The notes under the pieces: model-generated
What the model was told of the DNA's origin: nothing
Database searches by the model: none
What the model saw: only the letters and a program-made list of their open reading frames with translations
Shown here: positions 1-64,000 of the stretch, piece by piece
Layout of the letters: the number at the start of each line of letters is the position of its first letter
Numbering within the stretch: the stretch's first letter is position 1
Assembly (NCBI GenBank): GCA_963920705.1
Contig: OY987231.1
Location: forward strand, 6,813,424 to 6,877,423
Direction: 5' to 3'
Length of the DNA stretch: 64,000 nt
DNA from: Odiellus spinosus
Taxonomy: Eukaryota > Arthropoda > Arachnida > Opiliones > Phalangiidae
Translations under genes and position numbers: made by a program

Positions 1-817
1 GAGTTCTCAAATACGTGCTTTTCAATTTATGGCTTTAGAACAGATTTAAAGGGATAATATTTGCTAAAAAGAAGTATTTTTTTTTTCTGATTTCTTTTGT
101 TAAAATTTTCCGAATCCCCTCTTTTCATGAATTATTTCACAATTTAGAAAAAACAAATTTTATTAGAAAGTTTTTTAAAGTTTTGTATTCTAATATACAC
201 GCGTTAGATTTTAGCACAAGTGACTGAAAAATATATCGGTTGCCGTATTGAAAGAGAGCGAGGGTTTAAATCAGGTGCGCGAAACTACTAAGGTTGATCT
301 AATAAGCTAATTATTAAGATGGATTTCACAGACATGTGAATCTGAAAAATATTCGTTGACAACATCGGGAATACTAAGTCAATTTAAAAGTAGTAGGTAG
401 AGTTATGAGCGTAATTGTTTTCCGAATTGACTCAACAAATTCTGGTGAAGATTTATCAACGAGTATTTTTCAGAAAGGCTAACCTTAACATAAGTTCCTT
501 TAATTAAACACTTTGCCAGGGGGGTGCCTTGTTGAAGCTCACTATTGGCCCCCTAATGGGCATGCTTATATATATATGATAAATTACTCGATAGTTTTAA
601 ATATAATAAATTATATTTCGCCATTTTAATTCTTGAAGAGATTTACATAATATTACTCTTTGGTTTATACATCGTTAAAGATTGATATTGGCATTAAGTT
701 ATATGGAAGTAAAAAAAATAGGTACTCGCGAGAAATAGGTGTTGAAATTAACAACCTGGCACAAACGAAGACTAAAGGTTTCTAACCAGAAAAAGACGTG
801 AAAAAGTGTTCTTTAGA
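1..817. other. Intergenic / 3' flank of HRP-A
   Basis: AT-rich sequence with no reading frame or exon I can support. It must contain the 3' UTR of the minus-strand HRP-A gene, whose stop codon is at 818-820, but I see no canonical AATAAA close downstream. A short TA microsatellite (TATATATATAT) lies near 569-579. Confidence 0.5.
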
Positions 818-2610
818 TTATTTCAAATCGGCTACGGCCGCTGCTAAAGAATGCACTACTGCCGTTTCGGCTCCTTCGAGTTGAGGCTGCGCGAAGAGGT
901 ACACTTGTTCGGAATGCCCGCCGTGATGACCTCCGTGATGACCTCCGCCACCGTGAGAACTGTGATGACCGTGATCGTGATGAGCTCCGTCTTCCCAGTG
1001 TTTGTGATGATGACCACCGTGTTTCTTGTGATCGTGATGACCGTGGTGGTGCTTGCCTCCCTCATGGTGTTCGTCTCCGTGGTGTTTCTTCCAATGTCCG
1101 TGACCGTGTTTGCCGTGGTCTTCTTTGTGATGTTTGTGAGCGTGATATTTCTTTCCGTGATCGCCGTGCGCGTATTTGCCTCCGTGATGGTCCCAGTGTT
1201 TGTGGTGATCCTATAGGAAAACGAACAAAAAGGCGTTCGATTAAAGGCGAACTTTGATTACTCGATAATATTAATATACCTTGTGGTGTTTGTGGTAATC
1301 TCCTTCGCGGAAGATGTCGTGATGAGTTTGATGATCGCCGTGCTCGATCTTATGGTAAGATTTTTTGAAGCCGTGTTTCTTGTGCCCTTTATCGTGATAA
1401 TGATGTTTGCCTTCCTTGCCTTTTTCGTGCCCCTCTCCACCGAAATGTTTTTTGAAATGATGACCGTGATCTTCGTGTCCGTGTTTCGATGATCCGTGCT
1501 TATGACCACCGTGATGATCAAAGTGGTGTCCGCCGTGTTTGTGATCATGATGTCCACCAAATTTTTTCCAATGACCGTGATGATGATCACCTGCGTTTTA
1601 AATCAAAGCATTTTTACCCGTATTCTGGACAGTTCTGGTAGGTGTCGGTATAGTTTTCCCATTTTGAAATATATATATTTCATTTAAGAAACGTTTTCCC
1701 CCTCGACCGAGACTGCATGCTAAGGTGGAGAGAGAAAATAACAAGAAGCGAAAGTATTGCATACCGTGCTTATGCCCAGATCCCCATTCGCCGTGTTCAC
1801 CGCCGTGTCCGTGTTTGTGTCCATGATGGCCGTGGCTATCATGTCCGTGATGGTGGTGATGTCCGTGATGAGATTCAGCCGCTTGCAGGTCTGTACCTTC
1901 TCGTTCTATTTTATCTTGTACATTTTGGGCGGATGTTATGGCCGCAACTGTTAGGCATAGCAGCGCCAAACCCTGTGACGTAGAACGTAAAATAATTTAG
2001 TACAATAATTAAGCTAAATGCATCCAATTCTGTATATAATTAGTTCACAATCAAAAGCCTCGAGTGAAACGGAACCAAACTCAATTAGTTATCTAATTAC
2101 GACTTCCGTCGAGCAATAGTTAACGGCTGTCTCAGTTCCAGCCAGCCAACTTAATCCACGAAATACTTTTCGTGAAACGAAGGTTTATTCTAAACTAAAA
2201 CTATCTTTACGGATGTGAGAACTTAAATTCCTTGTTGTCATTACTCGATGGAAGTACTTATTTCCCAAGTACAATTCGATATTAGATTGCGAAGATGTTA
2301 GTCCATTTCAGCCCGAGAAACGATAAATCGGACACTTAAGCCGTGTACACACTCTAGACATTTAAACCGTTTCAGAAAGATCAAATTGTAAAATTTTGAG
2401 GTCAACTGTAAAGATTATTTCCTAAAATATATAATTATCTTGAAAAGTTGATTTGAAGACTCAAAAACGAATTGACAACTAATTTTAAAGCCTCTAATGC
2501 GAACTCACTATTGTTCGTTATTAATCGCGTACTTTTGAGTGTTAAGGAACAATATTTGAGAGTTTTACATATCCTCAATAACGTACCATTGGCCACCTAG
2601 AAAAGGCCAT
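818..2610 (-). CDS. HRP-A: secreted histidine-rich protein, 4 exons, 311 aa
   Basis: Spliced model on the minus strand: exon 1 2587-2610, exon 2 1765-1972, exon 3 1280-1590, exon 4 818-1210, total 936 nt including a TAA stop. Donors read GTACGT, GTATGC and GTATAT; acceptors are all AG; junction phases are 0, 1 and 0 and the frame stays open throughout. Exon 1 encodes MAFSRWPM and joins GLALLCLTVAAITSA at residue 9, giving a complete signal peptide with likely cleavage after Ala23. The mature protein is roughly one third His, with Gly, Lys and Asp, and few hydrophobic residues. The block starting GHGHWKKHHGDEHH in exon 4 is nearly identical in the three HRP genes at 32-46 kb. HRP-A differs from them in having two extra introns and a different tail (SEQVYLFAQPQLEGAE onward, ending AVADLK). 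No enzymatic domain is visible. Metal binding or extracellular-matrix use is inferred only from composition. Confidence 0.82.
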
Positions 2611-2729
2611 GACTTGGTTTCTGGTTGTAACAAATGAACAAACTGGATAACTACCACTCTTCAAATTATTTAAGTCGTCTCTCTCAATAAGAGAGAAGTT
2701 GTACCGAAGAGTTAGAAGATTGGAAAGTG

Positions 2730-2766
2730 AATGATATCAATTGGAAAGGAGTTTGTGGTTTAAATA
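2730..2766 (-). promoter_or_regulatory. HRP-A core promoter (TATA + Inr)
   Basis: On the minus strand TATTTAA occupies 2766-2760. An initiator-like TCATTC follows at 2734-2729 with its A at 2732, 34 nt from the first T of the TATA box. The predicted ATG at 2610 gives a 5' UTR of about 122 nt. The same arrangement and spacing occur at the other three HRP genes. Confidence 0.65.
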
Positions 2767-3092
2767 CTTCCGAAATCGTTAATAGTAAAATCAAACAAAA
2801 AAAGGAATATTTTGGGGTAAAAAAAAAAAAGGTGAAAAAGCGTAACAAATAGTTGGTTTTGTTTACCGTTAGTGAGACTAGCTTCGGTACAATGTATTAT
2901 GGTTAAAGAAATCTAATCAACGCCCTAAAATATTACTTTACTATAATACTTAAAAGTTATTGTAACGCCTAGAAGAGCTTGGTAGTACTAGCCTAGTTTT
3001 TCGCCGAACTAACCACAAACCACCGGAAAAAAGTTGAACCGTTTTTTTTTCTACTAACTTTGACACTTCCTATAGCTTAAATTGTAATGATG

Positions 3093-3722
3093 TTTTAAAG
3101 TGAGGCTATCATCATCTTTTTTTCCAATGCCTATGGATTTATATTTTTAGTTTTATCATAATATTAAAACGCAGTATTAAAAATTTGTATTCTTTAGTAA
3201 CTTCAACATTACATATCAAAAATATATAGACGACAGGGTTTCCACAGGTCAGGGAAAAGTCAGGGAATTTAAAGATGTTTCAAGAAGCCAGGAAATTACA
3301 ATCATTATCTGCGAAAGATTTGAAGCTGACCGTGTTAATTGCATGCATGAGAACAAAGATATACATGCAAAAAGTTTGGCGAACGCATTTATGTAAAAAA
3401 TAAAAGGTTAAAAATTGGATCAGGGAAAATCGTTGGAAAAGCTCAGGTAAAAAAATTGGAGAAGTCAGGGAAATTGAATCTGAAAAAACTGTAGCAACCC
3501 TAGACGAAAACATATAACGAAAATCTTCGCACGAAAGGTAGGAATTTCTTTGTTAAGTACTTTAACGAAAAAGACCGCGTGAAAGCGACCTTATATCACT
3601 CGTGCCAGAATAAAATATGTGTTTTTAGTGTATTTATATATATTTTGAATCGTTTTTTAACGATCTTTCCGAAAAGGCTATTCAATTATTATTTGAAGTT
3701 CCGTGACAACCTCACTTTATAT
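3093..3722. mobile_element. Family M9 MITE-like element interrupted by another element
   Basis: One end reads TTTAAAGTGAGGCTATCA and the other CCGTGACAACCTCACTTTA, an imperfect terminal inverted repeat. Internal landmarks (AAAAATATATAG, then GACCGCG..AAAGCGACCTTAT) recur at 7.3, 14.6, 50.2 and 63.7 kb. A CAGGG-type element has landed inside it at 3234-3500. It has no coding capacity, so it is a non-autonomous dispersed repeat of unassigned superfamily. Confidence 0.6.
3234..3500. mobile_element. CAGGGTT-end element (family M8) nested in M9
   Basis: The ends CAGGGTTTCCACAG and CTGTAGCAACCC are inverted and imperfect. The 7-bp word TAGACGA directly flanks both sides (3227-3233 and 3501-3507) and looks like a target-site duplication. 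The interior consists of degenerate CAGGGAAAA(A/G)TC motifs. Copies occur at 52.2-52.8 kb (expanded) and 61.96-62.27 kb. The CAGGG ends resemble hAT-type non-autonomous elements, but that assignment is tentative. Confidence 0.6.
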
Positions 3723-4673
3723 TTTTTTAATATTTTTTGTTAAGAATGCTATAGACGCAAATTGGGTACTTAATGCGTTTTGGTATATGGTACCGTTAGT
3801 TCAATTTGAAAGCAATTTGTACTTGCCAAGTCTGGTAAAACTAGAATGGGTATTTGGCGTAATCTTTAAAGCCAATCACCGGACAATCTAGGCTACGGGG
3901 TCAGATCGTCGGTAAACCTTAAAACTTAGTATTTTTAATTCTTCAAACACTTTTTCTTTTTTCGTCTACCATCATTTTGACCTTTTTATCGTAGAGAGAA
4001 AGTAATTTTCGAATTTTCTCTGGGATGGACTCGCTCGATTGCCCATGAGGCGTTTGGTTTGGTCTTTTTACTCTTAATTGGACTTGTATACGTATAATGA
4101 CAATATCATTTGATGTAGGAGTGTTATTTTTTATCACATCACCTTAATTTGTCTATATGGGTTAAAGGAAAGTACAAATTAACATTTAATTTGAAAGAAA
4201 TTATTTCAAAATTCAATTGAAGGTGTTTTTAAATCGACATAAGATTTCTGCCGCGCGAAATCTTATAGTTTCTATTGTTTTTTAAAGAATAACTCGAGCT
4301 CAAAAGAGTGCGCAGTAAAAATTATACAGAAACATATATACTTTCAGAATTATTGAAAATACATTTTTCTACCCGAAAAAAAGATTAAACAACTAATATA
4401 GTTAATCAAAACTGACCAAACTTTCCTTAATATAATTATTTGGATAAAAGGATGTAAATAATGAAAAACACGCGTTTGCTTTTTCCAGAAGATGACTTAT
4501 TGTCAAAAACTATTGTTTGTTAAAAATTACCGCATATTTATTCTTACCCCGCGCTTGCATATGAAGTGATATAACGGCATACGTCTTTTAATTTATAAAT
4601 TTAGTTTGTGAGTTTTTAATTCAAACTTGAAGCACGCGGCGATATTTTATTTCAAAACCAGTCGGCTCATCAT
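3723..4673. other. Intergenic, nothing recognised
   Basis: Low-complexity AT-rich sequence. Short open frames near 3703-3891 (plus) and 3943-4137 (minus) have no recognisable domain, composition bias or splice context, and I do not call them genes. Confidence 0.4.
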
Positions 4674-6332
4674 AACGTCGGTTAAGCCTAGTTTCAAACG
4701 TCGGTTAAGCCTATATTTTCAAACGTCGGTTAAGCCTATATTTTCAAACGTCGATTAAGCCTATATTTTCAAACGTCGATTAAGCCTATATTTTCAAACG
4801 TCGATTAAGCCTATATTTTCAAACGTCGATTAAGCCTATATTTTCAAACGTCGATTAAGCCTATATTTTCAAACGTCGATTAAGCCTATATTTTCAAACG
4901 TCGGTTAAGCCTATATTTTCAAACGTCGGTTAAGCCTATATTTTCAAACGTCGTTTAAGCCTATATTTTCAAACGTCGGTTAAGCCTATATTTTCAAACG
5001 TCGGTTAAGCCTATATTTTCAAACGTCGGTTAAGCCTATATTTTCAAACGTCGGTTAAGCCTATATTTTCAAACGTCGGTTAAGCCTATATTTTCAAACG
5101 TCGGTTAAGCCTATATTTTCAAACGTCGGTTAAGCCTATATTTTCAAACGTCGATTAAGCCTATATTTTCAAACGTCGGTTAAGCCTATATTTTCAAACG
5201 TCGGTTAAGCCTATATTTTCAAACGTCGGTTAAGCCTATATTTTCAAACGTCGTTTAAGCCTATATTTTCAAACGTCGGTTAAGCCTATATTTTCAAACG
5301 TCGGTTAAGCCTATATTTTCAAACGTCGGTTAAGCCTATATTTTCAAACGTCGATTAAGCCTATATTTTCAAACGTCGATTAAGCCTATATTTTCAAACG
5401 TCGATTAAGCCTATATTTTCAAACGTCGATTAAGCCTATATTTTCAAACGTCGATTAAGCCTATATTTTCAAACGTCGGTTAAGCCTATATTTTCAAACG
5501 TCGGTTAAGCCTATATTTTCAAACGTCGTTTAAGCCTATATTTTCAAACGTCGGTTAAGCCTATATTTTCAAACGTCGGTTAAGCCTATATTTTCAAACG
5601 TCGGTTAAGCCTATATTTTCAAACGTCGGTTAAGCCTATATTTTCAAACGTCGGTTAAGCCTATATTTTCAAACGTCGGTTAAGCCTATATTTTCAAACG
5701 TCGGTTAAGCCTATATTTTCAAACGTCGGTTAAGCCTATATTTTCAAACGTCGGTTAAGCCTATATTTTCAAACGTCGGTTAAGCCTATATTTTCAAACG
5801 TCGGTTAAGCCTATATTTTCAAACGTCGGTTAAGCCTATATTTTCAAACGTCGGTTAAGCCTATATTTTCAAACGTCGATTAAGCCTATATTTTCAAACG
5901 TCGGTTAAGCCTATATTTTCAAACGTCGGTTAAGCCTATATTTTCAAACGTCGGTTAAGCCTATATTTTCAAACGTCGGTTAAGCCTATATTTTCAAACG
6001 TCGGTTAAGCCTATATTTTCAAACGTCGGTTAAGCCTATATTTTCAAACGTCGGTTAAGCCTATATTTTCAAACGTCGGTTAAGCCTATATTTTCAAACG
6101 TCGGTTAAGCCTATATTTTCAAACGTCGGTTAAGCCTATATTTTCAAACGTCGGTTAAGCCTATATTTTCAAACGTCGGTTAAGCCTATATTTTCAAACG
6201 TCGGTTAAGCCTATATTTTCAAACGTCGGTTAAGCCTATATTTTCAAACGTCGGTTAAGCCTATATTTTCAAACGTCGGTTAAGCCTATATTTTCAAACG
6301 TCGGTTAAGCCTATATTTTCAAACGTCGGTTA

Positions 6333-6485
6333 TACCCTTTTCAGACGAGGCGTAACTAGCCGGTTTAATCAGATTTAACCATGGTTTATTCAAAATTAAT
6401 CGAGGTTTATTGAACTGAAAAGGCTATGTAAACTCGGTTAAATTTGATTAAACCACGGCTAATTACACCTCATCTGAAGAGGGTA
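6333..6485 (+). mobile_element. 153-bp palindromic MITE with TTA target duplication (copy 1)
   Basis: Starts TACCCTTTTCAGACGAGGCG and ends with the inverted counterpart finishing GAAGAGGGTA. TTA flanks both sides (6330-6332 and 6486-6488) inside a GGTTAAGCC satellite unit, so the empty site is known exactly. A 3-bp TTA duplication with terminal inverted repeats fits Tourist-type (PIF/Harbinger) MITEs. There is no open reading frame. Confidence 0.8.
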
Positions 6486-6511
6486 TTAAGCCTAGTTTCA
6501 AACGTCGGTTA

Positions 6512-6664
6512 TACCCTCTTCAGACGAGGCTTAATTAGCCGTGGTTTAATCTGATTTAACCGAGGTTTACATAGCCTTTCAGTTCAATAAACCTCGGTTA
6601 ATTTTGAATAAACCATGGTTAAATCTGATTAAACCGGCTAGTTACGCCTCGTCTGAAAAGGGTA
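6512..6664 (-). mobile_element. 153-bp palindromic MITE with TTA target duplication (copy 2, opposite orientation)
   Basis: Near-exact reverse complement of the element at 6333-6485, the same length, and flanked by TTA at 6509-6511 and 6665-6667 in a neighbouring satellite unit. The two copies are separated by about one satellite unit (26 bp). Confidence 0.8.
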
Positions 6665-7319
6665 TTAAGCCTAGTTTCAAACGTCGGTTAAGCCTAGTTT
6701 CAAACGTCGATTAGGCCTATATTTTCAAACTTCGGTTAAGCCAATTGGTAAGTAACATCCTGATTAACAATTGTCAAAACAGAAAATTCTCAACCGATAT
6801 CAATGGTGATAGAGAACACATTCCACTCACGCTCTCAGTGTACTTAAATCTACCAAAGTTAAACACACCTTGAGTAAGAAATTTAACATTGAACCAATGG
6901 AATGTGTCATATACTTCTCTGTAAAAGAAGTTACTTAGGCAATAACTATTTATCGCCGATAAATGGAATCGAATGATTTTCTACTTCAGTTGTCATCACG
7001 CGCGATAAATCAATAATTCAATAAATCAAGGAGATAATAATATAAAAATTCGAGTAGCCAAGCTTAGCGCGTGATGCCCACTATACGAGTAATTGAACGA
7101 GGATTTCAATTAACTGCAGCCTCGCTCCTTCCCCTTCATAATCGGCACCTAACAGACAGCTTTTGAAACTTTTGCTAATGACGGCGGAGTTTCACTATAA
7201 TTAAAGGAAAAACGCAACGAAAATGTTATTGAGTTGAATTATTAAAGGGATATTATCACGCCTCTGGTCAGTTTTTTATTAGGTAAATGTATAAGGTTGT
7301 ATTTGACTTGTTCAACTTG

Positions 7320-7655
7320 TTAAAGTGAGACTGTCACGGAATTTTAACGAGCTTCCAAATGGAAATTGAGTATCATTTTCGGAAAAAATGATTCAAAATG
7401 TAGATAGAAACAATATTACGACGACAGTAAAAATACATATTTTATAATCGCCATTTTTGGAAATTTTTGAATAATAAGTTCTACGCAAAATACTACGTCA
7501 CGTCACTATGGTCGCGTGGCTATTGTAGAGTCTACAGTTGATTCTCGTGCGTTCTGGCAACAGTCGCTTCCGTTCGTTTATTTCGTAAAAGTACTCCAGA
7601 AAGTCAACTACCTTTCGTATGAAAATTAACGTTAATTACGTTACAGAAATAAACT
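7320..7655. mobile_element. Truncated M9 element
   Basis: Begins TAAAGTGAGACTGTCACGG and shares the run through the ATCGCCATTTTT and ACCTTTCGTATGAAAATTA landmarks with the full-length copy at 50.18-50.65 kb. It stops abruptly near 7655 without the second terminus. The adjoining 6744-7319 stretch shows nothing recognisable. Confidence 0.5.
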
Positions 7656-9805
7656 AAATGACCTAGGGTAGAGTCGTCTATCTCTGAACGTTTTTTTAAG
7701 AAATCCCAGATCTCGATTGGTCTGGAATTTTCAGCGACGAAGTATCTAATATCAAGTTTGAATAGTTGCGGACCCGTTACGCTAGTTTCCATCATTCCAT
7801 GACGTCGACGCGGTTTTAAAGACGGCAGTAGCGACTTCTATTTCTGGACGAACGATTGTATTTCTGAACGCCCCCCTGCTTCTAAATCTGAACTAGCTTA
7901 TATACAACAAGTTGGGAAACCAAAATATAACCTCCCCGACCCCGACGTTAAGGTAATCTAACCTAACCTAACCCTACCTAAAATAAAAGATGAAAAGAAA
8001 TGTAGAGTATTGGATGAGTAGAAGAAACAGCGAAATAGGCAAAATATTATATCACATTGAACCTATATGCATTTCTTCAGTATACCAACACAACCCTAAA
8101 TAATTCTCTACTTAAAACCAAACCTAACTAGAGAAAAAAAGGAAAATAAATAAGATATAACCACATAGATTTCAAGATAAATAATCCAGTCCATAATTCA
8201 GTATTAAAACAAAAAAATCAGAATTAAGACAACTGAAATTAGCAATCTTTGGTAATATGTAAAATAGCCCTTACACGAACAATTTAAGTAAAGCAAATTA
8301 TCAAATAAACGCCAAATAAGTCAATTAAAATTAAAAATATTAATCTTACCACTACCAAATAGCGGGCAGAAAACACAGACATCAAGATAACATTAGCAAA
8401 ATAAATTTTCAACACCGGTAATCCTGAGAACTAGATTCTACAAAATCTTCTGGAATAATAAATTTATTTTAATCTAAAAAATATAAAATCTTAAAAAAAA
8501 TATCTATACAAATAACATATTGATAAACCAATTAAAATTAGATGCGAAAAACATTTAATCTCGATATGAGATTAAATACACAAGGTCAAGGTTCTTCTTT
8601 TAAAACCATATCAGAATTTTGACGGTTGTAGAGTATTTGTAGACCAAGTAACGTGAAAAGGCAAAATGTTATATCAAATTGAACCTATACATGGCTTCAG
8701 TATACAACACAAGTTGTGAAACAAACGTTATTTTACGTGACTACACACTAGCTAAAACATCACCGAAAATAAACGACAGTAGGCATTAATAACTCTTTTA
8801 CGAAAACAAAAAATTACTACAGAGAAAAATGAGTCAGAAAAAAAAAACCTTTTGATTTCCAAACTAATATTTCAGTCACAACTCAGTAATAAAAATTAGA
8901 GTTCAGGTCAATGAAAATATACCAAAAATGTCCAAACAAATAATAAACGCATCAAATAAATGATTCAAATTCAAAATTACTTCCTTACCAATAAATTGTA
9001 TTCAAACGAATGAAACTTAATTTAAAATTTCAACGAGTCAAATCTCTAGAGAACAAACTTCGTCGAAGATTTCAAAAGAAATGAAACGATTTTACGTTCA
9101 ATAAATTAAAATTTAGATAAGCAAGGTCAAGGTCCCTCAGTAAAATCATATCGGCGTTAAGAAAACTAGAGTATTTGTAGACCAAGTAACGTCATTAGGC
9201 AAAATATTTCATCAAAATCAAGTTATGACCTCGGTATCGTCATATAACCGTAAATAAACATATTCAATAAACAATTAACGAATAAGCTTTCCGCATAACA
9301 CGCTAAACTACGAACTGTGACGTACAATTTCGCTTTTTGGTGCTACACGACCTACAGATACCTTATAAGCCTACGTCTAAAAACACGTTTTTTGGTGATA
9401 ATGCTGTGAGTAAAGAATAGATGTTTCTCTTTTGGCCCTACCATAAATTTTTTATATTTTTTTTTCTGACAGGGCAGGCCTGAGTAAAAATATACCAAGT
9501 TGTGAAACAAACGTCATTTTACGTGACTCCACACTAGCTAAAATGTTACCGGAAATACACGACAGTAGGCATTAAAAGCCTGGTTCTATTATACTTAATT
9601 GGGATTAACATTAAATTCATGTATGAAAAAGTGTGAAACTAAAACTAGCAGTCATCACGAGATCCAATCACGTGATTCTTTTCCTCACTCTGTCTACATT
9701 TCACTCTTGGGTCAACCATATCATACATGACTATTAAAACACGAGAAATTTCAATGTCAATCCGGTTTAAGAAAGTTCGTCAATTGTTAATTGTGGCATG
9801 ACTAA

Positions 9806-10330
9806 AGCCGGATTCACACAGACCTATTTTCACGCTTTTCACGGTCACGCGCGAGGGGCAATGGGCAAACCACTCTTGGAATCAGGTGTACAAACTAAAT
9901 GGAATCACGCGAATCGATTCGGAATCAGGAGAATCGATACGGAATCACGCGAATCGATTCGGAATCACGCGAATCGATACGGAATCACGCGAATCGATTC
10001 GGAATCACGCGAATCGATTCGGAATCACGCGAATCGATTCGGAATCACGAGAATCGATACGGAATCACGCGAATCGATACGGAATCACGCGAATCGATAC
10101 GGAATCACGCGAATCGATTCGGAATCACGCGAATCGATTCGGAATCACGCGAATCACGAATCAATTCGGAATCACGCGAATTGATTCGGAATCACTGACA
10201 ATCAAATGAATCTGGAATCAGGTGTACAAAATTTTTCTAGAGTGGTTTGCACCTCGCTCGCGCGTGCTAATGGTACTTCTATGAGTTCACGAGCGTGAAA
10301 CGCGTAAAAACAGGTCTGTGTGTATCCGCG
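9806..10330. mobile_element. Foldback element carrying a 20-bp array (left arm)
   Basis: The left end (CCGGATTCACACAGACCT..TTCACGC, then GCAAACCACTCT near 9870) is inverted at the right (AGAGTGGTTTGCACC near 10240, then AGGTCTGTGTGTATCCGCG ending near 10330). GGAATCAGGTGTACAAA directly flanks the internal array on both sides. This is a palindromic non-autonomous element whose centre has expanded into a satellite. Confidence 0.6.
9897..10195. repeat. 20-bp tandem array, about 14-15 units
   Basis: The unit is GGAATCACGCGAATCGATTC with variants (GAATCGATAC, CACGAGAATC). Because 20 is not a multiple of 3 and the unit has no stop, all three plus frames stay open and spell the same 20-residue cycle (frames of 99-128 codons). 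These frames are a consequence of the repeat, not evidence of a protein. Confidence 0.92.
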
Positions 10331-11750
10331 TTAACCTGGTTCGCTCTGCGCATGTACACAATTTCGCACGAAATAAATTTGCGAAACGCGCGAAAATTAT
10401 AAAAAAATTAATTTGAAAATCCGTGCCAGTAATTAAAACCAAATACGCCACTGTTTGCAAGTTTGCCAGAAGATGACGATATTTCCCCATACATGAAGCT
10501 GATTCTCCCAAGAATATCAAAAAAAATCACATTGATATTTTCCATGCGTAAAGAGGTTTCCGACTTCAAATTTAGTGGTCTACACATACTCGCGTGCTGG
10601 CGAACTCGATTTTACACGTGTCACAAATACACTGGAAACCTACTCTACTTCTGTTCGAGGAGAGTTTTCACGACTATCATTTTTCTTAAGTGGTTTAACA
10701 TTATGCATAAATCCGCCTCAGCTTCAAATCTTATACACCAATTCCCCTTGAACTGGTTAAAAATTCACCGAGTATAATCGAAGTTATTATTGTCTTATCT
10801 CTTATCTAAATTATGTTGTTTCAATCTTCCATACCCGTGTAAACGCACCTTTATTTAAGTTCTTCAATCCACCCCAAGTTTGCACCAGAGATAAGCCTAT
10901 ACTGCCCGTTATACCTTTGCTTTTTCGAGTAAATGATATATATGGAAAATAGCTTAGGCGCATGCTGCCAACTAAAACTGCCATTAATCGGTCAAATTTC
11001 TTTAAATTTTTGCATAAATTCTCAAATAACTTCTAAACTATCTCGAATTTTAAATTAATTTTTCGACTTTCTAATTAATTAGATTAAGATGAACCATTTT
11101 AATATTTTTAATTATAATATAAATTAATATTGCGTTTCATTTCCCTAAACAATATCAAACAAAATCACCCCATGAGGCTAATTTGCATTCGTTCCAAAAA
11201 GATACTATATAAACCTTTCGAAGGGCTATATTAATCGAAGTAACCGTGCGTGATGGCCATGAAGTTAGGGGGAAAACCCCCCCCCCCCTTTCAATGTCTT
11301 GCTGATTCTTGATCTCTAGGCGCTTGGCGACGCAATTTACCCATTGGTGGGGCGATGTTTGGAGTCAGTGGAAGGTTGATGTGAACTGTACTAGTGGGGG
11401 ACGCCTCGCTAGTATGGAACGCTGAGATCGGAAACTGGAGGTTGGACCTTGGTGCGGGGATGGTCGGAGGTGATTATGACAGTGGGAGACGTCCCATTGC
11501 TTATAATCGCCTTCGGCTGTTCAGCATCAAGGTTCGACCGTAAAGTGGATGGTGGAATGCGATGATGTGCAATGGGAGACGTCCTGTTGTATGTCTTTGC
11601 ACGACACTTGAAACTCAATGTGGCAGCCACGCTTAAAGGAGGTAATTCCCCGGAATTGAACGATAAGCTGGTATGATTACGTCTCTAGACTTTTGGCTCC
11701 ACGAGCTAGGTCACGTGACTTCCGTTTACACAGGATATCCGCTTACACAC

Positions 11751-11797
11751 ACAGACAGACACACAGACAGACAGACAGACAGACAGACACACAGACA
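11751..11797. repeat. GACA/CACA microsatellite (left arm)
   Basis: A run of CAGACAGACA and CACACAGACA. The mirrored copy lies in the right arm near 28108-28160. Confidence 0.85.
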
Positions 11798-13110
11798 CGA
11801 CCAGTGTAACACCTCCCCCTGAACTAAAGTTCAGTCGGGGAGGTAAAAAATCCCAATTTTGCAAAAGGAGCCACTGCCGCACCTCGAATCGAGAAATGAG
11901 TGTCATCAATCGGCGACTCAAAAATTAGGCATCGCTTTGGCATAGAACCCATAAAGGAGTCCTCATTTCAAAGGAAATTGTCGATAACTTCGCAAATACT
12001 GGCTCACTTTTCAAATACTGGCTCGAGTTGAGTTTCTGTTTTTCCCTATCCATACTTTAGCACTCCCAATGTACCATTTTCCAAAAAGTGCACCAAGTTA
12101 GGAGGTCCGACCTACTAAATTTGCGTATTTCGCACCGTTCAGAATTAGAAATTTTTGAAGTTACGTTTTCGCAAAGAGTTTGTGACCAAATTCTGGTTTT
12201 GCGAAGTTTATTTACGACGAAATCGAGCGCGTAAGCCCGCGATTTTCCCGAAGCTCGTAAAATCTTATTTCCCGGACAGTAAAAGGAAACATTACCTTAA
12301 TAACGGTCTAATTAATTAGGCTAATTATCGCGGTTGCCTAATTAGTGTCATATCTTCTCCTGGTCTTTTCCTATAGTGTTGAAGCTATGTTCCGCGAATA
12401 GCTCCATTCTTAATCTACAAAATGAGCCCTTCCATCTTTAAATAGACCCAACAAAAGTTAAGTTATACGTTTTTTAAATGAAAGTGTTCAGAAATAGAAG
12501 TATTCCGATTTAGGAGGACTGACCATATATATTTTTGACATTTTCATATTGTAGTTTCTTATGAACTCTTCAATTTTGAATACAACGTTTTAATAGTGTA
12601 ATAAAATTAAAAATATTGTCCATCGACATTCGAAAGAAATGATGACAATCTGACTTTAAATATTACGCAACCCTTTTCGTATTCGAGGTTGAATTTAAGA
12701 AGCTAAAAATTAAAAAAATAAACTGGTTATTCTTCTACTTCTATTTTAAATTCAATATATTTGTTATTTTAAGGGTTTATATATTTATATATAAAAACGG
12801 GTCCCGAGAGTGGCTCCTATCCGTATCATATTTATCACCCAATCAGATAACTCAAAAACCGCTTTTAAGTTTGACTTTTTTTTTACATATTAACATTAAA
12901 GTGATTCCCTCACTATTAATTTTTTTATTTCAAATGGGTGTGTGCATTTTATTACCTTACCCAGAAAATTATACATTTAGTTTTAAACTCATAAGTCGTT
13001 TAATTACGTTGTAATTAACGTCATGAAGTGGGTGAAATTTAATTTTAAAATTTTTTAAAACAAACGCGTCAATTTTACTACGAAAAAATCATATTAATTT
13101 CGAGTTGTCT

Positions 13111-13345
13111 TTAGCTACGATCACACTAGCATTTCTTAATCGATTTGAAACGGTAAAATCCAACCGATATTCAAATCGCTAGGAATCGTTTTAAGCGATT
13201 TATCGTAGCTTCATCTATCTGTTGTTGAAACCCAATCGGTATGAAACTGGTTCCCGAAGCAGTTTCGAGAAATCGAATGAAATCGATTACAGAAACGTTT
13301 TCAAACGGTCTAAATCGATTCCAAGGCCTAGTATGAACGCGGCTA
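13111..13345. mobile_element. M2 palindromic MITE
   Basis: Starts TTAGCTACGATCACACTAG and ends GGCCTAGTATGAACGCGGC, which is inverted and imperfect relative to the start. The interior is a run of ATCGATTT and AAACGGT motifs. Related copies lie at 26.2, 51.0, 51.7 and 63.1 kb. Confidence 0.65.
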
Positions 13346-14641
13346 ATATTTTTCCGGAAATCATCGATTTTTCACGACAAAAAACTGTGTCAGAGTCACT
13401 TTAATTATATTGTTAATTAACAATTTCGATAAAAATATTGATATCAAGACGGAATTGAACCAATTTTTTGAGGAAAGTTTATTTAGAATTAATTTTCTAT
13501 TGATGTTTGTTAAAAAAATATCAAGACAAATACACTCAAAATTCGATTATCTTATTTTATTATCACTCTCTTGACTAAAAATAGATTTCACAGAATACAT
13601 TTTTTACGCGTTTTAATTCGCAGTAAGCCCCAAGTATTCTCATTCTTGATATATTAATTTCGATTTAAATCGGAGGGAAATAAAAATTTTAAAAATTAAA
13701 GAACAGGCTGTGTTTCGAGATCTTTTTTTTTTCTAACTTAAAAGTCGACCTTGAAGTTTCGTTTCCCAAGACGTCACGATTCACGTGATCGAAACGCGAA
13801 GCGGTTTGCTAGCAACGACGTTTTTTAAGAAAGAATTGGTGACCCAATATTCAAACCCTCGCTATACCGCGTTTTTGAAAATTCGAAATTTGTGTGAATT
13901 ACGAGCCAAAGACTTAAAATTAATCATTTTACTAGAAGAATTAAGACTTAAACACCGCGAGTTCTTTACTAATAGAAAGGGAGGTTAAAATTAAAGATGA
14001 TTGTAACCAAATTATCGCGAATGGTAAGTGATTTCAAGTTTATTTTCAATCAATTTAATATTTTGGATGCGTTATCGCTGTCGTAACTGGAATTTAGGGC
14101 AAACATATAACGACATTGACATTGACATAGTTAAAAAGGCCTTGTGTTAAGTTCATAACGAATGTTTTTGGGAAAATGTGGACAGGCCCAAGAGGTACAC
14201 GAGTTATTAGTATTTCGTCACAACAGAGGGGTCAACCACTAATTTCAGCCTTTGGCAATGATTTAGCATTATGTACAGGTTTTTACACCGATTGATTTGC
14301 CTCCTTGGCAACAACCAATCACCTTGTCATTTTTTTCAAACTTTACGTAAAATATTCCAGTTTCTAAATTGACGGTGAATGAACTTTAGACGATACTCAA
14401 AGGTCTCTATTATTACGACTTTACGGATAATTAATAATTTTAATACCGTAGATTTAAAGTTAATTGTCGCCTGATTTTTGTAGTGTGGAAATTTCTCCGT
14501 CTCCAATTACTCTTCTGAGTTTTAGATGGCAAGACGCTAGAGTCAAGGCTCCCTTTTGTATCTTTAAGTCAACAAATCGTAGATAACGCGTATACTAGCT
14601 TCGTGTGTGCTGCCAAATCAAAGTTAAATTTGGTTCATTTT

Positions 14642-15060
14642 ATTAAAGTGAAGATATCACCATTTGTTTTTTTCGAATGCATATGGATTAATATTTTTAG
14701 TTTATCACTATCTGGGTTGATGCATTAAGATACTTCAAAATTATAATGTCAATATATAGGTGATTGTTTTCCGATATGACGTTTATTTCTTGAATGTAAT
14801 TAACGAGAGTTTTCATACTAAAGGTAGTTGACTTTCTGGACTAAGTACTTTTACGAGAAAGACCGCGCGAAAGCGACCTTATCACGCGTGAGCATCGACT
14901 GTAGGCTTACAATAGTCACGCGACCATAATGCGATGACGTAGTAAGGCGGGGAATTTTTATTTTAACTATTTCACAAATGGCGATTCCAAAGTATCAGTC
15001 ACTGTAATTGTTTTCTATGACATATGTATATATATTTTCAATATGACATTAAGTTAATTA
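14642..15060. mobile_element. M9 element
   Basis: Starts ATTAAAGTGAAGATATCACC and shares ATATATAGGTGATT, GGTAGTTGACTTTCTGGA and GACCGCGCGAAAGCGACC with the other M9 copies. The right end is hard to place. Confidence 0.5.
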
Positions 15061-15513
15061 CGTAGCTTTTTAAACTTTGTTAATAATTATATTTACCATT
15101 TTCGTTGAGGCATCGTCAAGGTCGTCATTAACATGCACGGTTGAGCTCCTGAAAAAATTGCCTACCTCTTTCAAATTTTCGACAAAAATTGTCTTTGAAG
15201 ATTTATTTATTAAATTTTGATTTTTAATCTGTTATTTTTTAAGGTGACGTAACTTAATGCGTGGGTGATTCTTGGATTTTTTCCTAAATAGCCTAAAATA
15301 ATTAGCATCTTGCGCAATACTTAATGTATTCTTACGAAAAATGACACTCACCTTGTGAAATATTGAGGAAATGCTATCATTAAATAATAATACGCCTATT
15401 TTGGGATAGTCTTACTATACTATATAGTTGAAAAGTTGTAAAAACTTGGTAATCTAACGATGGAAAGTCGCGATAGAAGTGTCAAATTTTAGATATACGT
15501 TCATTTAGACAAC

Positions 15514-18500
15514 ATGTTTGGTGTTAGAATCTTGGGGGTATGTACTGTTTTAATAATGATATAAGTCGTTTAATAGTTATAAATTGGTAATTTATGGCAT
15601 AAATTACCAGAGTAATTAAGGCGTTGTTTTCAATTAATATTTTTCTGGCAAAAAAGTATTTTTTTCGTCATTACTAAGTTACGACGAAAATATTTTTTTG
15701 GACCAAAAGAAAAAGCTTGATTGAAAGTTTAACGTTTAAATCTTCCTGGAGTATACTTTTCAGTAGTTATTCGTGGTGGGCGTTGTTAAGGGTGTGTTAA
15801 TGTATTTTTTTCATGTCCGACTCACTGCATTGCAAACACAAATGGTCACGAAAAACATTGCAATTGTCCCGAGTAAAATGATTTTCAGTCAGAAATAAGA
15901 ATTTTGAAGAGTTTGAAAGAGTACTTCCGCATTTTTAAATAACAGAAATGTAAATACAATTAATTTTGTAAATATCGGTGAATTACCAATTTCCAAAATT
16001 ACTGTAATTTTAAAACTATGGTCTCTTTTAAATTCACGTTTACAGTAATGGATACATGGTAGTAGAACTCATTGAAAACTTTATAATATTATAAGTCATT
16101 GTAGGAATACCAGTTACCCGATTAAGTAACGTAATTGACATTACAGGCTTGGCTTCTAGTCCTCTACCTTCAAGTGGAAGGATTGCCGTTGGTGGACCTA
16201 CCTGTTGTATATCCTGAAAATCGAAACCGTTCAAATAGGGATGGTGTTACTTTCCCCGGCGGGTCATCGAAGCTAGAACCACCCCTGGATACTAACGGAA
16301 ACCCAACGTGCGTGTCCTCAAAGACGGAGCTATTCTGCGAGAGTGTTCCCAACTACCCGGCGTTCGTAAGATTAATTTAAAACTCTTTTTGGTTTGATTT
16401 GTCGAAATAATTTTTGCATTATTCAACTTTCAAATTGACGCTATATAAATGAAGGAAGTATTTTTAATGTAGGGGTGGAATACGCAAGTTGATGTTGTAT
16501 AGTCCTAAGGAGTTCCAGAACATGTTTGGTGTCAAAGGAATTAGTACAAGGAGGACCATTTCTCACGAAGATTTATCCGAGGAAGCCTTGTGCGAGACTA
16601 GATCACCCGTAATATTCCCCAAAGTAGCCAAAAATGAAGAAAATAAGTGGAGATACGTCATTAACGATATAGACTACGTGCAAGCTGTGGTTACTGAACT
16701 CTGCACGTAAGTTTAATTATAAGGGTATGCTCCTTTCGTTATTGCTAAGCCTAATTATAAGATTATTCTGATCAATTCAATTACTAAGCCTAAATACAAG
16801 GCTCTTCTGGTTCAATTCCTAAGCCTAAATATAAGATTCTTCCCATCATTTTAATTGCTAAGCCTAAATATAACATTCTTCTGATCAATTCAATTGCTAA
16901 GCCTAAGTATGAGGCTCTTCTGGCTCTATTCCGAAGCCTAAATATAAGAATCTTCTGATAATTCAGTTGTTAAACCTAAATATAAGATTCTTTTGGTTCA
17001 ATTGCTAAGCCTAAATATAAGTTTCTTATCAATTCAATTGCTAAGCCTAAATATAAGTTTCTTATCAATTCAATTGCTAAGCCTAAATATAAGTTTCTTA
17101 TCAATTCAATTGCTAAGCCTAAATATAAGTTTCTTATCAATTCAATTGCTAAGCCTAAATATAAGTTTCTTATCAATTCAATTGCTAAGCCTAAATATAA
17201 GTTTCTTATCAATTCAATTGCTAAGCCTAAATATAAGTTTCTTATCAATTCAATTGTTAAGCCTAAATATAAGTTTCTTATCAATTCAATTGTTAAGCCT
17301 AAATATAAGTTTCTTATCAATTCAATTGCTGAGCCCAAATATAAGTTTCTTATCAATTCAATTGCTAAGCCTAAATATAAGTTTCTTATCAATTCAATTG
17401 CTAAGCCTAAATATAAGTTTCTTATCAATTCAATTGCTAAGCCTAAATATAAGTTTCTTATCAATTCAATTGCTAAGCCTAAATATAAGTTTCTTATCAA
17501 TTCAATTGCTAAGCCTAAATATAAGTTTCTTATCAATTCAATTGCTAAGCCTAAATATAAGTTTCTTATCAATTCAATTGCTAAGCCTAAATATAAGTTT
17601 CTTATCAATTCAATTGCTAAGACTAAATATAAGTTTCTTATCAATTCAATTGCTAAGACTAAATATAAGTTTCTTATCAATTCAATTGCTAAGACTAAAT
17701 ATAAGTTTCTTATCAATTCAATTGCTAAGACTAAAAAACTTCTTCTGGTAAATTCAATTGCTAAGACTAAAAAGATTCTTCTGGTAAATTCAATTGCTAA
17801 GACTAAAAAGATTCTTCTGGTAAATTCAATTGCTAAGACTAAAAAGATTCTTCTGGTAAATTCAATTGCTAAGACTAAAAAGATTCTTCTGGTAAATTCA
17901 ATTGCTAAGACTAAAAAGATTCTTCTGGTAAATTCAATTGCTAAGACTAAAAAGATTCTTCTGGTAAATTCAATTGCGAAGACTAAAAAGATTCTTCTGG
18001 TAAATTCAATTGCTAAGACTAAAAAGATTCTTCTGGTAAATTCAATTGCTAAGACTAAAAAGATTCTTCTGGTAAATTCAATTGCTAAGACTAAAAAGAT
18101 TCTTCTGGTAAATTCAATTGCTAAGACTAAAAAGATTCTTCTGGTAAATTCAATTGCTAAGACTAAAAAGATTCTTCTGGTAAATTCAATTGCTAAGACT
18201 AAAAAGATTCTTCTGGTAAATTCAATTGCTAAGACTAAAAAGATTCTTCTGGTAAATTCAATTGCTAAAACTAAAAACATTCTTCTGGTAAATTCAATTG
18301 CTAAAACTAAAAAGATTCTTCTGGTAAATTCAATTGCTAAGACTAAAAAGATTCTTCTGGTAAATGCATTGCTAAGCCTAAATATAAGATTCTTATGATC
18401 AATTCAGTTGATATAAGATTCTTTTGATCATTTCAATTGTTAAGCCTAAATATAAGGCTCTTTTGGTGCAATTCCTAAGCCTAAATATAAGATTATTCTG

Positions 18501-19308
18501 TGTGCCTGCAGGCTAATAAGCGTAACTGTATATTATGCCGCCTGGCTGTTAAATATAATTATAATCTAATTTGACTTAATGGAGTTTAAAATATTCCCAA
18601 ACGCAAATTATACAGTGGTTTTAACCCTCGGGCTAAGCTCTAATTATACGGTGGTTTTAAACCCTCGGGCCAAGGTCAAATTTACCGCTGTTCAGGAAAC
18701 GAAACCCATAGTATCTGCATACCCAAACTTTCGGCATATTAATAAGGCGGTGAATTCGGGTTTGAAACGTCACTGTGACGTCATTTAACACATAACGAAG
18801 TAACTTCAATCCGGTTTTTATAACGTAATTGTTACGTGATTTAATAATTAATGAAGTAACTTCAATCCGGCTTTATGACGTCAGGAATATGAAGATACTT
18901 GTATTAACACTTTCAAGCTAAAACTCGCGATTTGTTACCTGGATATAATAAAACTGTCTGTCATTTATGGTTTTAATACTTAAACATCCTCATTTCCAAA
19001 TATTTTGTGTTGATGATATTAGGGAAATGAACTTATCAATGAAACAAAAATATTATATTTGCAATAGGAAAGACGGTAGCCAGTGCGCCTACGTACAAGA
19101 TAACCTTCCATCTGGATTCACTTCCAGCTGCAAACAACGATTCGGGTACAAGAAGTTAGTGGCCATCGATCCTGAAGAAACTAAGACGTACACGGACTCT
19201 TTTAGATTTCCATCGTGTTGTAATTGTTACGTCAAAACGCCATTTAACGGGCGAAACAGGAGGGTCAATAATTCACCCACCAGTAACAGGAGAAGAAATA
19301 AAAAATGA
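15514..19308 (+). CDS. spz: Spz-A: Spätzle-family cystine-knot cytokine precursor, 4 exons, 237 aa
   Basis: Model: exon 1 15514-15537 (MFGVRILG, donor GTATGT), exon 2 16147-16361, exon 3 16473-16706 (donor GTAAGT), exon 4 19068-19308 (TGA); 714 nt. Exon 1 plus the start of exon 2 (AWLLVLYLQVEG) form a signal peptide. The prodomain carries CVSSKTELFCESVPNYP. Cleavage is expected after Arg107 (ISTRR/TISH), releasing about 130 residues. The mature part has the seven cysteines of the Spätzle knot (120, 157, 164, 179, 208, 209, 211), the WRYVINDIDY strand and FRFPSCCNC. The family's known role is that proteolysed, disulfide-linked dimers bind Toll receptors outside the cell. Exon 2 end: donor GTTCGT at 16362 gives the phase-2 join found in Spz-B; a better-looking GTAAGA at 16366 would need a poor acceptor. 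The chosen exon 4 acceptor (19067/19068) gives the standard Cys-x6-Cys spacing; an in-phase acceptor at 19022 would insert 16 residues. Orthology within the family is not resolved. Confidence 0.85.
16740..18505. repeat. 36-bp satellite, about 49 units, in Spz-A intron 3
   Basis: The units contain CAATTGCTAAG(C/A)CTAAA. Two homogeneous blocks stand out: one with ATATAAGTTTCTTATCAATT (about 17020-17735, 20 units) and one with AAAGATTCTTCTGGTAAATT (about 17736-18365, 17-18 units), flanked by more diverged units. The 36-bp period leaves long open frames on both strands (434 codons on minus, 252 on plus) that spell 12-residue cycles. I treat these as artefacts because the array is intronic. The array fills most of the 2.36-kb intron. 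Confidence 0.93.
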
Positions 19309-19326
19309 ACATTTTAACTCGTAGAC

Positions 19327-19332
19327 AATAAA
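19327..19332 (+). terminator. Likely polyadenylation signal of Spz-A
   Basis: AATAAA 19 nt after the stop codon. Another AATAAA-like site lies near 19587, so 3' UTR length is uncertain. Confidence 0.45.
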
Positions 19333-21639
19333 CGGAAGGGTGTCAAAGGTTTCTAATAATTCTGGCCGTTGGTCAAACTGGGTGTGTCGCGTTTCCTGTT
19401 CTCGCCTAATGTCTGTATACCACTTACGTCGTAACGAAGCCCGTGATGTTTCAAATGACGACATTTCTATAGAAAGTCACCGAATCCGGCACACATACAC
19501 GAATCGAAGACTCCATTTTGTAGTCCTTCCGTTTGTTGTCTATGTTCAAAACATGGTTAGTGTTATTTTATTCCCAACGAAAACAAAAATAAATGGTTTT
19601 TAACGTGTATTAGAACTTAATTAGTTCAATTTACAATAATATGCGTTTTAGAAAGAAAAGTGGGGATATAAGTTGATCAAGCGTTTGATGAATTTGGGCC
19701 GTATATGCTAATATAACATTATGTAATCCAAATGTAGAACGGCAATGTTTTATAAGGCGAACAGCAACACAATGTTTAACTAATTGTGTTTTTTCTTTGA
19801 GCTCCTCCGTCTGCTCCCTACCAATCCAAAATACATTGAATCACTGAACACTCGGAGCAGCCCGAAGAAACACACCATCAATAACACGAAACGATCTCGA
19901 AGAAACGCGACATAGAGAATAAAGGTGAAGGAATATAAGCCCCTCCCCCGCTCTACAATTTAAAAAAGATGATACTCCCAAAAAATAGTGCACGACAGTT
20001 CGGTTAGCTTATTACAATCATAACGGGGATTTTTTTTCTGTACCGCGCGTATATAAACCTTAATCTTAACTAAAGTGACAACATCTTTTACCCAAATTTC
20101 TACTCCTCCACCTTTCATGATCATCAAACATCCTCTTTCGCGACAAAACCTCTCATCACATATCATTGTTTGTTCTCATTGTTGCCCTTATTTACGTGAC
20201 GTAGTAAGCGACGAAGGAAATAAGAAGTAGGAGTAGGCTTGGGCCCGACTTTATGTCAACTTTCTACAAGACGGCGAGGAAAGGTGCTGCGGTTTTTTAT
20301 AGGTGGGGAAATATTCCCCGCCATGGTAGCGCTGTTGTAGCGGTAATCGTTTTTTTAGTTGGCCATTTTGACACTGAATGTCAAAGTACACTGCTCTTCC
20401 TCGTATCCCAACCGGAGGAAGCGAACCATAGATTTCATGGAACTTCGGAAGTCCGAATGCAGTTCAACAAACCTTCGGAAGAAACCTAGAGAATCTCGGA
20501 AGCTTGATATCGTTGTGTCGGGTGTTCTCGCAAGAAGCGAAATTGTTTTACGCAGACTTAACAAGAATTTATAAGATACTTGCACTAATAATAACCAAAG
20601 CACTGAGGGAGTCCTGTCGAGAGAGGAGCCAAACGCCTTTCCACGGAGCTTCGTCATGTGCGAGAGCATTTATGGAAATAAGCGCAGGGCATGTGACATA
20701 AATGCCTGAATATTTTATACGTTCGATAACTTTGAAAATATTCTTATTTCCGTCCCTGGCCGCGAACTCCAAAGCCCCACTTTAACGGATACTGGTCGCT
20801 TCATTTACGTTTAGGATCTATTGACAAGAGACTAAAGTGCCTTCGTAATGTAATTTTCTTCATGTTATTTTGCCACCGATATTTATATTTAATATAGCAG
20901 TTCTCAAGAAAGTCGAAGGCTTCTAAAATAGAACTTACAGACAATGTTTCTGCACACGGTTGCACGCAAGGTTAGTAGAAATCCGCTATATATGGGTTGC
21001 ACGCGGACTAATCGCTAAAGAGCCAAGGCCTAAAGTACGTACCGCTTGTCGACTAGGCTATTAGTGAAATTAAAAAACATAACAATGCGGGAATCCAATG
21101 CGCAAATAAAGAACAAATCAAAAGTACCTTTTTATATTAAAATTATCTTAATGGATATTTATGTATGAGAATATGTAAACCTTCGAGAACGCAAACTTGC
21201 TTAAGATCTAGTGTTTATGGCTTGATTTCAGCTCTAATAATCACACCTTATATTACGGTAACTAATATAATGTAGAGGTTTTAACTTCAATAATTACACT
21301 TTATATTACGGTAACCAACATAATTATTTTCCGGTAACCAATATAATTATATTCCGGTTAAAAAACCCTGTCTTACCGTGTCTTGCAGGCGTTTTGTAGG
21401 TGGGTTAATAATTAGTAACTTAAAAATTTTACAATCGAGAATGATTAGCAAGGAACTATAGCAATTATGCATACGCATTTACCTTAATTAGGCGTCTTTG
21501 TCTAGGGCTATTAAAGGTAGTATAAAGCTCTGGCCCAATTTTGAAGATACGGCTTCTTGCGTCTAACAAATGTTCTCTAAAATCAGTCGTAAAACAAGAC
21601 GTCGCGCGTGATAGCAGACTTTTTTTGATTAGGCTATAC
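19333..21639. other. Intergenic between Spz-A and Spz-B, nothing recognised
   Basis: Several 60-105 codon open frames on both strands (20253-20772) overlap one another and have no recognisable domain or consistent codon bias. Around 21230-21370 there are short direct repeats of ATTACGGTAACCAA-type sequence. No RNA gene recognised. Confidence 0.4.
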
Positions 21640-21905
21640 TCCCTTTTACAATGGACACCCTTAAAAGATAAAGATGAATAACAAAATCTGGCTTTCTTAA
21701 GCGCCCTCTAACGGCAAAAACAGTGCGTGCAAAAAGTAGTAAAAAAAAAGAGTATTCGCCTGCTATAGATGGAAAATAGGAAGACGCGCGTGTTATTTTG
21801 TTAGTTCTTACATTTCCCCGCAACTATTTTTATCGTTGAAGGACGCTTATGAACGCCAGATGTTGTTATTCGTCTTTATCTATTTAGATACTTTGTCCAT
21901 CATTA
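21640..21905. mobile_element. M6 foldback element
   Basis: AAAGATAAAGATGAATAACA on the left is inverted as GTTATTCGTCTTTATCTATTT on the right. CCTCTAACGGC inside the left arm pairs loosely with the right arm. A better preserved copy is at 59.38-59.66 kb. Confidence 0.55.
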
Positions 21906-23708
21906 ATATTCTTAGACGTAATTAATCAAATAACAGAAACAAGCCAATGGGAATTGAAAATCGTCAATGATCAATTCTTCGTGTTCTTCGTCGTACGATA
22001 ACATTAGCAATGTGAAGTACTTCTGACGGCAAACTGTTCGGAATCCTCGGCTTAGGTGACCTTCGATTATATGACAACTTTCATTGGCGTTTCTGTGACG
22101 AGATAGTTCAATTGAAAAAGATTAGGTTTAGCTAAAGTAACATTGATGCGTGTAGTGTTAATAGCTCAAAAGATACCAACAGTTTTTCGTTTATGTAAGA
22201 AACATTGGATATATTACACATTTCGGATAATTATTACGCAAAAATAGGGGTTAAAAACTCAAAAATTAGGGGAGGATTTCGATAATAATTACAAAACTGA
22301 CTTAATATGATAGGGCCGTTTTTTTACTTCCAATTCATTGAAACTCGAATCTAACCAATCTTTAAAAATAAATAAAATACAGTGATAAAAATCGCGAAAA
22401 TTCTATTATGCTCTGAGAAAAGCAAACCCCTTTCTGCTTAATTTATAGGAATCAGGATGCTTATTATCAGCACCATAATAAATGATTAATTTGACAGATA
22501 TCAATAAGCTAACTTATTGACCCTTAAAATGAGTGATCAGCATCTTTTGCCAGTTCGTCACTGCTATAACGTATCAGAGTGACCCGCGGATAGTTAACTT
22601 GGGAAGGTTTAATTTAATTCGGTATATAATCACCAATATGAGTTTAAATATTCTACAGGTAACAACGATAATTTGTTAGATACATTTCGGCGGTACCATG
22701 ATACTGACTCCATGGTGAAACTATATTGTAGAGGAACTGCTGCATAAATAAAATCCATTACTTTTAGTTAGGGCCAAGCGCAACCTAATCACTGCCACTT
22801 TGGTGTAAGGCCAAACTAGTTTCTATTGTTCAAGAATATTGAAATCCGTCTAAGACCGGATCCACCACCACATCTTGTGTATTGACACAGTTATGGGGTT
22901 CGCTTTTTGTTCAGGGCACTTTTCGTGGACAGATTCGTAAATAAATTAAATAGTAGTTTCCCTTTAAACTGAACTAAACTGAACAAATACCGATAAAATC
23001 GTTCTATTGCCGATTTAACGCGAATCAAATTACGTTGCAAAGATTCAAAACTATAATTTAATCACTAATTAATATATAATAATTCATAGAATCAGAGTAA
23101 TACAAAACTTTTCCAATTGTCGAAAAGGTACGCGTTGTTTTTTTTAATTAACTTCACTATGGCACGAGTGTTTAAATTTTCTTTTAAAATTTTGGAAGAA
23201 TTAGTAACAGCGCGCCGAGTTTTCTCGCAAGTATATGTCCTTGAAAGAGTCGCCAGTATCTCAAGAACGTCTATTAAGTTTTTTTTCTTCAAATAAATAG
23301 CGGATATCGAGTAGATACTGTGTATTGGGTTGAAGCTAGGAGAAGTAAAAATCCACCAACATTCGTATCAATACGAGACCAAGGTTCTAAAAAAAACAAT
23401 TCAATCGTTCTCTTTCTTAGGATTACGTAATATTCATTTGAAAATCATTTCCTCCTATCTCGATTTCGAGTTTTTTCACGTAGTTTAAAACTAAACTTTA
23501 ACTTAAAGATATAGTATTTTTAAAATTTGAAATGAATATGCTTAAAAACTGTATCAAAACTTATTAAAGGTTTCGAAGTAATTTTCAGGTAATTATTAAC
23601 TAGTCCATTAAAAAGAAATTTAAAATTCTCAAAAAAGGTTAGTTGCTGATGCCAACCAAATACCTATGAAAAATTGCGCGTGAATCAATTTAATTCTTGC
23701 TTTTTACT
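21906..23708. other. Intergenic, nothing recognised
   Basis: AT-rich sequence with no supported gene. The 66-codon minus frame at 23092-23292 has no recognisable feature. Confidence 0.35.
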
Positions 23709-24103
23709 TTAATGGGGAGAATGCAACCTAACAACAAGTGTTTTTTTATCGATTCGTTATTGTTTAAATAGGCCTAATCCACTATTTATTATACTAACAA
23801 ATATTTAACTAGATATAGATTTAAATATTACACGGAAAATAGGATTAGCGGGATTCATGGAAATCCTGAATGGCCACCGATCAATGAGCAAAAGCCCGCC
23901 GATAAGGCGAGATCTCCACGAGACTTTCAATAGCATTCGATAAGTTCAAATTAACTTTGCAAGGCAATAATTCAATTTTCTTACAAATAATCTCTACAAT
24001 TGATCCCTAAGATTTAACGTTTTGACCTTTTCAAAATTATTGAAAACGGTTTCAAAGTATCTAGTGTTAACGCTTTATTGTTAGGTTGCATTCTCCCTTT
24101 AAA
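23709..24103. mobile_element. M5 foldback MITE (GAGAATGCAACCTAAC ends)
   Basis: The left end TTAATGGGGAGAATGCAACC and the right end GGTTGCATTCTCCCTTTAAA are inverted over about 25 bp. The interior shares GGAAAATAGG(A/C)TTAGCG and the palindromic core with copies at 27.6-27.9 kb and 58.7-59.0 kb. A fragment resembling M3 termini (GTTTCAAAGTATCTAGTGTT) sits near its right end. Confidence 0.65.
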
Positions 24104-24328
24104 GACGAACTCTCATTGGCGTCAGCAATTGACTCAGTTGAAATAAATCTGAAATTTCTTCGAGCTCTAATTTGGCAACTTTGATTATTAACAACGAATT
24201 AATACGAATTCTTTGTTGCGAGTTTTTATATTTTTAGGCATAAGCGGTCAGATTTAATCTCTTTTTAGGATTTTTTAGTTATGGTGGTAGGTTTTTACTT
24301 CTCGTAGGATTTAATCCCTAGATTACTC

Positions 24329-27000
24329 TTATTTTTTGTCACGAAAAGGCGATTTTATGTAACAAACGCAAGCGGTGGGAAAGAAAAAATCGTCCGTGAA
24401 TGGGTCGACGTAGTTTTCGTCAAAGGCGACCATCAGGGAAGAACTGTACTTTTGGACACAACGTGACGTGTAATTTTTGGGTAGAGTCCCGGAGATTTTT
24501 GAACATTGGCTATCCATGTCTCTAATTGAGGAAAGAAATGACAAAAAAAGAGGGAAAAATATTCACTTAAAACCTTTTTTAGTAAATTGAGTATTTAAAT
24601 TTAAATTACGAGGAAAATTAAATACGATAAACGGAATGCAAAAACGGAAAATCAAATTACATTTTTTAGTCACGCTAAAATTAACGTTTTTGTTGGTTTA
24701 AAAAATATGCAACTACTCTAGAATACAACCTCGCTCGTGCTTAGGTAAATATTTAACGTGAAAAAAAAAAATTGGTTCTTTTGAACTTGAACAACAAAAT
24801 TTTCCAAGATAATTAAAATTATTTCCACACCTATTTATTCTGCCATTTTTAGCCCCTGCAACTAATCCTTTTCGGGGATCAGATATCGTACATTCAAGAA
24901 ATGTTTGCAAGAAAGTTAAACACTGACTCGTTTGTATCGAAACGCGGGGTACGCGTGGGAACGTTAGAGCTCGGGACCCTTCTTATATATACAGGATTGG
25001 CTGGGAATAAATCACGCGCATCTTACATATAGTGAAAAGAGTCAGAGAATGACAATTTACTCAGGTGTCATTCTCTCACTCTTTTCACCATATATTTTGC
25101 GCAAATCTCTAGTAACTTTTCTCAATTTGAATACGCATCCTACATGTTTTGAAGCCCCTCCCCTAGAAAAGAGAGAGCAAATTACATTTTTTTTCCGTAG
25201 ATGGGGGGATATAAATTAGGTCGTATCCGAGCTAGTAAAAGAGAAAAATTAACCCAACAGTGAGGAGCTCTATATGGAACATTATATTAGACTTCAAAAG
25301 AGGGTTTAATCGGCTTCTGATAGAATTAAAAACGTTTCATAGTGGACTGGTAGAAGGCGCAATTAAGACAGATAAAAACACAACTTTCCTTTAGTATCTA
25401 TTTCTCGCAGTTAGATTTAAAAAAATCCGTTTATTCGATTTTGAATTATCAGTTTTATCTGGCCGTAGTTAAGAACACTACCTGTAGCTACTTCCAGTTA
25501 CATTCCCTCGGGATTTGAATTGCTATACTTTCATAAATATATAAATAACCGATATAATTTTTTAGGCAATAGAGTTATAGTTTAGTTCAGTTTTTTTAAC
25601 TCCCACGATTTTCAAATAGGAAAGAACTCTAAAGTAGCTCGCTAGTAAACATCGCGAGGTGTTCTCGTACGACGTCATCGGACTTTGAAGAATCAAAAGG
25701 TCACTCGAATCTAAATTGTCCGAAACATTTTAACGAGTTTAAGAAGACTTAAAAATATATATATATACTAGCGTAGTATAAATATTTCCCATTTCATCCT
25801 CCCTTAATTATTTTTGAAAGAATGAGGATACAGATTTATTTAACGCGCGTCTCGGTTTGTTTAAACACGTTTTTTGATAAGTATAAATTCTAGCTCTTCT
25901 CTTTTTGACCATGAAAATTAATGCTACCAAATTTAGTTATTTAAATTTTGATTTTATTTAAATATGGTTTGTACGCAGGGTCAAGGTTAGCAATGTAACG
26001 TTAATCGAAAAAACAACATAATTGTTCGTAATCCGGCCTTGAATATCCAGAGCGCGGACATATTTTAGTAGACACGCAAATTAACTCAATTCGGGCCTCG
26101 TTAAATTGATCTCGCGAAAAACACTTGAATTCAATTTTAAAGAATTGAAAAAATTACTCGATTTAATTTGATACTGATTCGGTTTCAACAACCGATAGAT
26201 GAAGCTACGATAAATCGATTTATAAAGATAATGCGTGAACGGGTTACATTTAAAACCATTCCTGGCGATTTGAATATCGGTTTGATTTTACCGTTTCAAA
26301 GCAATTAAGAAATGCTAGTGCATGTGATCGTAGCTCTTCAAGGCCGGATTTCGAACAGTCACGCGGATTTTTGTGAATGACGTCAGAGTGGCAGATTCAC
26401 ATTATTTTAACAAAAACCGCGTTTTTAATTAAAGTCTAACTCTATGCGATGTGAAATTATTCTGGTATCTCACCTGCATTTTTCAACTTTCACAAATTGT
26501 TTGTACTCGGAGCCTTCGTTAACGATGAATTTCTTTTCTCCGTTACGATTTGTAGCAACCTTAGGCCTAATTATCTGTTCTTGAACATCGCAGACTCGTT
26601 CCTCGTTGGCGTCCACGTTTCCCGTTGTTCGCGAATCGAACCTGTCTTTGACAGTAACGCTTTCTAGTTGAGGTCGTCTTCGTTTGAAGAACGTGCTAAA
26701 GGAGGTATTATACTTAAGCGCCCTTCGAATTTCGTCACTAAAATTCAACAAAAAAATAACCGTTAGGATTAAACGCCCCGGGATTAGTTAATTATGAGGA
26801 CATTACCCTGGATATCTAGCGACGTTTTCGCAAAATTCTTGTCCGGAAGGACATTTAGGGACTGGCATTTCTTCTACTAGAGTTCTGTCCATGGCTGGGC
26901 TAGGCATTTCTCTCTCCCAACTTGGGTTCCTTCCTGGGTTTCCGTGTCTGTAGTTCGGTACTGGTGCCAGAGATCCACCCAGTGATAGGACAACGTAAAT
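24329..27000 (-). CDS. Spz-B: Spätzle-family paralogue lacking the dimer-linking cysteine (5' exon not found)
   Basis: Minus-strand exons: 26807-27000, 26474-26737, 24329-24521 (TAA), all with AG acceptors and GT donors, phases 2 and 2 as in Spz-A; 216 residues without the missing first exon. The exon at 26807-27000 opens IYVVLSLGGSLAPVP, the rest of a signal peptide, so an upstream start exon (phase 0) is needed; I found no convincing one within 300 bp. The prodomain has CPSGQEFCENVARYP. A likely activation site is FDSR/TTGN, 13 residues before the first knot cysteine, as in Spz-A. The knot domain has VC, KC, a Cys-x6-Cys pair, RC and FFFPTACVC: six cysteines, with Ala (codon GCT) replacing the first of the family's CC pair. 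By alignment that is Cys98 of the mature Drosophila protein, known to form the intermolecular disulfide. The gene is convergent with Spz-A and about 5 kb from it. Confidence 0.8.
25027..25095. repeat. 69-nt near-perfect hairpin in Spz-B intron
   Basis: The left arm, 25027-25054 (contains GTGAAAAGAGTCAGAGAATG), pairs with 25066-25095 (contains CATTCTCTCACTCTTTTCAC) around an 11-nt loop. The only interruptions are a C/T-type mismatch and an extra base. The size fits a pre-miRNA-like stem, but it may equally be a short foldback remnant. Confidence 0.5.
26174..26336. mobile_element. M2 fragment in Spz-B intron 3
   Basis: Carries CAACCGATAGATGAAGCTACG through AAATGCTAGTG..GATCGTAGCT, the inverse of the first part of the M2 element. 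It lies within 140 bp of a Spz-B exon boundary. Confidence 0.6.
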
Positions 27001-27541
27001 CTGAAAATGGTTAAATCGTATTTTTAGTCCTTAGCACGTAAAACTTTCACGAATCTAAGTCTCAGTATGATATGACGGGTTTTGAATATTTATCCTCCCA
27101 TGTTCTTAGGTAAATTTATGAGTTCTTGCTTTCATTAAAAATAAAAAATGAAATTTATCAATCACGTTGTGGTTTGAGTTTTTAGTAGAAAGATATTTTA
27201 AGAAGCTGCTCTGACATCAATCATATTACGTCGTTTGAATCGAGGTTTGAATTTACATTAATGTCCATGCTTAGAAATTTACCCCTTTAAAATGACTTTC
27301 CCTTTAGCACACAGCCTAACTTTGACTGTACAATTGGATATGGTCAGCGTCGTCTGCTGGGCAAGAAAAGAAGGCGATTTTAAAGTGGATTTAAAAATAC
27401 AAGATAATTCCTTTAAAGGCCCTATCTGCTCAGATGTTTGCCCTTTTAAGCTAGAAACGAAGGCGACTTTAAAGGGGATTTAAATATACAGATAGTCCCT
27501 TTAAAGGTTTACTGCCAATAAATAAATGGCGCGAGGAAGAG

Positions 27542-27591
27542 TATGTTGTGTCGTATTGAATTGGCGGTACAATTCAATACGACACAACATA
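27542..27591. repeat. Perfect 22-bp stem with 6-nt loop
   Basis: 27542-27563 (TATGTTGTGTCGTATTGAAT then TG) is the exact inverse of 27570-27591; the loop is GCGGTA. It lies about 540 bp upstream of the first identified Spz-B exon. Confidence 0.85.
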
Positions 27592-27611
27592 ATATTAAAC
27601 TGGAAATAAAT

Positions 27612-27940
27612 TTAAAACTTAGCCGGAAAATAGGCTTAGCGTGATTCGTGGAGATCCTAAATTTCCCCCAGTGTAAGGTCTAGCGACCAATGAGCGAAGG
27701 TCCTTCGTTCACGCGAGATCTCTGCGAGACTTACAATCGCGTTCGATTGGTCGCTAGATCTTATACGCGAGGAAATCAAGATCACCATGAATCGCGCTAA
27801 GCCTATTTTCCGGGTAAGTATTAAATTTATTTCTAGTTAAATAATTGTTGTGTAAACTTTTTATTGGTGGATTAGGCCTATTTAAACGATAAGGAATCGA
27901 TAAAAAAATCACTTTTTATTAGGTTGCATTCTCCCTTTAA
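27612..27940. mobile_element. M5 foldback MITE, left end missing
   Basis: The core palindrome pairs GGAAAATAGGCTTAGCGTGA (about 27627) with the inverse at about 27793-27811, and CTAGCGACCAATGAGCG with CGATTGGTCGCTAG. The right end is AGGTTGCATTCTCCCTTTAA, as in the other M5 copies. The left terminus is not visible. Confidence 0.6.
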
Positions 27941-29574
27941 CGGATTGGGTGTCAAAACGAAAATCGAGTCTGAGTTGTTGGTTAAATATTATAATCACTT
28001 AACGTTAATTTGAAAAATTCTGGATCTTGAAAACGAAATAACGGCAATGTTATTATTTTTACCTCCCCGACTGAACTTTAGTTCAGGGGGAGGTGTTACA
28101 CTGGTCGTGTCTGTGTGTCTGTCTGTCTGTCTGTCTGTCTGTGTGTCTGTCTGTGTGTGTAAGCGGATATCCTGTGTAAACGGAAGTCACGTGACCTAGC
28201 TCGTGGAGCCAAAAGTCTAGAGACGTAATCATACCAGCTTATCGTTCAATTCCGGGGAATTACCTCCTTTAAGCGTGGCTGCCACATTGAGTTTCAAGTG
28301 TCGTGCAAAGACATACAACAGGACGTCTCCCATTGCACATCATCGCATTCCACCATCCACTTTACGGTCGAACCTTGATGCTGAACAGCCGAAGGCGATT
28401 ATAAGCAATGGGACGTCTCCCACTGTCATAATCACCTCCGACCATCCCCGCACCAAGGTCCAACCTCCAGTTTCCGATCTCAGCGTTCCATACTAGCGAG
28501 GCGTCCCCCACTAGTACAGTTCACATCAACCTTCCACTGACTCCAAACATCGCCCCACCAATGGGTAAATTGCGTCGCCAAGCGCCTAGAGATCAAGAAT
28601 CAGCAAGACATTGAAAGGGGGGGGGGGTTTTCCCCCTAACTTCATGGCCATCACGCACGGTTACTTCGATTAATATAGCCCTTCGAAAGGTTTATATAGT
28701 ATCTTTTTGGAACGAATGCAAATTAGCCTCATGGGGTGATTTTGTTTGATATTGTTTAGGGAAATGAAACGCAATATTAATTTATATTATAATTAAAAAT
28801 ATTAAAATGGTTCATCTTAATCTAATTAATTAGAAAGTCGAAAAATTAATTTAAAATTCGAGATAGTTTAGAAGTTATTTGAGAATTTATGCAAAAATTT
28901 AAAGAAATTTGACCGATTAATGGCAGTTTTAGTTGGCAGCATGCGCCTAAGCTATTTTCCATATATATCATTTACTCGAAAAAGCAAAGGTATAACGGGC
29001 AGTATAGGCTTATCTCTGGTGCAAACTTGGGGTGGATTGAAGAACTTAAATAAAGGTGCGTTTACACGGGTATGGAAGATTGAAACAACATAATTTAGAT
29101 AAGAGATAAGACAATAATAACTTCGATTATACTCGGTGAATTTTTAACCAGTTCAAGGGGAATTGGTGTATAAGATTTGAAGCTGAGGCGGATTTATGCA
29201 TAATGTTAAACCACTTAAGAAAAATGATAGTCGTGAAAACTCTCCTCGAACAGAAGTAGAGTAGGTTTCCAGTGTATTTGTGACACGTCTAAAATCGAGT
29301 TCGCCAGCACGCGAGTATGTGTAGACCACTAAATTTGAAGTCGGAAACCTCTTTACGCATGGAAAATATCAATGTGATTTTTTTTGATATTCTTGGGAGA
29401 ATCAGCTTCATGTATGGGGAAATATCGTAATCTTCTGGCAAACTTGCAAACAGTGGCGTATTTGGTTTTAATTACTGGCACGGATTTTCAAATTAATTTT
29501 TTTATAATTTTCGCGCGTTTCGCAAATTTATTTCGTGCGAAATTGTGTACATGCGCAGAGCGAACCAGGTTAAC

Positions 29575-30100
29575 GCGGATACACACAGACCTGTTTTTAC
29601 GCGTTTCACGCTCGTGAACTCATAGAAGTACCATTAGCACGCGCGAGCGAGGTGCAAACCACTCTAGAAAAATTTTGTACACCTGATTCCAGATTCATTT
29701 GATTGTCAGTGATTCCGAATCAATTCGCGTGATTCCGAATTGATTCGTGATTCGCGTGATTCCGAATCGATTCGCGTGATTCCGAATCGATTCGCGTGAT
29801 TCCGTATCGATTCGCGTGATTCCGTATCGATTCTCGTGATTCCGAATCGATTCGCGTGATTCCGAATCGATTCGCGTGATTCCGAATCGATTCGCGTGAT
29901 TCCGTATCGATTCTCCTGATTCCGAATCGATTCGCGTGATTCCGAATCGATTCGCGTGATTCCGTATCGATTCTCCTGATTCCGAATCGATTCGCGTGAT
30001 TCCATTTAGTTTGTACACCTGATTCCAAGAGTGGTTTGCCCATTGCTCCTCGCGCGTGACCGTGAAAAGCGTGAAAATAGGTCTGTGTGAATCCGGCTTT
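29575..30100. mobile_element. Foldback element with 20-bp array (right arm)
   Basis: Mirror copy of 9806-10330: CGCGGATACACACAGACCTG at the left and AGGTCTGTGTGAATCCGGC at the right, with AGAGTGGTTTGC internal ends. The 20-bp array is at 29708-30005. Confidence 0.6.
29708..30005. repeat. 20-bp tandem array, about 14-15 units (right arm)
   Basis: The unit is GAATCGATTCGCGTGATTCC. It has the same total length as the left-arm array, but the internal variants (CTCCTGATTC, GTATCGATTC) are in a different order. This suggests conversion or independent turnover since the arms were formed. Confidence 0.9.
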
Positions 30101-32250
30101 AGTCATGCCACAATTAACAATTGACGAACTTTCTTAAACCGGATTGACATTGAAATTTCTCGTGTTTTAATAGTCATGTATGATATGGTTGACCCAAGAG
30201 TGAAATGTAGACAGAGTGAGGAAAAGAATCACGTGATTGGATCTCGTGATGACTGCTAGTTTTAGTTTCACACTTTTTCATACATGAATTTAATGTTAAT
30301 CCCAATTAAGTATAATAGAACCAGGCTTTTAATGCCTACTGTCGTGTATTTCCGGTAACATTTTAGCTAGTGTGGAGTCACGTAAAATGACGTTTGTTTC
30401 ACAACTTGGTATATTTTTACTCAGGCCTGCCCTGTCAGAAAAAAAAAATATAAAAAATTTATGGTAGGGCCAAAAGAGAAACATCTATTCTTTACTCACA
30501 GCATTATCACCAAAAAACGTGTTTTTAGACGTAGGCTTATAAGGTATCTGTAGGTCGTGTAGCACCAAAAAGCGAAATTTTACGTCACAGTTCGTAGTTT
30601 AGCGTGTTATGCGGAAAGCTTATTCGTTAATTGTTTATTGAATATGTTTATTTACGGTTATATGACGATACCGAGGTCATAACTTGATTTTGATCAAATA
30701 TTTTGCCTAATGACGTTACTTGGTCTACAAATACTCTAGTTTTCTTAACGCCGATATGATTTTACTGAGGGACCTTGACCTTGCTTATCTAAATTTTAAT
30801 TTATTGAACGTAAAATCGTTTCATTTCTTTTGAAATCTTCGACGAAGTTTGTTCTCTAGAGATTTGACTCGTTGAAATTTTAAATTAAGTTTCATTCGTT
30901 TGAATACAATTTATTGGTAAGGAAGTAATTTTGAATTTGAATCATTTATTTGATGCGTTTATTATTTGTTTGGACATTTTTGGTATATTTTCATTGACCT
31001 GAACTCTAATTTTTATTACTGAGTTGTGACTGAAATATTAGTTTGGAAATCAAAAGGTTTTTTTTTTCTGACTCATTTTTCTCTGTAGTAATTTTTTGTT
31101 TTCGTAAAAGAGTTATTAATGCCTACTGTCGTTTATTTTCGGTGATGTTTTAGCTAGTGTGTAGTCACGTAAAATAACGTTTGTTTCACAACTTGTGTTG
31201 TATACTGAAGCCATGTATAGGTTCAATTTGATATAACATTTTGCCTTTTCACGTTACTTGGTCTACAAATACTCTACAACCGTCAAAATTCTGATATGGT
31301 TTTAAAAGAAGAACCTTGACCTTGTGTATTTAATCTCATATCGAGATTAAATGTTTTTCGCATCTAATTTTAATTGGTTTATCAATATGTTATTTGTATA
31401 GATATTTTTTTTAAGATTTTATATTTTTTAGATTAAAATAAATTTATTATTCCAGAAGATTTTGTAGAATCTAGTTCTCAGGATTACCGGTGTTGAAAAT
31501 TTATTTTGCTAATGTTATCTTGATGTCTGTGTTTTCTGCCCGCTATTTGGTAGTGGTAAGATTAATATTTTTAATTTTAATTAATTGACTTATTTGGCGT
31601 TTATTTGATAATTTGCTTTACTTAAATTGTTCGTGTAAGGGCTATTTTACATATTACCAAAGATTGCTAATTTCAGTTGTCTTAATTCTGATTTTTTTGT
31701 TTTAATACTGAATTATGGACTGGATTATTTATCTTGAAATCTATGTGGTTATATCTTATTTATTTTCCTTTTTTTCTCTAGTTAGGTTTGGTTTTAAGTA
31801 GAGAATTATTTAGGGTTGTGTTGGTATACTGAAGAAATGCATATAGGTTCAATGTGATATAATATTTTGCCTATTTCGCTGTTTCTTCTACTCATCCAAT
31901 ACTCTACATTTCTTTTCATCTTTTATTTTAGGTAGGGTTAGGTTAGGTTAGATTACCTTAACGTCGGGGTCGGGGAGGTTATATTTTGGTTTCCCAACTT
32001 GTTCATATTTATATTTAATTATTCTGTCATTTTTAATGTTGTAAGGTAAAATAATTTATAAAGACACGCTTCGATATGAAACCAAAATAATTTAATTTAG
32101 GTTTTAATACGGATTAAAATTAACATTACAATCATTTCTCATCTGTTAAAATTGAAGTAGAGAACGTTAAAATATTTGGCAAAGTTTCGCGACTATGGCT
32201 AAAAAGGAATACAGCTCTTTATTATTAAGTACATTTTTAACGAGGTTAAT

Positions 32251-34360
32251 TTAAAGTTTTTTAAACATATGTAGTGGAATGTTATGATACACTTCCCTGA
32301 TAACGATTGGAGCGTCTTTAGTAATTGTAAAATATTGCTGCGAATAAGAACCACTACCGCTGCCGCCTTCACCATGTTCTTCGTGTCCACCTTCGTCACC
32401 TCCTCCCCCGCTTTCGTGACCTTCATGGCCGCCTTCGTCACCTCCACCCCCGCTTTCATGACCTTCATGTCCGCCTTCGTCACCTCCGCCCCCGCTTTCG
32501 TGACCTTCATGTCCGCCTTCGTCACCTCCTCCGCTTTCGTGACCTTCATGTCCGCCTTCGTCACCGCCTCCCCCACTTTCATGACCTTCATGCCCGCCTT
32601 CGTCACCGCCGCCTCCGCTTTCGTGACCTTCATGTCCGCCTTCGTCATCTCCCCCTCCACTTTCGTGACCTTCATGCCCGCCTTCGTCACCTCCTTCTCC
32701 ACCTTCGTGTTCGCCTTCGTCACCTCCTCCTCCTCCTCCTCCTCCACTTTCGTGACCTTCGTGTCCGCCTTCATCACCTCCACCTTCGTGTCCGTGTCCA
32801 TCACCAAGTAACCAATGATGCCACCAATCATCATGACCGCCAAACCCGCCATCGTGGTAAAACATATCGCCGTCGTGCTCCCATCCATGATCTTCGTGGT
32901 CCCCATGACCACCTTCTCCGCCACCTCCTCCGTGGTGATCGTGTCCACCATCGTCTCCTCCGTCCCCACCACCGTGACCCCCATCGTGACCACCGTGACC
33001 TCCGTGTCCACCATCGTGACCGTGTTTCGATTCTTCTCCCTTCTTATGATGTTCACCATCTTCCCAGTGCTTCTTGAAATGTCCTCCGTGTTTCTTGTGT
33101 TCGTGATGACCGTGGTGATGTTTTCCTCCCTTATGGTGTTCGTCTCCGTGGTGTTTCTTCCAATGTCCGTGACCGTGCTTTCCGTGTTCTTCTTTGTGGT
33201 GTTTATGGGCGTGATGTTTCTTACCGTGGTCCTTTTTCTCGTGTTTACCTCCTTCGTGTTTCCAATGTTTCTTGAACTCTTTGTGTTGTTTTTTCTTATC
33301 ACCGTCGTTCCAAACATCGTGGTATTTCTTATTTTGTCCGTGTTCTTTTTTATGGTAGGATTTCTTGAAGCCGTGCTTCTTGTGTCCTTTTTCTTTGTGA
33401 TGGTCTAAACCATGTTTTCCCTTTTTATGTCCTCCGCCTTCGTAATGTTTCTTGTGATGATGTCCGTGATTATCGTGCCCGTGTTCTTTGTGTCCTTCTT
33501 CCTTGCCACCGAGTTTTTTGAAATGATGTCCTCCTTTTTCTTCGTGATGATGTCCGCCGTATTTTTTAAACTTTCCATGTTCGTGGTGATCTTTTTTGTG
33601 ACCTTTCTCGTGTTCACCGTGTTCCTTACCGTGACCTTCCTTCTTACCGTGATGACCTTCGCTTTCGTGACCCTCTTTGTGATGATGCCCTTCTTGATGG
33701 TGACCCGATTCGGCCGGTATCAGTTCGGTGATCTTTAAGATCTCCGTCGATGAGACATCGAGTTCTTTGGTAATATTTGTCGTAGCTTTCCCCAATGTTT
33801 GGTAACACGTCACCAAACATAGAAGCAGACCCTTAATTAGAATCGTATATATTAACGTTAATGTACCGAAATTTCTTGTAAATTGCTTCTAAAACTTTGT
33901 AGCTAATTTGCTAGTAGTTTATAGTAACAAAAGCTGGAAAATAAGCTCCAAAATAGCTCTAAAACATCTCTAATTATATCTTTAAAAGTTCCTAATGAAA
34001 TTATAAAATTTATTTAAGAATCAGCGCGTCTTTATTTATTTATAAAGCCTGGTTTTATTTGAGTTTCAGTTATCCCCAACGTCTCAGTCTTCAACAATAT
34101 TCGAGTATGTTTCAAGTGCCGTCTATTTCACTGAAATTCAAATCTAACCAAGCTAATTCTCTAAGTTTTGTTAAAAAAAATATCAAATTTTTATTATTCT
34201 CAATTTTTGGGTGCAAATTCCAAAAATAAATTCAAATGGCGGTTTCATTTTCACCTCATCGTTATAATCATAAAGTTAAAAGATAGTCTAGAAGCAATTT
34301 AAATAATTTGAACGAAAAATCGAAAAATTCGTATCTTACAAATTGGTACTTGAGAAGCAT
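32251..34360 (-). CDS. HRP-B: secreted histidine-rich protein, 2 exons, 533 aa
   Basis: Exon 1 is 34340-34360 (MLLKYQF, donor GTAAGA); exon 2 is 32251-33831 and begins after TTAAG with GLLLCLVTCYQTLGKA. The join is phase 0, as in the other HRPs, and yields a signal peptide with likely cleavage near residue 20-23. Next come a PAESGH motif, His/Lys/Gly-rich sequence and the shared core (GHGHWKKHHGDEHHKGG..KHWEDGEHH). A Gly/Asp/His stretch containing WWHH follows, then about ten 12-17-residue repeats of GGHEGHESGGGGDE type, and a terminal tail (SQQYFTITKDAPIVIREVYH) related to HRP-C and HRP-D. The exon 1 call rests on splice phase, signal-peptide logic and a promoter at the expected place, not on homology of its residues. 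Extracellular metal binding or coacervation is a composition-based guess. Confidence 0.8.
32375..32790 (-). repeat. Coding minisatellite in HRP-B
   Basis: About 42-bp units encode GGHEGHESGGG(G)DE, with length changes in the glycine run (3 to 8 Gly) that are multiples of 3. The frame is kept throughout. Unit number is likely variable between individuals. Confidence 0.85.
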
Positions 34361-34493
34361 CTTAGTCCGAATTTTATTGCCTTAATTGGCAAAGAGCTTC
34401 TTCAGATCTTCTCCAATATCTCTCTAGTTGTTATTCTTCGCGCGTTTCAATGCATTTGCTCGAAGCTCCGAACTATATGACTATCCAAATGAA

Positions 34494-34529
34494 TCTGAGT
34501 ATCTTGGCTGATCTAGAAAGGTTTAAATA
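34494..34529 (-). promoter_or_regulatory. HRP-B core promoter (TATA + Inr)
   Basis: TATTTAA occupies 34529-34523 and TCAGA 34498-34494, with the initiator A at 34496, 33 nt from the first T of the TATA box. The predicted ATG is 136 nt downstream; a very short upstream frame (ATG CAT TGA) lies between. Confidence 0.7.
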
Positions 34530-34745
34530 CTTCAACCCATTTTGGTAGACAATTTTTTTTTACTATTTTTGCGGTAGTAACCACGTACTTATACCATTCT
34601 TATATCTTTTAGTAATAGTGATGAAAAAAAGTGTAAAACGCTCGATGTATCGTGTAAATGCGGTTTGAAAATACAAATCTAGTTCAATAATTGAAGTTAT
34701 GGGGTATTATTTAACGGGAAAACATCTTCGCTTTCTCGCTACGCG

Positions 34746-34767
34746 TTCAAAACCGTGACTGGTAATA
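34746..34767 (-). promoter_or_regulatory. Conserved upstream motif of HRP genes (HRP-B copy)
   Basis: TTCAAAACCGTGACTGGTAA on plus. It matches TTCAATGCCGTGACAGGTAT (HRP-C, 39693) and TTCAATGCCGTAACAGGTAT (HRP-D, 45961) and lies 217 bp beyond the TATA box. Candidate shared cis-element; no factor assigned. Confidence 0.45.
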
Positions 34768-37700
34768 GTTTTTATATTTCAAATTAACGCTTTACCGCGA
34801 CGAGAATGTAGGAAGTCATTTAAATTTAATATACGACAAATATATATTCGATATAATATACATTCTATTACAAGAAATGTATTAAATTTATATAATGGTT
34901 AGTTTTGATTATTTTTAATGGGATAGTATCGCAATTTAGTCAAATTTTTAAAGGGAAAGTTAGATTTTTACTTGAGACCCTTAATATTAGATCCTTTCTT
35001 AAAACAATACAATATGAATGCGAAATTAATGGAGTTAAAAAACACGCGTGATGACGTCACTATGCCTAAATTAAAAGGTGTTTACTTTGATTCACGGTAA
35101 CCCCGGTTATCTAACGGATAGGGCCATGGCCCAAAGTGAAATTTGTGAAAACTTGGGGTATATAGGTCAAGGCTAGTAAAGAGACAGGTTAAGCTGATTC
35201 TGCCAAGCCACGTGACTGTTTGTAATCCGGGCTTGATTTCAAGAGCGCCGCCATTTTAATTTCCAAACAGTAACGCGGCTTGGCTTAATCTGTATCTTTA
35301 CTAGCCTTGATATAGGCGGTGATAAAGGCTCCAAAAATAAAAGGGAGTTGCCCGACCTGACTTAAAGCTTTGCCCATGATTACAACCCATGATAATTAAC
35401 CTAGATAATTAACAAACTATTATCGTTTCCATATCACCAAACCGGCAAGGCTAACTTTAACACCTCATCTGTTAAACATTTTAGCACAGTGGTAAATTCG
35501 CTTATCTTTCAGTGTTGACGCTATAGGATATTTTCCCACATACGCTGGCGACATTAGAGTTCCTTAGGACCTAATATCTGTCCTAAATTTTAATCGAATT
35601 TTGAAGCGCCTGGGAAATATTAGGCTGCAAGCTACCTCTGCTGTTTTTGGCGCTGATGTTGTGAATATATTATCGAAGCTCCACTTGTTGTTCCAACCCG
35701 AGTAAACGATCCCTGGCTTGACGTCGCATTTTCCCTGTTGACGATATTGGGTCCAAGATATTACGATAAAATAAGGGGTTAAAACGCGCAGTACTTAGAT
35801 TTATTTGTCTTCGGAACGATTGTTTAATAAAACTCGCCCAGAAGATGGAGTTTTAGCCCCCTTTTATCGAAATTAAATACTGTCCTTTACTATTGTGTTT
35901 TTATCCTAATTATAATAATATAATTCAATACTTGGGGTATAGGGATACAGTACGCCCATAATTTCGAAAAATCCCACTAGATTTTAGAGCATCGATGTAT
36001 TCTCTCCGAGATGCAAATAGATAAATTCTTGATCAAGGATAGAGTAAAAAAATAAATAAAAATGAATTTGTAAAGATTTCTTTGGTTCAATGATTGCAAA
36101 TGAGATCGGTCACACGATCTGGCATTAAATCATTCAACCATAGAATAATAAAAAATATCAACATAATCGTAAATTCAATAAAATTAGTATTTGTAACAAA
36201 AGTTCTTAGAAAAAAAAAAGAAAAAAAAAATGTTCTCTGGTCTAATAGCTAATTCATCAAAATGTTCCTTAGCGTAATGTCCGAGCATCGAGTTGTTTTT
36301 CTATCGCTTGGAAAAACTATGGTGTTTATCGTGAAAATAGAGTAGTGGCGATTAGGCGGAGCGTGGCCGGGCTTTTGTTAAACCCTGCTCTCACCTTTTT
36401 TTTTGCCCTTTTCTGGGAAAGTAGGCTGTTACATGGAAATCTGTAGGTCCAAGACTAAGCCTAGATATGGGACGAAACTAGTGAGGTCTAGTCATGTGGT
36501 AAACGCCACTAATCTACTATAACTATAAGTTGTATCCACAATTGGAAATAACTTTTCATGCCTCCTCTGGAGTTAAGCCAACTTCGCTCGGAACGTTACA
36601 AAAGCGTAATACCAAATAGTTCCAGCCCGCGGTTTTCAAAGATTTAGTTCCTGGCGCGAAGAATATTATCTTAAGGGGGTTTCACAGGGGTTCGATGACG
36701 TGTTACACATTTTTCACCATGGGGATATCACCAACTAACCTATACTCGCTCGTTATTGGCACCTGACACCAATACCAAAGTATAGGGGACTCTTACTCTT
36801 TCCCTTCTCCTAGAGACATACACTGGTGACATCACGTAGCGAAAGATTTAATTTTCAGTTTGTAAAAGCAAACACACGTTTTTTAGCACGTTTTCATAAC
36901 TCTTCGTCTATTTAGTGGAGTAGCAGCTGTTTAGCCATGTTTTCAGGTTTCCCAACCCCCCTCCAGTAGGTTTACCCCTTCGTGGCTCGAGGTTACCTAG
37001 TTTTTTTAAATAGTTCAAGTTAAAGTAATACGACTGAACCTTAAATCAACTGTTTTTTCCGTTCGATTAAGGGTACATGGCCACTGTGTGTGGGGAAGTT
37101 GGTAGCCTCTTCTTGTTGTGATTAACGATTGGGGTGCTAGTGTCGATAAAAATGAGTTATAATATAATTATAATTTATTTATTTAGGCTAAAAATTAGTC
37201 TACGGTTTTGTTTTTAATAACAATTTTAATATTTTACAGTGATTTTTGTGTGGGAAAATATTTTCATCAAAGAACTCAATGATGACACGAGGAATACTAC
37301 GTCAGATATCAATTACAAGTGATAAGGGAACTACCATTGGTTTATCGTAGAACTCATTAATGCGAACTGTTTTTGACTCGGAAGAATTTCAATTCTACGA
37401 TCAAGGTCATTGGTTTATCAAGTGTGATCTGTTCGTGACTCGAGGTTACCATGTCACATTATAAATTCCACGAGCAAGGAAGAACTTTTGTGTGAAATGT
37501 CTGTGACTTGAGGAATACGTGTTTTTGATTTATCAAGATTTGAACTATGTAACTTTGGAATACACCAGGACAATCTCAATTCGACAACCAATGTTTTTTC
37601 GGTAAGTAACATACTACGTTTTTATTTTTCATAGAAAAAGTTAAGTTTATGCCCCTGCGAAAGGTTGAGAGTAAAGGCGTATTGACAATCTTGACCCCTC

Positions 37701-38113
37701 CAAAAAAGCCGAGATAAAAGGACCCCTGATGGAAATATTTTAAGATAGAAACTACACAATTTTAAATAATACTGAGAGTAAGGTTCCAAAGATTCTATGA
37801 TAATAAATAAATGAGATTAATTTGTTTTAAAGAAAATATTACAAAACACCAATAATAAGTGTAAATTTGGAAGTTTTATTTTCGATCGTACAAAAACGTG
37901 TGAAATATGACAAGAGCCTTTGAAAGTGGTTAAAATTTCAAGGTATCGTTTTTTAGTATATGAGCTATAACATGATCCATACTTGTCTCGAATTTTTCAG
38001 AACCATTCTATTGTCTCATCAGTTTTATTAATTCGGGTAGACAAATCACCGAAGTGTAGTTTACTATATATATTTATCATACATTAAAATATACTTAATT
38101 GTCCTCTGGAAAT
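34768..38113. other. Intergenic between HRP-B and HRP-C
   Basis: No supported gene. It contains an M4 element (35168-35309) and an A-rich patch near 36209-36230. At 37260-37620 there are loosely repeated motifs (GACTCG(A/G)GG, TTTATCAAG) ending in a donor-like CGGTAAGTAAC. The last could be a non-coding or unrecognised exon, but I cannot support a product. Confidence 0.35.
35168..35309. mobile_element. M4 MITE with 8-bp target duplication (short copy)
   Basis: The ends CAAGGCTAGTAAAGAGACAG and GTATCTTTACTAGCCTTG are inverted. The flanks ATATAGGT (35160-35167) and ATATAGGC (35310-35317) match at 7 of 8 bases. A longer copy with the same ends is at 41.1 kb. An 8-bp duplication is typical of hAT-type elements, but the superfamily is not proven. 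Confidence 0.7.
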
Positions 38114-39444
38114 CTATACTTGTTTGGGATACCATGGCATGTGATTGTAGATTTTCTTAACGATCATCGGCCCCTCTTTCTTGATGACGTAGTAATGGTG
38201 GGAACCTTCTCCCCCTCCCCCACCTTCGTGATCCCCGTCATGGCCACTGTCCCAATCGTGTCCTTCTTCGTGAGAACTTTCATGTCCTTCCTCGTGCCAA
38301 CCGTGATCGCCTCCTTCATCACCACCCCCATGCCCACCATCGTGATCATCTCCTCCGCCACTGTGTCCTCCATCATGATCCCAACCGTGATGTTCGTGTC
38401 CACCATCGTGGTGTTCTTCATGATGCCCGTGACCACCGTGTCCCCCATCATGACCTCCGTGTCCACCATCGTGACCGTGACTCGATTCGTGTTCCTTCTT
38501 GTGGTGTTCGCCGTCTTCCCAGTGCTTCTTGTGATGTCCTCCGTGTTTCTTGTGTTCGTGATGACCGTGATAATGTTTACCTCCCTTCTGGTGTTCGTCT
38601 CCGTGATGTTTCTTCCAATGTCCGTGACCGTGTTTGCCGTGGTCTTCCTTGTGATGTTTATGGGCGTGATGTTTCTTACCGTGATCCTTCTTTTCGTGTT
38701 TGCCTCCTTCGTGTTTCCAGTGCTTCTTGAATTCCTTGTGATGTTTCTTGTAGTCGCCGTCTTGGTGGACATCGTGGTACTTCTTATGATCACCGTGTTC
38801 GATCTTGCTGTATGATTTCTTGAATCCGTGTTTCTTGTGTCCCTTGTCCTTGTGATGGTGTTTGCCTACTTTCCCTTTTTCGTGTCCGCCTCCGTGCCAG
38901 TGTTTCTTGTGATGATGTCCCTTGGCTTCGTGGCCGTGTTCTTTGTGCCCTTCTTCCTTGCCGCCGTGTTTCTTGAAATGATGACCTCCCTTTTCGGCGT
39001 GATGATGACCCTTGTGCTTCTTATGATGGCCGTGTTCGTGCTTACCCTTTTTATATCCCTTTTCGTGGTGACCGTGTTCACCCCCGTGTCCTTCCTTTTT
39101 GTGGTGTTTTCCACCCTTCTCGTGTCCGTGTCCATGTTCGTCTTCGTGTCCGTGTCCCCCGTGCCATCCGTGCCCAGATTCGGCGGGTTCTAATTCTTTG
39201 AATTCGACTTCGATGTGGGAGCTTTCCACCGCTTCCAGTTCCGTTTCATCTTCGATGCTTTTGGCAAACGTGTTTGAAATGCAGAACAGAAGAAGGCACG
39301 TTGTTACGAGTCCCTATGTTGAATTACGTTAATTAGTACAAATATCTCTTAGAATATTAATTTTTCATATTTAAAAGTACTTGTTAAAATGGATAAATAG
39401 TTTTTAATTCATATACGTACCAATGGGACTCTGAATAGAATCAT
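38114..39444 (-). CDS. HRP-C: secreted histidine-rich protein, 2 exons, 407 aa
   Basis: Exon 1 is 39421-39444 (MILFRVPL, donor GTACGT); exon 2 is 38114-39313 (acceptor TAG, TAG stop). The phase-0 join gives MILFRVPLGLVTTCLLLFC continuing ISNTFA, a clear signal peptide with cleavage expected before KSIEDE (residue 26). An acidic linker ending ELEPAESGHG leads into His/Lys/Gly-rich sequence, the shared core (GHGHWKKHHGDEHQKGG), Gly/His/Asp repeats with HHGWDHDGG, and a less polar tail (HHYYVIKKEGPMIVKKIYNH). It is a close paralogue of HRP-D, including in its 5' UTR. Long open frames on the opposite strand are by-products of CAY/GGN codon use and are not genes. Confidence 0.85.
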
Positions 39445-39513
39445 GGTTGTTTCTTGTATATCTTTCTCTCTAGGAGCTACTATTGATTTCCGAAGAGTAG
39501 CGAGAGAAGATGA

Positions 39514-39552
39514 AGTCTGATTGAATTTCCGAAAATTGAATCAACTTAAATA
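39514..39552 (-). promoter_or_regulatory. HRP-C core promoter (TATA + Inr)
   Basis: TATTTAA is at 39552-39546 and TCAGACT at 39520-39514; the initiator A at 39518 is 34 nt from the TATA T. The 5' UTR stretch with CTCTCGCTACTCTTCGGA is shared with HRP-D. Confidence 0.75.
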
Positions 39553-39663
39553 CCCTCAAATTTTGGTCCATCTTTTTTTCAAAACCACAATATTATTCCA
39601 AGCATTAAGAAAAAAAAGTGTAAAGATTTCGAATTTATAGCAAAAGGAAAATAATACCAAACC

Positions 39664-39714
39664 TGGGTGTGAAAAAATCGTTAAGAATGTGGTTCAATGC
39701 CGTGACAGGTATTA
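39664..39714 (-). promoter_or_regulatory. Conserved upstream block of HRP genes (HRP-C copy)
   Basis: Contains GGGTGTGAAAAAATCGTTA (also at 45904 upstream of HRP-D) and GGTTCAATGCCGTGACAGGT (also upstream of HRP-B and HRP-D). About 110-160 bp upstream of the TATA box. Confidence 0.5.
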
Positions 39715-41094
39715 TTTATTTTATAATAATTTTAATGTTATAATAAGCACCGGTAGTTTTATGCCGAAAGATCCTCATTCTATAGCATTATTTTTAATAT
39801 TTTTTGTTGAAGGGAAAGTCTTAGGAATTGAATTGTTTTGAAATAAATTTAGATGAAATTTGTCGTGACTCATAAATCTGGCTAAATTTAAGCAATACAC
39901 ACTTTAATTTTTCTCGGAAAGAAAAGTTAGTGTTCAATCTCTCTTAAAAAACTCTTTTATTCGTGCCTGCGCTGTACAGTGGTGACGCCAGGGTTTTTTT
40001 TTTTTTCACACGTAGGCTGATAACTTTTAGAGGCGTCATTATTTTGTCGTAACTGAAATTTTGACTGATCGATAGTAATTAGAGGCCAATGTTGAGAAAA
40101 TTTCGTTTGATTTCGAAACCCTTTTTGAAATACACATTGGCTATAATTTACTAAGACTATCCCTGGCGGTGCCACTGCACTTTGAACTCTAGTGTGAAAG
40201 CGGCTATCTATTTAAAAAAGCTAATTTCTAAAATATAGTATCCCGTTATAATACATTAACGTTGAACTAAGCCATTGCAGACGGACAAATAAATTGGAAA
40301 ATGTGTCGGCCGAGGCTTAAAAGATACGAAAATGTATTGGTATAGTTGGGAGTAGGACGCAATGTACTACATTAATTCATTCTCCATGCCAGTAAAGTCC
40401 AGGTGTTGTTCAGAGAAGCATACCGGAACACTTAATGCATTTCCTATGGAAGCGGTATTTCCGGTATCTTTCACTGAATTATAAATGAAAAATTTGAAGA
40501 GAGACTCTGAAATCAACTATAGATAAAAATACTGTCGCGAGTCCAGCGGACGAACTAGGAATAATCTATGACCGTCGCGGCGTCGCTGGTAGCCACCGTA
40601 GCTTCCACTCCGTCGTATTTTCGTTTTAGCTTTATTAAAACTAATTACGAAGTTAAATTACAGTAATTGTCAGGCGTAAGATAACGTAATGCATATAAAT
40701 CTTTAAATTTTACTTGGTACAAGGTAATGCATATTTATGGTTTACCTAAAGAACCCTTGTAACGAAATGGTTTAGTTTGAGGATTAGGTTTTCAGTAATG
40801 ATAATGATTCATTCTTCAAATGTAAAAGGTAATTTTGAGTATTTGTTAATCTAATCATTATAAAGTCTCAAAAACATTTTGCGAGTGTGCTGTGTGAGAA
40901 AGACATTCGCTTGTATTTCTAAAATCCCCAAGGCCCAATACAAATGAAGTAGACAATTAGAAATTGAATCTAGGTCACGTGATTCGTCCGCAGGCATAAC
41001 GAGTATTTTATGAAGTTTGATAGACATATGTTTTTAGTGTACTTAAGGGTCTTTCACACCAGCCAATCTTTAGCTCCAACTAGTTGATACAACT
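39715..41094. other. Intergenic, nothing recognised
   Basis: The 72-codon minus frame at 39957-40175 has no recognisable feature. No RNA gene or element boundary seen. Confidence 0.35.
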
Positions 41095-41587
41095 CAAGGT
41101 TAGTAAAGAGACAGGTTAGGCAGATTCTGACGTCAGCCGGAAGTTACCTAGCGCGCAGCCATCTTCCAAATTCCTTTGACAATTGCTAGATGGCGGTTTA
41201 TATTGTAATTACGGCGGGAATTTCAAACTAATATCCAATATGTTGTTTCCAATGAACGTTTCCAGGTGGCATTAAGGTCAAGCCGACTCAAGCGACTGAG
41301 TGGAATACGAACTGAACTGAACTAATTTGAATATAGTGAAATTTATGCTTGATTATAGTGAAACGTATGTTAAAGCGTTACCTACGCTATATGACAATCG
41401 ACTTACTAAGTGCCACCTGGCAGAGTTCATTGGAAACAACATATTGGATATTAGTTTGAAATTCCCGCCGTAATTACAATATAAACCGCCATCTAGCAAT
41501 TGTCAAAGGAATTTGGAAGATGGCTGCGCGCTAGGTAACTTCCGGCGGACGTCAGAATCTGCCTAACCTGTCTCTTTACTAACCTTG
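41095..41587. mobile_element. M4 foldback element with about 180-bp arms and 8-bp target duplication
   Basis: The left arm (about 41095-41280) starts CAAGGTTAGTAAAGAGACAG; the right arm (about 41405-41587) is its near-perfect inverse and ends CTCTTTACTAACCTTG. Flanks ATACAACT (41087-41094) and GTACAACT (41588-41595) match at 7 of 8 bases. The loop of about 125 bp has no open frame. Confidence 0.85.
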
Positions 41588-43683
41588 GTACAACTAATCG
41601 GAGCAATTAGTTGGTCCAACTCCACCGTTCACACACTTAAAAAATGTATAAAAATTTTCCTTCAATTTTTATGAACAGCCAATCATTAAGGGTTAATGTG
41701 ATGTCATAATTTTCGCCACTCCCTGTCTTTTTTGGTACTTTTTAAATAATCGCGGCCGAATTTTTGCGGCTTATTTTTAAAAATTATGCGCGGGCGCCAC
41801 CTAGCAGATATCGAGTGAAGAACTAGAGAGACTCAAGAGAGGTCAGACTCCTGGGTTTTGCGACATAGTTATCGTTTATTTAAAGGGATACTATTAGCTG
41901 AAATGAAGTATTTTTTATCTGATTCCTCATGAAAAACTATGCCCCCCCTGATTTTTTTCATAATTTTTGACGAAGAAATTCTATAAGAAAAGATTTTTTA
42001 AAGTTTTATAACGTAAACGTGTTTGAATTTCTCACTGTTGCCAAGAGGCCAATCAGCGGACGTAAAAAAGACGGCGACTCTCACGAGCTTTTACATAATT
42101 GTGATATAGTCTAGTCGAGCGTTTCACCGAAGATAAGGGTTAAGTAATTTTAGCGACAATAAATATTATGTTTTACCTGATCTTTACGAAGACGAGCTCT
42201 GTCCATTAATTTTGAGATCAATTTCATAATGTGTTACCTGTTAGCTCGTTCACATTCTTCTTATTTTTTTGAGTCGGATTCAATTTTCCCATTGAAAACC
42301 TAAGCCTTGTCTGAATCTCCCGCGTAATTTGAAGTTGTATTTTTCACGAGATTTGAAAATTAGCGCGAGCGCCGCCGAAGCGCGTGATCGAGGACGCTAT
42401 GGTTTAGGCTAGTATAAGCAATGGTGTAATACCTAACGCGTAGTGATAGGTAATGTTAAACCTGGCTTACCGTTGCTTACTATTCTTAGACACTCTTTAG
42501 AAGTGCTCTAATTGGCCTCTTGGCAACAGTTTAAAAATCCGCTTGATTCTCATTGATCCCATTTATAATTTGAAGTAGATAGTCTATTGGGCCAAAAATA
42601 TTAAATTTTCAGAATTTTTGAAGGTGGTGTTCAAGTCTCAAATTTGGCCCCTAAGGGACCCCCAAAAAAGAAAATTATCTCGTTCTGTAATTTTTTCTCA
42701 GTGTTTTTGGCTTAAATTTCGCATTCAGCACCTCATTTGCGTCTATCACATGAATTTTCATTCATTTAAGTCTATTAATTCTAAAGTTATTAAAGAAAAC
42801 CCAATTTGAAAATTTAAAATCCAAATTTATCCAAAAAAAATAAAAAAATTATAACTTGAGAAATATTTTTTTTTGGAGTCTGAAACTTGGTATATATCAG
42901 TTTCTTACGCTTATATATCCGTAGAAAAATAATGGTTGAAATTAAAAATTAGGCCGTTTTTCCATTAGTCGAATTGACATGGAATGACCCTACTTTCGTT
43001 GAAATTGTTGCAAAGATAAGTTCTCAATCTACGTTCACACCATACACCCAAATAATTCCTCTTTTTGACAAACCGGACCTCTACAGTTGACTCAAAGTCT
43101 CCATAATTTAGAGCGCTTAATTGACGTTTTCAAGATATTAAGGCTCGATATTTTTCGAATTTAGGTGTGTTACGACTCAACTTGCTGAGTAAAACTTATA
43201 GCTGATCCATTTTTGCTGACTCATCTAGTTGATTCAGAAAGATGTATCGTTTAAACAACAAGACTTAATATTTAGATCAAAAACTGATTTGTGGCTTTAT
43301 AGTACTTTGTAAATTTGTGTAGGGAACTTGATCGTTACAACCAGAAATAAGAGTAAGAATTTAGAAAATTTTTATTGTCAATCTTACAAAAAAATTATGA
43401 CAAGAGTGTTTTGTTACGTATCCGTAGTACCGCGTAGTTAAAAATTCGAGATACATTTTTTAAGTACGAGTTGTTCCAGCAACAGTAAAAATGAGACGGA
43501 CCGCGAACAATACTTGTCCGGAAGACTTTCAAACCCTTAAGAGTTAAACGAGTTCCATTGAAAGTTTAGGTAGATCAAATTGGGGTATACAAATCACCTA
43601 TAGACATTTTACACTATAAATATATATATACATTATATTTATATTCAGGCGAAATTAATTAAGGAATTTTTCTCTCTCTTGAT
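41588..43683. other. Intergenic between M4 and HRP-D
   Basis: AT-rich sequence without a supported gene. The 63-codon plus frame at 42618-42809 lacks recognisable features. The segment just before 43684 must hold the HRP-D 3' UTR. Confidence 0.35.
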
Positions 43684-45661
43684 CTACGATTTTTTGGGGT
43701 ACAATGGCATGTGACTGTAGATTTCTTTAACGATCATCGGTCCTTCTTTCTTGATGATGTAGTAATGATGAGAACCTTCTTTGTGTCCGCCACTTTCTCC
43801 GCCTCCACCGCCATCTCCTCCACCTTCGTGACCCCCGTCATGGCCGCTTGACCAATCGTGTCCTTCTTCGTGAGAACTTTCGTGCCCTTCCTCGTGCCAG
43901 CCGTGATCGCCCCCATGATCGCCTCCTCCTTCACCACCCCCGTGACCACCATCATGATCATCTCCTCCGCCGCTGTGTCCTCCATCGTGATCCCAGCCGT
44001 GATGCTCGTGTCCACCATCGTGACCCCCGTCGTGGCCCCCGTGACCCCCATCGCCTCCTCCGTGGCCGCCGTCGTGACCCCCGTGACCCTCATCGCCTCC
44101 TCCGTGTCCACCATCGTGGCCACCGTGACCCCCATCGCCTCCTCCGTGTCCACCATCGTGGCCACCGTGGCCCCCATCGCCTCCTCCGTGTCCATCATCG
44201 TGACCCCCACCATGACCTCCGTGTCCACCATCGTGTCCGTGTTTCGATTCGTGTTCCTTCTTGTGGTGTTCGCCGTCTTCCCAGTGCTTCTTGTGATGTC
44301 CTCCGTGTTTCTTGTGTTCGTGATGACCGTGATAATGTTTACCTCCCTTGTGGTGTTCGTCTCCGTGATGTTTCTTCCAGTGTCCTTTTCCGTGTTTGCC
44401 ATGATCGTCCTTGTGATGTTTATGGGCGTGATGTTTTTTACCGTGGTCTTTCTTTTCGTGTTTGCCTCCTTCGTGTTTCCAGTGCTTCTTGAATTCCTTG
44501 TGATGTTTCTTGTAGTCGCCGTCTTGGTGGACATCGTGGTACTTCTTATGATCACCGTGTTCGATCTTGCTGTATGATTTCTTGAATCCGTGTTTCTTGT
44601 GTCCCTTGTCCTTGTGATGGTGTTTGCCTACTTTCCCCTTTTCGTGTCCGCCTCCGTGCCAGTGTTTCTTGTGATGATGTCCCTTGCCGTCGTGGCCGTG
44701 TTCTTTGTGTCCTTCTTCCTTGCCGCCGTGTTTCTTGAAATGATGACCTCCCTTTTCGGCATGATGATGACCCTTGTGCTTCTTATGATGGCCGTGTTCG
44801 TGCTTGCCTTTTTTATGTCCCTTTTCGTGGTGACCGTGTTCACCCCCGTGTCCTTCCTTTTTGTGGTGTTTTCCACCGTTCTCGTGTCCGTGTTTATGTC
44901 CATGTTCTTCGTGACCGCCGTCGTGACCTCCGTGACCGTGTCCTCCGTGGCCGGATTCGGCGGGCTCCAATTCTTTGACCTCGACTTCGATTTTTGAGCT
45001 CTCCGCTATTTCCAATTCCGTTTCATCGTCGATGCTTTTGGCAAACGCGCTCGAAATGCAGAACAGAAGAAGGCACGTCGTTACGAGTCCCTATATTGGA
45101 TAAATTTGATTAGTACTGTATACAATCATATTCTAAGGACCGTTTTAAACTTTGTTTTATTTTAGAAGTTACTCAAAACATTATCATTATTATACATCGG
45201 TTCAAGAGGAATTTGCCTATAATGCGTAAAGCCGAAATCCTTGATACATAATTATAAAATTTCTATTGGATACTTCTTTCTAAGGAAAGTTTTATACTGC
45301 CAACTTCCTTCTATGTAAAGCTTTCTATTTTGCTAAGGAAAGATTTCTACTTTGTCTACTCTTTTCTAATGAAAGTTTTCTATTGGCATACTATTTCTAA
45401 TAAAGATACTATAATGCCATTGAAAGGGTGAAGTCCGCTTGAACGAACCACTTAGCCGAAAAGAGAGAGTGCAACCTAGAGCCAATTTGAATTTAAGTGC
45501 TTAACATTCATTTATCCTATTTCCAAAATAACCCGGCCAATAACCCTGCAGCTAGTATAATATAATTTTATTATTCTTGTTTCTTAATGTTATCTCGTAA
45601 CATTTCTTAAATAAGAGAATTTTGAAATGATACATACCAATGGGACTCTGAAGAGAATCAT
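43684..45661 (-). CDS. HRP-D: secreted histidine-rich protein, 2 exons, 476 aa
   Basis: Exon 1 is 45638-45661 (MILFRVPL, donor GTATGT); exon 2 is 43684-45090 (acceptor ATAG, TAG stop). The signal peptide continues GLVTTCLLLFCISSAFA, with cleavage expected before KSIDDE. The linker ends ELEPAESGHG. It shares near-identical sequence with HRP-C through the core (GKGHWKKHHGDEHHKGG..KHWEDGEHHKKEHES). It is longer mainly because of extra 14-residue Gly/His/Asp repeats at 44010-44230. The tail HHYYIIKKEGPMIVKEIYSH matches HRP-C. HRP-C and HRP-D are recent tandem duplicates in the same orientation about 4.2 kb apart. Confidence 0.85.
44010..44230 (-). repeat. Coding minisatellite in HRP-D
   Basis: 42-bp units encode GGHGGHDGGHGGGD-type 14-mers, about four to five copies. 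HRP-C has at most one equivalent. This expansion accounts for most of the length difference between the two proteins. Confidence 0.8.
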
Positions 45662-45740
45662 GCTGTCTTACGTGACAGACTGTTTCCTTCGTTCTTTCTC
45701 TCGGAGATACTGATATCCGAAGAGTAGCGAGAGAAGATTA

Positions 45741-45778
45741 AGTCTGAGGAATTACCGAAAATTGAATCAACTTAAATA
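45741..45778 (-). promoter_or_regulatory. HRP-D core promoter (TATA + Inr)
   Basis: TATTTAA is at 45778-45772 and TCAGACT at 45747-45741; the initiator A at 45745 is 33 nt from the TATA T. Confidence 0.75.
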
Positions 45779-45903
45779 CCCCAAAAGTTTGTTTCATCTT
45801 TTTTCTAAACAAAAATATAATTTCATCCTACGCCAATAAAAAAAGACTGTTTTAAGGTTTCGAGTTTATAGTAATAATAATTTAAGAAAATCAAAGACTC
45901 GGC

Positions 45904-45982
45904 CCGGGTGTGAAAAAATCGTTATATTTGAACGATTTGTACTATACTGTTAAATACGGTTCAATGCCGTAACAGGTATTAA
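45904..45982 (-). promoter_or_regulatory. Conserved upstream block of HRP genes (HRP-D copy)
   Basis: Contains GGGTGTGAAAAAATCGTTA and TTCAATGCCGTAACAGGTAT, matching the blocks upstream of HRP-C and, for the second motif, HRP-B. AATGTTATAATAAGCA downstream in plus coordinates is also shared with HRP-C. Confidence 0.5.
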
Positions 45983-46211
45983 TGCTTTTATAATACTTTT
46001 TAATGTTATAATAAGCAAAATTCAAGAGACCGGAACAATCTTGAAGCCAATTTTTTTGATTCAATCGCACCAGTGACATCAATACCGAATTTACCGATTT
46101 AAAGGGCAGGATCGCTGTAAAAATCTGTTCAATGAAAAACCGTTATAGACCTATATGAAAATATTTTTAAATTATTATTTGCACTTTTACGCGTTAAAAA
46201 CAACGACTTGG

Positions 46212-47692
46212 GTGTGGCCTTTATTATACGTCATAGACGCGCCTTTATTATACGTCATAGACGCGCCTTTATTATACGTCATAGACGCGCCTTTATTATA
46301 CGTCATAGACACGCCTTTATTATACGTCATAGACACGCCTTTATTATACGTCATAGACACGCCTTTATTATACGTCATAGACATGTCTTTATCATACGTC
46401 ATAGAGACGCCTTTATCATACGTCATAGAGACGCCTTTATTATACGTCATAGACCCCCTTTATTATACGTCATAGACCCCCTTTGTCACACGTCATAGAC
46501 ACGCCTTTGTCACACGTCATAGACACGCCTTTGTCATACGTCATAGACACGCCTTTGTCATACGTCATAGACACGCCTTTGTCATACGTCATAGACACGC
46601 CTTTGTCATACGTCATAGACACGCCTTTGTCATACGTCATAGACACGCCTTTGTCATACGTCATAGACACGCCTTTGCCATACGTCATAGACACGCCTTT
46701 GCCATACGTCATAGACACGCCTTTGTCATACGTCATAGACACGCCTTTGTCATACGTCATAGACACGCCTTTGCCATACGTCATAGACACGCCTTTGCCA
46801 TACGTCATAGACACGTATGTCATACGTCATAGACACGTATGTCATACGTCATAGACACGTATGTCATACGTCATAGACACGTATGTCATACGTCATAGAC
46901 ACGTATGTCATACGTCATAGACACGTATGTCATACGTCATAGACACGTATGTCATACGTCATAGACACGCCTTTGTCATACGTCATAGACACGCCTTTGT
47001 CATACGTCATAGACACGCCTTTGCCTTTGTCATACGTCATAGACACGCCTTTGCCTTTGTCATACGTCATAGACACGCCTTTTTCATACGTCATAGACAC
47101 GCCTTTTTCATACGTCATAGACACGCCTTTTTCATACGTCATAGACACGCCTTTTTCATACGTCATAGACACGCCTTTTTCATACGTCATAGACACGCCT
47201 TTTTCATACGTCATAGACACGCCTTTGTCATACGTCATAGACACGCCTTTGTCATAGGTCATAGACACGCCTTTGTCATAGGTCATAGACACGCCTTTGT
47301 CATAGGTCATAGACACGCCTTTGTCATAGGTCATAGACACGCCTTTGTCATAGGTCATAGACACGCCTTTGTCATAGGTCATAGACACGCCTTTGTCATA
47401 CGTCATAGACACGCCTTTGTCATACGTCATAGACACGCCTTTGTCATACGTCATAGACACGCCTTTGTCATACGTCATAGACACGCCTTTGTCATACGTC
47501 ATAGACACGCCTTTGTCATACGTCATAGACACGCCTTTGTCATACGTCATAGACGCGCCTTTGTCATACGTCATAGACACGCCTTTGTCATACGTCATAG
47601 ACACGCCTTTGTCATACGTCATAGACACGCCTTTGTCATACGTCATAGACAAGCCTTTGTCATACGTCATAGACAAGCCTTTATCATACGTC
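46212..47692. repeat. 24-bp satellite with TACGTCAT core, about 62 units
   Basis: The unit is 24 bp with core TACGTCATAGACACGCCTTT. Sub-blocks differ in the last bases (TATTA, GTCA, TTCA, GCCA), one block carries ACGTATGTCAT in place of ACGCCTTTGTCAT, and one block of about seven units has AGGTCAT for ACGTCAT. Two units carry an extra GCCTTT (about 47020-47065). Every unit contains TACGTCAT or a variant, whose inverse ATGACGTA resembles a CREB/ATF half-site. Long open frames on both strands follow from the 24-bp period and are not genes. Confidence 0.94.
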
Positions 47693-48122
47693 ATTATTCG
47701 TTTAAAGACGCTCCATTCATTATTCGTTTAAAGACGCTCCATTCATTATTCGTTTAAAGACGCTCCATTCGTAATTCGTTTAAAGACGCTCCATTCATTA
47801 TTCGTTTAAAGACGCTCCATTCATTATTCGTTTAAAGACGCTCCATTCATTGTTCGTTTAAAGACGCTCCATTCATTATTCGTTTAAAGACGCTCCATTC
47901 ATTATTCGTTTAAAGACGCTCCATTCATTATTCGTTTAAAGACGCTCCATTCATTACTCGTTTAAAGACGCTCCATTCATTACTCGTTTAAAGACGCTCC
48001 ATTCATTACTCGTTTAAAGACGCTCCATTCATTACTCGTTTAAAGACGCTCCATTCATTACTCGTTTAAAGACGCTCCATTCATTACTCGTTTAAAGACG
48101 CTCCATTCATTACTCGTTCAAA
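47693..48122. repeat. 26-bp satellite, about 16 units, abutting the 24-bp array
   Basis: The unit core is TTCGTTTAAAGACGCTCCAT then TCATTA. The first half uses ATTATTCG and the second half ATTACTCG. It begins directly where the 24-bp array ends, sharing CGTCATTA at the junction. Confidence 0.93.
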
Positions 48123-48988
48123 ACACACCATTCATGAAACGGAAAAATTATATTTCTATACACATTTTTTTTCATTCTTTATCGTTTCGGGGCCCTATAA
48201 TTGTTTGTATACTTTAATAATTTATTACGTTGCTGTTATTATTACTATTATTCGGTATCGCAATCTGTTGTGATGATTCATCATAACATTTATCCCAATG
48301 GCCCCCAAAGCCCTTGAAAATTGGTTTATGAGTATTGAAATTCCGAATTTGTTAAATTAGGAATAGTTTTAGGAAGTCTAATATAATTTTGTTTAAAGGT
48401 TTCAGTTAATAATAATCTTAAAGAATGCTGCAATTAACTCTTTATTTCATATATCAAATATATAAAATATATTAACCAAAGCTTTATTTTGAATATCTTC
48501 AGTTTGCTTTTTTATTTTTAATCAAGAGGAAAGTATCCACCGTGTATTCTTTGAAACATAAATTTAAATCAGTATTGGGTTAAAAAAATACGTTTTTTTT
48601 ATCAAAGTCTTTTAGGATGTTAAATTTCTAGACTTATTTTTAATTTAAATAGATACATTTCCTTGGGAAGTGGGTTTGATAGGTTTTTTTTTACGCCTGA
48701 ATTTTATTTCCAAAATTATTTGAAAAGATTCTTTTCAATTTGTAACTCTACAGTTTCGCCGCGTTACTTTCAAAGCGAGTCTCATTTTAAAAGACGTTTT
48801 ATTAAGAGTTTGATTTTAAAAATTTAACCAATTACGTGAATATTTAATATCCCATTTTTAAAGATCCTTAAACAGTCAATAATGATGATGATAGCTAATA
48901 TTTTCGCCGCTTGGTAAACAAAATTATGTAATTGTAAATGATATCGTAAGTAAAGTAATGGAGATAAGTATGATCGTTATTGAAAACC
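48123..48988. other. Intergenic, nothing recognised
   Basis: AT-rich sequence without open frames of note or recognisable elements. Confidence 0.35.
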
Positions 48989-49165
48989 TTTGTTCACACT
49001 AGATACTTTAAAACTGTTTTTAATCGTTTTGGAAAGGTCAAAATTGAAAATTTTAAAGTCAATTGTGAAGATCGTTTGTCAAAGAATGGAATTATTTGCT
49101 TGAAAAATCAATTTTAACATTCAAAACGGTTTGAAAACGATTTCAAAGTTGCTAGTGTGAACGAA
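48989..49165. mobile_element. M3 MITE (TTCACACTAG ends)
   Basis: TTGTTCACACTAGATACTTT at the left and AAAGTTGCTAGTGTGAACGA at the right are inverted. Internal AAACGGTTT and GGAAAGGTCAAA motifs are shared with the element at 56828-57010. Confidence 0.65.
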
Positions 49166-49380
49166 ACTAAGGTGTGTTTTGAAATACAGCATTCGTCAAC
49201 TATTTTTACTGTCAAAATCTACTGTGATAGAGACCCCTAGTGCTAAATTTCGGATTTCAGGATGACCAGGGAAAAAACTTGAAATTTTATAGGAAAAATA
49301 GGAAATTTAAAGGCGAATTATAGGAGAAAATAGGATTGAAATTTTAAAATTATAGGAAATATAGGATAAATAATAACGAA

Positions 49381-49870
49381 AATATAGGACAACAGAGAAT
49401 TTATAGGAAAATATATGATAACAGAGAATTTATAGGAAAATATATGATAACAGAGAATTTATAGGAAAATATAGGATAACAGAGAATTTATAGGAAAATA
49501 TAGGATAACAGAGAATTTATAGGAAAATATAGGATAACAGAGAATTTATAGGAAAATATAGGATAACAGAGAATTTATAGGAAAATATAGGATAACAGAG
49601 AATTTATAGGAAAATATAGGATAACAGAGAATTTATAGGAAAATATAGGATAACAGAGAATTTATAGGGAAATATAGGATAACAGAGTATTTATAGGGAA
49701 ATATAGGATAACAGAGAATTTATAGGAAAATATAGGATAACAGAGAATTTATAGGAAAATATAGGATAACAGAGAATTTATAGGAAAATATAGGATAACA
49801 GAGAATTTATAAGAAAATATAGGATAACAGAGAATTTTTAGGAAAATATAGGATAAATAACGGAATTTAT
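49381..49870. repeat. 29-bp satellite, about 17 units
   Basis: The unit contains ATAGGATAACAGAGAATTTA then TAGGAAAAT. Less regular TATAGGAAAATA motifs continue on both sides (49290-50140), which suggests the array grew inside an older low-complexity element that ends GATCACCCTGGGA near 50155. Confidence 0.92.
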
Positions 49871-50177
49871 AGGAAAAAATAGGATATCTTTTAATACGCC
49901 GTTTATTTAACATTTTTACCACGTATTTATCGCTTTTTGGTTTTATTTAAAATCTTAATCTCTTCCGTTTTTGACTCGATGCCTTTGGTGGGAATGTTTT
50001 ATTTTTGAGAAATTTTCGATTATACTTTTATTTGAAAATGAATAAACTGATAACCGAAAAAAATGAATAACAAAATAGGAAAATATAGGAGAAAACCTTC
50101 AATCATAAGAATTTATAGGAAGGCATTGAAAAAATAGGAAGTCTGATCACCCTGGGATTTATCCTTGGACCAAGACT

Positions 50178-50653
50178 TAAGGTGAGGTTGGCTGTGACGG
50201 AATTACCATGAACTTCAAATGGAAATTGAGTAACATATTTGGAAAGATCGTTAAAAAACGATTCAAAATATATATACATATGTCATAGAACAAAATTACC
50301 GCGACAGTAAAAATACGTCTTTCATAATCGCCATTTTTAAAATAAAAATTCCCTGCAATACAACGTCATCACTATGGTCTCGAGGCTATTGATTGTCAAG
50401 CGTTCTGCCAATAGTGATAAGGTCGCTTTCATGCGATCTTTTTCAGAAAGTCCTAATTATCGTTAATTACCTTGCAGAAATACGTAATACTGGATAAAAA
50501 TTACCAAATATTTTAGTTATTTTATTTTGAAGTTTCTTAAAAACGCCTCAACTCAGAGGTATAACATTTTTAATGTGGCGTTTTAATAGTATGATAAAAC
50601 TAAAAATATAATCCATAGGTAATGAAGGAGAAATGACGACAGTCTCACTTTAG
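50178..50653. mobile_element. M9 element, apparently full length
   Basis: The left end TTAAGGTGAGGTTGGCTGTG and the right end GACGACAGTCTCACTTTA are inverted. It contains ATAATCGCCATTTTT, AAGGTCGCTTTCATGCGATC and ATATAATCCATAGG landmarks shared with the other copies. Best reference copy in the window. Confidence 0.65.
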
Positions 50654-50996
50654 GTCCAGTCTGCCTAGTTTCTCCGTGTAATTAAAATACCCACGGTAAA
50701 ATCTCAAGTTTCCAATTATTAATATAAAAGAATGGTTGAAATAAAACACACGCATCAGATTTCCTAATAAAAATGGAGTTGTTTTGAACCAGTCTTATCT
50801 AGACTGATTAAAAAAGGGCTAAATTCAACCTTTTAACATTAAAATATTATTTTTTTCGCGTCAAGAAGACTTGAATTTTGGGGAACGACAATATTGATGA
50901 CCAGGGCCCGAGTAAGGTCTGAAATGTTTTGTTACTAAAAACGAAAGCACTGATTATAAAATCTTTATTTTTTTTAACTGGCGTATGTAAGTTTTA

Positions 50997-51294
50997 AGCT
51001 ACGGTCACACTAGTATTTCTTAATCGAATTGAAACAGTAAAATCAAACCGATATTCAAATCGCCAGGAATATTTTTAAGCGTCACGTGTTCACGAATTAT
51101 TTTTATAAATCGATTTACTGTAGCTTCATCTGTCGGTTGTTGAAACCGAATCGGTATGAAACTGTTTCCCGAAGCAGTTTCGAGAAATCGAATCAAATCG
51201 ATTCGAGAAGAGACGGTTTCACATACACGACTCTGGCGAGACGTTTTGAAACGGTTTAAATCGATTCCAAGGCTAAGTATGAAGGCGGCTTTAA
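50997..51294. mobile_element. M2 MITE
   Basis: Starts AGCTACGGTCACACTAGTAT, ends GGCTAAGTATGAAGGCGGCT. The open frames in it on both strands (74-102 codons) arise from the repeat. Same family as 13111-13345. Confidence 0.7.
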
Positions 51295-51689
51295 TCTTTC
51301 CAACAATTCTATTTGAGTACAGGGTCACTTTATGGCCAGAGTATTATTATATCGCTTGTTTTGATCACTATAAACATTAAATAGAAAAACCAATTAAATT
51401 GAAATAATACTCTATCGAGTTAGAAAGCTCTTGTGTTTTTGTAAAATACTTGGAAAAGTTTCTTACGAGATCTTTTTAAATTGGATACGCCTCGAAGAGT
51501 AATCTGAATCGTACGAAAAAAAGTCTGACCTGTACTTTTTTTTTGGCTTCATTAAGAATACCTATTCTCGATTTATTTCAAAGGCAATTTCTATTGTAGG
51601 TCGAAATTATAAATTTGCTTTTTACAACCACAAAATTTTTAAAGGAAAAGTTCGAGCTAAAATTGGTAATATTTTCAAAATCAGCGTGC

Positions 51690-51834
51690 AACAACCGATA
51701 GATGAAGCTACGATAAATCGATTTATAAAGATAACGCGTGAACGCATGACGCTTAAAACGATTCCTGGCGATTTGAATATTGGTTTGATTTAACCGTTTC
51801 AAATCGATTATGAAATGCTAGCGTAACCGTAGCT
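51690..51834. mobile_element. M2 fragment, inverted
   Basis: CAACCGATAGATGAAGCTAC to GCTAGCGTAACCGTAGCT; inverse of the first half of M2. Together with the copy at 50997 it forms a head-to-head pair about 400 bp apart. Confidence 0.65.
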
Positions 51835-52214
51835 CAGGTAGTTTTTACGCGAACATTATTTTACAGAATAACTACAGCTATAGAATTTGGCATGGTTTAA
51901 AAACTAGGTTAGGTATATGTTAGATCAGGGATGGATTAGGAAATAAGCTATTCAACTCACTGTGAGATCATTTCATTATGAATGAAATATAGTGAAAATA
52001 CTATCAACTTCAAATTATCCTCTACCTGGCCCTCGTACTCCAACGACCAATCAATATACGCCCACAACTGAGGCTATTCCCGCTAGGTGGTTAATTTAAA
52101 AAGTGAAAGATATATCTAAGGTTTCCTCTCAAATCTTTGTCCATTTTCAAAATAATATAATTCATTCAAAATTGATTCTGGAAGTTCTTTAACAAAATAA
52201 TACTAAACAAAGTT

Positions 52215-52787
52215 ACTCTACCTGGGAAACCTGGAAAAGTCGGGAATTTGAAAATTCGCCCAAAAGGTCTGGGAATTCGGTAATTGGCCCAAAAGGTCAG
52301 GGAAAAGTCAGGGAATTTGGAAATTGATCCAATAGGTCAGGGAAAAGTCGGGGAATTTGGAAATTATCCCCAAAGGTCAGGGAAATGTCGGGGAATTTGG
52401 AAATTGACCCAAAAGGTTAGGGAAATGTCGGGAAATTTGGAAATTGACCCAAAAGGTCAGGGAAAGTCGGGGAATTTGAAAATGAGCCCAAATGGTCAGA
52501 AGAATTAAATATTTAAGTACAGTCAAGGAACTGTTTATGATTAATTGACCAATTAATTGTAACATAGTTATAAAGTGAATATATTTGCGGTAAGATTTTT
52601 TTCTCATCTACTGAGTAAACTATCGACTCTGATTGGTAAACTATGTCAAATAAAAAGTGGGAATTGTCAATTGCTCGCTCCTAAGAATAAATTCATAAAA
52701 AAGAAAGATTAAAATTGGTCAGGGAAATTATTTAGAAATGGTCAGGGAAAAGCTGGAAAAGTCAGGGAAATTTTGTACGAACCCTGT
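52215..52787. mobile_element. M8 element with expanded internal repeats
   Basis: Runs from CTGGGAAACCTGGAAAAGTC to GTACGAACCCTG. Inside, about seven units of roughly 39 bp (AAAGGTCAGGGAAA(A/T)GTCGG then GGAATTTGGAAATTGACCC) occupy 52240-52500. This is the same sequence family as 3234-3500 and 61956-62272 but tandemly amplified. Confidence 0.65.
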
Positions 52788-54816
52788 TAAATCTAAGTCT
52801 AAATTCGAAACACCAAAGCTAGAGACCTTAAAAATAAAGAAAAATATTATAACAATAAACTTCTGGTTTTGTTAAAGACTTGGTAAAAAATCAACTTCAC
52901 ATTTCATTAGTTTATATCTCTTTAAAAACGTTTGGAAATATAGCATTGATATCCTCTAAGAAAATATGATATATAATGTCTATCGCGATTCACTAACTGG
53001 CCACGCGGGAATTTACTGTTCCCGTATTAGTAGGTGTATCCACGCCTTCAGGCTGTCAACCGTGAACGGCGTTTTATGCCCTGATGCGTCTGAAAACGTG
53101 GGAAAGTGAATTCGACCAACCGTGGTTAATTAATTTTGCATTAAAATTTTTAAAACCTTCCCCATCTTATCGAAAGTAAAAAAAAAATCTTTATTGACTT
53201 TGAAGCTTGAATATTTCGAATAATTTTACATTGTAATTAATGTTTCGTTTCTAATTAGTTATATCAAAAGTCTATCACTTTATTTCATGAAAGTAAACAG
53301 CGCACCGTAGCTTAATACCACCAGCAAAGGGCCGGGTAAATGTACCGTCAGATTCTGATTCGAGACACTCTAGCGGCCGTAGTCGATGTAAATAGTGAAC
53401 GGGGGAAGCGCCTCTATTTGGAGAATTCCGGATTTTTTTTTGGGGGGGGGGGACAATATAGCCAAGCGCGGCCCGCCTAAATTCAGTCCGTCTCTCCCGA
53501 CTCAAAATATCGAGGAAGAGTATAAATCATTCGTGCCAGATAGGAGTCTGGCCTTGAAAAACACGTATTTGTGGCCGATTACGCATTTTGGGAGATGGCG
53601 CTGCCAGCTTTTCGAATAATTGACGGTCAGATGATAGAACCTTGATATAAAATTCTGGATCTTTCCAGCGATTATCCCCAATTCTCAGATGGCGCCACCC
53701 GTCTCTCGAAGTCACTTGTTCCCGAAGAGGCGGCGTTGTAAGATCATTGCTCCCGAGGGGTCAGATACTCTTGAATTTGCTGTACACCTGAGTTCACTGA
53801 GTTCATCTTTTACAGTGCAAAGAGTTCAAAAATTTGTACACCTGAGTTCGCGAGTGTCTGCCCCCTCGACTGCTCCTCACCACGATGGCAATTTTTTTTC
53901 TCTGGTGAAAATGAAGGGCATCGATATCGAGAATGTTTCCCTTTTCCAAATCACCCCTTTTCTCGTGTGTAAGGTTTATTGTTCCACGAAACAAACGCGA
54001 CATCCGTACGTTAACATTTCCTTTTAAACCGGAAGGTTGATATTTATCTATCGAAATATAATGTTCTCATCTCAAACGCCATGGGTTAAAAACCTGTTTC
54101 CTAGTATCTGTAAAGTATCCCAAGAGGGTTTATCCCAAATGTCAGCGATCATAATAGTAGATTAGTAATACTCGGGATTCGAACTAAAGCGTTTCTAAAA
54201 TTAATAATAATCTCGATGATGAATTCTCTCGTCAAATTGCCATGATGCCATCATTACCTCACCATTTTATGAAGGCGGTGTTTTCCCTAGTACATAGAAA
54301 ATATTTTCTCGTTATTTGATACATATATTGTTGTCAGGTTTCTCGTTTGTGTCGGGGACATAACCTCTCTTTAATACCGTGAATTTCGTTGTTATTTACT
54401 AAATGTAATTGGGGGAAATTGTATTTCACGATTGTAAACCACCGTTTTCCGATTTTAGTCACGATTTCCTTTTAATCGTGGTTGATTTATTTTCGTGCAA
54501 AACAATTACGGGTCATTGCGTACCGCGATGAATTTTTTTCCTTTCTCTAGGTCATATTTGATGTGATTTAATCAACATGCGTACGTAATTATATTAAATA
54601 AGCAATATCATGAATTCATGACTTGAATTAAAAAATATTATTTACCAAAATTTAAAGAGGGGGTGAAGAAGAAATGAAGGGTTGGTGTTTATCAGGGATG
54701 TGTGTAGACTAGATATAGATAAATATATACAATAAAATACAAACTGAATTGATGCATACATTTTAAATTACATTTTAAACAATATAAATATGATTTAAGC
54801 ATTCTAATTATGATTT
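52788..54816. other. Intergenic, nothing recognised
   Basis: Several overlapping open frames of 62-112 codons at 53275-54027 on both strands have no recognisable motif. TGTACACCTGAGTTC occurs twice near 53780-53850. A G-run lies at about 53441-53451. No exon structure that I can support. Confidence 0.35.
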
Positions 54817-56036
54817 GAGCGGTTTAAATGCGATTAGAGCGTTTTGTATGCGATTTGAGCGTTTTAATTGCGATTGGAGCGTTTTAATTGCGATTGGAGC
54901 GTTTTAATTGCGATTGGAGCGTTTTAATTGCGATTTGAGCGTTTTAATTGCGATTTGAGCGTTTTAATTGCGATTTGATCGGTTTAAATGCGATTTGATC
55001 GGTTTAAATGCGATTTGATCGGTTTAAATGCGATTTGAGCGTTTTAATTGCGATTTGAGCGTTTTAATTGCGATTTGAGCGTTTTAATTGCGATTTGGGC
55101 GTTTTAATTGCGATTTGGGCGTTTTAATTGCGATTTGGGCGTTTTAATTGCGATTTGGGCGTTTTAATTGCGATTTGGGCGTTTTAATTGCGATTTGGGC
55201 GTTTTAATTGCGATTTGGGCGTTTTAATTGCGATTTGGGCGTTTTAATTGCGATTTGGGCGTTTTAATTGCGATTTGGGCGTTTTAATTGCGATTTGGGC
55301 GTTTTAATAGCGATTTGGGCGTTTTAATTGCGATTTGGGCGTTTTAATTGCGATTTGGGCGTTTTAATTGCGATTTGGGCGTTTTAATTGCGATTTGGGC
55401 GTTTTAATTGCGATTTGGGCGTTTTAATTGCGATTTGGGCGTTTTAATTGCGATTTGGGCGTTTTAATTGCGATTTGGGCGTTTTAATTGCGATTTGGGC
55501 GTTTTAATTGCGATTTGGGCGTTTTAATTGCGATTTGGGCGTTTTAATTGCGATTTGAGCGTTTTAATTGCGATTTGAGCGTTTTGCGATTTGAGCGTTT
55601 TGCGATTTGAGCGTTTTAATTGCGATTTGAGCGTTTTAATTGCGATTTGAGCGTTTTAATTGCGATTTGAGCGTTTTAATTGCGATTTGAGCGTTTTAAT
55701 TGCGATTTGAGCGTTTTAATTGCGATTTGAGCGTTTTAATTGCGATTTGAGCGTTTTAATTGCGATTTGAGCGTTTTAATTGCGATTTGAGCGTTTTAAT
55801 TGCGATTTGAGCGTTTTAATTGCGATTTGAGCGTTTTAATTGCGATTTGAGCGTTTTAATTGCGATTTGAGCGTTTTAATTGCGATTTGAGCGTTTTAAT
55901 TGCGATTTGAGCGTTTTAATTGCGATTTGAGCGTTTTAATTGCGATTTGAGCGTTTTAATTGCGATTTGAGCGTTTTAATTGCGATTTGAGCGTTTTAAT
56001 TGCGATTTGAGCGTTTTAATTGCGATTTGAGCGTTT
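54817..56036. repeat. 20-bp satellite, about 61 units
   Basis: The unit is GCGTTTTAATTGCGATTTGA. Three sub-blocks: TTTGAG/TTTGAT at the left, a long TTTGGG block (about 55090-55550), and TTTGAG at the right. Two consecutive units near 55580-55610 lack the AATT segment. The left edge decays gradually over several units. Confidence 0.95.
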
Positions 56037-56827
56037 GAATAAACGCGTAATTTGTTATTTGTTTATTAATCAAGCTTAAAATTTTATCTCCGGATAATTC
56101 TTATCCATTTTTAGCGGGAGAAATTCTGTATATAGACTTGAATACTTCAAACTTTGAGCTTACGCTAGTGTGTAAAGGACATACTCGATTTAAGGTGCTA
56201 CAGTTCAAACCTTTTACTGATAAGTTTAAAGTACACACGTAATTGCTGACTGAATTCGGGCCTCGGCAAATTACCTTGCGCCAAACACGTGAGTTTCATT
56301 TTCATGCTCTATGGTTACAATTTAAATACATCTACCCTTTGCCACATAAACAAAAATGTTTGAGCGTGGCAAGGAAAACAATAATATTTTTCTATATGTT
56401 TCATCTCAGAGAGAGCATTAATTAGTACCGTGTTTAGTTAGATTAGTTAGATTGTTAATTTAATAAGCCAAGATATTATACCATTTTAAAGTCATTAATT
56501 GTAGTACAATATTTTAAAACTATTGTCTAATATGTTATATTATTTAGGGCCTAGGGAAAGTAACATTTTTTTGTCCTTGTTTTCCAGTTTACACAAATCG
56601 CGTATTATATAATCCTATAGGTTGCATTAGTTCTCTATGTTTATACGTATACAAAATAATATATTTGGCGTATAGTTGCCTTACAGTAAATACCCTAAAG
56701 TCATTATGTATAATGATCAAAATGCTAAATTTCAACAAGATTCGATCAGATATTCCAAATGAAATAACATAAATTCACCAAAAGTGGACCAAAGTTTGAA
56801 TTTATCGAATTCGAGTCATTTCAATTT
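56037..56827. other. Intergenic, nothing recognised
   Basis: AT-rich sequence; no supported gene. Confidence 0.35.
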
Positions 56828-57010
56828 AGCTACGTTCACACTTGACACTTTGGAACCGTTTTCAAACCGTATCGAATGTTCAAATCGACTTTTTAAGATT
56901 TTAATATTGTTTCTTGATCAAAGATCTACAAGAGTGACCCCAAAATTTTATCATTTGACCTTTCCAAAACGGTTCAAAACGGTTTCAAAGTCTGTAGTGT
57001 GAACGTAGCT
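56828..57010. mobile_element. M3 MITE, 183 bp
   Basis: Begins AGCTACGTTCACACTTGACA and ends TCTGTAGTGTGAACGTAGCT, exact inverted ends over 15 bp. Internal AACCGTTTTCAAACCG and GGTTCAAAACGGTTT also pair. The plus frame at 56784-57002 is incidental. Confidence 0.8.
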
Positions 57011-57430
57011 TATCTGTTGGAATTTTCCAATTTAGACCTTTTTTGACTAAATTAGAAAACTTTTCCTCATTTGGAAAGCAGATTTCTATAGTTATTCTAT
57101 GAGATCACATTGAAATGAATTAAATTCGACGTCACGATATGAATGAATGTTTCTAAAGACAATGAATTTGCGAGATCAATTTGACAAGGCCCGAATGGAG
57201 TTAAGTTGATTGACTCCTTTCCAAATATTGTCATTAATCCATGATTTTCAATTATTATTTTGGCCAAGATTCTAGCTTTTGCGTCAAAATTTCAAAAACC
57301 AATGGGAAATATTTACCTTAGTTTTTTCTTGCCCAGAAAAAAATCTTGATTGAAAATACGCATTAACATTTAAAGTAATTTCCTTACATTTAAAATAAGC
57401 AAACCAATTCCAATCGATTGTACAAGAAAT

Positions 57431-57908
57431 TAAAGGGAAACTTGGAGCTAAAAATGGAACAAATTTTGGATTTATTTTTGGAATCACCATGACAAAAACG
57501 TATTTGAGAATTTTCCAACAATTATTAAACGCGTTTTTGATGTTTTTATTCATTTCTGAAGTTTGATCAAATTTGAAATAAAGTAAATATAAATTCGGGT
57601 CAATCATATTATATAATCGCTTATAACGTCGTAACATTAAAAGAATAGGGCGGCCTTTGATGGCCAAGGTCTTAGGCATCAAACGCCGGCCTATTCTTTC
57701 AATTACAAGCATTGTTGAAGGCTGAAATAATATGATTGGCCCGAATTTCTATTTACTTTTATTCAAATTTTACCAAAACTTCAGAAATTAATATAAACAC
57801 CAAAAACGTGTCTAAAAATTCCGAAAAAATTCTCGTATATGTTTTTTGGCACGGTGATTCCGAAAATAAATTCAAAATTCATATTTCAATTTAAACAGTT
57901 ATTTTTAG
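57431..57908. mobile_element. M7 foldback element
   Basis: Begins AAAGGGAAACTTGGAGCTAA. AAAGTAAATATAAATTCGGG and CAATCATATTAT in the left half pair with ATAATATGATTGGCCCGAAT and TATTTACTTT in the right half around a centre near 57650. CCAAAAACGTGTCTAA and ATTCCGAAAATAAATTCAAA are shared with the 61-kb copy. The 142-codon minus frame (57284-57712) lies mostly within it and I do not regard it as a gene. Confidence 0.65.
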
Positions 57909-58693
57909 AACCGAAAAATCTTCGTAAAGCGTCATATATTTGTCACTTTTGTAATTATATTAATTTTGTAGTACTTACCATCAGAATGATGAATGTTGTA
58001 GTGGCTGCCATCAAAAAAATATCACAGTAAAATTGTTGAATGTTAAAAAAGTTAAAAACTTATCAACAGCCGAGTGTATCACGTTATTATCACGCGTGCA
58101 AACCGTGATTTCACAAACTATAAAACGTTCTACAAGAATTCCACGTTAATTTTCGCATTGTTTTAATAATTTCTAAACCTTTAACCAAAGATAGTCGCGT
58201 AAAAACTTTTTAAGTATCGGTTGTCAAGAAGGTATAATCTTCGAGAGTAACTGAAGAAGAGGAATACGGAGTGGGAGATGTTAAAGAATTTTTCCTTTTT
58301 TTTTTTTATTTCTTTTTAAAGAGTTAAACTCGTTGAATACCCACGTGATATAACTCTGGTTTGCAACCGAAAAAGGGTGAACCAGTTCCAACGTAGTCGC
58401 GAAGTTTAGGTATCGTTATTATTTTACTGATCGTTGGCGAGTTAACTAAGGTATATAGAAAAGGAATAAAACTATTTGAACACTCCTAAGCGATGTCGAA
58501 GGTTCTTCGACGCGTGAGCCGAATCCCAAACTTACGTTATTACATTGTCGTTGAGCCAGTCCGATAGCCTTGGACTTGTTTTCCTAAATCTTTTCGCTTT
58601 GACGCTAGATTACGCGTCAGCGGTTATACCTTTTAACAGAAGGAGATAAATTTAGAAGGAAAACGCAAACTATATTGCATTTTTCCTATCGTA
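57909..58693. other. Intergenic, nothing recognised
   Basis: AT-rich sequence; no supported gene or element boundary. Confidence 0.35.
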
Positions 58694-59014
58694 TTTAAAG
58701 GTAGAATGCAACCTAACAAGAAGTAATTAGTAAAAAAATTACAAAAGAATATTAAAACTTACCTTAGATTCATGGAGATCTTGCATTCCCCTCATTTAAG
58801 GGCCAGTGATCAATGTCATTGGTGGCTAGTCCTTATAAGGGTAGTTCAGGATCTCCATGACGCCTGCTAAACTTATTTTGATGGTAAGTTTTAAATTTAT
58901 TTCTAGTTTAGTATTTGTTTGTTTATTTATTTTTTTACTGTTCTACTAGCTAGGCCTATTTAAACTATAAGGAATCGATAAAAAAATCAATTGTTAGATT
59001 GCATTCTCCTTTAA
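58694..59014. mobile_element. M5 foldback MITE
   Basis: TTTAAAGGTAGAATGCAACC at the left, GATTGCATTCTCCTTTAAA at the right. The core pairs CATGGAGATC with GATCTCCATG. The same 3' segment (AGGCCTATTTAAAC then ATAAGGAATCGATAAAAAAA) appears at 27.9 kb. Confidence 0.7.
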
Positions 59015-59112
59015 AGGTTTATTTGGGTACCGTTCCCTTTGGTACACACTTTTGAATCAGTGTTGAAACTTTTGGTTTTTTCAGTAGCCCATGTGGTCAT
59101 AATACGCCTAAA

Positions 59113-59234
59113 TACCCTTTTCAGACGAGGCGTAATTAACCGGTTTAATCAGTTTTAAGGTAGCATTCTCAGTTCAATAAACCTCGGTTAAATCTGATTA
59201 AACCGGCTATGTACGCCTCGTCTGAAGAAGGGTG
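59113..59234. mobile_element. TACCC MITE, shorter third copy
   Basis: TACCCTTTTCAGACGAGGCG at the left, CGCCTCGTCTGAAGAAGGGT at the right. The middle is about 30 bp shorter than in the 6.3-6.7 kb copies and the TTA duplication is no longer clear. Confidence 0.7.
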
Positions 59235-59384
59235 CTTAGCGTGGTTGTTTAACCAAGGACGGTTACCAAAGGGCGGTCAAAGTTCTATTACATCCGCCAG
59301 TCTATCGAGAGTCGAGATAAACCTCCCTGCATTATTGCTGGTTTTCTGAATGTACGGATCTGCTTCTCACCTATGCCTATATTA

Positions 59385-59660
59385 ACATTGGAACACCGTA
59401 TCTTAATAGATAAAGATGAATAACAAAACCTGTCGTGGGTCGATAAGCGTCCTCTAACGGCCGAAGCAGTGTGTGCAAAAGTAGGAACTAACAAACCCAC
59501 GTGCGTGGCTGCTATGGATACAGAATAGGCAGACGAGCACGTGGTTTTGTTAGTTCTTCAACTTTTGCCAGCACTGTTTCGGCCGTCAGAGGACGTTTAT
59601 CAACGCACGCCAGGCTTTGTTATTTAAATCTTTATCTATAATGATAAGGTGTCCAGGATA
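59385..59660. mobile_element. M6 foldback element
   Basis: GATAAAGATGAATAACAAAA pairs with TTTGTTATTTAAATCTTTAT, CGTCCTCTAACGGCCGAAGC with TTTCGGCCGTCAGAGGACG, and AGGAACTAACAAA with TTTTGTTAGTTCTT. The minus frame at 59288-59500 overlaps it and is not a gene. Confidence 0.7.
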
Positions 59661-60784
59661 TGACACTCGATCTAGCCTTTGGTAAGGCGTACGGGTTTGG
59701 CTTTCAAAAGAGTGTGTCTTCCTGTAAAAGTGTTACGGGTGTTGTTAATAATTAAAGCTCGTTTTCAACCAAGTAACTTTTTCGCAATAATTACAAAAGT
59801 AAACTCTATAGTTACTTTTGGTCAAAGAAATCTTGATTGAAAATAGGGCTTAGCGCCAATAAGAATGTGTGGAAAATCCACGTGTTTCCGTTTGTTCCGG
59901 GTGATTACCTATAATCCCACGTATACGCACGCTACAGTCGTGCCAAGACTTTATTTGGGTTCAGTTTTGAGAGAGTTAGCCCCTTGTATTCTGGACGCTA
60001 TACATATCTTCGATATTATTCATTCAAGGTCAGTCTCTAATTATAATATCGTAGGATATCTCGTGACACTTCTCTTAATACATCCTTCTGTTCAAACAAT
60101 ATTGTTTTAAAATCCAAAACACTTTGCAATTTAACTTTTTTATCTCTTTATAATGTTTGGCTTTGAGTATCAATACGCTTGGAGTTTCGTTAGTGGGGAA
60201 CCTACGCTTTCTTTTTAAAGTAGACACGCAATTGCTTACTCGATTCGGACCTTGGGCCAAATAGATCTCGCGCCAAGCTCGCAATTTCATTACGAGAAAT
60301 TGAAAAAATTTACCAGGCTGTGACGTCGGTTTTACTTTTCGTTCCAGTACGCTCCCCTAATTTTGTGTCCTGTATAAAACTATATTTTAGAAGAAAAAAA
60401 CTTGATTTCCTATGGTTGCATTCTCCCTTTAATGTTCTTTTTGAAATCGCAAATATACTTCTGTAGAGTAGTTGGCCCTTGGCAATTCGCCTCCGTTGAC
60501 GTAACCAGCACTTCGCTACGTAACGAAAACTCGAATTGATTTCAATTTTTAACAGGAAAACGAGATTTGGGGATATAAACCGCGTGCGTGCGGGATATTT
60601 GGCTTAAGGCCCTAAAGGTGTATTAAAGTCGATTACTCTTAACGACGATTCTAAATCCAACTGTCGACCGTTTCAGTCTACTAGTTTCAGCTGACGCGGG
60701 TTACGTGTACGCTGTTTATGTCAATTTGTTGGGAAAACCCGGCGCGTTACCTAACAAGGATGCTGATGTACCATCGATGTTTAG

Positions 60785-61558
60785 AGAATCATATATATCC
60801 AAATGGCGTCACGGTAACTTCACCAAGTCTTTCGCAACGCCGTTATAGCTTTAACTTTACATTGACACGATTGCTAACGCCCATCTTGAAAACCTTAGGC
60901 ACTAAACTGAATAAGTCACGTACTCGGGAAAGAAGATGGGCCCAGAGTCCTATTTTGGTTCATTTTCCACGCTAAGATGGATAAAGGGAAACTTGCAGCT
61001 AAAAATTTGAAAAAAAAGTAAATATAAATTCGGGCCTATCATATTATTTCAGACTTCCACAGCGCTTGTAATGTCCTAACATTAAAAGAATATGCCGGAG
61101 ATTGATGTTCAAGGATTTAGGCATCGAACGTCAGCCTATTCTTTTAATGTTAGGACATTACAAGCGCTGTGGAAAGCTGAAATAATATGATTGGCCCGAA
61201 TTTATATTTGCTTTTTTTTTTTTTTTTTTTAATTTTACCAAACTTTAGATATTAGTTTAAACACCAAAAACGTGTCTAAATATTGTTTTGAAATTTGGCA
61301 TGGTGTTCCGAAAATAAATTCAAAAGCTATTCCATTTTTAGCTGCAAGTTTCCCTTTATCCATCTTAGCGTGGAAAATGAACCAAAATTGAACTCTGGGC
61401 CCATCTTCTTTCCCGAGTACGTGACTTATTCAGTTTAGTGCCTAAGGTTTTCAAGATGGGCGTTAAAAATCGTGTCAATATAAAGTTAAAGCTATAACGG
61501 TGTTGCGAAAGATTTGACGACATTACCGTGACGCCATTTGTATATGTGATTCTCTAAA
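60785..61558. mobile_element. Large nested palindrome (M7 core with outer arms)
   Basis: The inner part (about 60976-61365) is an M7 element bounded by GGGAAACTTGCAGCTAAAAA and its inverse. Its centre is a stem pairing AATGTCCTAACATTAAAAGA with the inverse at about 61137-61157. The outer 200 bp on each side are also inverted: AGAATCATATATATCCAAAT..GGCGTCACGGTAA at the left, TTACCGTGACGCCATTTGTA at the right, and TTCATTTTCCACGCTAAGAT on both sides. The whole 774-bp region is therefore a palindrome. The 85-codon plus frame at 60718-60975 sits in the left outer arm. Confidence 0.8.
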
Positions 61559-61564
61559 AGGTTA

Positions 61565-61710
61565 AAGGCTGAAATAATGTGATTGGCCCGATTTTACATT
61601 TACTTTTTTTCAAATTTTACCAAACTTAAGAAATTCATTTAAACACCAAAAACGTGTGTCTAATAATTGTTTAAAAGTTCAAAAGCTCCAAGTTTCCCTT
61701 TAAAGTTCAT
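61565..61710. mobile_element. M7 half-copy
   Basis: AGGCTGAAATAATGTGATTGG through AAACACCAAAAACGTGTG to AGTTTCCCTTTAAAG; corresponds to one half of M7 immediately next to the large palindrome. Confidence 0.55.
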
Positions 61711-61955
61711 AAAAGAAGCCACATTATGCCATAATTAAATTCTTGCAATTATTGGCTCCAAGTGTATTGGTCTGATCTTATATCATAAGCCTATTACTTC
61801 ACGCGTAAGTTATAAACGAGGGTCGTTTTAGCGTTAAGCTAATGGCTGACCAATCCATCTAGTGGTGATAGCTTGAAACTCTCCCAATGCACTCTAGGAC
61901 ATCCTGTTTCCTGTCAAGAGGAATGAGGTTGGGTAGGGATATGGAGAATTAACTA

Positions 61956-62272
61956 CAGGGTTGCCACAGTTTTTTCAGATTCAAATTCCCTGACTTTTCC
62001 AGGTTTTCCCATGACCGTTTCAGCTAATGCTAATCAATTTTTAGCCTTTATATTTTATATAATTGCGCTCGCCAAACCTTTTGCATGCATATCTTTGTTA
62101 TAATCTATGCAGCTGACACGGTCAGCTTCAAATATTTTCTGCAGATTTTGTAATTTCCTGGCTTCTTGAAATATCTTTAAATTCCCTGACTTTTTAAAAT
62201 ATCGTAAAATTCCCTGACGTTTTTGGTTCATTTTCAAATTCCATGACTTTTCCCTGACCTGTCGCAACTCTG
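61956..62272. mobile_element. CAGGGTTGCC-end element (family M8)
   Basis: CAGGGTTGCCACAG at the left and CTGTCGCAACTCTG at the right are inverted, with AACTA directly flanking on both sides (61951-61955, 62273-62277). The interior has repeated TCCCTGACTTTT motifs. The minus frame 62055-62267 lies inside it. Confidence 0.65.
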
Positions 62273-63062
62273 AACTATGTTTTTCCGCGAGGTGGCGTAG
62301 GGCTTCAAATTTCTATCTCTCTCTCCTGTATAGTGCTGAATACGAAGGGCTCTATGGGGAACTCAAACTTACGAGTGAAGAAATAATAGACTTATGCTTA
62401 TATTCTTGTAATTCAACAATAGCTTCTCAAAATGACCTAAAACATTGAAACGCGTCACTAGCTAGACGGTGTTATAGACTGTACAATGTATACTGTATAT
62501 AAGCACAATTAAATGCTCGTTTAGTCGAGGTTTGTCTAGGGCTACGAAAAGGATCGAATAACGTAAATTATATTTCATAATAGTTTTTTTTTTTTTTGCC
62601 TTAAAATTCGTGATTAATAAAAATTGTAAAAAAAATTCTTATTGCCGAGAATGGATTTTAAACGTAAACCCCTTAGGCGATGGAAACGTTTTAGTACTTT
62701 TGTACGAGCTGGTTTTCGTTAAAAAGGGAAAATAAACTGCATCCCCTTTAGTGAGGTAGTTACACTATTAGCCCTTACAAGCGCTCCCCCAGAAAGGGGG
62801 TTCCGGGACGTCAGGCTTTCTCGCCCCCTTGGCTCCTTGCTCTCTCCCTGTTGCGCTCCTGGCGGTGAAAAACTCACACGTCTAAGTAAGGCAGGGGTAC
62901 GCGTTGACCTTGGGGTTAATGCTCATTTCCGGTTAAATATCCGCCCATTTGTGATTAAACTAATTAACCAATCACTAGGAAGTTGAAAATTGACCTGAAA
63001 TACCTCACGCGCCACGAGACTCTATAGCGCGTGATTAATTGTCTAAAAACCTTAATTGATCT
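62273..63062. other. Intergenic with a GC-richer patch
   Basis: No supported gene. 62770-62870 is noticeably GC-rich (CCCCCAGAAAGGGGG, GCCCCCTTGGCTCC) with short hairpin potential. Confidence 0.35.
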
Positions 63063-63495
63063 TTAGCTACGGTCACACTATCATTTCTTAATCGATTTGA
63101 AATGGTAAAAACAAACCGATATCCCAATCGTCAGGAATCGTTTTAAGCGTCACGTGTTCACGCATTATCTTTATAAATCGATTTTTTTGTAGCTTCATCT
63201 TTAGCTACGGTCACGCTGACATTTCTTAATCGATTTGAAACGGTAAAATTAAACCGATATTCAAATCGTCATGAATCGTTTTAAGCATCACGTGTTCACA
63301 CATTACCTTTATAAATCGATTTATTCATCTATCGGTTGTTGAAACCGAATCGGTATGAAACTGGTTCCCGAAGCGGTTTCGAGAAATCGAATCAAATTGA
63401 TTCGAGAAAAGACGATTTCCCGTTCACACTACTCTAACGAAACGTTTTAAAACGGCTTAAATCTATTCCAAGGCCTAGTATGAACGCGGCTTTAA
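63063..63495. mobile_element. M2 MITE with duplicated left end
   Basis: TTTAGCTACGGTCACACT occurs at about 63063 and again as TTTAGCTACGGTCACGCT at about 63200, so the left 135 bp are present twice in tandem before the single right end (CCAAGGCCTAGTATGAACGC). Confidence 0.75.
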
Positions 63496-63743
63496 GTTAT
63501 ATCTTCATTAGGAAAAATGATTTTTGTAGTTCCAAAGAACAACACTCGAATCAAAATATTTAATTGTTGTATCACTTTAATATTTGTTTGCGATTTTAAT
63601 ATTTGCCCATACGGATGTCTAAAATAATAATAGGTCCTTCTGAGTCTTTGATTACAAAGGCATTTTTGATCCAAGCTGTCATAATTCAGACAAATGATAT
63701 TTATAACGGTTCCTTCTGATCACAGACATTAAAATTGCTTCTT

Positions 63744-64000
63744 CGAAGTGAGGCTTTCAGTATTTTTTCGAATAGAATTTAATCATACTATTAAAACGCT
63801 GTATTCAAAATGTTTATACCTCTGGAAACTTAAGAAACTTTAAAATGAAAATATCAAAAATATATAGGTAATTTTTTTTTTCTGATATATGACGTAGTTT
63901 ATTTCTGGAACGAAATTAACGATGATTTTCATACGAAAGATAGTTGACTTTCTGGATTAAGTACTTTTACAAAAAGGACCGCTCGAAAGCGACCTTATCA
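63744..64000. mobile_element. M9 element cut by the window end
   Basis: Starts CGAAGTGAGGCTTTCAGT and runs through TCAAAAATATATAGGTAA and AGGACCGCTCGAAAGCGACC to the window edge. Confidence 0.6.

Follow-up and report, generated by a model that had tools for sequence, protein, structure and literature searches.

A family of secreted histidine-rich proteins with split signal peptides, related to spider DUF4779-type proteins and probably deposited in the cuticle, in Odiellus spinosus (Opiliones)

Cuticular protein genes of arthropods provide described counterparts for the layout of the genes analyzed here. As described for Anopheles, 86% of the intron-bearing genes for R&R cuticular proteins (CPR) are interrupted within the signal peptide, the first coding exons span 3-36 nt excluding the 5'UTR (both median and mode 12), a TATA box and an initiator are found in 93% of the genes, and the shortness of the first exons hinders annotation (PMC2259329). 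Among Drosophila secreted proteins, predominantly cuticle proteins, phase-0 introns show a peak at position 5 (PMC1626468), and spiders possess large clustered CPR families, with histidine unmentioned in the available part of the respective report (PMC10810088). Hardening through histidine is described for several systems: in cuticle, cross-linking of His-rich proteins proceeds through laccase2 and catechols (PMC8062583, PMC4440208), His-Zn bonds harden Nereis jaws (PMC6477608), and in the spider fang Zn cross-links with histidines (PMC8326826).

Here we analyze four genes for histidine-rich proteins, HRP-A to HRP-D, in a window of 64,000 nucleotides from Odiellus spinosus (assembly GCA_963920705.1, contig OY987231.1, positions 6,813,424 to 6,877,423), to which all window coordinates refer. 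The first-pass annotation of this DNA placed the start codons of the four genes in separate tiny exons, and all four of these exons are indeed present: the ATG (minus strand positions 2610, 34360, 39444 and 45661 in HRP-A, -B, -C and -D, respectively) opens a run of 7-8 codons, directly behind which come a GT donor and a phase-0 intron, and the next exon begins with GGN-Leu (GGT-TTG in HRP-A, GGT-CTG in HRP-B, GGA-CTC in HRP-C and HRP-D). HRP-A consists of four coding exons, with two further introns, and each of the other three genes of two. The features of the four genes are as follows.

818..1210, minus strand: HRP-A exon 4, ending at the stop codon
1280..1590, minus strand: HRP-A exon 3, in which the conserved core begins
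1765..1972, minus strand: HRP-A exon 2, with the signal-peptide core GLALLCLTVAA...
2587..2610, minus strand: HRP-A first coding exon, 8 codons, MAFSRWPM, donor GTACGT
2760..2766, minus strand: TATTTAA box of HRP-A
32251..33831, minus strand: HRP-B exon 2, ending at the stop codon; His/Gly-rich, with 14-codon tail repeats
34340..34360, minus strand: HRP-B first coding exon, 7 codons, MLLKYQF, weak donor GTAAGA
34523..34529, minus strand: TATTTAA box of HRP-B
38114..39313, minus strand: HRP-C exon 2, ending at the stop codon
39421..39444, minus strand: HRP-C first coding exon, 8 codons, MILFRVPL, donor GTACGT
39546..39552, minus strand: TATTTAA box of HRP-C
43684..45090, minus strand: HRP-D exon 2, ending at the stop codon
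45638..45661, minus strand: HRP-D first coding exon, 8 codons, MILFRVPL, donor GTATGT
45772..45778, minus strand: TATTTAA box of HRP-D

The joined products comprise 311 (HRP-A), 533 (HRP-B), 407 (HRP-C) and 476 (HRP-D) residues, without internal stops. As the annotation had also stated, scanning for open reading frames misses the first exons, and this architecture matters for annotation in general: calls based on open reading frames only drop the start codon and the signal peptide of all these genes.

Two inverted arms of 3.9 kb, 99-100% identical and 16.2 kb apart (window 7906-11849 and 28056-32003), carry CCTCCCC/GGGGAGG near their ends, with no evident target-site duplication; the pair may represent a recent repeat element present in two copies. 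The distance between the end of the right arm and the stop codon of HRP-B is about 250 bp. Satellite-like tandem arrays lie between and beyond the HRP genes.

4674-6332: tandem array, period 25 bp
16741-18491: tandem array, period 36 bp
46217-48135: tandem array, period 24/26 bp
49378-49886: tandem array, period 29 bp
54792-56040: tandem array, period 20 bp

The family had initially been counted as four genes, which proved too small a number. Searching all 286 contigs of the assembly (443 Mb; the window is C7:6813424-6877423) yielded 17 matching places on three contigs, and a family of four was rejected on these genome-wide matches and the gene models built from them. Altogether, 11 His-rich members and one divergent His-poor neighbor, E8204, were modelled, the former number being a lower bound given that only the best candidates were scored. 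In addition to the window genes, a second cluster about 1.3 Mb away on the same contig contains five His-rich genes (F8209, G8216, H8224, I8230 and J8235), and two further His-rich members are located elsewhere (K on C16, M on C15). A phase-0 split start is present in all 12 modelled members, with 3-9 codons preceding the intron: eight codons in A, C, D, G, H, I, J and K (8 of the 12), seven in B, nine in E, five in M and three in F. The junction reads GGN-Leu in A-D, I and J and Gly-Met in H, and differs in the others. E8204 (C7, approximately 8,199,660-8,201,210; positions 4664-6211 of locus L009) is His-poor (3%) and lysine-rich, has a phase-0 split start and gives a faint match to HRP-C (E 4.2e-4); it is possibly a divergent family member.

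The possibility that the tiny first exons are artefacts, the actual transcripts having different first exons or internal starts, appears highly improbable. It draws on weak donors: under a generic donor matrix, the HRP genes score between 0.5 and 5.8, with the lowest values in the C15 gene (0.5) and HRP-B (0.8), followed within the window by HRP-C (2.5), HRP-D (3.4) and HRP-A (4.0); the acceptor of HRP-B is AAG. Against it stands the observation that exon 2 of each window gene contains no in-frame Met between the acceptor and the signal core, on which ground internal starts in the large exons were rejected. The next Met after exon 1 occurs only at residue 330 in HRP-B, 391 in HRP-C and 460 in HRP-D, and HRP-A has none; in HRP-C and HRP-D the TAG of the acceptor doubles as an in-frame stop. 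Furthermore, exon 1 is retained while intron 1 diverges in the three paralogue pairs that were compared, one in the window (C/D) and two in the second cluster (I/J and H/I): the coding identity of exon 1 is 96%, 92% and 92%, and intron 1 aligns at 53%, 50% and 49%, respectively. Judging from these alignments and gene models, the conservation of exon 1 relative to intron 1, together with the split start retained in 12 of 12 modelled members, is above chance.

The first exon as a whole is likely not small. The motif GTATTTAA precedes the ATG by about 157, 170, 109 and 118 nt in HRP-A, -B, -C and -D, respectively. Of ten genes scanned over the 260 nt preceding the ATG, seven (A, B, C, D, H, I and J) contain GTATTTAA, compared with 1.5-2.9% of background stretches of that length, and F, K and M do not; any TATA-like pattern was found in all ten, compared with 32-35% of background stretches, the genes being related and hence not independent events. 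Given the distance of 109-170 nt between GTATTTAA and the ATG, the first exon of the window genes, provided that no intron interrupts the 5'UTR, would be an ordinary one, likely consisting of a 5'UTR and 21-24 coding nt, with only the coding part short. As far as the sequence tells, the label of micro-exon that had been attached to these exons probably does not apply, and this reading was set aside on the TATA-box distances.

Comparison with CPR genes of the same genome, in which PF00379 matches at 89 places and whose CPR sequences we take to be chelicerate from their appearance, places this layout in context. Of 31 distinct CPR genes, 9 were accepted as having a split signal peptide, the others being undecided rather than shown to differ; examples are MFR/FACVCVLLVAVTAQ, MIAK/VTLLCALVAMARAG and MLK/IALCLCVVVVAVHGG, with the slash marking the split. 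Scanning of 30 loci gave candidates at four, of which L023 (with a weak donor), L042 and L043 were accepted and the doubtful L047 was dropped; a stricter scan of 14 loci gave candidates at seven, of which L050, L051, L052, L055, L057 and L058 were accepted and L060 was dropped. The two sets overlap in 13 genes, and the stricter scan missed the genes accepted earlier as L042 and L043. In the antisense control, a candidate appeared at 1 of 14 loci vs 7 of 14 in the sense direction. A Met close before the hydrophobic core was seen in none of 30 R&R-bearing frames, a count of little weight given that most frames open only a few codons upstream, and at L042 an in-frame Met lies further upstream in its frame. 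The accepted CPR genes have 3-5 codons before the intron and the window HRPs 7-8; the CPR-like combination of a short first coding exon and an intron in the signal peptide occurs in all 12 family members. The novelty implied for the tiny first exons is thus not borne out, the layout being common in cuticle genes as described (PMC1626468, PMC2259329) and present in some of the CPR genes of this genome. The HRP exon layout is standard for arthropod cuticle genes, not exclusive to them.

A signal-peptide-like N terminus was detected in each of the joined HRP-A to HRP-D products using a rule-based scan (not SignalP): a short leading segment precedes a hydrophobic core, whose best Kyte-Doolittle mean over 10 residues is 2.6-2.7, and cleavage sites are plausible. 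The extracellular location proposed in the first-pass annotation accordingly finds good support, for all four proteins, in the predicted N termini and in the absence of Cys and scarcity of Met in the mature parts. With cleavage sites placed by hand, the mature parts contain no Cys in any of the 12 members, 0-2 Met in HRP-A to HRP-D, and 14-32% His in the 11 His-rich members (3.5% in E8204). The AlphaFold (AF2) model of HRP-C exon 2 shows the signal helix only, with a mean pLDDT of 40, a value also lowered by the thin, six-row alignment from which the model was built; extrapolating from this model of HRP-C only, the mature HRPs are probably disordered. Metal binding is plausible from the His composition; condensate formation is at most conceivable, the evidence for it going no further than sequences of low complexity and a single protein model of low confidence.

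Relatives outside this genome were detected by profile search. No credible Pfam match was obtained for A-D, F8209, K and M, with HRP-A scanned as exon 4 alone and then whole, and HRP-B, -C and -D as exon 2; a DUF2852 match of HRP-A was at chance level and was discarded, and four other open reading frames of the window gave no credible Pfam match. In the same seven proteins there was no match to PF00379 or to PF16009 (DUF4779; gathering cut-off 27 bits), and no known chitin-binding domain, R&R or other, was found in the HRPs tested. Searches of PDB with HRP-C exon 2 and of NCBIfam with HRP-C exon 2 and M gave no match, and neither did single-protein database searches with HRP-C and with F8209; the alignment query did match. 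When an alignment built from M, F8209, K and A was used to query 5.8 billion proteins, three of 3062 candidates matched, all of them spider proteins, from Stegodyphus dumicola, Trichonephila clavipes and Caerostris darwini (E 3.7e-21 to 8.7e-15), the first of which (E 3.7e-21) bears the database name histidine-rich glycoprotein-like. The match is carried by the patterned core GHKxxGFKxxYxKxE..., and two of the three spider relatives score above the PF16009 cut-off. Comparison of the HRP family with DUF4779 using hhalign gave a probability of 99.4% (E 2e-21, 194 columns), a score that composition may inflate. In an unrooted tree from which E8204 was left out, F8209, which sits on a long branch and has an unusual composition, joins the spider proteins (99/98), with the remaining members placed apart. 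PF16009 gave no match in a search of the Odiellus genome, though the controls of that search gave none either, and PF00372 (hemocyanin/hexamerin/phenoloxidase) had no match in six frames of this genome, an outcome unexpected for an insect though not proof of absence. With all matched relatives coming from spiders, the sequence is probably of arachnid origin, and an insect origin was set aside. The term DUF4779 is absent from the literature searched, where relatives may bear other names.

The conserved core appears to be the constrained part of these proteins. Its dN/dS is 0.03-0.18 in eight of nine pairs, with dS saturated in the ninth and above 1 in four of the other eight; by these estimates, strong purifying selection acts on the roughly 110 residues of the core, which suggests that the core has a particular task, for example assembly, binding to the matrix or the provision of spaced metal/quinone sites. 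Unlike the core, the Gly/His-rich tails vary freely. The dS of the core is lower than that of the whole gene in C/D (0.15 vs 0.34), I/J (0.10 vs 0.36) and C/I (0.42 vs 1.27), a difference that may point to gene conversion, or to constraint on codons, in the core of HRP-C, HRP-D, H8224, I8230 and J8235.

Taken by analogy with described systems, these features make it fairly probable that the HRPs are structural components of a cuticle matrix which quinones or metal harden by way of histidine. HRP-A to HRP-D would belong to a branch that is related to DUF4779-type proteins of spiders and has expanded to at least 11 His-rich genes in this genome. As predicted from the DNA, each gene would be transcribed from a TATA promoter, with the 5'UTR and the first 7-8 codons in its first exon, and a phase-0 intron would split the signal peptide. 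The products would be secreted, Cys-free, probably disordered structural proteins, most likely deposited in the cuticle, where their dense His and Lys residues may serve as reactive sites that harden the matrix, either through adducts with oxidised catechols or through coordination of Zn or other metals. Several observations weigh against this reading: the HRPs tested match neither R&R nor any other known chitin-binding domain, the window proteins do not reach PF16009, the donors of HRP-B and the C15 gene are weak, and the split signal peptide, which is not confined to cuticle genes, was accepted in only 9 of the 31 CPR genes of this genome.

Two other functions have to be weighed against deposition in the cuticle. 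The HRPs might be secreted gland products, such as silk, glue, egg coat or saliva, for which one could cite their repeat tails rich in Gly and His, the tandem expansion of the genes and the variability of the C termini, all of which suit fibrous secretions; this is unlikely, given that nothing specific points to glands and that the 5' architecture is cuticle-like, though nothing separates glands from epidermis. It is still somewhat harder to credit that the HRPs are soluble hemolymph or gut proteins that buffer metals, similar in role to the vertebrate histidine-rich glycoprotein, rather than structural ones. The high His content of the mature parts of 11 members and the name of the Stegodyphus relative are compatible with such a role, but this name presumably reflects composition only, and the absence of Cys from all 12 mature proteins, the lack of a folded domain in the one model and a gene layout that fits cuticle genes argue against it.

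A rather doubtful scenario is that the DUF4779-related family supplies the His-rich material which the fangs, chelicerae or claws of arachnids receive in advance and which Zn cross-links afterwards, in which case the two tandem clusters would represent an expanded dose. A 2016 paper by Politi and others, cited in PMC8326826, reportedly concerns, by its title, Zn and His-rich proteins of the spider fang. The available portions of the literature on such pre-deposited proteins of fangs, chelicerae or claws name no gene. Regardless of this scenario, the DUF4779-related HRPs make up a sizeable, strongly constrained, His-rich family in this arachnid, which is of greater value than the exon layout, and provide concrete candidate genes for the tanning or metal-hardening of arachnid cuticle.

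Among the known systems, CPR genes, so far as they are described, resemble the HRP genes in the TATA promoter, the short first coding exon, the intron in the signal peptide, the tandem clusters and the scarcity of Cys and Met in the mature proteins (PMC2259329); they differ in that the HRPs tested lack PF00379 and have 21-24 nt in coding exon 1, compared with the Anopheles mode of 12 nt. Tribolium TcCP30 and the Bombyx His-rich cuticular proteins (BmorCPR152 etc.) are, like the HRPs, His-rich and secreted, and cross-linking by laccase2 and catechols is reported as demonstrated for those proteins; by their descriptions, on which this comparison is based, TcCP30 is single-exon and Glu/Arg-rich and most of the Bombyx proteins are RR-2, unlike the HRPs. 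In the matrix of the spider fang and the Nereis jaw, His-coordinated Zn hardens the tool, and the Nereis jaw protein is His/Gly-rich, a likeness to the HRPs drawn from published descriptions rather than from sequence. Compared with the spider DUF4779 members, the window HRPs do not match PF16009, have Gly/His-rich tails and form tandem clusters, but they share with these proteins the core GHKxxGFKxxYxKxE..., a signal-peptide-like start and a composition rich in His, Lys and Gly.
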